Below, piece by piece: positions 1 to 64,000 of a DNA stretch of 64,000 bases. Under the pieces are notes generated by a model. The model did no database searches and had not been told where the DNA came from. It saw nothing but the letters and a program-made list of their open reading frames with translations. Source of the DNA: Ilex aquifolium (taxonomy: Eukaryota > Streptophyta > Magnoliopsida > Aquifoliales > Aquifoliaceae). The first letter of the stretch is position 1; every line of letters starts with the position of its first letter. Position numbers and translations under genes: made by a program. The DNA lies in contig OX637393.1 of assembly GCA_951799425.1 (NCBI GenBank), positions 22,361,744 through 22,425,743 of the forward strand. Direction: 5' to 3'.

Positions 1-543
1 ATTTCTAGTACTATTGCTATCTAAACTTGAGATCCTTGTTGAAATGTCACTGCCTTATTTCAAATTATGTATCTATGTTATGTTAAAAATGAGACCGGCC
101 ATTTTAAATACGTTTCTAAACCTTGTTTGGGTTTGAGAGAATTTTTCTACAGAGCTTCGTGCTCACCCCCTACCGCTAACCTTTTTCAGATTTCCCTCTC
201 GAGGAAGAGCTGGGAGTCGAGGAGCCCGCACACTGGGAGACTCCGATAGACGGGAGCGTGGATCCCGAGGTGGGCGCCTAGAGCGACACTTCCTTTTGTT
301 CTAGATTAGGATATTCATTTTGAACCTTGTAAAGTCTAGTTTTATTTTATTATTTCCGCTGCGCTACATTAGTTAATTTTTGAGATGTAAATGCCATGGT
401 TGGACATATTCTTTTGGATAATGATGTAAACATTTTATGGATGATGAATGAAGTCTTATTTATTTATGGATGATATTAGTGCTCTCATGATGAAAATGGT
501 TTTAGTATGTAATGCCGTCCAGGGTGTGTTTTGGGGCGTTACA
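1..543 (+). mobile_element. LTR H, 3' part of a Tekay-like LTR (partial, runs off left edge)
   Basis: This stretch ends in GGGGCGTTACA, the same kind of LTR end as N1 (GAGGCGTTACA) and T1/T2 (GGGGCGTCACA). Positions about 140-280 match positions about 41392-41550 of the N1 5' LTR, including a shared 'gagctgggagtcgagg' phrase and 'gcgtggatcccgaggtgg'. No primer binding site follows at 544; the sequence passes straight into minus-strand integrase coding sequence of A1. It is therefore either the downstream LTR of an element or a solo LTR inserted in A1. The left boundary and target duplication lie outside the window. The short reading frames here are not convincing genes. Confidence 0.8.
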
Positions 544-3500
544 AAAATTTACACTGCAAAATTTTAGCAGCGGTTTTCTTTGAAGCAAAATGACCTCCGC
601 AAGCGTCAGAGTGACAAAACTGAATACCTGACTGATTTCATGATTAGGTACACATCGTCTTATTATTTGATCTTTACAGTATTTAAACACATAAGGATCT
701 TCCCAGAAAAAATTAAGTACCTCACTTATGAACTTATTTTTATCAGTCCAGGTATAATTAGAAGGAATAGTACTAATAGCTAAATAATTGGCTATATCAG
801 CATACCATGGTACTTCAGTTATTGCAAATAGTTGTTCATCCGGAAAGGTTTCTCTAATTGGAGTTGGTTCTTCCTTTATATCATAATCTAACCTTGACAA
901 GTGATCTGCTACCACATTTTATACTCTCTTCTTATATTTAATTATAAGATCAAATTCTTGACGTAACAAAATCCAAAGCAGGAGACGTGGCTTCGCATCT
1001 TTTTTAGTAAGTAAATATTTTAAAGCTGCATGATCTGTAAATACAACAATTGACGATCCAACCAAATATGATTGAAATTTATCTAATGCGAACACAACAT
1101 CAAGTAATTCTTTTTATGTGATTGAATAGTTCATTTGTGCATCATTTAGAGTTTTGCTTGCATAGTAAATAACATATGGTTTTTTTTTATCTTTTCTTTG
1201 ACCTAATACAGCTCCTACTACATAATCACTTGCATCACACATTAACTCAAAAGTTAAGGACCAGTCAGGAGGTTGCATGATAGGTGTAGAAATAAGCATG
1301 TTTTTTAATTTATCAAATACTAATTGGCATGCATCATTCCATTCAAATATTATATCCTGACATAGAAGATTACAGATTGGTCTAGATATTGAACTAAAGT
1401 TTTTAATGAATCTTCTATAAAAACCAGCGTGACCTAAAAAAGATCTAACATCTTTTACAGTTTTAGGTGAAGGAAGATTAGCTATTAAGTCAATTTTGGA
1501 TTTATCAACTTCAATTCCTTTTTCAGAGACTATGTGACCTAAAACAATACCTTGTGTAACCATGAAATGACATTTTTCCCAATTTAAGACAAGGTTTGTT
1601 TCTTCACATCTAATCAGCACTCTTTCCAGATTTTCTAAACATAAGTGAAATGAATCACCATATACTGAAAAGTCGTCTATAAAAACTTCTAGGTGTCGTT
1701 CTACCATATCACTAAATATACTTAACATGCAACGCTGAAAAGTAGTTGAAGCATTACATAACCCAAAAGACATTCTTTTATAAGCAAAAGTTCCAAACGG
1801 ACATGTAAATGTAGTTTTTTCTTGATCATCTATTGCAATTTCAATCTGATTATAACCAGAATATCCATCTAGAAAACAATAATATGCATGACCAGCTATT
1901 CTTTCAAGTACTTGATCTAGGAATGGTAACGGAAAGTGATCCTTTCTGGTGAGAGAATTTAGCTTTCGATAGTCAATACATACACACCAACCTGTGACTG
2001 TACGCATTGGGACTAATTCGTTTTCTTGGTTTTTTATTACAGTAACATCAGACTTCTTTGGAACTACTTGTGTAGGACTGACCCATTTACTATCAGATAT
2101 AGGATAAATAATATTAGCATCAAGTAGTTTAAGTACTTCTTTGCGAACTACCTCTTTCAAATGGGGACTTAATCTTCTTTGCATTTGACTAGATGGTTTA
2201 GCATTTTCTTCTAAGTAAATACAATGAGTACATAGAACTGGACTTATACCTTTTATATCTGATATTGTCCATCCAATAACAGTTTGGTGATTTTGCAAGA
2301 CTTTTGTCAGTTCTTTTTCCTGAGTTTCAGATAATTTTGATGATATTATTACTAGATTGATTTCATTTTCTCCTAGAAAAACATATTTTAGATTGGTTGG
2401 AAGAGGTTTTAATTCCGGCTTAAAAACTTTGACAGTAGATTCCATAATTGTTGGGGACAATTCTTCACATTGAAGATTCTTTGTGGATGTTTTTTCAGAT
2501 TCGACTTCAGGTATTGATTCTAATGCCAATAACTCTTTTTTCAGAAAGTTTTTTTCAAAAAAACTTTGAGTTAAAGTCTCCACATAATTTACTTCTTGTA
2601 TTTCTTCTTCTTCTTCTCTAGGCCGTTTTGCACTTTTAAAAACATTTAATTCCAAAGTCATATTTTCGAATGATAGTTTCATGACTCCATTCCTACAATT
2701 AATTAATGCATTTGATGTAGCTAGGAATGGTCGACCCAAAATCAGAAGTATGTATTCGGATGCACATGCCTGACAACATACCTCTGTGTCTATAACAATA
2801 AAATCTGCTGGAAAATAGAATTGATCAACTTGAACAATAACATCTTCCACAACTCCTCGTGGATTTTTTACTGATCGGTCTACTAATTGTAATTTAATAC
2901 AAGAAGATTTTAGCTCACTTAGTCCTAATTGTGTATATACTGAATATGTCATTAAATTACAACTAGATCCAAGATCTAGTAGGGCTCGTTTAATTCGAAA
3001 ATTTCCAATGAAACATGTAACTATAGAACTACCCGGATCTATGTACTTAAGAAGCATATCATGTTGTATTATAGTATTAACTTGTTCAGTTAAAAATGCT
3101 TTCTTTGGTACATTAGTTCTTCTTTTTATGGTGCAAATATCTTTTAAAAATTTAGCATAAACAGGAACTCGTTTTATTGCATCCAATAAAGGAATATTAA
3201 TTTTTACCTGTTTAAATAACTCAAGAATATCAGATTGATTTTTTTCATATGAGAGTTTCTTGACCCTTTGAGGAAAAGGTAAAGGAATAGGACATGGAGG
3301 ATCTTTTTCACTTTGTACTTCTTCTTGCTTTGTAACTATAGGTTCAAGTTCAAGTGGTTCGTTTACAGGAATTGACTTACGGATTTTTTTCGGAATCTTG
3401 GGTTTAATAGTTTTATTAATTACCTTACCACTTCTCAATGTTGTGACTGCTTGTACTTGACTTGGCGAGGCTTCAGATGATACATAATTAGTTTGATTCT

Positions 3501-4902
3501 GACTTTGTGGAGGTTTAGGTTGAGATGGAAACTTCCCTTTTTCTGTAGTACTTAAGGAATGAGTCAACTTAGCAAGATGACTCTTGATATCTTCAATACT
3601 CAGCGAAGTTTGAGCATGAAAATCATTGAATGCTTGATTTGTTTGAGTATTAAAATTCATTTGACTCTGAATCAATTGATTCATAGTGTCTTCTAGAGTT
3701 CTTTTCTGAGGAGGTAAATACGGTTGATATTGTTGTTGATTTTGTAGCTGCGGTGGACCTTGTGTTTGATTTGTAGGTTGTGTATTTCTCCAACTAAAAT
3801 TTGGATGATTTCTCCATCCTGGATTGTAGGTTTCAGAATATGGATTTGAATATGGTTTAGTATAAGTTGGAACAGCATTAGATTGTTCAATTAAGACTTC
3901 TTTAAAGACAGGTATACTTGGACATTCCCCAGTAGGATGTCCTGACAACGCACAAATTTCACATACTTGATCAGTAGAAGAAATAACAGATACTTGCTTA
4001 AGTTTTTTCGTTTCTAAGGCTTCTAGTTTCCGAGATAAGTTAGCCATTTTAACTCTGAAATCATCATCGTCTTTCAAAACATATTTTCCTCTTTCAGAAG
4101 TAGATGGCTTATTTTCCACAGTATTTGAAGAAGTCGAGTCCCACATCTGGGAACTTTCCGAAATAGTATCAAAAAATTAAAATGCTTCTTCAGGGTTTTT
4201 ATTTATAAATTCTCCTTGAGCCATCATTTCAACAAATTGTCGCATTGCAGACGGAAGAGCATAAAAGAAACCAACTAAGGTCCAGTTTTCAAAAGCATGA
4301 TGTGGACAAGCTTGGAGAAGATCTTTAAATCTTTCCCAACATTGATAAAAAGTTTCACCTTCTTTCACAGAAAAATTCATTATTTTACGTCTTAATGCAT
4401 TAGTACGATGCACAGGAAAAAACTTTTTAAAGAACTCAGTTTGTAAAGCTTGCCAATTTGTGATAGAATTTGCTCTTAAAGAGTTAAGCCATAGTTTAAC
4501 TTTATCTTTTAATGAAAATGGAAAAAGTCTTACTTTGACCATTTCAGAATTATCTTGCAAAGTTCCACAGACTTCTTCAAATTCTTTCATATGAACATAA
4601 GGATTTTCATCTTCTAAACCATGGAACTGTGGTAGTAACTGTATTGTGTCTGGCTTAATATTAATATTTGGAGCATCTATTGGAAAAGCAAAACAAGATG
4701 GGACATTAGTTCTTGTAGGATGTAGATATTCTCTTAATGGTCGGACATTTTGAACTACTTCTTATTCTCTAGCTTCTTCCTCCCTAGGTACATTTTGAGC
4801 CATACTTAAGTCAAATGATTCTTGTGTAGATGCAGATGAAGAAGATGATGAAGACGAAGGAGTTGACTGATTTACAGAACCTACTGATGAATGAACAAAC
4901 AT
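544..4902 (-). pseudogene. A1 gag-pol remnant (Athila-like)
   Basis: In minus-strand order this holds a Ser-rich gag start (MFVHSSVGSVNQSTPS), a retrotransposon gag domain, a zinc knuckle (CEICALSGHPTGEC, around 3930-3970), a Pro/Gln-rich linker, an aspartic protease (active-site region around LLDLGSSCNLM, near 2960), and reverse transcriptase. The RT carries CIDYRKLNSLTRKDHFPLPF near 1940 and the catalytic FIDDFSVYG near 1680. RNase H begins near 1240 (LMCDASDYVVGAVLG), and the end of RNase H with VADHLSRL leads into the integrase region near 900. The family normally makes one gag-pol polyprotein that builds the cytoplasmic virus-like particle and copies the RNA. The copy is broken in several places and is a fossil. 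The nearest relative in the window is the gag-protease of A3. Confidence 0.92.
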
Positions 4903-4999
4903 AAACTATTAAAAACAAACAAACAAACTATAAACATATAATACATATAAACACATAAATTATATATATGTATATATTTTTTTTTCAAATTACCATAAC

Positions 5000-5017
5000 T
5001 CCCCGGCAACGGCGCCA
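5000..5017 (-). other. Primer binding site of A1 (Asp-tRNA type)
   Basis: The plus strand reads TCCCCGGCAACGGCGCCA, the complement of TGGCGCCGTTGCCGGGGA, the primer site characteristic of Athila-type elements. It lies 6 bp from the LTR edge at 5024. It fixes the element's orientation as minus. Confidence 0.93.
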
Positions 5018-5435
5018 AAAACTTGATTCGACAATTTTTGTGATCTGAATTATATTAATTATACACCCAAGTATAAGTGGTCAAATTGTAGTTTTCTCGG
5101 TTTAAGTCCAAGTATCAATCTCACGAAGAGTTTAGTAATTTAGTATGTAAAATAAATAAAAACAGTAAAGTTGTTGTTTGAAGTAGTATGATGTTTGATA
5201 GCTTGTGCTGTGAGCTTAGATTGATAACTAGTTTAATTTAAATAAAATGCAAAAATAAAGTACGGAGATAATAAAATGCGTAAGTAAAGCGTATAAGTGA
5301 TAAAAATATAAAAGATACCCTTCAGTTTAAGGATCCATATGTTTTATATTAGTTTATTACTAGAAATGCTACCTCACAACAATTAACTTCCATTTTACTC
5401 GAAAGTCAATCGGCAGGTCTGATGTATATAAACTA

Positions 5436-6015
5436 TAACACAACAGCTTCTTAGGCTAACTGGTGATAATAAATCATAACGCAGCAACTTCTTAGGAAAG
5501 CTGGTTATATCCACGTCAATTGATTAACCCAAGCAAACCAGAAGGACAAGTCATTCATGAGGAATACTTGAGTTATTCAATTGATCTCTTGATAGCAAGT
5601 ACATACATATTAAACCATAACACAACCACTTCTTAGGTTAACTGGTGGTAATATAGCATAACACAGCAACTTCTTAGGAAAGTTGGTTATAGAAGTACCA
5701 ATTAACTAATTCAAGTGAACCAGAAGGACAAGTCATTCATGAGGAATACTTGAATTACCCAATAGGTTATTTGTGATATATATATATATATATGCCAGTT
5801 AAACATCCTCAGCGTTCCAGTGGAGGTCAAGTCATACCGGTAGGAACATCGTGGTTGTTAGACTGTCAATATAGTTATATATAATAAGTAAAGAAACCCT
5901 AATAACCCAGAAGGACAAGCCATTCATGAGGATCATTTAGGTTTTGTACCACACATCAGTAGAAAATCCTCAGCATTCCAATGGAGGACAAGCCATACCG
6001 GTAGGAACATCGTGG
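5436..6015. repeat. Three interspersed repeat types inside the A1 LTR
   Basis: Three short phrases recur in a fixed order. Type a, containing CAACTTCTTAGG, occurs about four times (5436-5690). Type b, CCAGAAGGACAAGTCATTCA, occurs three times (5539, 5720, 5908). Type c, containing CATACCGGTAGGAACA, occurs twice (about 5803-5854 and 5965-6015). The same order is found in both A3 LTRs (about 10992-11575 and 28190-28765), so the array is a family property. Its role is unknown. Confidence 0.85.
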
Positions 6016-6597
6016 ATCTCTAATTGGCTGGTCCTATGATACACTGATGACATAATTCCAGGCACAGCACCAAAATTACGTACATCACTATATCATGCAT
6101 TAAGCATATAATACATATATAAATAAACATATAAATAAAACATCAGCATTTCCATAATCTAACCAATATTATACATATGTTTACCCCATTTTGAAGGGTA
6201 TAAACGACTACTCACGCTCCATTGCTACAGACAAACAAGGAGTGTGCTTATTCGTCATTACAACTAAAATTAAAAGGTAAACTGTAAAACTTCTTTCACA
6301 AGGAACAATTGAAACACAACCACCTTTATTATCATTCAAGATATAAAAGTGGCGGAAGTTCAACTATCCGAATAGAAAGATATAATAGAAATGTAGAAAT
6401 ACAGAGTAACAGTAAAAGTGTATCACAGACCGGCTATGTATTGAACTTTCTCTTTCTTTTTCTTTCTCTATTTCTTTCTTTCTATCTTTGGAAAGCTTTC
6501 TTGGCTCAAGAGGGGCCGGCCAAATGAAGGGAGATTTGGTCTGGGAGAAGTATTGAAAGGCTTGGCAAGGAATAGCATCAAGAATGAAGAAGACACC

Positions 6598-6607
6598 CCT
6601 ATTTATA
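6598..6607 (-). promoter_or_regulatory. Likely TATA box of the A1 LTR
   Basis: The minus strand reads TATAAATAGG, lying upstream of a CT/GA-rich stretch in the LTR. The same box is at 12095-12104 in the A3 3' LTR. Position within the LTR is consistent with an LTR promoter; transcription is inferred. Confidence 0.6.
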
Positions 6608-6958
6608 GAGAGGGGGGGGGGGGGGGAGCTCTCGGCCAAGGGGGGCCATCCCAACGCCTACCACCACCTTCCAAAAGGTGGTGCCTTGCAGTGGTGCTAG
6701 GTGTTGGCTTCTTGGGCTGCCACTTGTCAACTTCTTGTTGGTCCATGTTTCTTTATTACACCTTGGTCCTTCGTTACTTCAAGCTTTGCAAATTTGTCTT
6801 GTATTCTTTAGTATTTCTGCATTTGACCCTGAAATTTAAACATAAAGTATTTAAAACTTTAATTTAAGCACAAACTATAATTCATAATATTTAATTGTTT
6901 TATCTTACAAAATTGATTACTTAATCATTTTAATTTATACACTAATTAGGGTTAATCA

Positions 6959-9900
6959 CTTTCTTTGTCTCAACACAGCACCTACAACATAATCATTTGC
7001 ACCACACATTAGTTCAAATGGTAGAGTCTAGTTAGGGGGTTGCATTATTGGAGCAAAAATTAACATACCTTTAAGCTTTTCAAAAGCTTTCTGGCATGCT
7101 TCATTCCACACAAAAATTATGTCCTGACTCAGAAGATGACACATGGGTTTGGCTATGGTACTGAAATCTTTTATGAATCTTCTGTAAAAACATGCATGTC
7201 CTAGGAATGATCAGACATCCTTTACAGTTTTAGGGGCAGACAAATTTTCAATCAGATCTATTTTTGCCTTGTCAACTTTCATGCCCTCAGACGACACAAT
7301 GTGACCAAGGACAATGCCTTGTGTTACCATGAAATGACATTTTTCCCAATTGAGCACTAGATTGGCTTCTTTACATCTGATTAGCACTTTCTCTAGATTG
7401 GTCAGACACAAATCAAAGGAATCACCATATACAGAGAAGTCATCCATGAATACTTCCAAAAAAATTTCAACCATGTCCCTGAACAAGCTTAGCATACATC
7501 TTTGGAATGTTGCAGGAGCGTTACAAAGTCCAAATGGCATCCTTTTTAATGCAAAGGTGCCAAAGGGGCATGTGAAGGTTGTTTTCTCCTAATCATCTAG
7601 TGCTATCTCAATTTGATTGTACCCAGAATATCCATCTAGGAAACAGTAGAAGACTTTGTCAAGAAATGGAAGAGCAAAATGATATTTTCTAGTGACCAAA
7701 TTGAGTTTTTGATAGTCAATACACATTCGCCATCCTGTGACAACTCGAGTTGGTACTAGTTCATTAGCATCATTTCTGACCACTGTGAACCCAGACTTTT
7801 TGGGCACAACTTGGGTTGGACTAACCCACTTGCTATCAGAGATGTGGAAGATTATCCTTGAATCTAAGAGCTTGAGTATCTCAGTTCTCACAATTTCTTT
7901 CATGTGAGGGTTTAGTCGTCGCTGCATTTGAAGAAAAGGTTTTGAACCTTCTTCAAGGTATATAGCATGATTGCAGATTAACGGGCTTATACCTTTCAAG
8001 TCAACGATGGTCCACCCAATGGTGCTTTTATGGCTTTGAAGAACTTCAATCAGTTTAGACTCTTGTAAGTCTGTGAGCTTAGATGAAATTACCACTGGGT
8101 ATGACTTGTCCTCTCCTAAGAATGCATATTTGAGGTCAGATGGGAGAGGTTTCAATTCAGGCTTTGGTGGCCTGATACTTGATATGAGTGGTTTTGTGCC
8201 ACTTAGTGAAATCTCTTCGAATTTGGGGGCCCATGTCTCAACAGCATGAGTAGGGCAACTTTGTGGATTTGGGTCATCATCTTTTGTTTCAGATGAGATG
8301 AACTCTAGCAGAGAAGATTCAGTAGGGTTCTCACAGAATGTGTCATTCAGATGTTCCTGTATCAAAGATTCAATGGAGTTTATTTCCCCTTCTTCCTTGT
8401 CTTCTTCTGGATGCTTAGCAATATTGAAAATGTTTAGTTCGAGAGTCATATTCCCAAAAGTTAATTTCATGACTCCATTCCTGCAATTGATTAGTGCATT
8501 GGAAGTTGCTAGGAAAGGTCGACCAAGAATGACGGGAATTTGGTTCTCCGAATGTATTGCTGGCTGAGTATCCAGAACAATAAAGTCAACAGGGAAGACA
8601 AAGTTGTCCACTTGGACAAGTACATCTTCAACAATGCCTCTAGGGGTTTTGACAAATCTATCGGCCAACTGGAGTATGACACAAGTGGGTTTGAGTTCAC
8701 CCAGACCCAACTGCTGGTAGACAGAGTAGGGTAGCAAATTAACACTGGCTCCAAGGTCTAACAGTGCTTGTTCAATTCTGAACTTTCCAACGACACACGA
8801 CACAGTCGGACACCTTGGGTCTTTGTATTTTGGAAAGGTTTTGTGTTGAAGAAGGGCACTCTAGCTTGTTCTGTTAGGAAAGCTCTTTTTTGGACATTCT
8901 GGCTTCTCTTGACTGTGCACAAGCCTTTTAGAAACTTGGCATAAGAAGGAACTTGTTTGATTGCATCCAAAAGTGGGATGTTGATGTTTACTTGCTTAAA
9001 AAGCTCGTAAATTTCAGGCTGATTTTTCAACTTCTGTTTGGTTTTGAGTCTATAAGGAAAAGGAGCAGGAATGAAACACGAAGGCTCTCTTTCCTCAGGA
9101 GGTTCTGGCTCTTGTTCAATCATAGGCTCAGGTTCTTCCTCAAGTTCAGTCTCAATTGGTTCAGGCTCAAATGATGAGTTGAATGGGATTGACACAGGTT
9201 TTGGCTTTGGAATGAGCATGTCTCTTATGGTCTTGTCAATCACCTTGCTACTTCTTAGTGTAGTGACAACTTGGGCTTGGTCTTGTGAGTTTCCTGTGGT
9301 TGAAGGGTTCCCCACATGGAATTGGCCTTGTGGTTGCTTTGGTTGGGCAGGGAACTTGCCCTTTTCGTGTGTGGCCATGGATTGAGACAACTTTTGGATG
9401 TGGCTTTTAAGATCCTCAAAAGATTGAGTGGTCTGGGTTTTGAAATCAGTGAAAGCCTGTGTGAAATTATTGTTATAGTTCATTCGGCTTTGCATGAACT
9501 GATTCAGTGTGTCCTCAAGGCTCCTCTTTTGTGGTGGTTGGTATGGTTGATATGTGGGAGGTCCTTGAGGTGGTGGGTATAAACCTTGTTGTTGGTTCAT
9601 GGGCATTGGTTGTGTGTTCCTCCAACTGAAGTTCTGGTGGTTCTGCCACCCTGGATTGTATGTTTCAGAGTATGGGTTGGAGTAAGGCTTGTTGAAGTTG
9701 GAAACTGCATTTGTTTGTTCCAACAAGACCTCTTTGAATGTTGGGATGGTGGGACACTCCCCAGTAGGGTGTCCTGTTAGCGCACAGATTCCACACACTT
9801 GTTCTGTGGAAGAGCTAACATCAACTTGATGGACCTTCTTCATCTCTAAAGCTTCAAGCTTTCGAGACAACGTAGACATTTTTGCTCTCAAGTCATCATC

Positions 9901-10611
9901 GTCTCTCAAGACATACTTACCTCCTTGGGAAGTAGATGGTCTAGCTTCTACAGTGGTAGGAGAGGCTGAGTCCCACATCTGAGAACTGTCAAATATGGTG
10001 TCAAAAAAAATGAATGCCTCCTCCGGACTTTTTCTCATAAATTCTCCTTGAGCCATCATTTCGACAAACTGACGTAGTCTAGAGGGTAAGGAGTCATAGA
10101 AATATTCTACCAAGGTCCAATTCTCAAAAGCGTGATGTGGGCAGGATTGGAGCAGATCCATGAATCTCTCCCAACTTTGGTAAAAATTTTCTCCTTCTTT
10201 AACCGCAAAATTCATGATTTACCTTTTTAGTGCATTTGTGCGATGTAGAGGAAAAAAATTTCTAAAAAATTCATTTTGCAATGCCTACCAGTTATGTATT
10301 GAAAGAGCTTTTAAAGAATTTAGCCATTATTTAGCTTTATCCCTTAAAGAGAAAGGGAAAAGTTTCATCTTGGCTAGTTCAGAATTGTCTTGAAATGTTC
10401 CACATACTTCCTCAAAATCTTTTATATGTAGATACGGATTTTCTGCATCCAATCCATGAAACACGGGTAATAACTGCACTGTCCCCGGCTTTACAGTAAA
10501 GAGGGACGCATTTTCAGGAAATATAAAACAAGAGGGGACACTATTTCTTGTGGGATTTAAGTAATCCCACAAAGTTCGAATGTTAGGCACTTCTTCCTCT
10601 CTCATAGGGAC
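6959..10611 (-). pseudogene. A2 gag-pol remnant, main part (Athila-like)
   Basis: On the minus strand this continues the gag that starts at 29832, interrupted by insertion of A3 at 10611/29690. Domains in order are the gag domain (about 10600-10000), zinc knuckle CGICALTGHPTGEC near 9770, a Pro/Gln-rich linker, an acidic Glu/Pro stretch near 9110-9170, protease near 8760 (LLDLGASVNLLPYSVYQQL), RT with SDSKWVSPTQVVPKKSG near 7800 and FMDDFSVYGDSFDLC near 7440, and the start of RNase H near 7000. There it is cut by A1. The protein is clearly related to A1 but differs throughout, and it pairs more closely with A4 gag (shared LPAES, NSPRSV, MANNER phrases). Broken in several places; a fossil. Confidence 0.92.
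10607..10611. repeat. Target site duplication of A3, left copy
   Basis: GGGAC here is repeated at 29690-29694, directly after the other A3 LTR. Removing A3 restores continuous A2 gag sequence across the site. Confidence 0.93.
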
Positions 10612-12477
10612 TGATTCGACATTTTTTGTGATCTGAATTATATTAATTATACACCCAAGTATAAGTGGAAAAATTATAGTTTTCTCGGTTTAAGTCCATG
10701 TATCGATCCCACGAAGAGTTTTAGTAATTTAGATTTTAAAATAAAAATTAAAATAGTAAAGTTGTTTTTTAAAGCAGTATAAAGTTTGATAGCTTGTGAT
10801 GTGAGCTTAGATTGATAGTTAGTCTAATTAAATAAAGTGTAGAGATAAACGTGTTAACGACAATAATATAAAAGATACCCTTCAGTTTAAGGATCTCATA
10901 TGCTTTATATCGATTAAATACTGGAAATGCTACCTTACAACAATTAACTTCCATTTTACTGGTAAGTCAACCGGTAGGTCTAATGTATATAAACTATCAC
11001 ACAACAACTTCTTAGGTTAGCTGGTGATGGTAGTTATAACACAGCAACTTCTTAGGTTAGTTGGTTATATTCACGACAATTGATTAATCCAAGCACACCA
11101 GAAGGACAAGCCATTCATGAGGAATACTTGAATTATTCAATTGATATGTTAATAGTAAGTGCATATATAAATAAACCATAACTCAGCAACTTCTTAGGTT
11201 AGCTAGTGGTAATAGTCAGAACACAACAACTTCTTAGGTCAGCTGGTTATAGATGTGTCAATTGACTAATTCAAGTGAACCAGAAGGCCAATCCATTCAT
11301 GAGGAATACTTGAATTACCCAATAGGTCATCTGTGATATATATATATACCAGTTAAACATCCTCAGCATTCCGGTGGATGACTAGCCATACCGGTAGGAA
11401 CACCGTGGTTGTTAGACCGGCAATATAGTTATATATAGTAATTAAACAACCCTAATAACCCAGAAGGACAAGTCATTCATGAGGATCAATTAGGTTTTGT
11501 ACCATGCATCAGTAGAACATCATCAGCGTTCCGGTGGAGGACAAGCCATACCGGTAGGAACACCGTGGTTGTTTAACTGGCAGGTTGATGATGCAGCGAT
11601 GACATAATTCCAGGCACAGCACTGGAACTACGTACATCATTGTATCATGCATGAAGCGTATAATACATATATAGATAAAGATATAAATAAAACATCAGCA
11701 TTTCCATAATCTAACTGATAATATACATATGTTCATCCTTCACTGAAGGATATAAACGACTACTCACGCCCCATTGCTATAAACAAACAAGGAGTGCGGG
11801 TATTCGTCATTACAACTGAAATAAAAGCACAAATTCTAAAACTTCTTTCACAAGGAACAATTGAAACACAACCACTCTTATTATTATTCAAAACAACAAA
11901 GTGGCGGTAGTTCAACTATCCGAATAGAAAGACTAAACAGAAATGTAGGAATACAGAATATTGGTGAAGAACGGACTGGCTATGACTTTCACTTTCACTC
12001 TTTCTTTCTTTCTCTCTTTTTCTCTCTTTTTTCCTTCCCTTAGATGTCTTTCTTTTGCTCTTGGAGTGGCCAGCCATGAAGTGAAGGGGGAGGGCCTATT
12101 TATAGGCAAAATATAGCTTGAGGTGGAAAGATAAGTGCAGGACACCTAGCCTGGCCATCCGGTACCATCCGGATGGTAAAGCCCTGCAGCTTGTACACTT
12201 GTCTCATTCTCGGAGTTCTTGTTGTCTTGCAGCAGGGGCACGTGTCGCAGGCTGGAGCTTCCACGTGTCTCTTTTTATACTTTAGTCCTCCATTGTTTTC
12301 AACTTTGCAATTTAACCTCATATTCTTTGGTATTTCTGCATTTAACCCTGTAATTTAAACATAAAGTATTAAAAACTTTAATTTAGGCACAAACCTTAAT
12401 TCATAATGTTTAATTGTTTTATTTTACAAAGTTGATTACTTAATAATTTTTGATTACACAAAAATTAGGGTTAATCA
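10612..12477 (-). repeat. A3 3' LTR (1866 bp)
   Basis: The plus strand starts TGATTCGACA and ends GGTTAATCA. It is nearly collinear with 27810-29689 and with the A1 LTR. It holds the a/b/c short repeats (about 10992-11575), a CT-rich tract near 11995-12040, and a minus-strand TATAAATAGG at 12095-12104. Confidence 0.95.
12095..12104 (-). promoter_or_regulatory. Likely TATA box of the A3 3' LTR
   Basis: The minus strand reads TATAAATAGG at the position equivalent to the A1 box. In the A3 5' LTR the corresponding stretch near 29297 is similar but not identical. Confidence 0.55.
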
Positions 12478-12493
12478 CACCCCCCAACTTAAA
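12478..12493 (-). other. Polypurine tract of A3
   Basis: The minus strand reads GTTTAAGTTGGGGGGTG, immediately next to the 3' LTR edge. This is where plus-strand DNA synthesis is expected to start in this class. Confidence 0.85.
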
Positions 12494-14459
12494 CTTTACT
12501 AGTCGCTAGTAAACATAAATTATAAAATTTATTTCTCATAATAACATAACAGAAGTAAAATCATTTTCGTAGATTTTTTCACGATTGCATTTAGCATATG
12601 CAACAAGTCGTTAAACCTCTAGATGATCCCTAGTGGACGAGTCTTGTCTCGTGAAGGTTTTCAGTGAACCTGCCTACAAACATCAGTAGTTAGGAGTTTA
12701 TAACTCATACTTTTCACAACTAAAATTAAATCAATATTCCTGTGCATTGTTACAATACTTCCTTTTTCTGATCACTATAAGAGTAACACACGTTAGTTGT
12801 AATATTATCTATATATTTTTATAAAAACTTGTGTGTGTGTGTTGATTCCTTTTATAACAGAAATTACTCAAGAAATATTACCATCTTTCATGGTAGTCTT
12901 GATGTCAATCCTTTCCTGTAATACACTCAGCGGAGAATACACATACATTATAGTGACTATCCTCTTAATTGTTACATGTGATTTGGAATATTGTTAACAA
13001 AGCAAATAATATCACATGTAATATATCTGAAGAACGGGTATTTGAATAAAATTGATTTTGACATAATCTCATGATCGGATATTAATACCATATCAGACAT
13101 ATTATTAACATTCTCCCTCTATGGATATATAAGATTAATACAGAGACATGATTTCTGGAATAAAAAAGGACTTTCTTTAGGTTGTAATGTGGTCATTGGT
13201 TTAGGGTTTAAGAAATGACGTCTATGGGATTCAAATGTATTGTGGTATACCTCTTTTTAGCTTTCCAAGACTTTGCATATTCATCCTTTTTATTTTTCCA
13301 TTTTTCACTTTCTTGGCTATTTTCTTTCTATTTTTTCTTTTCTTTGAATAGCCAATATTCTTTTTTTTTTCTTTTCACTGTTTTGTTTCCTTCTCCTTTT
13401 GTTTTCTGTATCATACTAATTTAAAAGAGGGTGCAAGAAAATTATGAAGCCAAGGTAGGTTTAATATATTTTCATGTGGCTCGGGTATTTTTCGGGTTTC
13501 ATGAAAAGAATTTATACTTTTTCAGGCTCAATCATGGTTGACTAAAGATATAATTTTGTAAAAGAAATGGTCAAGGCTCAAAGATAATGAAAAATGGTCT
13601 AAGATCATTTTCCAGAAATCATATATTTGTATAATTCCTATAAAAGAATTTTAAAAGACAATGCTAATAATACAATCTAACAAGTGCTAATCAAGACAAA
13701 ATTAATGAGATTATTGAAAGAAATTTTACCGTAAAATCGAAGATATTTATTTGAGTAGATGTAGAATATCTTTCCAAGGAAGATTGGCTCAAATTCTTCA
13801 ATTGGTTATACATCTCCACTATATATGTAAAGAGTGTAATATTTCACAAGGTTTCTGAAATAAAGAAATCTATTTGTGCTTATAAGAGTAAGTTCAAATA
13901 AAAATATTAAGATAATACACAACTAAAATATGAAAATCTCGTGTGATCAGATTAAGACTATTTTCACAAGGCATAGGAATATTAACCTAATTCAACTGTA
14001 AATTATATGAAATAATACTCCTAACGGAATTAACATGAGTTCCATATTAATTATCAAAAACTATTTAAACACACAGAAGTTCAAAACAAACAGCATGGTT
14101 AAAACATAAAGTAACTTAAAGTAAAAGTGCATAATGTAAAAGTTGAGTGAAAGAGAGCAAATTGTTTTGTAGAATCTCCAGTCTGTTTAGGAAGTAGAAG
14201 GTCCTCCACCAAAATGACTGGATTTTGTACTTTGCAACTGCAATCTGCTGCTCCAGATTTCCTGAAATTCTGTAGTTACAAAATTAAATACAACTTTATA
14301 TATTCTATAAAACTTTGCTAACCACTCTTTTTCTTGTCAAAAATTGGTGGTTTTTATTTTTATTATTTTTATTTAATATTTACTTATTTTCCTAATTAAC
14401 CAATAGTTATTTACATTTATATACTATTCCAAAATTACACATTATTTGATCACACTGAT
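12494..14459 (-). other. A3 3' non-coding region
   Basis: About 2 kb of AT-rich sequence without a convincing gene. A block at about 12585-12660 (agcatatgcaacaag, ccctagtggacgag, tctcgtgaag) is closely matched at about 39120-39200 in F1. The stretch 12900-13250 resembles 39480-39780 and 49600-49960. A T-rich stretch at 13250-13420 yields only a low-complexity frame. The parallel with other Athila-like elements marks this as a shared 3' region, not host DNA. Confidence 0.75.
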
Positions 14460-14824
14460 TAAAAGTCAGAACTTTTTGGATCACTAACACCAGTGACACG
14501 GTTAACTTCATTTCTTACGTATCTTGTTAACATTGGGGTAGAATAGGATGGCGCATCAGGATAATCTTTACTCTGCCCTTACCTAATCCACCGTAAACGA
14601 TCTGACGCTTGACCTGAAATTGGTTCCGCACACTGATTATATTGTCTCAAATGTTCTAAACGACCACATCTTACACACCCACCGAGACGCTTTGATCTTC
14701 GGCATTTAGCAAATGTACTTTCTCCACATAGGGGTCTTCGTTGGCTTTCAAAAATTTCTAATTTTCTAACTCTTCTAGTTTTTTGTATGATCAATGCATG
14801 TATATCTTTTGGAAGATGATGCAA
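14460..14824 (-). pseudogene. Small conserved 3' ORF ('ORF3') of A3
   Basis: On the minus strand the product contains LPKDIHALIIQKTRRVRKLE, then a basic Cys-containing stretch (FAKCRRSKRLGGCVRCGRLE), then YNQCAEPISGQASDRLRWI. Element E carries the same series near 31800-32164 (KDIHSFII, SFAKRRRANRLGGC, YNRCAEPISGRALDRLDWI, then a tail with SKDY, RYVR and NRFTDV that A3 also shows at 14460-14570). The position is downstream of the pol region, before the 3' LTR. I do not recognise a domain. There is no signal peptide or clear membrane segment, so a classical envelope is unlikely. The copy appears broken. Confidence 0.7.
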
Positions 14825-15015
14825 TAAAATTAAACTTTACCAAAATAATTTTTCGTCCATTTTTTAACTTTTAAGAAAGAAAAGAAAAAATGACTCAAAA
14901 ATTATTGAAAATTGACTCACTATCCGGTTCTTTAACGTCTTCCATTTACAAAGACGAACATAATTTTTAAATCAAAATTACTATTCTAAAAACAAAAAGT
15001 AAATTCACACTCATA

Positions 15016-15035
15016 TCTCCCCAACTTAATTTAAA
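15016..15035 (-). other. Internal polypurine-like tract of A3
   Basis: The minus strand contains TTAAGTTGGGGAGA upstream of ORF3, closely resembling the terminal tract at 12478-12493. Element E has a matching tract at 31651-31670 in the same place relative to ORF3. A second initiation site for plus-strand synthesis is possible but inferred. Confidence 0.5.
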
Positions 15036-15236
15036 TATTATCCTCACTATATAAGATGAAAATAGAAAATTGCTAATTAGGTCTTGTAGCGAGAGATATT
15101 TATAGTATAAGATTCTAATATAAAAGACAAATAAAGAAACTATATAAAAGAAATGAAAAAAATCAACATAAAAATAATAAATTCTAACTACTATATACAA
15201 GGAATTCATATGGGATAGATCAATCGGGCTTAAGTT

Positions 15237-16938
15237 CCCAAGTAGAATTTCTTACATTCCCTGATACTTTCTGCAAAGAATTTAACAAATCAGCATAAAA
15301 TTGTAAATCAGGATTTTCATTATCAATAACAGAATTAATCAGACAGACTTGTAGAGGGTCAGAATAAGAAAAGGTGTTAAATTTTCCTCTACAATCTCAT
15401 CAATTTCATCTACCTCACAAATTTCTTCCTCCTCACCTGGGTGCTTTATCACATTAAAGATGTTCAATTCACTGGCCATATTTCCAAATGAAAGTTTCAT
15501 GACTCCACTCTTACAATTTATCAATGCATTTGATGTAGCTAGGAATGGTCTACCTAGAATGACAGTAATGTATGTGGAAGCATTCAAAACTGGTTGAGTG
15601 TCTAAGACAATGAAATCTACTGGAAAATAGAATTGATCAACTTGGACAAGAACATCCTCCACAATTTCTCGTGGAGTTTTTATAGATCGGTCTACTAATT
15701 GTAGTGTAACATTGGTAGGTTTCAATTCACCTAACCCTAGTTGTGTATATACTGAATATGGCATTAAATTAACGCTGGCTCCAAGATCTAGTAGAGCTTG
15801 TACAATTTGAAAATTTTCAATGATACATGAGACTATTGGACTACTTGGATCTTTGTACTTAAGAAGCGTATCATGTTGTATTATAGTATTAACTTGTTCA
15901 GTTCAAAATGTTTTCTTTGGTACATTAGTTCTTCTTTTTATTGTGCAAAGATCTTTTAAAAATTTAGCATAAACAGGAACTCGTTTTATTACATCCAACA
16001 AAGGAATATTAATTTTTACCTGTTTAAATAACTCGAGAATATCAGACTGATCTTTTTCAAATGAAAGTTTCTTGACCCTTTGAGGAAAATGTAAAGGAGT
16101 AGGACATGGAGGATCTTTTTCACTTTGTACTTCTTCTTGCTTTTTGACTAAAGGTTCAAGTTCAAGTGGTTCGTTTACAGGAATTGACTTACGTATTTTC
16201 TTTGGAATCTTAGGTTTAATAGTTTTATCAATTACCTTACCACTTCTTAGTGTTGTTATTGCTTGTACTTGACTTGGTGAGGCTTCAAAATGATACAAAA
16301 TTAGCTTGACTCTGACTTTGTGGAGGTTTAGGTTGAGATGAAAACTTTCCTTTCTCTGACGTACTTAAAGATCGAGTCAACTTAGCTAGATGACTCTTAA
16401 TGTCTTTAATACTTTGTGAAGTTTGAGCTTTAAAATCGTTAAAAGCTTGAGTTGTTTGAGTGTTAAAACTCATTTGACTTTGAATGAATTGATTCATATT
16501 ATCTTCCATAGTTCTTTTCTGAGGAGGTTGATACGGTTGATATTGTTGTTGATTTTGTAGTTGTGATGGACCTTGTGTTTGATTTGTAGGTTGTGTATTT
16601 CTCCAACTAAAATTTGGATGATTTCTCCATCCTGGATTATAAGTCTCAGAATATGGATTTGAATACGGTTTAGTATAAGTTGGAATAGCATTAGACTATT
16701 CAATTAAGACTTCTTTAAAAGCAGGTATAGTTGGACATTCCCCAGCAGGATGTCCTGACAAAGCACAAATTTCACATACTTGATCAGTAGAAGAAACAAC
16801 AGCTACTTGTTTAACTTTTTTCATTTCCAGGGCTTCTAATTTTCGAGATAGATTAGCCATTTTAGCTCTTAAATCATCATCGTCTTTCAAAATATATTTT
16901 CCTCTTTCAGATGTAGATGGCTTATTTTCCACAATATT
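15237..16938 (-). pseudogene. A3 gag (C-terminal part) and protease remnant
   Basis: On the minus strand this continues gag from 26896. It begins near an STSERGKYILKDDDDLRA stretch, has a zinc knuckle (CEICALSGHPAGEC near 16770), a Gln/Pro-rich linker (TRSLSTSEKGKFSSQPKP region), a basic linker, and the aspartic protease (YSVYTQLGLGELKP near 15740, VILGRPFLATSNALINCKSG near 15570). After the protease comes only an acidic linker (EEEEICEVDEIDEIVEENL) and a short tail near 15240-15340. The sequence then moves on to non-coding DNA and ORF3. No RT, RNase H or integrase motif is seen. It is closely related to A1 gag-protease. Broken in several places. Confidence 0.9.
16934..16938. repeat. Target site duplication of T1, left copy
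   Basis: ATATT is repeated at 26896-26900 directly after the T1 3' LTR, within A3 gag. Confidence 0.93.
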
Positions 16939-17316
16939 TGTAAAACACGAGAAAATTTAAACTTTTGTGAAAAAGGGCAAAACGGTAAATTGTCACTACG
17001 GTACAAGTTGTAAACCTGAATTTTTCTAGAACTCGGATGACGAAACGAACCTCACCGTTGGATTCGTCTCGCGAAAACTAGTTACCCTGTCAAATTTCAT
17101 TAAATTCCGAGTTAGTCGGATTTTTCGCGTTTTACGAGGCGGTCGAGCCTCGGGAGACCCAAAAACGAAATTCTGAATAAAATTTTAAATTTTCGGAAAT
17201 AAAGGATGGCAAGTTGAAATAAAAATATTTTGAACTTGAACCGAAGCGAAATTTAATCGTTTCGGGGTTAAAACGGACCCGGGAAATAAGGGCCGTGTGG
17301 CGCGTTGTGGGCCAAG

Positions 17317-17337
17317 TATTTAAAGGGTATTTAAAGG
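17317..17337 (+). promoter_or_regulatory. Duplicated TATA-like box in the T1 LTR
   Basis: TATTTAAAGGG occurs twice, 12 bp apart, in the LTR at the place where T2 has TATAAATAGGGGG (53685). A promoter role is inferred from this match. Confidence 0.5.
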
Positions 17338-18992
17338 GGAGAAAATCAGATTTTCTCCCCATTTTGCTCAGCCGATTCCAACGTGAAAACAAGAGAGGGA
17401 AGCTAGGATTTTTCTCCACCTTCTCTCTAAGATTCTCGTCTCCACGGGGCTCAAATCAACTCGGGCCAAGAACAAAGGTGGTTCTACTCGCCGAGGGCTA
17501 CGAAACCATACCAAGGGAGTCGAGTTTTGGAGCGATTCGAAGAACGAGATTTTGGGAAGCTAGGGCTTGGAGCTTGAATCGGGTCTTGGAGGCTTCCCAA
17601 CGTTGTTCTCCACGCTTCAAGAGGTAGGGTTCCCTCCTACCAAGGTTTATTCCACACCTAGAATGCTTAGGTGAAATGGGTAAATGAATAGATATAGATA
17701 TATGTGTATGTCATTTGCCTATGGTTTGTGATATTGGATGAAATGGGTTGAAATCAATTCTAATTGAATTGGTAATTAGAAGTTTCTAAATGAAATTTCT
17801 AGGATAGAGTATATGAAATTAACCCAATGTGACTCTTGGGCTATGTGAAGTGTGGGCATGCTATGTGTTTATTTTATGCCTTGAAATTGAAGTGTGTTAT
17901 TTATTGATGATGTGATGACATACTTGAGTGTTAATCAAGATTAAATGTTGATATATATACATGCTTGTGATATATTGACATTGTAAGAAAGTATGTAAAT
18001 TATATGCTTATGATATGATTTTGCCATGAGGTGTGTGAATTGTGATGAGAATGTTCATATGTCACTCATACCATATCGAACATTGTATTAATGTTGCAAT
18101 GGAGCATCACATTGCATATGCACGGGAACATCGCATTTAGTGGGTGTGTGTGCATGGTTGTTTGTCTTCACCACGCGTGGTGGATGACGAGTGGGCTCGG
18201 GTAATATGGGTCGATGACCTAGTCGAGTCGCATGGTTTAGATGTTGATAGGGTTGGGGTAGCAAGAAGGGCTAGAAAATCCCTCGGGTGAGAGACCCGGT
18301 GATTGGAGACGCACTCCGTTGGTATAAGAGTCCATAAAGTGTGTCGGTGTACGCGGAACCGTTGGTGGAAGTCCATAAATTCCATGTAGGTTGGGTGACA
18401 TTTGGTGTGAGTCCATGAACATCCACCCCTATAAAGACCCTAGAATGAAAGGTCATTTGATGTGCAACATAAATGACGGATTTGTACACATTGGCACTTG
18501 CATGTGTAGAGGAGCCGGGAAGGGCTCGGTTAATATGCATGAGTGGGTCTCACCTCATTCCATAGCATGGCATTGCAAATTCCATCATTGAATATATTTC
18601 CTTGCTTGGAATGTTATGAATTGTGGTTTTGTGGCATGTGAACATTTCATATGCATATAGGTTGGGGAGTAGCCTCATTAGGAGATACCCTATTGAGCGT
18701 GGCTCACCCTTTGTGGGAAAAACATTTCAGGTGCGGGGTTCACACCGGCGGACGGCTCCCATTACGAGCCCCAAAGTTGAAGAAAGCCGACTTGTGGCTT
18801 TTATTGTTGTTTTGTAAAGTTTTTGTAAGAATTCCATTTTGATATGTAAATATATGGAATCAATTGTAATGGAACTTGTACAAACCATGTTTCATATGGA
18901 AATCCTTGTCAAACATGTATTTGATGAATTGGGAGAGGTTTTGAATGAATTGGAATTGAAAAATGGTTGAAAATGGCTAAACTGGGCAGAGA

Positions 18993-19107
18993 GTACCGGT
19001 ACTGGGTACCTGTACTGTATGGTACCGGTACTGTGTACCGGTACTCCCTTTCCAGTGGGTTGACAGTACCGGTACATAGGGGTACCGGTACGGTATGGTA
19101 CCGGTAC
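18993..19107. repeat. Palindrome array GTACCGGTAC in the T1 5' LTR
   Basis: Six perfect copies of the self-complementary 10-mer GTACCGGTAC lie at 18993, 19022, 19035, 19066, 19082 and 19098. A degenerate copy (GGGTACCTGTAC) lies between the first two. The array is preceded by 'actgggcagaga', and a 'tttccagtggg' spacer lies in its middle. Spacing is irregular. It is not CRISPR: there are no constant-length spacers. Confidence 0.95.
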
Positions 19108-19396
19108 TCTCTTCAAAATTTTCAGATTTTCACACTGCTTCGCCCTATTTTCAATCTACGTTTTCCTTCCCTCCAATGATGTAAATGGACTATAATGGAG
19201 TATAAATCATGGTATATTGAATATTGGTTGAATCCAAATGAATAATCGAATCCGGTTAACAATTGTGAATTAAGATCCCGGTTAAGGGGATGCTACTACC
19301 GTGGTGTTAGGTTGAGTGACATCCATGGGTATTTCCGCGGGTTGACGGATGGTCAACGGTTAATATAGGACCCCCAGAAATTGGGGCGTCACAGCT

Positions 19397-19408
19397 TGGT
19401 ATCAGAGC
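19397..19408 (+). other. Primer binding site of T1 (initiator Met tRNA)
   Basis: TGGTATCAGAGC lies 3 bp after the LTR end, complementary to the 3' end of plant initiator Met tRNA. Confidence 0.93.
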
Positions 19409-19750
19409 ATAGGTATGCGATTTACCTAGGGCTTGTTGGGGCATGGGTCTAGACCATTGCATACATTGTACATTACATGTTATGTGCTTAAATTGCTACA
19501 TGTTATGTGATATGTGATATGTGTATTATATGCATGATAGAATGTATATGGAAAATAGACACACTAGGGTTAGAGAACTTAACCTTGGGAGTGGGAAAGC
19601 AAATGAACGGGAAAGTTCAAAGAATAAATGTCTACTTTCGGAGACATACGCTCTACTAGTGAGACGATGAGAAAATTATAAATGTTTTAACTTTGGTCCC
19701 TACCTCGGGATACTAAGTTAGTGTGCCATTGCCATTTGACGTGTGTGTAG

Positions 19751-22700
19751 ATGGCGAGTGGGAGATGAGGACGTCGAGGCGGTGGGCGGAACAATAACCA
19801 ACCACCACCGGTCTTCGATCAACAAGCATTTACGGAAACCATGGGCATGATGGCGGCTACTGTTGCACAAGCTAGTGCAAATGCCGGGCATGGAGGCACG
19901 AGTAACCTCCAACTGTTTAAAGCACACAAACCTCCAGTTTTTATGGGAGGGGCGGACCCGATGGTGGCCGACCATTGGTTCCGGCAAGTCAATAAGAACT
20001 TAGGGGCGATGGAGGTCACCTCAGACGCTACTAAGATAAGACTAGCTGCATTCCAGCTAGAGGGAGAAGCCCAATTGTGGTGGGATTGGGTGACGGCCTC
20101 GAAGAACTTAGAGGCCATGACATGGGGAGAGTTTAAGGAACTCTTCATGGGTAAATATTTCCCAACGGCCGTTCGGCATGCAAAGGCCCGGGAATTTCTA
20201 GATTTGAAGCAAGGGTCAATGACGGTGATGGAGTATGTGGCTAAGTTCACCGAATTAGCCCGATTTGCTGATGATTACGTGGCCACGGATATGGCCAAGG
20301 TAAGAAGGTTTGAGGATGGGTTGAAGCTATCCATCCGGGGAAAGATTGTGGGCCTCCGCCTGCAAGACTTGGACTCTATGGTCGAGACAGCTATGGCCAT
20401 TGAGAGGGAGGTTGACGATGCACGAAACATCCGTAAGGCGGGTGCTAAGGATAAGAAGAAGGAGGGCCAATCCTCTTCTTCTAGTTCGGGGAAGAAGCAG
20501 CGGACTTCTACTCCACAAGGACAACAAGGACAGGGCCGTGGCTATCAAGGCCAAGGCCAAGGTCAATTTTCCCAGGGCGGGAGAAACTTCAGGACTACCC
20601 ACCAGGCAGGCCAGAAGATATGTTTCCATTGCCACCAACCGGGGCATATGAAGCGGGATTGTCCGCAGAGGCAAGGATCCCAGAGCTATGGGACACCTCA
20701 GTCCCAGTCATTAGTGGGACAATCGCAGACACACCTTGTTCCTCCCTACCCCACCATGGGCCGGGGAAGCCAGTATCAGTTCCAGGGCACTACTCAGGCC
20801 CCTACCACTTTTCGAGCGGGGACTCCGCAGTCGGGCCAGATGGGCCAAAGCATGGGTCGAGGCCGAGGACAGGGCATGCAGGCCGGGACTTCGGGGACCC
20901 AGGGGCGTGTCTACGCCATTACACCTCAGGCTGAGCCAATGGACCAGTCGGTCATTCAGGGTACATTTCTACTTTCTCGCTTATGGGCTAAAGTGTTATT
21001 TGACTCTGGTGCATCACATTCATTCATTTCTGCATCATGTGTGAGGGACTTGGGCTTAGAGGTTGATACCTTGGAAGAATCGTTATATGTGAATTCACCC
21101 CTAGGAGCTAGGGCGTGTGTGAATCAGATATGTCGGAATTGTGAGTTAGAGATCTCGGGGATTCTACTCACCGTGGACCTTAGGGTTATGGATATGTCAG
21201 AGTTTGATGTCATCCTTGGGATGGACTGGTTGGCGGCGCATCGGGTCGTTATTGATTGTGACAGGAAGAGGGTCACTGCCTATACACCAGACGGTGTTTG
21301 TTTCAAGTTTCAGGGGGAAAAGCATGATGCTTTGCCTCAAGTCGTGTATGATTCACGATGGCATGGGCAATTGATGGGTTGGCTTGCGAGCCTTACCCTG
21401 GAGGACGAGGCAAGACAAGAATTGGGTCTACCTCGGGTGGTGTGCGAGTATGAGGACGTTTTTCCGAACGAGTTACCGGGATTACCTCCCCATAGGGATG
21501 TGGACTTTAGCATTGAGTTGCATCTGGGTACTTCGCCCATTTCTATGACTCCACATAGGATGGCGCCAGCTGAGTTGCAAGAACTCAAGGTCCAATTACA
21601 AGAATTATTGGACAAGGGCTTTATTAGACCGAGTACCTCACCTTGGAGCGCTCCGGTGCTGTTTGCCAAGAAGAAGGATAAGACCCTTCGATTGTGTATA
21701 GACTATCGGCAGTTGAACCGGGTCACCATCAAGAATAGGTACCCTTTGCCGAGGATCGATGATCTGTTTGATCAGCTGAGGGGAGCGCGGGTCTATTCAA
21801 AGATAGATCTCCGCACAGGCTACCATCAGTTGAGAATTAGGGAGGCAGATATCCCTAAGACGGCGTTCAGAACGCGGTACGGGCATTTCGAGTTCACGGT
21901 GATGCCATTTGGGTTGACGAATGCCCCGGCGGCATTCATGGATCTCATGCATAGGGTGTTCCAGCCCTATTTAGATCAGTTTGTCGTAGTGTTTGTTGAT
22001 GACATCCTGATCTACTCCAAGACAGAGGAGGAGCATGAGGGTCACTTAAGGATTGTTCTCCAGACCTTGAGGGACCACCAGTTTTACGCCAAGTTCAGCA
22101 AGTGTGAATTTTGGCTTACGGAGGTGAAATTTTTGGGACACGTGGTGTCAGCTTCGGGGGTGTCAGTTGACCCGGAGAAGGTTGAGGCAGTTATGAGTTG
22201 GGAGAGGCCAAAGTCAGTCTTCGAGATACGTAGTTTCTTGGGATTGGCAGGGTATTACCGGAGGTTCATCGAGGACTTCTCCCGACTAGCCGCACCTATG
22301 ACTAGATTGACCCGGAAGGAGGTCAAGTTCGAGTGGAATGATTCGTGTGAGAAGGCATTCCAAGAACTAAAGAGGAGGCTCACTTCAGCTCCTATCTTGA
22401 TTGTTCCAGAGAGGGGGCAAAACTACACGGTGTATTGCGATACCTCCAAGGACAGACTGGGTTGTGTCTTGGTGCAGTCCGGGAGAGTGGTGGCTTATGG
22501 TTCTCGACAGTTGAAGAATCACGAGCAGAATTACCCTACGCATGATATGGAGTTGGCGGCCGTTGTCTTTGCCTTAAAGGCTTGGCGCCACTATTTGTAT
22601 GGTGAACAATTTGAGGTGTTTTCGGACCACAAAAGTCTGAAGTACATCTTCACTCAGCGGGACCTCAACATGAGGCAGCGTAGGTGGATGGAGTACCTAG

Positions 22701-24346
22701 AAGACTATGACTTCACTTTGCATTACCACCCTGGTAAGGCAAATGTGGTGGCAGATGCGCTTAGCCGGAAGTCACGGGGTGTTTTAGCTAGTGTAGCTTC
22801 CCGAGAGTGGCGGATGCTTGAGACCGTGGGCCAATTTGGGCTGCATTATCGGGGTCGGACTCAGGGTGTTTTAGGGAGCTTGGTGGCTACGCCTTCCCTA
22901 CTGAGCAGAGTGATTGAGTCCCAGAGACAGGACTCAGAGTTATCATCCATCAGGGACCGAGTGCAGGCGGGTACTGGTGACGAGGGCTAGGCCATTCACT
23001 CGGATGACAGTCTTCAGTTTAGGGGAAGGGTTGTGGTTCCCCAGTCGACGGAGCTGAGAGAGGAGATCCTCAGGGAGTTCCATTGCTCTCGTTTTGCGGT
23101 GCATCCAGGCGGCACGAAGATGTATCATGATCTTCGTCGCCAGTATTATTGGAGCGGGATGAAAAGGCAGATTGGCGATTTTGTCAGTAGATGCCTCACA
23201 TGTCAGCAGATTAAGGCCGAACACCAAAGGCCAGCTGGTATGCTCCAGCCCTTGGAAGTGGCTGAGTGGAAGTGGGAGCACGTCACAATGGACTTTGTGA
23301 CCCACTTGCCACGGACATCGCGGGGACATGATGCGATGTGGGTGATAGTGGACCGGCTTACGAAGTCGGCACACTTTTTGGCGGTGCGGATGACCTTCAC
23401 TCTAGAGGAATTCTGCAGGTTGTACATAAGGGAGATAGTCTGGTTGCATGGGGTACCCGTATCTATAGTATCAGATCGGGATCCCAGGTTTACGGCTCAC
23501 TTTTGGGAGAGTTTTCAGTGAGCCATGGGGACTCAGTTGAGGATGAGCACAGCCTTCCACCCCCAAACGGACGGTCAGTCGGAACGGACCATGCAGACAT
23601 TAGAGGACATGCTACGGGCATGCGTCCTAGACCTCAAGGGTAGCTGGGAAGAACATTTACCCTTAGTGGAATTCGCCTATAACAACAGTTATCAGGCTAG
23701 CATACGGATGGCACCCTATGAGGCACTTTATGGAAGGCCTTATCGTTCTCCAGTTTGTTGGACTGAGGTTGGAGAAAGACCCTCTACGGGTCCAGAATTG
23801 ATAAGAGATGCCTCAGAGAAGGTGGATCTGATAAGGAAGTGTCTTCTCACGGCTCAAAGCCGGCAGAAGAGCTACGCCGATAGGCGGTGGCGGCCTCTGG
23901 AATTTGAGGTGGGGGATCATGTCTTCTTGAAGGTGATGCCTAAGAGAGGAGTGGTCAGATTCGGCAAGCGGGGAAAGCTGTCGCCGAGGTATATTGGGCC
24001 CTTCGAGATACTTGAGAGAGTTGGCACTGTGGCCTACAGATTGGCGTTACCGCCAACTTTATCGGGCGTTCACGCTGTATTCCATGTCTCCATGCTCCAG
24101 AAGTATACTCCAGATCTGACGCATGTTGTGGATTGGGGCGAGCTTGTTGTTGATACGGATGAAACCTTCGAGGAAGGACCAGTGCGTGTCATGGATAGTC
24201 GGGATCAGGTTTTGCGAGGCAAGACCGGGAGGCTTGTGAAGGTGTTGTGGCAGCACCGAGGAGTGGAAGAGGCAACATGGGAGCGTGAGGACACCATACG
24301 TGCCAATTATCCTTTCTTATTTGAGGATGGAGGTACATTCTTATAG
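19751..24346 (+). pseudogene. T1 gag-pol polyprotein remnant (Tekay/Del-like)
   Basis: Domains in order are gag ([17 protein letters not shown], then QLWWDWV), a Gly/Gln/Ser-rich linker, zinc knuckle [14 protein letters not shown] near 20620, and aspartic protease ([12 protein letters not shown] near 21000). Next come RT ([20 protein letters not shown] near 21690, catalytic [10 protein letters not shown] near 21995), RNase H ([13 protein letters not shown] near 22436, DALSRK near 22755), and integrase with an HHCC region ([18 protein letters not shown]) and DDE-type core ([26 protein letters not shown]). A GPF/GPY-type module and a chromodomain-like end (VKVLWQHRGVEEATWERED) follow. This order and the C-terminal chromodomain are those of chromoviruses. 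About three breaks; very similar to T2. The family makes one polyprotein for particle formation, reverse transcription and integration. Confidence 0.95.
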
Positions 24347-24428
24347 TCATTTAGTGATATATGACTGTTGCATATGAATGTGGTTGTATGTGCATGATTG
24401 TGTGAATTTCGGGGACGAAATTCTTTTT

Positions 24429-24441
24429 AAGGGGGGAAGAA
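24429..24441 (+). other. Polypurine tract of T1
   Basis: AAGGGGGGAAGAA lies directly before the 3' LTR, after the phrase TTCGGGGACGAAATTC that T2 also has. Confidence 0.88.
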
Positions 24442-26895
24442 TGTAAAACCCGAGAAAATTTAAACTTTTGTGAAAAAGGGCAAAACGGTAAATTGTCACT
24501 ACGGTACAAGTTGTAAACCTGAATTTTTCTAGAACTCGGATGACGAAACGAACCTCACCGTTGGATTCGTCTCGCGAAAACTAGTTACCCTGTCAAATTT
24601 CATTAAATTCCGAGTTAGTCGGATTTTTTGCGTTTTACGAGGCGGTCGAGCCTCGGGAGACCCAAAAACGGAATTCTGAATAAAATTTTAAATTTTGGGA
24701 AATAAAGGATGGCAAGTTGAAATAAAAATATTTTGAACTTGAACCGAAGCGAAATTTAATCGTTTCGGGGTTAAAACGGACCCGGGAAATAAAGGCCGTG
24801 TGGCGCGTTGTGGGCCAAGTATTTAAAGGGTATTTAAAGGGGAGAAAATCAGATTTTCTCCCCATTTTGCTCAGCCGATTCCAACGTGAAAACAAGAGAG
24901 GGAAGCTAGGGTTTTTCTCCACCTTCTCTCTAAGATTCTCGTCTCCACGGGGCTCAAATCAACTCGGGCCAAGAACAAAGGTGGTTATACTCGCCGAGGG
25001 CTACGAAACCATACCAAGGGAGTCGAGTTTTGGAGCGATTCGAAGAACGAGATTTTGGGAAGCTAGGGCTTGGAGCTTGAATCGGGTCTTGGAGGCTTCC
25101 CAACGTTGTTCTCCATTCTTCAAGAGGTAGGGTTCCCTCCTACCAATGTTTATTCCACACCTAGAATGCTTAGGTGAAATGGGTAAATGAATAGATATAG
25201 ATATATGTGTATGTCATTTGCCTATGGTTGTGATATTGGATGAAATGGGTTGAAATCAATTCTAATTGAATTGGTAATTAGAAGTTTCTAAATGAAATTT
25301 CTAGGATAGAGTATATGAAATTAACCCAATGTGACTCTTGGGCTATGTGAAGTGTGGGCATGCTATGTGTTTATTTTATGCCTTGAAATTGAAGTGTGTT
25401 ATTTATTGATGATGTGATGACATACTTGGGTGTTAATCAAGATTAAATGTTGATATATATACATGCTTGTGATATATTGACATTGTAAGAAAGTATGGAA
25501 ATTATATGCTTATGATATGATTTTTCCATGAGGTGTGTGAATTGTGATGAGAATGTTCATATATCACTCATACCATATCGAACATTGTATTAATGTTGCA
25601 ATGGAGCATCACATTGCATATGCACGGGAACATCGCATTTAGTAGGTGTGTCTGCATGGTTGTTTGTCTTCACCACGCGTGGTGGATGACGAGTGGGCTC
25701 GGGTAATATGGGTCGATGACCTAGTCGAGTCGCATGGTTTATATGTTGATAGGGTTGGGGTAGCAAGAAGGGCTAGAAAATCCCTCGGGTGAGAGACCCG
25801 GTGATTGGAGACGCACTCCGTTGGTATAAGAGTCCATAAAGTGTGTCGGTGTACGCGGAACCGTTGGTGGAAGTCCATAAATTCCATGTAGGTTGGGTGA
25901 CATTTGGTGTGAGTCCATGAACATCCACCCCTATAAAGACCCTAGAATGAAAGGTCATTTGATGTGCAACATAAATGACGGATTTGTACACATTGGCACT
26001 TGCATGTGTAGAGGAGCCGGGAAGGGCTCGGTTAATATGCATGAGTGGGTCTCACCTCATTCCATAGCATGACATTGCAAATTCCATCATTGAATATATT
26101 TCCTTGCTTGGAATGTTATGAATTGTGGTTTTGTGGCATGTGAACATTTCATATGCATATAGGTTGGGGAGTAGCCTCATTAGGAGATACCCTATTGAGC
26201 GTGGCTCACCCTTTGTGGGAAAAACATTTCAGGTGCGAGGTTCACACCGGCGGACGGCTCCCGTTACGAGCCCCAAAGTTGAAGAAAGCCGACTTGTGGC
26301 TTTTATTGTTGTTTTGTAAAGTTTTTGTAAGAATTCCATTTTGATATGTAAATATATGGAATCAATTGTAATGGAACTTGTACAAACCATGTTTCATATG
26401 GAAATCCTTGTCAAACATGTATTTGATGAATTGGGAGAGGTTTTGAATGAATTGGAATTGAAAAATGGTTGAAAATGGCTAAACTGGGCAGAGAGTACCG
26501 GTACTGGGTACCTGTACTGTATGGTACCGGTACTGTGTACCGGTACTCCCTTTCCAGTGGGTTGACAGTACCGGTACATAGGGGTACCGGTACGGTATGG
26601 TACCGGTACTCTCTTCAAAATTTTCAGATTTTCACACTGCTTCGCCCTATTTTCAATCTACGTTTTCCTTCCCTCCAATGATGTAAATGGACTATAATGG
26701 AGTATAAATCATGGTATATTGAATATTGGTTGAATCCAAATGAATAATCGAATCCGGTTAACAATTGTGAATTAAGATCCCGGTTAAGGGGATGCTACTA
26801 CCGTGGTGTTAGGTTGAGTGACATCCATGGGTATTTCCGCGGGTTGACGGATGGTCAACGGTTAATATAGGACCCCCGGAAATTGGGGCGTCACA
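24442..26895 (+). repeat. T1 3' LTR (2454 bp)
   Basis: A near copy of 16939-19393, starting TGTAAAACCCGAG and ending GGGGCGTCACA, followed by the target duplication ATATT. Confidence 0.96.
26495..26609. repeat. Palindrome array GTACCGGTAC in the T1 3' LTR
   Basis: The same six perfect GTACCGGTAC copies and spacing as 18993-19107, as expected for a paired LTR. Confidence 0.95.
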
Positions 26896-27680
26896 ATATT
26901 TGAAGAAGTCGAGTCCCACATCTGGGAACTCTCTGAAATAGTATAAAAAAATTGAAATGCTTCTTCAGGGTTTTTATTCATAAGTTCTCCTTGAGCCATC
27001 ATTTCAACAAATTGTCGCATTACAGATGGAAGAGTATCATAAAACAAACCAACTAAAGTCCAATTTTCAAATGCATGATGTGGACAAGCTTGGAGAAGAT
27101 CCTTAAATCTTTCCCAACATTGATAAAAAGTTTCTCCTTCTTTCACAGAAAATTTCATTATTTTACGTCTTAATGTATTAGTACGATGCACAAGAAATTT
27201 TTTTTTAAAAAACTCAGTTTGTAAAACTTGCCAACTTGTAATAGAATTTGCTCTTAAGGAGTTAAGCCATAGATTAGCTTTATCTTTTAATGAGAAAAGA
27301 AAAAGTTTTATTCTGACCATTTCAGAATTATCTTGCAAAGTTCCACAGACTTCTTCAAATTCTTATATATGAACATAGGGATTTTCAGTTTCAAAACCAT
27401 GGAATTGTGGTAGTAACTGTATTGTTCCTGGTTTAATATTAATATTTAGAGCGTCCGTTGGAAAAGCAAAACATGAGGAGACATTAGTTCTTGTAGGATG
27501 TAAATATTCTTTTAATGGTCGAATATTTTGAACTACTTCTTGTTCTCTAGCTTCTTCCTCCCTAGGTACGTTTTGAGCCATACTTAAGTCAAATGATTCT
27601 TGTGTAGATTGTGAGGATGAAGATGATGAAGACGAAGGAGTTGACTGATTTACTGAACCTACTGATGAATGAACAGACAT
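26896..27680 (-). pseudogene. A3 gag, N-terminal part
   Basis: On the minus strand it starts MSVHSSVGSVNQSTPSSSSS at 27680, followed by a REEEAREQEVVQNIRPLKEY stretch and the retrotransposon gag domain (LFLFSLKDKANLWLNSLRAN and QVLQTEFF). It ends with FVEMMAQGELMNKNPEEAFQ before T1 interrupts it at 26896. The remainder is at 15237-16938. It is close to A1 gag (4177-4902) and more distant from A2 and A4 gag. Broken. Confidence 0.9.
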
Positions 27681-27785
27681 AGACTATTAAAAACAAAAAA
27701 ACAAACTATAAACATACAAAACAAATAAACAAATATTTATATTTTTTTCTTCTTTTTATATTATTTTTTTTCAAATTACCGTAAC

Positions 27786-27803
27786 TCCCCGGCAACGGCG
27801 CCA
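27786..27803 (-). other. Primer binding site of A3 (Asp-tRNA type)
   Basis: The plus strand reads TCCCCGGCAACGGCGCCA, 6 bp from the LTR edge at 27810. Confidence 0.93.
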
Positions 27804-27809
27804 AAAACT

Positions 27810-29689
27810 TGATTCGACATTTTTTTTGTGATCTGAATTATATTAATTATACACCCAAGTATAAGTGGTCAAATTGTAGTTTTCTCGGTTTAAGTCCAAG
27901 TATCGATCCCAAGAAGAGTTTTAGTAATTTAGATTTTAAAATAAAAATTAAAACAGTAAAGTTGTTGTTTAAAGCAGTATAAGGTTTGATAGCTTGTGAT
28001 GTGAGCTTAGATTGATAGTTAGTCTAATTAAATAAAGTGCAGAGATAAACGTGTTAACGACAAGAATATAAAAGATACCATTCAGTTTAAGGATCTCATA
28101 TGCTTTATATCGGTTAAATACTGGAAATGCTACCTTACAACAATTAACTTCCATTTTACTGGCAAGTCAACCAGTAGGTCTGATGTATATAAACTATCAC
28201 ACAGCAACTTCTTAGATTAGTTGGTGATGGTAGTTATAACACAACAACTTCTTAGGTTAGTTGGTTATATTCACGACAATTGATTAATCTAAGCACACCA
28301 GAAGGACAAGCCATTCATGAGGAATACTTGAATTATTCAACTGATCTGTTAATAATAAGTGCATATATAAATAAACCATAACTCAGCAACTTCTTAGGTT
28401 AGCTGGTGGTAATAGTCAGAACACAGCAACTTCTTAGGTTAGCTAGTTATAGATGTGTCAATTGACTAATTCAAGTGAACCAGAAGGCCAAGCCATTCAT
28501 GAGGAATACTTGAATTACCCAATAGGTCATATGTGATATATATATACCAGTTAAACATCCTCAGCATTCCGGTGGATGACTAGCCATACCGGTAGGAACA
28601 CCGTGGTTGTTAGACCGGCAATATAGTTATATATAGTAATTAAACAACCCTAATAACCCAGAAGGACAAGCCATTCATGAGGATCAATTAGGTTTTGTAC
28701 CATGCATCAGTAGAACATCCTCAGCGTTTCGGTGGAGGACAAGCCATACCAGTAGGAACACCGTGGTTGTTTAACTGACAGGTTGATGATGCAGCGATGA
28801 CATAATTTCAGGCACAGCACTGGAACTACGTACATCGTTGTATCATGCATGAAGCGTATAATACATATATATATATAAATATATATATATAAAACATCAT
28901 CATTTCCATAATCTAACTGATAATATACATATGTTCATCCTTCACTGAAGGATATAAACGACTACTCACGCCCCATTGCTATAAACAAACAAGGAGTGCG
29001 GGTATTCGTCATTACAACTGAAATAAAAGCACAAATTCTAAAACTTCTTTCACAAGGAACAATTGAAACACAACCACTCTTATTATTATTCAAAACAACA
29101 AAGTGGCGGTAGTTCAACTATCCGAATAGAAAGACTAAACAGAAATGTAGGAATACAGAATATTGGTGAAGAACGGACCGGCTATGACTTTCACTTTCAC
29201 TCTTTCTTTCTTTCTCTCTTTTTCTCTCTTTTTTCCTTCCCTTAGATGTCTTTCTTTTGCTCTTGGAGTGGTCGGCCATGAAGTGAAGGGGGAGGTCCTA
29301 TTTATTGGAAAAATAAAGCTTGAGGTGGAAAGCTAAGTGCAGGACACCTAGCCTGGCCATCCCCTACCATCCGGTACCATCCGGATGGTAAAGGCCTGCA
29401 GCTTGTACACTTGTCTCATTCTCGGAGTTCTTGTTGTCTTGCAGCAGGGGCACGTGTCACAGGCTGGAGCTTCCACGTGTCTCTTTTTATACTTTAGTCC
29501 TCCATTGTTTTCAACTTTGCAATTTAACCTCATATTCTTTGGTATTTCTGCAATTAACCCTGTAATTTAAACATAAAGTATTAAAAACTTTAATTTAGGC
29601 ACAAACCTTAATTCATAATGTTTAATTGTTTTATTTTACAAAGTTGATTACTTAATAATTTGTTATTACACAAAAATTAGGGTTAATGA
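27810..29689 (-). repeat. A3 5' LTR (1880 bp)
   Basis: The plus strand starts TGATTCGACA and ends GGTTAATGA, with the same a/b/c short repeats as the 3' LTR. It is followed by the target duplication GGGAC at 29690. Confidence 0.95.
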
Positions 29690-29926
29690 GGGACTTCTCC
29701 GTTTCTCTCATTATTTGCCATATTACTCTCACAAGAGTCTGCTACTGATCTAGGTGAATTTGGTTCAGGCTGATTCACTGACTCACAAGATTCTGCCGGC
29801 AAATTTTGATAGTGAGGAGTGCCCGCAGACATAAAGAAAATAAAACAATGTTATTCATAGTAAACCAAAGAATATATACAAAAATGAAGGTCTTTTTACC
29901 TTTTATCTTAAAACATCTTTAATGGC

Positions 29927-29944
29927 TCCCCGGCAACGGCGCCA
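29927..29944 (-). other. Primer binding site of A2 (Asp-tRNA type)
   Basis: The plus strand reads TCCCCGGCAACGGCGCCA, next to the LTR edge at 29951. Confidence 0.92.
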
Positions 29945-29950
29945 AAAACT

Positions 29951-30827
29951 TGACTTGGTCCGAAATGTGTACACCCAAGTGCAGGTGGTCAAGCTGTAGT
30001 AATAATCCGATTTGAGTCCGAAGTCGAATCCTCAGGGAACTCTTCTTGGTGTTTTGGGGTAAGCAGTGGTGGAGACCTATTGATTGTAACCCTTGAGATT
30101 TGACGTTGTGTGAGGTGTGAGATTTCCTAGACAGAATATAAGATTCTTTCCAAGAGAATTTTCTAAACAAAGTATGAGATAAGCTCTAATGTAAAAGAGT
30201 CACTCTTTAGTTCAAGGATCTGGACATGTAGTTAATTATCCGATTTATTACACTTATGCTTGATAACTCAATTAACTCCCGTGTCAACAGCATGTTAATC
30301 TGAAGATAAAGGTGGATTAAGGGATTCCGATGTCTTTTTAGAAGTTTACAAGAATTTTCTGTGATGAGACTTAACCTGTCTACAAACAAGCAAGTGTTTC
30401 TACAAGACATCCAATCATGACATTAATGTTCCATTTCCATTCTTTAATTGAAGCACAATAATGGTGAAGATTGAAGGGTAGTCATGAAGATTTAGCCGGG
30501 GTACTTGCCTTGAACCAATGAGTCTTTCTATACAAGAGTTATCTATGTTATAGAAAGAACTCCTGGTTATACAAAGTACATTAGCTTTGCTAGATGCAAT
30601 CAATCATTCAATAAGCATGGGGAATATAAAGCATTAAGCATAATCGAAATTGCACAAATATAACGTCCGGATAATTTATACATGCCCTTCTCCTCTTACT
30701 AAAGAGTGAATGAGAAACTACTCACTCTTCATGGTTTTGGTAATGCTAGAAAAGTGAGTGATGCTCATTCCTCCAAGTAGAGGGATCACAAAGCAAAGCA
30801 CACTAAACAGGGAGCCGATCTTCGACA
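29951..30827 (-). repeat. A2 5' LTR (877 bp)
   Basis: The plus strand starts TGACTTGGTCCGAAATG and ends GATCTTCGACA. It is the reverse-complement relative of the A4 LTR (51168-52049), which starts TGTCGAAGATC and ends GGATCAAGTCA. It is less than half the length of the A1/A3 LTRs, which marks a separate family. Confidence 0.9.
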
Positions 30828-31494
30828 AAGATATATTTGATTTCTCACAAGATATATGCCCCTTATCATCCCCAGATAAGTGGGTAAGCTGAATTGGTCA
30901 ATAGGGAGATAAAATATATTTTAGAAAAAATAGTAAATCCAGACTGCAAGGATAGGTCCTTGAGACTAACTGCTGCGCTTTGGGCTTACCATACTGAATA
31001 CAAAACTATTTTGAGAATGTCTCCTTCTCGGCTAGTTTACGGTAAACCATGTCACGTGCTTGTGGAATTGGAACATCGAGCATATTGAGCAATCAAAATG
31101 ATGAACTTTGATATTGACAAAGTAAATGCATCCCGCAAATTTCAGATTAATGAATTCGAGGAACTGAGAAACGAAGCATATGAAAATGCAAAGATTGCCA
31201 AGTCCAAAATGAAAATTTTTCATGATAAGAATACTGTGCGGAAGTCTTTTGAACCCTCTCAAAAAGTCCTGTTATAGAATTTAAGGCTCCGTCTATTTCC
31301 CGAAAAGTTAAGATCAAGATGGACAGGCCCCTACATTGTTAAACAAGTTTTTGAACATGGGGCAATTGAAGTTGAGAATCCATTAACTGGAAATGTTTTC
31401 AAAGTGAATGGTCAAAGGCTTAAGCCATATCATGATGGATTTATTGAAAATGTGAATTCCATTCAATTAATGGAACCAATATATGTGTCTTGAA
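30828..31494 (+). pseudogene. E integrase C-terminal remnant
   Basis: It starts inside the catalytic core (YHPQISG, then [16 protein letters not shown], which carries the expected Glu). It continues with [28 protein letters not shown] and ELEHRAY, and ends with a GPY-type module (RSRWTGPYIVKQVF) and KPYHDGF. This is the standard order for an Athila-type integrase, which joins the cDNA to the host chromosome. Broken in a few places. Confidence 0.88.
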
Positions 31495-31650
31495 AAGTCA
31501 TTATAAGTAATTGACTGTAAATAGTAGTACTAATTGTTTGTTGTTTGTTTTACAGATTAGGGTTTGCACTATGGATTTGTCTCACCTCCAATTCTTATTA
31601 GCAATTGTCTATAATTTTACTTCATAATGTTATACATTGGGGATAATGTT

Positions 31651-31670
31651 AAATTTAGGTTGGGGGAGGG
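31651..31670 (+). other. Internal polypurine-like tract of E
   Basis: AAATTTAGGTTGGGGGAGGG lies between integrase and ORF3, matching the tract at 15016-15035 of A3. Confidence 0.5.
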
Positions 31671-31789
31671 AACAATCCATACTTGTCTTTATGACCGGTA
31701 GACATTAAAGAACCGGATAGTGAGTCTTTTTCAAAAATTTATAAATTTTCAAAATTTTTCAAAAATGGATGAGAAATTTTTTTGGTTTA

Positions 31790-32164
31790 GTTTGGGTATG
31801 CTGCGTACTTTTCCAAAAGATATACATTCTTTTATTATAAAAAAAGCAAAGATTGTTAGAAATTTAGAAATTTTTGACAATCAAGCAAAACCTTTGTGAG
31901 AAAAAAGTTCATTTGCCAAACGCCGACGAGCAAATCGGCTCGGTGGTTGTGTACAAGTGCGAATGATTAATGCATATGAGAGAATATAATCGGTGTGCTG
32001 AACCAATTTCAGGTCGAGCATTAGATCGTCTTGACTGGATTAAGTATGTGCAGAGTAAGGATTACCTTGAGACGACATCTTATTCCAATCTCATACTTTC
32101 AAGATATGTGCGACAGGAGATTAATCGGTTCACTGATGTCATTGATTTAGAAGATTCTGATTAA
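31790..32164 (+). pseudogene. Small conserved 3' ORF ('ORF3') of E
   Basis: The translated stretch contains KDIHSFIIKKAKIVRNLEI, SFAKRRRANRLGGC, YNRCAEPISGRALDRLDWIK and a tail with SKDYLETTSYSNL, RYVRQEINRFTDV and LEDSD. These line up with the A3 copy (14460-14824). It is basic in the middle and acidic at the end. I recognise no known domain. A conserved order in two diverged elements suggests a real product in the family, here broken. Confidence 0.65.
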
Positions 32165-32390
32165 AACTAATTATGATCAAAGTGTATAATTCTTAGGATG
32201 TGTATGAATTTTTAAGTTTATTAGACAATTAACTATGTAAATATTTGAATTTAAACTGATTTTCTGTAACTATAGGCTAGAAAACTAAAGCTGGAAATTA
32301 GGAGAATATCAAGGGACAGTAGCCTGCAATCCCAAGGGAATTCCAGAGGATCAACACTGTCTGGACGATGCTGATAGCATCCAGACGGTA

Positions 32391-34069
32391 TGCTTGTATG
32401 GTTTTCTCTAATCTCCAAACATGAACCCGGATTGTGTGTATATGGCTTATACGAGTTGCTGAATGTCACTCTCCCTCGGGGTTTTGCAAGAAATAGGGAA
32501 AATCATGTGTGTGAACAAAAACATGAGTGTGTGTGCAAAACTGCTCCCCAAGCGAAGAGAGACTTGCAATGTCGTGTATTACTTGGAATGGGTATTCCAA
32601 GGTCGTCTCCTCAGGGAAAGAAATGTCAAATTGCTTTGAAGGGTGCTTTGTAAAGAAATGAAAATTGGAAAATCTTGTGAATTGTGTTTTGGTGAGTTGT
32701 GTTTTGGTAAAAATGCAAGAAACCAAGGTTGGCTAATCCATAGAGGTCATTCCAATGGGAATGCAAAATCCACTTGATTCATTCATCCAATGGTGTCTTG
32801 GTGTTTGATTGATTCGTAGGAAGTGAGGGACTAATGTGGATGTGTTGGGCACAAGCATACCCCGTGACAAGTTTATGGTGTATCAAGAGCCCACAACCAC
32901 GTTCGCACTCAACCTAGTCAAACCAAACACTCTACACTACGAGGAAGAATGAAAAAGAGTCGATTTCACATACCCAAGAGGAAATTCCCCTTGGATTAGC
33001 CAACTAAAAGTCTAGCTACTCATAGTAAAAGCAAGAACCAACATAAGGTAAAGAGATATGGTAGTGAAATGAAGCATGAAACTTGTTTTGATGCAATAAA
33101 AGGTTTAAACTACAAGAGTAAATTCATTCCTACCCAAAATACAAACATTGAAGACAAAATACCCAAATGTAGAAATGGAAATGCTAGAGCACTTAACTAA
33201 GCTTGATTAAAATTTAAATAAAAGGGTTTAAACTGAAAGAGAGAAAAATTAAAAGTAATGTAAAGCTTACTACAATAAAAATGGTGAAGGAAATGTAAAA
33301 ATCCAACTTTCTCTCTCTACAACTCCATCTTCTACCTTGGAGCTTCTTTCACTAAAAGCGTGTAACAAATCTGAAAATGGTGTAAGACCTCTTAATTTTC
33401 GTCCATTCCTCTCTCGTAGCCTATTTGAACTGAGCTGCAATGAGTGGGGAGAGGTTGGACACTTGAACAAGCAAAAATAGGCCAAGCATGCTCCTCCCAT
33501 GCTTTCCTAACCACTCCTCTTCTCTCTCTCTCTCTTGAAATCTGACTTTTGGTGTTAGGAGAGCATCACGGGGTGTCAAATATGTCAGGGTATGATTTGG
33601 ATGGCAAGAGGTGGGCCCCCGGAGTAGGTGGAGTCATGTGAACATGCATCTGGCAAAACCTACCAGTAGAACGTAAGAAAACCTATCGGTAGGATTTTTC
33701 CAGTAAGCTTTTCTACCGGTAGGTTTTTGCATAGCTGAGGTAGAAGAATTCCAATAGCATTTTCTACCGGTAGGTTTTGACTAACTTCTACCGGTAGGTT
33801 TTGGCTGACTTCCACCGGTATGTTTTGTCTTGCATTGGGATTTCCTTAGTTCCTTGAGGTCCCAAGGCATCCGTTAAGCATTCCCTTCTTTCCCATTGCC
33901 TTTTAGCACTTTATGGGAGGCTTGATACATGACCTTCCCTGCTCTTTACCTACAATCACACGAATCTCCATTATTTTTGAGTTTGAAAGTATTTCCCCCA
34001 ATTTTCACCACAAAACAAGTAAAATGGATGCAAATGAGATACATGATATGAAATATTCTATACTCATCA
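32391..34069 (-). repeat. F2 LTR (about 1680 bp, Athila-like, minus-oriented)
   Basis: The plus strand starts TGCTTGTATGG and shares 'aatctccaaacatgaaccc' type phrases with the F1 LTRs (37769, 47039) and, reversed, with G. It ends ACTCATCA, followed by CACCTCCCAACTTGAG, a polypurine tract on the minus strand. That makes it the downstream LTR of a minus-strand element that extends to the right. It contains a CTACCGGTAG palindrome array. No partner LTR with a matching duplication was identified. Confidence 0.8.
33661..33835. repeat. Palindrome array CTACCGGTAG in the F2 LTR
   Basis: Three perfect CTACCGGTAG copies and three near copies (for example CTATCGGTAG) lie here, typically followed by GTTTTG. 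The leader 'ctggcaaaacc' precedes the first copy. Confidence 0.9.
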
Positions 34070-34534
34070 CACCTCCCAACTTGAGTTTTGCTACTTTTTT
34101 TTCAAACTACACTACACAAAAACAACAATTCCATTCATGTTAAACAATTCACCAATCACCAAAATACTCAAATCATAATGCAATTTTGTAAATGAACTTG
34201 GGGCAAATTGAAACAATTAAAATGTGGTTCTTTCATTCATAACTCCATAAGGTTCAGTATAGATATCTTGGAACAAAAAGAATGTCATGTAATCCTAGAT
34301 ACTCTTCTACGAGGCCGACTACCACTAAACCACTTATATGCAATCTATAAAAAACACAAAACAAAAGTGGTCTCCCTACTCCTCTGCATCATCACCCAAC
34401 TCCTCATCATCGTACTCCTCCTCCTCGTCCCCCTCCTCGTCATCAGACTCCTCCACCTCCAAGATAGTCGAGCCCATGGGGTCAGAAGTGGATGGCCTAG
34501 AGGTGGAAGGTGGTGGCATTATGGGGAGAGGCTC

Positions 34535-35638
34535 TCATGGGAAAGTCCTCTTGAAGATCTTAGAGACCATCAGCATCAGTAGCTGCATAGTCCCGCCGAA
34601 GTCGTCCAACTGCCCCTCTATCGCACTAAGGCGTTGGGAGACCGTCCGAGGTGGGGTAGCAGTGGGTGGCACAGACATAAAGGGTCTAGCAGTAGATGGC
34701 TCGGCTCTCAGTGGCCTCCCCCTTTCTTCCCTCTGGGCCGACCCTCCTGTCATGGCCGACCTCTTCATACTATTAGACTTGCCTATAGCTCCAAACTCTG
34801 GCGGGAGGGTCACATTGGAGGGGCTGCCCTTGGCTTTATTATGGAGGCAGATCTTCGTAACCAAGTGGGCATAAAGGAGATTTGCCTTTGGCTTACTAGC
34901 CTGGGTGTACTCCTTCATCACCTCCTAAATCATGAGAGCGATATCCATCCTCTTACCTGTCATTAAAACATAGAGAAAGGCTAGCTTCTCCTCCCCCAAA
35001 GTCTTCTTCACTCCCCGAGGTAGCAAATTGTAATGCAGAACCTTGTTCATTACCCCGTAGGAGTGCTTGAGTGCCCCAACTTGGATTTTTCCTTTATACT
35101 GTGTCGGGTCGTCATATATCAAGCTTGTGTATTCTTGAAGTGATTACCGCCCTTGGGTGTTATAAGGATAGACTGTGGTGTTGGGAGGTGGTCTTTGGTA
35201 ATGCAATGCATCCGCAATGACTCTCGGTGTTATCTCCATTCCCTTCCCTCTCACATTGGTTTTTAACAAAAATACATCCTCATCCACAACCTTTAGCTTT
35301 TGGTAGAACTCCCTACACATTGGAAGGACATAACCCCCCACGGGCTCGAACCAGACATCGATGCCATGGCCCTCTATTACTTAGACCACTTCATCATATG
35401 ACCCGATGGTGGGCTTATCTACATGCCACTCACACGTCACATTTTTCTCCTATATGCTCTTCGTGTGAGCGTCATTCTTTTGCTTTTTTTGTCTTTTCCC
35501 AGCATTGGGGGCTACCCTCATAGTCCTCTTACGGGATCCCGTTCCTGTAGGTGGTGGAGAACCGAGCCCCATTTTTTTGGTTCGTGCCATAACAGTAAAA
35601 AATGCCCCTAGGGAAACAAAGGGCAACACCAACTCCAT
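34535..35638 (-). pseudogene. Remnant of a 'putative plant transposon protein' type gene
   Basis: On the minus strand it begins MARTKKMGLGSPPPTG with a Lys/Arg-rich start (KRQKKQKND). It then has REFYQKLKVVDEDVFLLKTN, VRGKGMEITPRVIADALHY, VGALKHSYGVMNKVLHYNLL, EEKLAFLYVLMTGKRMDIAL and a Pro/Arg-rich C-terminal part ending SQRLSAIEGQLDDFGGTMQL, a possible coiled coil. The series 'V-RGK-x-I-TP', 'N-LLP-G' and 'KLAFLY-LMTGKR-DI' resembles, from memory, the plant-specific family annotated as putative plant transposon protein. Function is unknown. It is broken in a few places. Antisense frames over the same stretch are shadows. Confidence 0.65.
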
Positions 35639-35669
35639 AGTTCATCAAAAAGATCAAATGAAGCACGAG

Positions 35670-35674
35670 AAGAC
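35670..35674. repeat. Target site duplication of G, left copy
   Basis: AAGAC is repeated at 37519-37523. Confidence 0.8.
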
Positions 35675-37518
35675 TAATGAGCGCATAATATTGCATATTT
35701 GAAGGGCTCATTACATGCATTATAACTCAACTTTTGCATATAAGTGCTTAGAAGTTAGCCGTTTTGAACTATAATGTTGATATTTTGATGTTGCAACCTT
35801 TTATAGCTTAAATGATTGATTTTAGGACATTGCAACCTTGATGGATGTGTGGTGAAGGCATGGACACAATACATGAAGAATTGGAGGCTTAAAAGTGAAG
35901 AAATCAAGAAGGCATTGGTGCTTGGGAACAAGGGCACCAGCTGCAGCAACAATTGGAAGCACTGCCTCATAAGTCCTCCATTTTGACCATGATCTACTCA
36001 GAATTTGGAAAATTTCAAAACATGAAAGTTGTAGATATGGGTGTCTTCTGTTTGGTGTCAAAATTTAAGCTCAATCCAACGGTTAGATCAAGAGTTATGC
36101 CAATTCTACCGAAGGTGGTCCAGTGCAGAAAAACAGTACCGGTACCAAATGGTACCGGTACCCAGTACCGGTACTCCGGACCTTCTGGTCGCGAAAACAG
36201 CCTGTAACTCAACTTTGAGGCTTGGGGGTCCCACCTACACTTCTCCCACGCCTATCCCAACATTTCCTTACACATTTACAGGCCTCCTACACTCAAGTGG
36301 AAGACTTTAAAGGCCAATGCATTAAAGGAGGAATGGGGGGAAGTGGACTGCCCAGGCTATGATCTCCTAGCCTGTCAAAGCCATCCATTCAGCCCTCTCT
36401 TGATGGGAGCTCGTACACACAGCTAGGGGGGAGCCTCTTGGACGTTTTGGCATGTCTCTACACACCATTATATTCAGCATTCCATTCATTTGTATAGAGT
36501 TGGCTACCTAAGCTTAGATATAGATATAGTTTTGCTCCAAAGAAGATGATGAATAGTAGCTACGTTTTTGCATTGTTTCCATCCGTTTTCGTCCCTGTAA
36601 GCTTTAATCTTCTTGTAATCTTCATTTCTTGCAATGTAATCTCATATATTTCAAGTTTATATCAAGTTTAGTTTAGTATCTTAGCTTTCACCATTGTTGC
36701 TTCAAGTTTTCTTCATTTCATCTTTTAAAATGGGTATTGTATTTCTTTCTTCTTAGTTTAAGATTTCTTGCATTTAGTTAAGTTCCATGCTTCATTTCTT
36801 CTACATGTCTTCCATTTACATTAATGTATTTCCTTTCAAGCATGAGTAGCTAGATTTAAGTTGGTTAATCCAAGGGAAAATTCCTCTTGGGAATACCATG
36901 TTCAAATCTTCTTCATTCCTCCCTTTAGAGTCAAATGGTTCGGTTTGACGGGGTTGAGAGTGGATGAGTTGGTGAGCCTTTGATATTCCGTAGGCCTAGT
37001 CACGGTTTATGCTTAGATACTCACCAATCTCATCCCTAGCTTCCCCCGAATCAATCGTTCATTCATGCTCAATCGGAGGAAGGCTTTGAGTTGATTTGGT
37101 ATTCCCATTGGAATGAACCCTTTGGATTAGCCAACACTTGCTTTCTTGCATTTTCATTTTGAACAAAACTCAACAAAACACAAATACAAGATTTTACACT
37201 TTCTTTTCTCTTTTTGCAAAATCACTTTCACAAAACTCCCTTTCCTTCCCTGAGGAGACGACCTTGGAATATTTTCCAAGTAAAACACACGACCACAAAA
37301 GACTCCTTTCGATTGGGGAGCATTTTTGTGCACACCGCATCTCATTCCATCTATTTTGTTCATCACATTTCCATTCACATCCATTTTGTTGTTGTTTCCT
37401 ATCTTCTTGCATCATCCGGAGGGAGAGTGACATTCCCCCATCACTATAAGCCACATACACACATTGAGGGTGAGGGTGATGTTACGAGGTTAGGAACGAC
37501 GTAATTTCCAATCAATCA
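35675..37518 (+). mobile_element. G: solo LTR of the F1-type family (1844 bp)
   Basis: It reads as the reverse complement of the F1 LTR: start TAATGAGCGCATAATATTGC (F1: TAATGAGCACATAATATTGC), middle 'cttgggggtcccacct', end 'ggaacgacgtaatttcc' then AATCAATCA. AAGAC flanks both sides and no internal region is present, so it is a solo LTR left by recombination between two LTRs. It carries a GTACCGGTAC array at 36136-36174. Frames within it are not supported as genes. Confidence 0.85.
36136..36174. repeat. Palindrome cluster GTACCGGTAC in solo LTR G
   Basis: Three perfect copies at 36136, 36152 and 36165, preceded by 'ggtccagtgcagaaaaaca'. This is the same palindrome as Tekay-like T1, in an Athila-like LTR whose relative F1 has CCTTCCGGAAGG instead. 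Confidence 0.93.
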
Positions 37519-37523
37519 AAGAC

Positions 37524-37768
37524 TTACCCAATCCAGCCATTCCTTTGAATTCCAAGCTTTGGCTGAGGATTTAGAGCTTTGATGGATCAGGGAAGCTTTG
37601 TGGAGGAAAATAGGGTTTTTTGTGGGAAAAAATCAAGAAAGTGAGAAGAAATCACTATGAATCACAACTTTGGGGAAGACAATCGGGAGATTTGATGAGT
37701 GCCAAGAAGTTCTTTGAGTATTTGAAAGATTTTGAAGGAGAGGGGAAGGTTTTTAAGGATGAGATGAG
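37524..37768 (-). other. Short stretch between G and F1, probably leader of the F2-region gene
   Basis: On the minus strand it is rich in short CT runs and contains AAAAAACCCTATTTTCCTCC, resembling an untranslated leader. With G removed it lies directly upstream of the gene remnant at 34535-35638. It continues, with F1 removed, at 48924. No gene is seen in it. Confidence 0.4.
37764..37768. repeat. Target site duplication of F1, left copy
   Basis: ATGAG is repeated at 48919-48923. Confidence 0.85.
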
Positions 37769-39084
37769 TGCTTGATATTTTTCGTTGCGTTCCTAATCTC
37801 CGAACATGAACCCTCAATGTATATATGGCTTTTGTGTGTGGGTGAGTGTCACTCTCACTCGGGTTCGATGCAAGAAATTGAAAAACCGGTGTGTGGAATG
37901 AAATTTGTGTGTGTGTGTGTGAACAAAAGTGCTCCCCAAACGCAGAGAGACTTTCGAGTGTAGTGTTCTACTTGGTATTAAGTATTCCAAGGTCATCTCC
38001 TCAGGGAAAGAAGGAGAATTGTGTGAAGGTGATTTTGTGAAAATGGAAAAGTGTAAAAATCTTTTGATGTTTGAGTTTGGAGATTTGTGTTCTTGATGAA
38101 AATGAAATGGAAACAAGTGTTGGCTAATCCGAAGAGGTCATTCCAATGGGAATGCCAAATCAACTCAATACCTTCCTCCAATGGTGTCTAGATGTTTGAT
38201 TGATTCATAGGAAACACAGGACTAAAATGGAGGTGAGGAGTCAAGCATACACCGTGACAAGTCTACGGTGTATCTAGAACTCACAACCATGTCCACACTC
38301 AACCTAGTCAAACCAAATCAACGTACACAACGATGAGGAATGAAAATGAGTTGAAGTAGCACACCCAAGAAGAATTCTCCCTTGGATTAGCCAAATTAAA
38401 GCTTAGCTACTCATATTTAATGCAAGAACATAAGTGAGATTGAGAGACATAATGAAGAAATGAAGGTTGGAACTTAGTTTAATGCAAGAAAAGTTAACTA
38501 GGAAGAAAAACATTCAATACCCATTTTAAAACTTGAAGTGAAGAAAACTTAATACAACAATGGTGAAATCCAAAATGGATAACTAAACTTGCAATACTTT
38601 TGAAATAAATGACATTAAGTGCAATAAAGGAAGCTTACAAGAGTCTTATAGAAGATTACAAGTGAAAATGGGTAAAGGAAATGCAAAAATCTAACTTATC
38701 TCTCTAAAATTACTCCTAAGCTTAGGTAGCCTTCTCTTTCAATGTGAGTGTGAATGCTGAATATATGGTGAAAGACCTCTGCAATTTCGTCCATGGAGGT
38801 CCCCCCTAGGTGTGTGACAGGCCTCCCATCCATAGGAGGTGAGTTAATAGCTTGGACAGGCTAGGACAAGCCTAGCCTGCAACCCACCATGCCTCCATCT
38901 TTCTCTCTACTCCTCTCCCATCCTTCATCTTCCTTTGCTGACTTTGGGGTGTATGAGGCTTGCATATATGTAGAATATGTCAGGGGGCAAGTGGGAGAAT
39001 CATAGGTGGGACCCCCAAGCAAGTGGAGCATGAGTTGCAGGCTTTCTGGACATTCTGGGCAAAACCTTCTGGAAGGTCGACGTA
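37769..39084 (-). repeat. F1 3' LTR (partial)
   Basis: It starts TGCTTGATATTTTTCG on the plus strand and follows 47039-48350 closely, including a (GT)n stretch near 37905-37920 and the 'tctgggcaaaacc' leader. One palindrome-like unit, CCTTCTGGAAGG, lies at 39065-39076. Confidence 0.85.
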
Positions 39085-39817
39085 AAAATTAGGCAAACAA
39101 AAATAAACCTATTATAATTTCACTATTGTATTTAGCATATGCAACAAGCCTTTAAACCCCTAGGTGATCCCTAGTGGACGAGTTTTGTCTCGTGAAGGTA
39201 CCTATAAACTTATTTTCCTAATATCCAATATTTGAAACATATGCACGTATCCTAACTAGCACTGGGATGTCAAAAATAGCTTTGTCCGAACACCCGAACT
39301 AATCACACATGAATCACATCATAACCTTAAATGCTATACTAGAGTATTCACCTACATATTTCCTTTTCAAACTCGTGTGTGTGTGAAATGAATATGTAAT
39401 TTAAGCATTTACTCAACAGAATCCACATTCACTTAGCTATCTAAATTCAGCTTTGATGCAAACTCACCAAGGGTGTCTCTCAACAATGAATCACACTACG
39501 GTTATCTTGGCATGCTCTTCATGTGTATATGTGAGATAGAATCTTGTGCACAATATGAAGTATGCTCACATATAATCCAAAATGACGTACATGCATGAAA
39601 ATGAAACAACCTTGGCATAATCTCATGAAAGGAATGCTAGGGCATTAGATAGCAAAATCAACCTTTCTTGTTCTTTAAAAGTATGCTTTCCCCATGCTTT
39701 CTCTAGATCATTTAGGACTTTCAAGGGTTGTAATGAGGCATTGGGATGCTATGGATGTAAGAGAAACGAAGGATATAGGATAACAAAGAGGGTTGTTCCG
39801 AGTGCATGACCTTTATT
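39085..39817 (-). other. F1 3' non-coding region, left part
   Basis: No gene is seen. The block at 39120-39200 (agcatatgcaacaag, ccctagtggacgag, tctcgtgaag) is nearly the same as 12585-12660 in A3. The part 39290-39811 is closely paralleled at 49410-49975. Confidence 0.75.
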
Positions 39818-41918
39818 TGTAACACCCTGCATTTTATTTTATATATGTATATAGATATATAGTAAATATTTGTTGTAAAATGTGGATATGTGTAGAAATA
39901 TGTGTTGGAGAGATTTGGGATGGATTTGGTTGACTTAAGAATGGATTGGAAATGGAAAAAAAAAGGGGGATGAAACAGGTTGTGAACAGTGCACTAGCTG
40001 TAACTTCAAACGCGATTTCGACCTTGATGCAGTCAATATCTCTCAAAACTCAAAACATAAAAGTTGTAGATCTCTTTCTTAGAATTCCATAGCATCTTGA
40101 ATCATCTCAATCGGAGTGCGGATGAGAGAGTTATGCCCATTCTACGAAAACTGGTCTGGTGTATGCCGAAACAGTAAAAAAATCGGGATTTTTGGGTTTA
40201 AAACACCACCTCAAGCCCTCATTTGCCCCATTCTCCAATCCAATCTCATCCTAAACACTTTAGAACCCTAGGAGAGAAAGAAAGGAAGAGAGAAACTCAA
40301 GATCAAAGGAGAAAAACACAAGATTTAAGGGTGATTCAAGATTCAAGCTCTAGATTTCAAGAACACCAAGGTAGGGTTTTCTTCCATTCTTGTCCATTGA
40401 TGTTAGGGTTATTATACATGTAGAATTTGGCTCTTAATAGTATGTATTTGTTATGGGTTCCTTGTTCCTTGGTATGTTTACAAACATTCACATGATTTGA
40501 ACAAAATGATGGTTGGAAATCCATCAAACTCTAGTTTTTTGGGGAAATATGGATTTTTCTCTATATCTTCACATCATTTTAATTTCGAAAATTCTAGAAC
40601 TTTGTGTTGGGTAGTAAAATGATTGTATTGATGATCTCATGCTTATTTCCTTTAAACTTGTCTCTTGTAACATGATTTGCGAAATGAGTATGTTTTCTTA
40701 AATTGTTCTATTATGTATCTTGCTTGTGAAAATTGGGGAAAATCATGGAATTTGCTTGTATATGAGGTTGAATATATTGTTGGTATGTCACTCTTGTGTA
40801 TGGTGTTGTGAGGGACTTGGATTACCTTCGAAAACTGCCGTAGAGCGTTAGAGGTTAATTTATCCCAATGGGGGGTGAGATGGTTGCCTAATGCTCGTAG
40901 TGGATCATTGTGGTGACAGTGACCACTATTGTTCACGGATACCGGGGAAAAGGGTTAGTATACTAGACACCTTGGGAGGATCTCGTCAATGCCGTATGAG
41001 ACGGTACACGCCCTTCCTAAATTGGTCTGTGATTGTTAGTGGAAATGGGTGAACGAGGTAGAATCGTCGGGTAGATTCATGAGAAGCGACAACCTACTTG
41101 AGTGGTACCAAATAGAAATTATTGTTCATTGTACCAAATATTATTTCTCCAAGAGTTTCGGGTAGTATGAGGTGCCGCGATAACTTGTGGAAATGGTGTA
41201 TGGTGGAGTGGATTATGTTAGAAATTGTTTGTCAATTAAACGTGGTTTTATTCTCTTTCAATTCCTTATTATTGTACAAACTTGAGATCTCCTTTAAAAT
41301 GTTCTTATTTTATTTTAGAAATTTATTTATATGTATGTGCGAAATGTGACCTACCTGTTTTACTTGATTTCAAAACCTTGAATGGGTTTGGAAGGATCCT
41401 CTACAGAGCCTTGTGCTCACCCCCCCCCCCCCCCTTACTTCCCCACCTTTCAGATTTTGCCTTTGACGAGGAGCTGGGAGTCGAGGGGCCGACACATTGG
41501 GAGACTCCGACAGAAGAGAGCGTGGATCCCGAGGTGGACGTGTAGAGCGACCCCCCTTTCTTTTGTTATAGACTTGGATAATCTTTTGGGAGAATTGTAT
41601 AGCCTAGTTTTATTTTGTAAATTCTGTTGTGTATTATAGTACTTTTGTGGGGATGTAAAGGCCCTAGCTCGGCCTATTCTTTTGGGATAACATGTAAATT
41701 TGATGTATTGATTTTATGGTAGTTAAATGGACCCGGTGTGGTCATTACAGTAGAATTGCACAGGTTGTGTTTTGGGTAGAGCTCCCCGAACAAAGGAGAC
41801 TCTGCCCGAATTTTGTTAAATTAAGGACCCCCAGTTATTTATGGATTTATTAGTTGCTCTCATGATATGAATGGTTATTGAATGTAATGTCGTCCAGGGT
41901 GGTATTTGAGGCGTTACA
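39818..41918 (+). repeat. N1 5' LTR (2101 bp)
   Basis: It starts TGTAACACCCTGC and ends GAGGCGTTACA. It includes the phrase 'aaaagttgtagatctc ... gagagttatgcccattctac' at about 40065-40145, which also occurs in G and F1. A run of C is at about 41419-41433. Short frames inside are not supported as genes. Confidence 0.9.
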
Positions 41919-41922
41919 GAAA

Positions 41923-41934
41923 TGGTATCAGAGC
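41923..41934 (+). other. Primer binding site of N1 (initiator Met tRNA)
   Basis: TGGTATCAGAGC lies 4 bp after the LTR end. Confidence 0.92.
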
Positions 41935-44435
41935 TTAGGCTTTAGGTATCAGACCACCTCGCACCAATTTGTTCATATCTCTTCATTGGAAAGTCCAAAT
42001 TGTGCACCGTTATTTTTGTTAGAACCCTAACTCGTATATCTTTCCAACCATATAGGTCACGCATGCTCAAAATGCTTGAGTCAAATCAGTTTATTCTTCA
42101 AAGTTGGTCAAAAATATGCACTGTGGTGTTCTTTGGACAGTAAAGTGTTGTACTTTCTTCTTAGATTCTAAAGGACCTATCCTTAAGTGAACTTCCACAT
42201 TATTTAGGCTTTGATTGAGAGACACCCCCATATTGATTGAAGTGTTTTTGATGGATAACAATATAAAAGGTAATTATGATTTGGTGCTTGTCAACTTTAA
42301 GTATTCTCTTCCACTAATAGTATTGCTCATATTTTAGAAGTCAAGGGATATGATAACCCAATTGGGATGTGTGGAGATAAGGTTAACTTAGAGGTTCTCT
42401 AAGATGAATTAAGTTCCTAATGATAAGGATATGGAAGGTTATGTGTGTTACTTAAAAGGCATAGAAATTAAGGAATGAATGTAGTTTTGGTTTACGATAT
42501 GAACCATGAGAGTGTTATGTTTTCCTCTAGGGTGATTATGATAATATGAGATAGTATAATTCTCAAATACGAGCAATTGAAGGAATGTGGTGAAGTAACC
42601 TTGAATGAGAGCTTATTTTTGGAATCATTATTGGAATTGTGGTTATAGATCTTAAATCTATAGGAGGTTGTTTCATAACCACTTACTTGAGGTTCCCAAT
42701 ATTAGTTTGAAAATATTACGGAGAGTTGATTAAATTTACTTTGGAAGTATTGATGGTTTAGAAGGATCATACATAGGATACTCCTTGAGGACGTTATATT
42801 TAGGTAATCTTATTTTGTTGTGGACTTAGTTCACTATAGTTAGACTCTCTAAAATGTTAACAATCAAGAATCTATTGGGTGAGTGTGTAGTTAATAGTTG
42901 ACTTGTATTTACAAATATGGATTTGAAATTGAGGTCAAGTTATGGAAACGAATTTATAGACATGGAAAAAGGGAAATCTAAGAAGCATGACTAAGTTGTA
43001 GTAATTACCTTTGACCCTTGATATTGTAGGATTAAAGATTATAGATGTTAAAAGCTTGATGTCATATATAGTAGACAATTATGAAAAGAGGATGATATCC
43101 CAAATTTGAGGTGAACTTCTATTGTTCTAGGAAATCTTTTAATGTCATTGGATTTGTGTTGGGGGAATAGGACGTTCTTCTTCTTGTCTCTTTTAGTACC
43201 TTGTTAAGATCGGAATGATTAGTTATACTTGAGGAATGTTAGTATGAGTATAGAAGATTCGAACTTATGGTTGATGGTGATAATGGTAAAGAAGTAAATT
43301 GAAGAATCAAGGATGATGCCTATGAAGATTTGCTTTAACATGGTATGAATCATCGAGAGTCCTATTTTAGTTTAGATTATTTTAGTTTTGGGATCCTTGA
43401 CAGTCTATCATCACATTTTGATATGTTACAAGAGGTACATTGTAATGAATGGTATCATAAGGATTCGAGGTATAGGTATCATGAAAAGAGTTGTGATGTG
43501 AATGAAAGCCACTAAGAATTGATTAAACGGTTATTAGTTCTAGCTCAAGATTGTAGATCGAGAGCAAATATCTTGGAGATATAACTTGATCCTTAGCTTA
43601 AGTATTATAGCTGGTTAATTACCAAAAATTTCCTTTTGAATAGATTTGATGGATCGTTAGTGTACATATTTTGGAAGTTATAATTGGAAAACAAGTGCGG
43701 TTAGGTTTCACTTGTATACTTTGGTGGAATCTAAGATATTCTCTCAGAACTTTCAAATCTATGCGAAGTCCTTATCTTGTAGCATATTTTGACTTGTGAA
43801 TTGGTGGATTATAATTTATACTAGAGTGCGCAGCAAGCTATTGGATTAATGACTATAATGGTGACGGTAAGGAGTATTATGAGAAAGTACAAATTGATGT
43901 GAAATCTAAGAGTTGATCTTAGAACCTTGACTTGTGTAGAGTGTGTAGTTATGAATTGAAATTATGGTAGATTTCAAGATTGTAAATTCCTCTTGGGTTG
44001 TGAGAGACGAAATCTTGAAGAACGTTGTATCTATTTTCAGGAATTGAGATAAATCTTACCGTGATGCCATTAACAAATTTTGTATTACACCATGATGTTA
44101 GTATAGGAAAGATGAGTAATCCTAATGGTGGAATTGCATTTGAGTTATTTTGATATGCTTATGAAGAAGCTACATTTAAGAAGCAAATATGAGGTTGATT
44201 GAAATGATTGGTGAAATTCAAAAGAGAAGTGATATTTGATGAGTACACAATTAAGTATTATAATCTAGTAGTTAGGCCTGAAAAGAAATTAGTTGGAACA
44301 ATCGTATACAATTATTAAAAATAGAGGTGATAAATGAATTATAGGGAAGGAATGTATTTTGATTCTAGTCTCTCAAATTATTGAGAATTTGAGAGACTAA
44401 CTCGACGATTAAGTTTCGAGGACGAAACTTTTTTT
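41935..44435 (+). other. N1 interior without recognisable coding sequence
   Basis: About 2.5 kb of AT-rich DNA. I looked for the zinc knuckle, protease DSGA, RT FVDD, and integrase HHCC and DDE motifs and saw none. It ends with TTTCGAGGACGAAACTTT, parallel to the TTTCGGGGACGAAATTC found just before the polypurine tracts of T1 and T2. Confidence 0.7.
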
Positions 44436-44446
44436 AAGGGGGGTGG
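44436..44446 (+). other. Polypurine tract of N1
   Basis: AAGGGGGGTGG lies immediately before the 3' LTR start. Confidence 0.85.
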
Positions 44447-44448
44447 AT

Positions 44449-45046
44449 TGTAACACCCTGCATTTTATTTTATATATGTATATAGATATATAGTAAATAT
44501 TTGTTGTAAAATGTGGATATGTGTAGAAATATGTGTTAGAGAGATTTGGGATGGATTTGGTTGGCTTAGGAATGGATTGGAAATGGAAAAAAAAAGGGGG
44601 ATGAAACAGGCTGTGAACAGTGCACGTGAACAGTGCACTGGCTGCAACTTCAAGCGCGATTTCGACCTTGATGCAGTCAATATCTCTCAAAACTCAAAAC
44701 ATGAAAGTTGTAGAGCTCTTTCTTAGCATTCCATATCATCTTGAATCATCTCAATCGGAGCGAGGATGAGAGAGTTATGCCCATTATACGAAAACTGGTC
44801 TGGTGTATACCGAAACAGTAAAAAAATCGGGATTTTTGGGTTTAAAGCACCACCTCAAGCCCTCATTTGCCCCATTCTCCACTCCAATCTCATCCTAAAC
44901 ACTTTAGAACCCTAGGAGAGAAAGAAAGGAAGAGAGAAACTCAAGATCAAAGGAGAAAAACACAAGATTTAAGGGTGATTCAAGATTCAAGCTCTAGATT
45001 TCAAGAACACCAAGGTAGGATTTTCTTTCATTCTTGTCCATTGATC
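44449..45046 (+). repeat. N1 3' LTR (partial)
   Basis: It follows the 5' LTR from TGTAACACCC to 'cattcttgtccattgat', after which F1 sequence resumes. A short local repeat of GTGAACAGTGCAC is present near 44622 where the 5' LTR has one copy. Confidence 0.88.
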
Positions 45047-46190
45047 ACTCATTTTCAGCTCTAGGAACAACCAAGGTGAGGTAGATTTTTATCATTTTGT
45101 ACTAGCTTGGTCAAATGTGTGGCATGAAAACGAATTTACAATTAAGGCTCAATCACGACACTAGGGATAAACTTTTCACACGAAAAATGTTAAGGCTCAA
45201 AGAAAATCAGATGACCTAAGATTATTTCTAGATAGGCATGGGAGAGCAGTGTACATATCAAGACAAAGTCAATCGACTACCCAAATGCACCTAACCAAAA
45301 TAAGCATAATGAGATTATTGAACAAATTTGGAATTTAAAAAATTATTCCTTGAGTAAATATAAGTTCCCTCCAAACAAGGATTGCCATTAAAGCTCACAT
45401 GGGTTCTTACTCATCTCCACTATTCATGTCAAGCACTAAATTGTGGATCCAATCCGTAAATTACCGAAATTATACATTCAAGGTGCACTATGGTTGAGTT
45501 CGAAAGAAAACACATATGTGATACTCAAGCATAGGATAAACTTCTATGGTGTACTCATGTGTTCAAAGTTGAAAAATGAAGATCACAAATCCCATAACCA
45601 TTATAATAGGGGAATATAGTTCAATATTGGATATTTTCACCAAAAATTTTCCAAAATTTTCAAAATTTTCACATTTCCCATTATTCTATACAAAAAGTGG
45701 TGGAAAATGTAAATGGTGCACCTCACCCCCCAACTTGAACCATGCATTGTCCTCAATGCACAATGAATCATGCAATGAGAGAAATGAAAGTAATATGGGA
45801 AATAAGATACTCCTTTTTTTTTCTTTTTTTTTTCAAGGGGAAAATGAAACACAAAAAAACTTATTTACACCCCCAAACTTAAACTCACACATAATATTGA
45901 ATAAGATTTGTTACGATAATGTTCAAAATGAATTGAGTCCAAATTAGGGAGAGGTAAACAACTTCATGCTAAAATCTACATTACAACATCACGAAAATAA
46001 AAAAATAACAATAAAAGAAATCTAACTACTATGTACATGAAAATAAAACAAAGAGGGCTCATGTCAATCCGGCTTCAATTCAGATATGAGCTTGCGCCCA
46101 TTGATTTTTTTGATTTTAAAATTTTTTTGTTGTATAAATGCCCTTCCTAACCAATCTATCCAACAATACAAAGGATAATGATTCAAAAAT
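45047..46190 (-). other. F1 internal non-coding region, right part
   Basis: AT-rich, without a convincing gene. 45150-45420 shares phrases with A3 13530-13830 (aaggctcaaag, tctccactat). Two polypurine-like tracts on the minus strand lie near 45728-45745 and 45868-45884 (plus strand CACCCCCCAACTTGAA and ACACCCCCAAACTTAAAC). Confidence 0.65.
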
Positions 46191-46191
46191 C

Positions 46192-46917
46192 TCAACCAAA
46201 CAAGGTGTAGGCAAGTTTATGCAATTCCAACAATGGAGTATACAATTTCTCTTTAAAAGTTTGTACACTCAACTCCATTTCAATGCCCTCCCCAAGTTGA
46301 AAATTGTGAACCTCAACACCACTCTTTGATGGCAAAATGACCTTGGGCTCATTAGCCTCATGTGAGATAATATCTTCATTAATTTTTTCACAATCTAAAG
46401 TGGTGGAAGATTCAACATCAATATGCATTCCATTGGGATGATCATCCTCAATACATTGACTATGCTCAAGATGTTGTTCTTCATGCATAGCAATTATAAC
46501 ATTAGTCAATGTATTAAGTTCATCTTTAATTTCAAAAAGTTGTTGGGCTACTTGGGCATTGACTTCCATTTGGCATTGCATAAACTCGCAAAACATATTT
46601 TCCCATTATTGTTCGGTTGAGTCCTTGTATGCTGGATAGTGGCAAAATTTATTTGGTGGTGTGAGATTGGATGAAAAATTATAAGGTTCATTCTCCCTAC
46701 CATAACTCGGATAGCTCGGTGTAACATAATGATTGGGGTAAAAATTTTCGGAGGCTAATTTTGAATTTGAACCTTCGCGTGCAATGTCTTGAACCGTATA
46801 ATTTATTGGGCACTCACTAGTGATGTGTCCATACTCATGACAAATCTCGCACACGTTTTCAAAATAAGGGGCATTTAACACATTTTCATAAAAATTAGAA
46901 AACATAACACAAAACAC
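46192..46917 (-). pseudogene. F1 gag-type remnant with zinc knuckle
   Basis: On the minus strand it has a zinc knuckle CEICHEYGHITSEC (CX2CX4HX4C) near 46820-46860 and a Pro/Tyr/Asn-rich linker (NFYPNHYVTPSYPSYG). A helical stretch follows (QMEVNAQVAQQLFEIKDELN, about 46500-46580) and then an acidic end. The knuckle parallels CEICALSGHPTGEC of A1. The main gag domain that normally precedes it is not seen. Broken; a fossil of a small element. Confidence 0.8.
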
Positions 46918-47016
46918 AAACTATTTACAAATGAGATGACATACCTTGGACCGTGATGAAAATCACGAGACTTACCTATGTCGTCCAAAATCACCTTCGA
47001 ACTCAACACTTAACCT

Positions 47017-47034
47017 TCCCCGGCAACGGCGCCA
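47017..47034 (-). other. Primer binding site of F1 (Asp-tRNA type)
   Basis: The plus strand reads TCCCCGGCAACGGCGCCA, next to the LTR edge at 47039. Confidence 0.92.
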
Positions 47035-47038
47035 AAAA

Positions 47039-48918
47039 TGCTTGATAGTTTCCGTTGCGTTCCTAATCTCCGAACATGAACCCTCAATGTGTATATGGCT
47101 TTTGTGTGTGGGTGAGTGTCACTCTCACTCAGGTTCGATGCAAGAAATGGGAAAACGGGTGTGTGGAATGAAATTTGTGTGTGTGTGTGAACAAAAGTGC
47201 TCCCCAAGAGCAGAGAGACTTTCAAGTGTCGTGTTTTACTTGGAATTAAGTATTCCAATGTCGTCTCCTCAGGGAAAGAAGGTGAATTGTGTGAAGGTGA
47301 TTTTCTGAAAATGGAAAAGTGTAAAAATCTTTTGATGTTTGAGTTTGGAGATTTGTGTTCTTGATGAAAATGAAATGGAAACAAGTGTTGGCTAATCCGA
47401 AGAGGTCATTCCAATGGGAATGCCAAATCAACTCAAGAACTTCCTCCAATGGTGTCTAGATGTTTGATTGATTCATAGGAAGCGCGGGACTAAAATGGAG
47501 GTGAGGAGTCAAGCATACATCATGACAAGTCTACGGTGTATCAAGAACTCACAACCATGTCTACACTCAACCTAGTCAAACCAAATCAACGTACACTATG
47601 AGGAGGAATGAAAATGAGTTGAAGTAGCACACCCAAGAAGAATTCTCCCTTGGATTAGCCAACTTAAAGCTTAGCTACTCATATTTAATGCAAGAACATA
47701 AGTGAGAGAGAGAGACATAATGAAGAAATGAAGGTTGGAACTTAGTTTAATGCAAGAAAAGTTAACTTGGAAGAAAGACATTCAATACCCATTTTAAAAC
47801 TTGAAGTGAAGAAAACTTAATACAACAATGGTGAAATCCAAAATGCATAACTAAACTTGCAATACTCTTGAAATAAATGACATTAAGTGCAATAAAGGAA
47901 GCTTACAAGAGTCTTATAGAAGATTACAAGTAGAAATGGGTAAAAGAAATGCAAAAAGCTAACTTATTTCTCTAAAACTACTCCTAAGCTTAGGTAGCCT
48001 TCTCTTTCAATGTGAGTGTGAATGCTGAATATATGGTGAAAGACCTCTGCAATTTCGTCCATGGAGGTCCCCCCTAGGTGTGTGATAGGCCTCCCATCCA
48101 TAGGAGGTGAGTTAATAGCTTGGACAGGCTAGGACAAGCCTAGCCTGCAACCCACCATGCCTCCATCTTTCTTTCTCCTCCTCTCCCATCCTTCATCTTC
48201 CTTTGTTGACTTTGGGGTGTAGGAGGCTTGTATATATGTAGAATATGTCAAGGGGCAAGTGGGAGAATCATAGGTGGGACCCCCAAGCAAGTGGAGTATG
48301 AGTTGCAGGCTTTCTAGACATTCTGGGCAAAACCTTCCGGAAGGTTGACGTAAACCTTCCGGAAGGTTTATTGCAGTAGGCTAAACCCTTCGGAAGGTCT
48401 TCCGGAAGGTGACAGCTCCAGACCAGGTTTCTTAGAATTGCCATAACTTTTGATCCAACCATCCGATTGGGTTGAAATGTTGAAACAATATCGAGGACAT
48501 CTAGATCTACAAAGTTCATGTTTTGCACTTTTTCAGATTCGAAGTGGATCATGGTCAAAAATGGTAAAAACAGAAGGTCATGCAAACAGAAGGTCATGTT
48601 TTGCATTTTTTCAATTCCAGTGCGCTAAACCTTCCGGAAGGTCGATGAAAACCTTCCGGAAGGTTCTCTTCCAAATGCATTTTTCTTGATTTCTTCACCT
48701 TCCAAGCCTCCCAATCCTCATGTAATGTGTCCATCTCTTCACCACTCATCCTCACTTAGCTACAGGGTTCCAAAATCCTTCATTTACGCTATGATTATCT
48801 GCAACATCAAAATTTCAACATTATTCATAACTTTGGCTAACTCTAAGTAATTAAATGCAAAATTAAGTAAAAATGCATGTAATGAGACGGTTAAATATGC
48901 AATATTATGTGCTCATTA
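47039..48918 (-). repeat. F1 5' LTR (1880 bp)
   Basis: The plus strand starts TGCTTGATAG and ends TGTGCTCATTA, then ATGAG. It carries CCTTCCGGAAGG units in two groups, with the 'gttatgg' and 'tttgtagatc' phrases (on the minus strand) between them. Confidence 0.88.
48333..48663. repeat. Palindrome units CCTTCCGGAAGG in the F1 5' LTR
   Basis: Perfect copies lie at 48333, 48355, 48630 and 48652, with near copies around 48386 and 48399. The leader is 'ttctgggcaaaa', and 'ttccagtgcgctaaa' precedes the second group. Confidence 0.93.
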
Positions 48919-48923
48919 ATGAG

Positions 48924-50239
48924 TAAAGAATGTGAAGGGTTTCCCCAAAAATTCTAATTTAAACCCACGTTTTTGAATTTCTGGGCAAAACCTACCGGTA
49001 GAACAGTGCACTGGAAAAAATCTACCGGTAGGTTTTTGCAAATTTCTACCGGTAGGTTTCAGCTTTTTCAAAAAAAATTCTTGTGCCCCATTCCTCACCT
49101 CCACTCCAAGTTTATTCAAGTCCCACACAATCTAATGACCTATTTACAACCTCAACTCCCAAAAAAAAACTGACCCATGCAAGTGAACCACAAATGTGTG
49201 ACCATGCCCAAATTTATTTACGAAATTGCAATGCGATTTAAGTTTTGATGTTTTCAAACACATGACATGAAATTCTAAATTCAACAAACAAAATGAGCAC
49301 GCAATATATAAAGCGCAAATTGAAATACGAAAGGCATTCCTATTCCTTTCTCATATCTAAAGTTTGAGCAATATTCCCCTATCCTACAAGCATAGGGTTG
49401 TCTGATGATACTTTTCAAACACCCGAACTAAGCACACATGAACTTCATCATGACTTTAAATGCTATTCTAGAGTACACACCTACACATTTGTTTTCAAAC
49501 TCGTGTGTGTGTGAAATTGAACATATAATTTAAGCATTTACTCAACGGAATCCACATTCCACATTCACCTAGCCATCCAAATTCAACTTTGATGCAAAAC
49601 TCATCAAGGGTTTCTCTCAAAAATGAAAGACTCTAATTATCCTGGTATGCTCTTCATGTGTATATGTGAGATAGAATCTTGTGCACAAACCAAAATGCTA
49701 ACATATAATTCACAAATAATATGCATGCAAAATAATTGAAACGACCTTGGCATAATCTCATGAATGGAATGTTAGGGCACTAGATAGCAAAACCAACTTT
49801 TCCTTTTCATTTGAAGTGTGATCTCACCATGCTTTCTCTAGATCATTTAGGGCTTTCTCTAAATCAGTTAGGGCTCTCACGGGTTGTAATGAGGCATTGG
49901 GGTGATATTAAGGGTAAGTGAAACGAAGGGTAGAGGATGACAAAAAGGGTTATTCCGAGGGCATGACCTTTATTATCAAAAATTTCCTTTTTTTGGAATT
50001 TTCAGCCTTACCCCTTCTCTTCACTTTTTTTCTTTTCTTTTCTTCTTCTTTCCTCAACATTTCTTTTCCTTTTTCTTTCTTTTCTTTTTCAACCCCCTTT
50101 TTCTCCTTTTTCTTGGATTTTCCTCTTCTTTTCCATTCAAAATTTTCAATTCAGCACCATTTATCCCTTTTTGTTGGGTTTCCTCACTAGATTTCGTTTC
50201 CTTTATGATCAATCAAAGTCAGTCTCGAAACAACCAAGG
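48924..50239 (-). other. Old internal sequence of another Athila-like element, with a palindrome cluster
   Basis: With F1 removed this follows 37768. 48992-49055 is a palindrome cluster. 49410-49975 closely parallels the F1 3' region 39290-39811, so it is retrotransposon 3' sequence. 49980-50190 is CT-rich and low in complexity, like 13250-13420 of A3. No gene is seen. Exact element edges cannot be set. Confidence 0.5.
48992..49055. repeat. Palindrome cluster CTACCGGTAG
   Basis: Three perfect copies at 48992, 49022 and 49046. The leader is 'ttctgggcaaaac', and 'cagtgcactgg' lies between the first two. Confidence 0.93.
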
Positions 50240-50423
50240 TGATTAGTAGTTAAAATTAGCATATTACTATGCCTTTTTAAGGCTAATTATACTTTGATGG
50301 AGTTTAAATGATGAGATTTCAGGACATAAATTGTACATGGACCCAAAGACAATGAATATCAAACTTTCATGCAACACCAGCAGGTTCTGGAAGAAAATTG
50401 GAGAAGCTTGAAACAAGACATGA

Positions 50424-50757
50424 ACATTCGAACGCTAATCCACGTTCGAACGTTCTCTTGAATTATTTGAAGACCATACTACTGAAGTGCTGATACATGG
50501 CGTGTTGCAGCTAGGAAGAAAAACACAGAGGTACTTGAGTACCACGTTCGAACGCCAATCCACGTTCGAACATTGTCCTAAATTATTGAGGACCAGGCTA
50601 CTGAGTGCAAGGGCAATGATACATGGCATGTGGAAGTTGCTCTCACAGAAGAACACAAGCCACTTGAGTAAGAGGTTCAAACTCCATGTAGCGTTTGAAC
50701 GCCCATCAGGCAAAGACATGAGACAACGTTCGAACGCTAACTAACGTTCAAACGTTG
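50424..50757. repeat. Palindrome pairs ACGTTCGAACGT
   Basis: Eight units in four pairs near 50424/50442, 50543/50562, 50672/50691 and 50725/50743. All are variants of ACGTTCGAACGT. Within a pair, the units are separated by a short phrase such as CTAATCC. Confidence 0.88.
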
Positions 50758-50870
50758 TACACAGACAGGCTGCAGAGTGGTTGATTTTCTATTCGAACTT
50801 TGGGGCTTTCACTTGGACTTTGAAAACCTTACACTATTCTCTCACACTCCCTTGCCCCCTCCTCCTTGCC

Positions 50871-50879
50871 TATAAATAC
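50871..50879 (+). promoter_or_regulatory. Likely TATA box of LTR I
   Basis: TATAAATAC follows a pyrimidine-rich stretch and precedes 'tcccattgtgggagcttc'. A promoter role is inferred. Confidence 0.5.
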
Positions 50880-51167
50880 TCCCATTGTGGGAGCTTCAAA
50901 GGGACTTAGACTTACATTTTACATAGAGAGCTAGAGCTAGTTGTAGAGTTAGACTTAGATTTACATTTACTTGCATAGAGGAAGATAGATCATCTTTTGG
51001 TTGAGGTGGAAACCCTCCAAAAGTGACTAGCTTTCTTCTACTTTCATTATTAGTTTCATTTGCTTCCATTGTTTGAGCTTCCTTCTTCCCATAGAGGAGT
51101 GAAACTCTTCGAATTTTCTAGAGCTTTACCAAACCCGTGAAGGGTGGAACGTGATTCACTCATTCTT

Positions 51168-52049
51168 TGTCGAAGATCGGCTCTTTGTGTAGTGTGTTTT
51201 ACCTTGTAACTCCTCTACTTGGAGGGATGAGCATCACTCACTTTTCTAGCTTTACAAAAGACATGAAGAGTGAGTAGTTTCTCATTCACTCTTTAGTCAG
51301 GGGTGATGGCCGTGTATAAATCATCCGGAAGTTATATTTGTGCATTTTGTTTACGCTTAATGCTTTATATTTCACTTGTTTATTGAATGATTGAATGCAT
51401 CTAGCAAAGTTAAGGTACTTTGTATAACCGTGAGTACTTTCTATGACACAGATGACTCTTGACATAGAAAGACTCATTGGTTCAAGGCAAGTACCCCGAC
51501 TAGATCTTCATGACTACATTTCAATCTTCACCATTGTTGTGCTTCATTTAAAGGATGAAATACTAATGCCATGGTTGGATGCCTTGGAGAAACACTTGCT
51601 TGTTTGTAGACGGGTTGAGTTTCGGCATAGACAATTCTTGTAAACTTCTACCAAGACATCGGAACCATGCTATTAATTCTCATAATCCATCTTTATCTTC
51701 CGATTAACTTCATGTTGACACGGTGGTTAATTGAGTTCCCAAGCACAAGTATAATAAACCGGATGATTAACTACACGTCCAGATCCTTGAGCTAAAGGGT
51801 GACTGTTATATTTGAGAACTTATTATATTTTGTCTAGAAAATCCCCTTGGAAAGAATCTTATATTCTGTCAAGAAAAATCCCTAAACATCACAACTTTAA
51901 ATCTGAAGGGTTCCAATCACTATGGTCTCTGTCACTGCTTACTTCAAAATACCAACATTAGTTCCCTGTGGATTCGACTCCGGATTTAACCAAATTATTA
52001 CTACAACTTGACCGCCTGCACTTGGGTGTACACATTTCGGATCAAGTCA
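51168..52049 (+). repeat. A4 5' LTR (882 bp)
   Basis: It starts TGTCGAAGATCGGC and ends GGATCAAGTCA, and matches the A2 LTR (29951-30827) in reverse. No palindrome array of the kind described elsewhere is seen in it. Confidence 0.88.
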
Positions 52050-52055
52050 AGTTTT

Positions 52056-52072
52056 TGGCGCCGTTGCCGGGA
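52056..52072 (+). other. Primer binding site of A4 (Asp-tRNA type)
   Basis: TGGCGCCGTTGCCGGGA lies 6 bp after the LTR end. Confidence 0.92.
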
Positions 52073-52155
52073 ACCAAAAAAGTTTTTTAAAGTAAAAGGT
52101 AAAAAGACCTTCATTTGTATATATATTTTTTGATTTACTGTTTATAATTTTTCTT

Positions 52156-53294
52156 TTGTCTGAGGACGATCCTCACTTTCAAAATTTGCCGGCTGAATCT
52201 GTTGGGTCTGTGAATCAATCTAAACCATCTTCACCTAGATCAGTAGAAGAATATTTTGACAATAGTATGGCAAATAATGAGAGACAAGGAGAAGTTCATG
52301 TGAGAGAGGGGGAAGTGCCTAACATTCACACTTTGCGGGATTACTTGCATCCCACACGAAATAGTGCCCTCTCTTGTTTTGTGTTTCTTGCAAATGTGCC
52401 CCTCTTTAATGTAAAGGCGGGGATAGTACAACTACTACCTCAATTTCATGGACTCGAATATGAAAACCCATATCTGCACATAAAAGATTTTGAGGAAGTA
52501 TGTGGAACATTTCAAGAAAACATTGAGCTAGCTAAGTTGAAACTTTTTCCTTTTTCTTTAAAGGATAAAGCTAAACAATGGCTAAATTCTTTAAAAGCCC
52601 ATTCAATACCTCACTGGCAGGCATTACAAAATGAATTTTTTGGAAATTTTTTTCCTCTACACTGCACTAATGCACTCAAAAGGCAAATCATAAATTTTTC
52701 GGTTAAAGGAGAGATATTTTACCAATATTGGGAGAGATTAAATGATCTTCTCCAGTCCTGCCCACACCATGCTTTTGAGAATTGGACTTTGGTAGGATTT
52801 TTTTATGACTCCTTGCCCACTAGATTACGTCAGTTTGTCGAAATGATAGCCCAAGGAGAATTCATGGGAATGAGTCCGGATGAGGCATTCAATTTTTTTG
52901 ACACCATATCTGATAGTTCTCAGATGTGGGACTCAGCCTCTCCTACCACTGTTGAAGCCAAACCATCTACTTACCAAGGTGGTAAGTATGTCTTGAAAGA
53001 AGATGATAACCTAAGAGCAAAAATGTCCACCCTGTCTCGAAAGCTTGAAGCTTTAGAAATGAAAAAGGTACATCAAGTTGATGTTGGCCCTCCCACATAA
53101 CAAGTGTGTGGGATTTGTGCGCTGACAGGACACCCTACTGGGGAGTGTCCGACCATTCTGGCATTCAAAGAGGTCTTGTTGGAACAAACAAATGCAATTT
53201 CCAACTTCAACAAGCCTTACTCTAACCCATATTCTGAAACATACAATCCAGGGTGGCGGAATCACCCGAACTTCAGTTGGAGAAACACACGACC
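52156..53294 (+). pseudogene. A4 gag, first part
   Basis: The product has a Ser/Pro-rich start (NLPAESVGSVNQSKPSSPRS), then PNIHTLRDYLHPTRNS, the gag domain (KLFPFSLKDKAKQWLNSLKA, HWQALQNEFF, SCPHHAFENWTLVGFFYDSL, FVEMIAQGEFMGMSPDEAF), a helical stretch (LRAKMSTLSRKLEALEMKKV), and a zinc knuckle CGICALTGHPTGEC near 53104-53145. After the YSNPYSETYNPGWRNHPNFS linker, T2 interrupts it. Gag builds the particle that packages element RNA. Broken in a few places; close to A2. Confidence 0.9.
53290..53294. repeat. Target site duplication of T2, left copy
   Basis: CGACC is repeated at 63837-63841, within A4 gag. Confidence 0.95.
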
Positions 53295-53684
53295 TGTAAA
53301 ACCCGAGAAAATTTCAACCTTTGTGAAAAAAGGGCAAAACGGTAAATTGCCACTACAGTACAGGTTGTAAACCTGAATTTTTCTAGAACTCGGATGACGA
53401 AACGGACCTCACCGTTGGATTCGTCTCGCGAAATCTAGTTACCACGTCAAATTTCGTGGAATTCTGAGATAGTCGGATTTTTCGCGTTTTACGAGACGAA
53501 CGGGCCCCGGGTGACCCCGTACACGAAATTTTTTATAAAATTTCCAAGTTTGGGGAAATATTAGAGACAAGTGAAATAAAAATAATTTAAACTTAAATCG
53601 GGACGAAATTTAATCGTTTCGGGGTTAAAACGGACCCGGAATTAAATAGGACGGGTGGCGAATTGTGGGCCAAGTATTCTAAAA

Positions 53685-53693
53685 TATAAATAG
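53685..53693 (+). promoter_or_regulatory. TATA box of the T2 5' LTR
   Basis: TATAAATAG followed by GGGG and a CT-rich region. The same box is at 61474-61482 in the 3' LTR. Confidence 0.65.
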
Positions 53694-55458
53694 GGGGAAA
53701 AATTAGATTTTTCCCCATTGTTCAGCCGGTTTCAGCCGATAGAAAAGAGGAGAGGGAGAGAGCTTGAAGTCTTTACTTCTCTCTACGATCTAGAAGGCTA
53801 CGAAGCTCGGATCCATTCGGGCCAAGAAGTAAAGTCGGTCTCCTCGTCGAAGGCTACGACCACGTACCAAAAACGAGGGTTTTCACCGAAGGAAAAAGGG
53901 GCGGGATTTTGAGAGCTTAAGATTGGGCTCGGGTTTGAGTTCTAAGAGCTTCTCCACGTCGTTCCTCACGCTTCAAGAGGTAGAGTTCCTTCCTACTTGG
54001 GATTATTTTACAACTTAGGTTGTTATATGTAATGTGAATGTAGTATAATGGGCATGTTGATTATCAATGTTGTGAAATTGATGGGTAGTTGGATAAGTTC
54101 ATTATCAATGACTTGTTGTTGAGAAATTGATGGAATTTGGTGATGGGTAAAACGGGTATATGAAATTAACCCAATTTAAGTGAAATCCCTAACTTGGGAA
54201 GTGATGGGTTGCAATTGTTTGTGTAAATCCATGGAATAGTGTGGTGGGCATGAATTGTGATTATCATGCGGGCATGTGAAATTGCTCTAATGTGAAATTA
54301 TGTGAATTATTGGCATATGCTATGGGATGATATGTTTGTAAATAAATGTTGAGTATGAAAAAGATAAGTTATGTTAATTGATATATTGACATGGCTATGA
54401 AGTTGGTAATTATATGCTTAGGATATAAATTGATATGATTATGTTAGAATAAGATAAATGTTGCTCACATGGCATTCATTACATGGGGCATGACATTGAA
54501 GTAGTATTGGTGCATTACAATGCATGTGTACACAAACATCGCATTATGGGTGTGGGTGCATGGTTGAGTTCAAACACCACATAGGTGGATGATGGTGGGC
54601 TCGGGAAAGTTGGATTGAACATCCGGCTGAGTCTCATGGTTCATGGAAAAAGGAATTTGGGTCGGGGTAATAAGAAGGGCTAGACTCGCCCTCGGGTGTG
54701 AGACCCGGTGTGACGGATACGCACTTCCGTTGGTATCATAGTCCATAAAGTGTGTCGGTGTACGCGGAACCGTTGGTGGAAGTCCATGAATTCCGTGTCG
54801 GTTGGGCGACCGTTGGTGCAAGTCCATAAAGACCCACCCCAAAGAAAGACCCGGGTGTTTTAAATGATAGTCATTGTGTGTGAATTAACAATGGCGGGGG
54901 CTTGGGAAAGCCCGATTTTAAACTCATGGCATTGTATGGGGGATAGGAGCCGGTGAGGGCTCGGATTGAGTTGCATGGGAGAGTCTCATCCCATTTCATG
55001 GCATTACATGCTAGAAATCCAACATTTGAATAGTATGTTGTGGTTGTGATGTTGTTGGTGTGAAGTGTTGCATGAACATTGCATATGCACTTAGGTTGGG
55101 GAGTAGCCCTTGTAGGAAATACTCTACTGGGCGTGGCTCACCCTTTATGGGAAACATATTTCAGGTACGGGACACCCCTTCGAGGAAGGACCTTATATGG
55201 GACCCCAAGGATGAAGAAAGCCGGAATGTGGCTTCTATTTTGAAGTTGTGTAAAACTTTTGACAAACACATACGTTGGCTTGTAAATATATGAAAATTCC
55301 GCTTTTGATGTGTAAATATATGGAATTGTACGCTATGGAACTTGTATAGAACATGTATAATGTAGAAAATATAGTTATACATGTTTGGGATGGAATTGGA
55401 ATGGTTTTGGTTGAATTGGAATTGAAAAATTAAACTAAGGAAGAAATTCTGGGCAAAA

Positions 55459-55811
55459 CCCTCCGGAAGGTCACTAACACCTTCCGGAAGGTTAGGGCAG
55501 AATTGAGATCCAGAAGGTAAAACCTTCCGGAAGGTTGAGTACATCTTCCGGAAGGTCGACACGTTTCATTTTCAATCTATTTTCCAGAAGGCAAAACCTT
55601 CCGAAAGGTGAAGAAAAACCTTCCGGAAGAACCTTTCCAGTGAGTAAAACCTTCCGGAAGGTTGAGTACATCTTCCGGAAGGTCGACACGTTTCATTTTC
55701 AACTCATTTTCCAGAAGGCAAAACCTTCCGGAAGGTAAAGAGAAACCTTCCGGAAGAACTTTTTCAGTAAGCAAACCTTCCGGAAGGTTGAGTCAAAAAC
55801 CTTCCGGAAGG
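55459..55811. repeat. Palindrome array CCTTCCGGAAGG in the T2 5' LTR
   Basis: Twelve units over 353 bp, six of them perfect (for example 55480, 55523, 55800), the rest with one or two changes. The leader is 'ttctgggcaaaa'. The spacers include 'tttccagtgagtaaaa' and a repeated 'cgacacgtttcattttcaa'. Confidence 0.96.
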
Positions 55812-56050
55812 TTCTCCAAAAACTTGAAATTTTCAAAATGCTTAGCCATGTTTTTGGGCTTTGTTTTCTTTGGCTCCTGTGACATAAATGGACATAAATC
55901 GAGGTATAATTGACCTTGTGGATAGTAAATCTGATTAAAAGCATGTGAGTGACGTGGTGTCGGGTTATACGACTATCACGAGTATTTCCGCGGGTTGACG
56001 GATGGTCAACGGTTAATAAAGGACCCCCGGAAATTTGGGGCGTCACAGCT

Positions 56051-56062
56051 TGGTATCAGAGC
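56051..56062 (+). other. Primer binding site of T2 (initiator Met tRNA)
   Basis: TGGTATCAGAGC lies 3 bp after the LTR end. Confidence 0.95.
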
Positions 56063-56403
56063 ATAGGTATGCGATTTACCTAGGGCTTGATGGGGCATGG
56101 GTTTAGACCATTGCATTCATTGTACATTACATGTTATGTGCTTAAATTGCTACAAGTTATGTGATATGTGGTATGTGTATTATATGCATGGTAAAATGTG
56201 TATGGAAATGGACACACTAGGGTTAGAGAACTTAACCTTGGGAGTGGGAAAGCAAATGAACGGGAAGGTTCAAAGCGAAAGGGTCCACTATTGGAGGCAT
56301 ACGCTCTACTAGTGAGACAATGAGAAAGATTTGAGCGTTTTAACTTTGATCCCTATCTAGGGATACTAAGTTGTTGTGCCATTGCCATTTGACTTGTGTG
56401 TAG

Positions 56404-59400
56404 ATGGCAAGTGGAAGAAGAGGACGTCGAGGCGGTGGGCGGAACAATAACCAACCACCACCGGTCTTCGATCAACGAGCGTTTACAGAAACCATGGGCC
56501 TAATGGCGGCTACTGTTGCACAAGCTAGTGCAAATGCCGGACATGGAGGCGCGAGTAACCTCCAACAGTTTAAAGCACACAAACCTCCAGTCTTCATGGG
56601 AGGGGCGGACCCGATGGTGGCCGACCATTGGTTCCGGCAAGTCAACAAGATCTTAGGGGCGATGGAGGTCACCTCAGACGCTACTAAGATAAGGCTAGCT
56701 GCATTCCAGCTAGAAGGAGAAGCCCAATTGTGGTGGGATTGGGTGACGGCCTCGAAGAACTTAGAGGCCATGACATGGGGAGAGTTCAAGGAGCTCTTCA
56801 TGGGTAAATATTTCCCAACGGCCGTTCGACATGCAAAGGCCCGCGAGTTTCTAGATTTGAAGCAAGGGTCAATGACAGTGATGGAGTATGTGGCTAAGTT
56901 CACTGAATTAGCCCGATTTGCTGATGATTACGTGGCCACGGATATGGCCAAGGTAAGAAGGTTTGAGGATGGGTTGAAGCTATCCATCCGGGGAAAGATT
57001 GTGGGCCTCCGCCTGCAAGACTTGGACTCTATGGTCGAGACAGCTATGGCCATTGAGAGGGAGGTGGACGATGCTCGAAGCATCCGTGAGGCGGGTGCTA
57101 AGGATAAGAAGAAGGAGGGCCAATCCTCTTCTTCTAGTTCGGGGAAGAAACAGAGGACCTCTGCTCCTCAAGGACAGGGCCGCGGCTATCAAGGCCAAGG
57201 CCAAGGTCAGCTTTCCCAAGGCGGGAGAAACTTCAGGACTACCTACCAGGCGGGCCAGAAGACATGTTTCCATTGCCACCAACCGGGGCATATGAAGCGG
57301 GATTGTCCGCAGAGGCAAGGATCCCAGAGCTATGGGACACCTCAGTCCCAGTCATCAGTGGGACAGTCGCAGACACGCCTTGTTCCTCCCTACCCCACCA
57401 CGGGCCAGGGAAACCAGTATCAGTTCCAGGGCGCTACTCAGGCCCCTACCACCTTTCGAGCGGGGACTCCGCAGTCGGGCCAGATGGGCCAAGGCATGGG
57501 TCGAGGCCGAGGACAGGGCATGCAAGCCGGGACTTCGGGGACCCAGGGGCGTGTCTACGCCATTACACCTCAGGCTGAGCCAGTGGACCAGTCAGTCATT
57601 CAGGGTACATTTCTACTTTCTCGCCTATGGACTAAAGTGTTATTTGATTCTGGTGCATCACATTCATTCATTTCTGCATCATGTGTGAGGGATTTGGGCT
57701 TAGAGGTTGATACCTTGGAGGAGCCGTTATATGTGAATTCACCCCTAGGAGCTAGGGTGTGTGTGAATCAGATATGTCGGGGTTGTGAGCTAGAGATCTC
57801 GGGGATTCTACTCACCGTGGACCTTAGGGTTATGGACATGTCGGAATTCGATGTCATCCTTGGGATGGACTGGTTGGCGGCGTATCGGGTCGTTATTGAT
57901 TGTGACAAGAAGAGGGTCACCGCCTATACACCGGACGGTGTTTGTTTCAAGTTTCAGGGGGAAAAGCATGATGCTCTACCTCAAGTCGTGTATGATTCAC
58001 GATGGCATGGGCAATTGATGGGTTGGCTTGCGAGCCTTACCCTGGAGGACGAGGCGAGACAAGAATTGGGTCTACCTCGGGTGGTGTGTGAATATGAGGA
58101 CGTTTTTCCGGACGAGTTACCGGGATTACCTCCCCATAGGGATGTGGACTTTAGCGTTGAGTTGCATCCGGGTACTTCACCCATTTCTATGACTCCACAT
58201 AGGATGGCGCCAGCTGAGTTGCAAGAACTCAAGGTTCAATTACAAGAATTATTGGACAAGGGCTTTATTAGACCGAGTACCTCACCTTGGGGCGCTCCGG
58301 TGCTGTTTGCCAAGAAGAAGGATAAGACCCTTCGATTGTGTATAGACTATCGGCAGTTGAACCGGGTCACCATCAAGAATAGGTACCCTTTGCCGAGGAT
58401 CGATGATCTGTTTGATCAGCTGAGGGGAGCGCGGGTCTATTCAAAAATAGATCTCCGCACGGGCTACCATCAGTTGAGGATTAGGGAGTCAGATATCCCT
58501 AAGACGGCGTTCAGAACGCGGTACGGGCATTTCGAGTTCACGGTGATGCCATTTGGGTTGACGAATGCCCCGGCGGCATTTATGGATCTCATGCATAGGG
58601 TGTTCCAGCCCTATTTAGATCAGTTTGTCGTAGTGTTTGTTGATGACATCCTGATCTACTCCAAGATAGAGGAGGAGCATGAGGGTCACTTAAGGATTGT
58701 TCTCCAGACCTTGAGGGACCACCAGTTGTACGCCAAGTTCAGCAAGTGTGAATTTTGGCTTACGGAGGTGAAATTTTTGGGACACGTGGTGTCGGCTTCG
58801 GGGGTATCAGTTGATCCGGAGAAAGTCGAGGCAGTTATGAGCTGGGAGAGGCCAAGGTCAGTCTTCGAGATACGTAGTTTCTTGGGATTGGCAGGGTATT
58901 ACCGGAGGTTCATCGAGGACTTCTCCCGACTAGCCGCACCTATGACTAGATTGACCCGGAAGGAGGTCAAGTTCGAGTGGAATGATTCGTGTGAGAAGGC
59001 ATTCCAAGAACTAAAGAGGAGACTCACTTCAGCTCCTATCTTGATTGTCCCAGAAAGGGGACAAAACTACACGATATATTGCGATGCCTCTAAAGACGGA
59101 CTGGGTTGTGTCTTGATGCAGTCCGGGAGAGTGGTGGCTTATGGTTCTCGACAGTTGAAGAATCACGAGCAGAATTACCCCACGCATGACATGGAGTTGG
59201 CGGCCGTTGTCTTTGCCTTAAAGGCTTGGCGCCACTATTTGTATGGTGAACGATTTGAAGTGTTTTCGGACCACAAAAGTCTGAAGTACATCTTCACTCA
59301 ACGGGACCTCAACATGAGGCAGCGTAGGTGGATGGAGTACCTAGAAGACTATGACTTCACTTTGCATTACCACCCCGGTAAGGCAAATGTGGTGGCTGAC

Positions 59401-60989
59401 GCACTTAGTCGAAAGTCACGGGGTGTCTTAGCTAGTGTGGCTTCCCGGGAGTGGCGGATGCTTGAGGTCGTGGGCCAATTTGGGCTGCATTATCGGGGTC
59501 GGACTCAGGGTGTTTTAGGGAGTTTGGTGGCTACGCCTTCCCTACTGAGCAGAGTGATCGAGTCACAGAGACAGGACTCAGAGTTATCATCCATCAGGGA
59601 CCGAGTGCAGGCGGGTACTGGTGACGAGGGCTGGGCCATTCACTCGGATGACAGTCTTCGGTTTAGGGGAAGGGTAGTGGTTCCCCAGTCGGCGGAGCTG
59701 AGAGAGGAGATCCTCAGGGAGTTTCATTGCTCTCGTTTTGCGGTGCACCCAGGCGGCACGAAGATGTATCATGATCTTCGTCGCCAGTATTACTGGAGCG
59801 GAATGAAGAGGCAAATTGGCGACTTTGTCAGTAGATGCCTCACATGTCAGCAGATTAAAGCCGAGCACCAGAGGCCAGCAGGGTTGCTCCAGCCCTTGGA
59901 AGTGGCTGAGTGGAAGTGGGAGCACATCACAATGGACTTTGTGACCCACTTGCCACGGACATCACGGGGACATGATGCGGTGTGGGTGATAGTGGACCGG
60001 CTTACGAAGTCGGCACACTTTTTGACGGTGCGGATGACCTTCACTCTGGAGGAATTCTGCAGGTTGTACATAAGGGAGATAGTCCGGTTGCATGGGGTAC
60101 CCGTGTCTATAGTATCGGATCGGGATCCCAGGTTTACGGCTCACTTTTGGGAGAGTTTCCAGCGAGCCATGGGGACTCAGTTGAGGATGAGCACAGCCTA
60201 CCATCCCCAAACGGACGGTCAGTCGGAGAGGACCATCCAGACATTAGAGGACATGCTACGGGCATGCGTCCTAGATCTCAAGGGTAACTGGGAAGAGCAT
60301 TTCCCTTAGTGGAATTCGCCTACAATAACAGTTATCAGGCGAGCATACGGATGGCACCCTATGAGGCGCTTTATGGGAGGCCTTGTCGTTCTCCGGTTTG
60401 TTGGACTGAAGTTGGGGAAAGACCCTCTACGGGTCCAGACTTGATTAGAGACACCTCGGAGAAGGTGAACCTGATAAGGAAGCGTCTTCTCACGGCTCAG
60501 AGCCGGCAGAAGAGTTACGCCGATAGGCGGCGGCGGCCTCTGGAATTTGAGGTGGGAGACCACGTCTTCTTAAAGGTGATGCCTAAGAGAGGGGTGATCA
60601 GATTCGGCAAGCGGGGAAAACTGTCGCCGAGGTATATTGGGCCCTTTGAGGTGCTTGAGAGAGTTGGCACTGTGGCTTACAGATTGGCGTTACCGCCAAC
60701 TTTATCGGGTGTTCACGCCGTATTCCATGTCTCCATGCTCCGGAAGTATACTCCAGATCCGACGCATGTTGTGGATTGGGGCGAGCTCATAGTTGATGCG
60801 GATGGGACCTTCGAGGAGGGACCAGTGCGTGTCATGGATAGCCGAGAGCAGGTTTTGCGAGGCAAGACCGTGAGGCTAGTGAAGGTGTTGTGGCAGCACC
60901 GAGGAGTGGAGGAGGCAACGTGGGAGCGTGAGGACACCATACGTGCCAACTATCCTTTCTTATTTGAGGATGGAGGTACATTCTTATAG
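56404..60989 (+). pseudogene. T2 gag-pol polyprotein region (Tekay/Del-like, about one break)
   Basis: It starts [19 protein letters not shown]. Approximate residues: gag domain 70-200 ([23 protein letters not shown]), Gly/Gln-rich linker 230-285, zinc knuckle [14 protein letters not shown] 287-300, protease DSGASHSF near 414, and RT with [20 protein letters not shown] near 640 and catalytic [10 protein letters not shown] near 745. RNase [14 protein letters not shown] is near 893 with DALSRK after it. Integrase has its zinc region near 1115 ([18 protein letters not shown]) and core [15 protein letters not shown] and [11 protein letters not shown]. The end has a GPF module (PRYIGPFEVLERVG) and a chromodomain-like VKVLWQHRGVEEATWERED. 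This is the chromovirus order; the chromodomain is known in the clade to guide integration towards marked chromatin. Almost the same as T1. Confidence 0.97.
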
Positions 60990-61070
60990 TCATTTAGTAT
61001 TATATGACTGTTGCATATGCGTGTAATTGTGTGTGCATGAGTGTATGAATTTCGGGGACGAAATTCTTCT

Positions 61071-61083
61071 AAGGGGGGAAGAA
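61071..61083 (+). other. Polypurine tract of T2
   Basis: AAGGGGGGAAGAA lies just before the 3' LTR, after TTCGGGGACGAAATTC. Confidence 0.9.
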
Positions 61084-61473
61084 TGTAAAACCCGAGAAAA
61101 TTTCAACCTTTGTGAAAAAAGGGCAAAACGGTAAATTGCCACTACAGTACAGGTTGTAAACCTGAATTTTTCTAGAACTCGGATGACGAAACGGACCTCA
61201 CCGTTGGATTCGTCTCGCGAAATCTAGTTACCACGTCAAATTTCGTGGAATTCCGAGATAGTCGGATTTTTCGCGTTTTACGAGACGAACGGGCCCCGGG
61301 TGACCCCGTACACGAAATTTTTTATAAAATTTCCAAGTTTGGGGAAATATTAGAGACAAGTGAAATAAAAATAATTTAAACTTAAATCGGGACGAAATTT
61401 AATCGTTTCGGGGTTAAAACGGACCCGGAATTAAATAGGACGGGTGGCGAATTGTGGGCCAAGTATTCTAAAA

Positions 61474-61482
61474 TATAAATAG
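61474..61482 (+). promoter_or_regulatory. TATA box of the T2 3' LTR
   Basis: TATAAATAG, the copy of the 53685 box. In principle it could drive transcription outward into A4 sequence. Confidence 0.6.
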
Positions 61483-63247
61483 GGGGAAAAATTAGATTTT
61501 TCCCCATTGTTCAGCCGGTTTCAGCCGATAGAAAAGAGGAGAGGGAGAGAGCTTGAAGTCTTCACTTCTCTCTACGATCTAGAAGGCTACGAAGCTCGGA
61601 TCCATTCGGGCCAAGAAGTAAAGTCGGTCTCCTCGTCGAAGGCTACGACCACGTACCAAAAACGAGGGTTTTCACCGAAGGAAAAAGGGGCGGGATTTTG
61701 AGAGCTTAAGATTGGGCTCGGGTTTGAGTTCTAAGAGCTTCTCCACGTCGTTCCTCACGCTTCAAGAGGTAGAGTTCCTTCCTACTTGGGATTATTTTAC
61801 AACTTAGGTTGTTATATGTAATGTGAATGTAGTATAATGGGCATGTTGATTATCAATGTTGTGAAATTGATGGGTAGTTGGATAAGTTCATTATCAATGA
61901 CTTGTTGTTGAGAAATTGATGGAATTTGGTGATGGGTAAAACGGGTATATGAAATTAACCCAATTTAAGTGAAATCCCTAACTTGGGAAGTGATGGGTTG
62001 CAATTGTTTGTGTAAATCCATGGAATAGTGTGGTGGGCATGAATTGTGATTATCATGCGGGCATGTGAAATTGCTCTAATGTGAAATTATGTGAATTATT
62101 GGCATATGCTATGGGATGATATGTTTGTAAATAAATGTTGAGTATGAAAAAGATAAGTTATGTTAATTGATATATTGACATGGCTATGAAGTTGGTAATT
62201 ATATGCTTAGGATATAAATTGATATGATTATGTTAGAATAAGATAAATGTTGCTCACATGGCATTCATTACATGGGGCATGACATTGAAGTAGTATTGGT
62301 GCATTACAATGCATGTGTACACAAACATCGCATTATGGGTGTGGGTGCATGGTTGAGTTCAAACACCACATAGGTGGATGATGGTGGGCTCGGGAAAGTT
62401 GGATTGAACATCCGGCTGAGTCTCATGGTTCATGGAAAAAGGAATTTGGGTCGGGGTAATAAGAAGGGCTAGACTCGCCCTCGGGTGTGAGACCCGGTGT
62501 GACGGATACGCACTTCCGTTGGTATCATAGTCCATAAAGTGTGTCGGTGTACGCGGAACCGTTGGTGGAAGTCCATGAATTCCGTGTCGGTTGGGCGACC
62601 GTTGGTGCAAGTCCATAAAGACCCACCCCAAAGAAAGACCCGGGTGTTTTAAATGATAGTCATTGTGTGTGAATTAACAATGGCGGGGGCTTGGGAAAGC
62701 CCGATTTTAAACTCATGGCATTGTATGGGGGATAGGAGCCGGTGAGGGCTCGGATTGAGTTGCATGGGAGAGTCTCATCCCATTTCATGGCATTACATGC
62801 TAGAAATCCAACATTTGAATAGTATGTTGTGGTTGTGATGTTGTTGGTGTGAAGTGTTGCATGAACATTGCATATGCACTTAGGTTGGGGAGTAGCCCTT
62901 GTAGGAAATACTCTACTGGGCGTGGCTCACCCTTTATGGGAAACATATTTCAGGTACGGGACACCCCTTCGAGGAAGGACCTTATATGGGACCCCAAGGA
63001 TGAAGAAAGCCGGAATGTGGCTTCTATTTTGAAGTTGTGTAAAACTTTTGACAAACACATACGTTGGCTTGTAAATATATGAAAATTCCGCTTTTGATGT
63101 GTAAATATGTGGAATTGTACGCTATGGAACTTGTATAGAACATGTATAATGTAGAAAATATAGTTATACATGTTTGGGATGGAATTGGAATGGTTTTGGT
63201 TGAATTGGAATTGAAAAATTAAACTAAGGAAGAAATTCTGGGCAAAA

Positions 63248-63600
63248 CCCTCCGGAAGGTCACTAACACCTTCCGGAAGGTTAGGGCAGAATTGAGATCC
63301 AGAAGGTAAAACCTTCCGGAAGGTTGAGTACATCTTCCGGAAGGTCGACACGTTTCATTTTCAATCTATTTTCCAGAAGGCAAAACCTTCCGAAAGGTGA
63401 AGAAAAACCTTCCGGAAGAACCTTTCCAGTGAGTAAAACCTTCCGGAAGGTTGAGTACATCTTCCGGAAGGTCGACACGTTTCATTTTCAACTCATTTTC
63501 CAGAAGGCAAAACCTTCCGGAAGGTAAAGAGAAACCTTCCGGAAGAACTTTTTCAGTAAGCAAACCTTCCGGAAGGTTGAGTCAAAAACCTTCCGGAAGG
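63248..63600. repeat. Palindrome array CCTTCCGGAAGG in the T2 3' LTR
   Basis: The same twelve units as 55459-55811. Confidence 0.96.
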
Positions 63601-63841
63601 TTCTCCAAAAACTTGAAATTTTCAAAATGCTTAGCCATGTTTTTGGGCTTTGTTTTCTTTGGCTCCTGTGACATAAATGGACATAAATCGAGGTATAATT
63701 GACCTTGTGGATAGTAAATCTGATTAAAAGCATGTGAGTGACGTGGTGTCGGGTTATACGACTATCACGAGTATTTCCGCGGGTTGACGGATGGTCAACG
63801 GTTAATAAAGGACCCCCGGAAATTTGGGGCGTCACACGACC

Positions 63842-64000
63842 AACTCCCATGACCCCACAACAAGGTTCACACCCACCACCTCAAGGACCTCCCCATATCA
63901 ACCATGCCAACCACCACAAAAGAGGAGCCTTGAGGATATACTGAATCAGTTTATGCAAAGCCAAATGAACTTCAACAATAGTTCCACTCAGGCTTTTACT
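63842..64000 (+). pseudogene. A4 gag, continuation after T2
   Basis: It carries the Pro/Gln-rich linker and the start of the next helix, paralleling A2 near 9450-9600 (cctcaaggacct, aaagaggagcctt, caaagccaaatgaac). It runs off the right edge. Confidence 0.85.

Follow-up and report, generated by a model that had tools for sequence, protein, structure and literature searches.

The closest described counterparts of the arrays reported here are the repeated motif (RM) boxes of Sireviruses, the SIRE clade of Ty1/copia, whose LTRs carry a repeated palindrome (Bousios et al., 2010; PMC2829016). In the sections of that paper considered here, the RM is described as element-specific and CpG-rich, it lies upstream of the TATA box, and no common binding factor was found. 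Near-identical RMs occur in very diverged elements, and the RM is called Sirevirus-specific as against classic Ty1/copia. Additional copies of the RM precede an env-like gene. It was defined by at least eight copies per element, counted over the LTR plus linker, commonly more than 85% identical within an element. Maize Sirevirus LTRs are reported to contain a palindrome-rich cis-region of high variability (Bousios et al., 2016, as related in parts of PMC5311732 and PMC10760457), and the motif has also been reported in Helitrons (PMC10760457). A second system is found in VANDAL DNA transposons, where C-type and T-type variants of the VANC target arrays accumulate as sets in subfamilies (Hosaka et al., 2017; PMC5735166, in part).

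We analysed 64 kb of DNA (hereafter the window) that we take to be of plant type and dense in LTR retrotransposons. It contains palindrome arrays that resemble the Sirevirus RM in anatomy: a short palindrome is present in many copies per LTR, fairly uniform within an element. They are not members of that group because their elements are Ty3/gypsy, of two lineages, and not Ty1/copia, as judged from the domains and primer-binding site (PBS) of T1 and T2 and from the primer sites of F1 and I (Table 1), and because they lack the CGG...CCG signature. In place of an inward CGG...CCG, palindrome classes A and B contain an overlapping CCGG, and class C contains TTCGAA with a TCGA centre; Tnd-1 is also described as being without the signature (PMC2829016). 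Against the RM copy number, T2 has 14 units, clearly above eight, T1 has 7 and the F1 LTR has 9 of two types, while F2 (6), G (3) and I (7) were counted in partial or single LTRs. Switching of palindrome type at the same site and a leader that crosses lineages are features of the present arrays that do not appear in the sections of PMC2829016 considered. As described for maize Sireviruses, the palindromes form clusters in what is probably the regulatory portion of the LTR and are highly variable in sequence. Like VANC targets, the arrays are short noncoding motifs that change set-wise. The VANDAL motifs, however, have one orientation and an element-encoded reader (PMC5735166), whereas the motifs here, which have no orientation because they are dyads, lie in retrotransposon LTRs and are shared between families. 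By description, the U3 repeats and box I of Tnt1 (Ty1/copia) are likewise repeated or symmetric regulatory U3 sequences (PMC3601003, PMC2829016). Among the literature matches listed for the motif strings, none was on retrotransposons by its title, and none of the titles listed from the openly licensed literature described such arrays in Ty3/gypsy LTRs, a search that cannot demonstrate absence. New here are the Ty3/gypsy hosts, the sharing across lineages and the symmetric block switching; the kind of array is itself known from Sireviruses.

A scan that presupposed no motif (one 10-bp palindrome with at least four G/C, in at least three copies, with gaps of at most 250 bp) returned nine clusters in the window. 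All nine consist of four palindrome types, GTACCGGTAC, CTACCGGTAG, CTTCCGGAAG and CGTTCGAACG, each with a central CG. Even when two copies sufficed, only three clusters arose in 100 dinucleotide shuffles combined. The window holds 90 palindromes of this kind, whereas shuffles averaged 31.7 and never exceeded 47; the centre is CG in 49 of the 50 within array spans vs 4 of the 40 outside. The palindrome arrays are real and exceed chance. A position check found them where the earlier note had placed them, and its observation that units agree within an array was borne out. With units admitted if they differed from one of the four types at no more than two positions, and one LTR counted for each of T1 and T2, the units of each array are all nearest to one type (T1 7, T2 14, F1 6, K 3, F2 6, G 3, Fp 1, I 7). 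This sample amounts to about six array loci in three LTR lineages of a single window.

Table 1. Coordinates of the elements, arrays and associated sites in the window.
Feature	Position	Strand	Details
T1 element	16939-26895	+	LTR pair, gag-pol domains
T1 5' LTR	16939..19393	+	partner LTR 24442-26895, 99.1% identical
T1 PBS	19397		TGGTATCAGAGC
T1 array, class A	18993..19107	+	7 units, 6 perfect GTACCGGTAC; intervals 13, 16, 13, 31, 16, 16
T1 3' LTR array copy	26495..26609	+	
T1 TATA-like TATAAAT	19201..19207	+	offset 93 after T1 array
T2 element	53295-63836	+	LTR pair, gag-pol domains
T2 5' LTR	53295..56047	+	partner LTR 61084-63836, 99.89% identical
T2 PBS	56051		TGGTATCAGAGC
T2 leader	55447..55460	+	TTCTGGGCAAAACC
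T2 array, class B1	55460..55813	+	14 units, 10 perfect CTTCCGGAAG
T2 3' LTR array copy	63249..63602	+	
F1 LTR	47039..49979	-	upper end estimated by eye (about 49979)
F1 PBS complement	47018		TGGCGCCGTTGCCGGGG; minus-strand LTR
F1a array, class B1	48334..48408	-	leader 48321-48334
F1b array, class B1	48631..48665	-	two units
K array (48992 array), class B2	48992..49055	-	three units of CTACCGGTAG, inside F1 LTR; leader 48979-48992
F1 TATA-like TATATAC	48230..48236	-	offset 97 downstream of F1a, sense orientation
F2 array, class B2	33660..33821	-	6 units, 3 perfect
G array, class A	36136..36174	+	3 perfect GTACCGGTAC, between flanks matching those of F1a
Fp	39066..39075	-	single decayed class B1 unit after exact leader
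I array, class C	50425..50754	+	7 units within one mismatch of CGTTCGAACG; three pairs spaced 18 bp
I TATA-like TATAAAT	50871..50877	+	offset 116 after I array
I PBS-like site	52056		TGGCGCCG

T1 and T2 match Retrotrans_gag, RVT_1 and SH3_Tf2-1, with Chromo matches below the Pfam cut-off (E 0.0041 and 0.0034), and have the same five letters on both outer flanks (ATATT for T1, CGACC for T2). Their shared PBS letters presumably fit tRNA-Met. Chromoviruses carry a chromodomain and most have a tRNA-Met PBS, while non-chromoviruses do not use tRNA-Met, according to parts of PMC6317226; given that statement, the primer sites, our one basis for this assignment, suggest that F1 and I are OTA-like (Ogre/Tat/Athila). 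Membership of OTA is judged by RT/RH/INT phylogeny and by a PBS other than that for tRNA-Met. I also precedes a frame with a Pfam match to Retrotrans_gag; the seven ORFs scanned of the 23 listed for 30000-53290 gave no Pfam match. The 21 substitutions between the T1 LTRs and the three differences between the T2 LTRs all fall outside the array. The LTRs of T1 and T2 are homologous to each other, and their arrays occupy the same place between matching flanks with different palindrome types. Two register-matched units surround a 21-nt spacer that is identical at 14 of 21 positions, a match equalled by 14 of 20,000 random placements in a comparison chosen after looking.

The OTA-like copies repeat this pattern. 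Fp, F2 and G are pieces related to F1, with G oppositely oriented, and F1a and G hold different types between matching flanks that are 66% (TATA side) and 77% (other side) identical. The F2 LTR body is 74% identical to F1 over about 1 kb, and the stretch next to its array only 55%, near the level of a forced alignment. F1 and Fp diverge unequally on the two sides of the array (4%, 53/1316, and 16%, 96/595), so a simple LTR pair may be the wrong description of them. In I, the palindrome proposed in the earlier note, ACGTTCGAACGT, occurs once; the repeated unit is CGTTCGAACG, in three perfect copies and four with one mismatch.

The palindromes fall into three classes. Class A (GTAC type, GTACCGGTAC) is present in T1 and G, where seven of eight intervals are 13 or 16 bp, and class C (CGTTCGAACG) in I. 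Class B comprises TWCCGGWA cores, accompanied by the leader TTCTGGGCAAAACC, in full or shortened. Its B1 units (CTTC type, CTTCCGGAAG) have T then A at the variable positions, are often extended to AACC...GGTT, and are found in T2, F1a, F1b and Fp; its B2 units (CTAC type, CTACCGGTAG) have A then T and are found in F2 and K. Intervals in B1 and B2 arrays are 21-24 bp in 12 of 25 cases and range from 12 to 51 bp in the rest, except for 232 bp between F1a and F1b, so class B units are spaced less regularly than a strict cassette would require. The arms match at positions 3 and 8 in all 30 class B units, 21 of 21 for B1 (T/A, including T2 units copied within the 127-bp repeat described below) and 9 of 9 for B2 (A/T). 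Adjoining the G array, at 36106-36115, is a degenerate word, CTACCGAAGG, whose arms are mixed.

Uniform arrays could arise by neutral concerted evolution, in which slippage and unequal exchange spread one unit without any function. The T2 array is in part a 127-bp tandem duplication, and this repeat and the 13- and 16-bp periods of T1 are traces that such spread would leave. However, copying alone keeps no dyads, and the arms agree at the switched position in every class B unit. Pairwise identity is 0.87-1.00 in the palindromes vs 0.33-0.56 in the 6+6 flanking columns (Fp excluded), a contrast that goes against neutral spread even though the choice of units favours the palindrome. Types are also common to unrelated LTRs. 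We consider neutral spread quite improbable.

Sharing between LTR families is seen in the leader, the spacing and the palindromes. The exact 14-mer leader occurs five times in the 64 kb (twice in T2, once each in F1, Fp and K), each time directly before the first unit; in Fp that unit is the lone decayed one. T1 retains CTGGGCA only, F2 has CTGGCAAAACC, and G and I have no leader. The spacer CCAGTG has 7 of its 21 occurrences within nine array spans, which cover 1,860 of 64,000 bases (the I span not counted), and two of these seven come from the second LTR of a pair. Of the proposed sharing of leader and spacers, only the leader and a few phrases are borne out; most spacer letters are not conserved. 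The GTAC type is common to the chromovirus-like T1 and the OTA-like G, and the CTTC type to T2 and the OTA-like F1. T1 and G even have the same unit order and spacing (10-3-10-6-10) and agree in 12 of 18 inner non-palindrome columns, a match equalled by 8 of 20,000 random placements. With the arrays masked, blastn of the T1/T2 LTRs against those of F1, G, F2 and I gave no significant similarity (best E 0.21). Shared cassettes and exchange between families, which we suggest as the likelier history, explain these observations more simply than convergence under one host factor, a possible though less economical alternative.

The patterns were also sought in other collections. The leader pattern is found in 48 stretches of prokaryote genome records and 14 in viral contigs; these matches, seen by title or name, are given no weight here. 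The two array patterns are found in 8 and 43 stretches of viral contigs; 31 of the 43 have spacings divisible by three throughout, a pattern seen in coding repeats, and none of the stretches whose contexts were read (8 of 8 and 6 of 43) was taken as a plant LTR. A 665-aa pol query found no relative in the public collections searched.

Palindrome type is not a family code. The earlier note had proposed that the palindrome differs by element and that each family has its own; this fails because the CTAC array at 48992 and the CTTC arrays of F1 share one LTR, types are shared across lineages, and homologous LTRs (T1 and T2; F1 and G) differ.

TATA-like words lie downstream of the array in four LTRs. 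In sense orientation, the best word follows at offsets 93 (T1), 97 (F1) and 116 (I); in T2, words of nearly equal score occur at 69, 79 and 91. Such words are common in this window, and by weights of our own the best score in 2,000 random stretches of 260 nt has a median of 5.3 and a 90th percentile of 8.8. The T2 score (5.3) equals that median and the F1 score (6.8) exceeds the 75th percentile but not the 90th, while F2 (1.8) and G (2.1), both below the 10th percentile, have no convincing TATA-like word after the array. The evidence comes from three lineages because T1/T2 and F1/Fp are homologous pairs. It suggests that the arrays, those of T1, F1 and I at least, are located in U3 and precede the transcription start. 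Relative to the TATA-like word, the leader is distal in T2 but proximal in F1, a minus-strand LTR, and so stands on opposite sides of the array in the two. From this arrangement, the module appears to tolerate inversion.

A U3 location bears on the suggestion in the earlier note that the palindromes are RNA dimerisation or packaging sites, one code per family. The palindromes can indeed self-pair. Retroviral dimer sites are normally in the 5' leader of the RNA, and the U3 place that we infer would keep the array out of that leader; for these reasons we disfavour a dimer code. It is also at odds with types that cross lineages, with homologous LTRs that differ and with the two types in the F1 LTR, and we regard it as very improbable.

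Alternatively, a protein bound to the array could keep U3 unmethylated, as VANC does at the VANDAL motif arrays, which likewise evolve as sets (PMC5735166, in part). The observed/expected CpG ratio in the older LTRs fits this idea: it is 1.10 inside and 0.35 outside the arrays of F1, and 0.84-1.06 inside and 0.22-0.46 outside in I, F2 and G, so CpG is kept in the arrays and depleted in the remainder. Of 47 units, 40 retain the central CG (T1 6/7, T2 12/14, F1 6/6, K 3/3, F2 5/6, G 3/3, I 5/7, Fp 0/1). For F1 and K together this is 9 of 9, set against 33 CpG sites present outside the array in F1 or Fp, of which 13 are kept in both and 20 differ. Such retention in old copies weakly hints at protection or selection; the contrast is partly circular because a CG palindrome is what defines an array, and the comparison is weakened by the possibility that F1 and Fp are not a simple LTR pair. 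Set against the CpG island of the Sirevirus RM, the ratio in the arrays (0.83-1.10) does not exceed that of the remaining LTR in the young elements (0.83 inside vs 0.88 outside in T1; 0.89 vs 0.95 in T2). The sole unit of Fp has lost its CG, and no reader gene was seen among the ORFs scanned, in a search that was not exhaustive. We view protection from methylation as an unlikely explanation.

The dyads could instead matter as RNA. Array transcripts would fold and feed siRNA production, and turnover of the palindrome would be an escape from small-RNA matching. Among the arrays folded (T1, T2 and I), folding is stronger than in dinucleotide shuffles (z -6.3, -10.1 and -4.2), and shuffles folded as well in 0 of 200, 0 of 100 and 1 of 100 cases, respectively. 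In Sireviruses, the palindrome regions are described as small-RNA hotspots that evolve fast (PMC5311732, PMC10760457, in part). Repeated palindromes give strong folding anyway, however, and in our judgement the z-scores do not discriminate between the readings. A feature that merely invites silencing should be lost, and hairpins leave the exact dyads and the constant central CG unexplained. We give this account little credence.

Our preferred reading, in which we have moderate confidence, is that the arrays are U3 site arrays for one or more putative dimeric host DNA-binding proteins and have been exchanged between LTR families as cassettes. On this view the clusters, whose sites are dyad-symmetric and CG-centred and precede a TATA-like word by roughly 70-120 bp, would be U3 cis-regulatory modules. 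Dimeric host protein(s) would most likely bind them and thereby help the promoter of the LTR to fire or to stay open. Palindrome, spacing and leader would tend to move jointly as a cassette, swapped between the chromovirus-like T1/T2 and the OTA-like F/G, LTR families unrelated to each other; we presume recombination as the mechanism, and any direction of transfer is likewise surmise. Within a class, the half-site letter has switched symmetrically in every unit, which is expected if the sites track a change in the specificity of their reader or a swap to a related one. A dimeric DNA-binding factor had been offered in the earlier note as one possibility, and it remains putative; the perfect dyads, the many sites and the TATA-like words nearby in four LTRs fit it, as do a leader on either side of the array and the parallel with Sirevirus LTRs. 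An HSF-like TTCnnGAA reading was considered for class B1 and rejected, since classes A and C are without it. Insertion-target palindromes were also rejected: those described in part of PMC6911290 are a weak preference at insertion flanks and not arrays in LTRs.

More tentatively, one could envision a promoter module with exchangeable "lock" letters that circulates among unrelated Ty3/gypsy lineages of a single plant genome, its half-site rewritten array-wide and on both arms whenever the host reader, an activator or a protector from silencing, changes. We regard this extension as possible but doubtful. If it is true, past changes in host DNA-binding specificity would be recorded in retrotransposon promoters, and families in competition would either have one reader in common or evade it. 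Mapped onto the LTR tree, the palindrome types give a simple table that can be tested in any plant genome. Should the pattern hold genome-wide, a Sirevirus feature would extend to two Ty3/gypsy lineages, and the arrays would provide a natural experiment on cis-regulatory sites that change specificity as a block. They would also inform us about how unrelated retrotransposons recombine their U3 modules and about the host proteins that retrotransposons need.

Comparison of the LTR of F1, a minus-strand OTA-like element, with the related piece Fp, in which a single decayed palindrome unit follows the leader, points to a mosaic LTR with its joint at the palindrome array. The two differ by 16% on the upstream side of the array but by 4% on the downstream side, a segment of about 990 bp in F1 has given way to one of about 130 bp in Fp, and the break falls soon past the first palindrome.

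Between the chromovirus-like Ty3/gypsy elements T1 and T2, identity is 94% at the LTR start, only about 58-78% over most of U3, and 92% onward from the end of the 5’ LTR, coding region included (19300-25143 versus 55953-61785).

Features compared or scanned in the window
Feature	Coordinates	Remarks
F1 LTR	47039-49979	compared with Fp, 37769-39817
182-bp tandem repeats	5429-5757, 10989-11317, 28189-28517	three related copies
Nested element	39817-45045	direct repeats 39817-40401 and 44448-45045, 94.6%

Lone TACCGGTA words occur near the 182-bp tandem repeats and form no array, and the motif-free palindrome scan detected no array in the nested element. Thirteen TACCGGTA words, with spacing mostly alternating between 13 and 11 bp, lie at 4223-4381 of viral contig L046 (34% GC), for which we saw no connection to the window.

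The G array, three perfect class A palindromes, is adjoined at 36106-36115 by CTACCGAAGG, a degenerate word with mixed arms that may be the relic of a palindrome type formerly present there.
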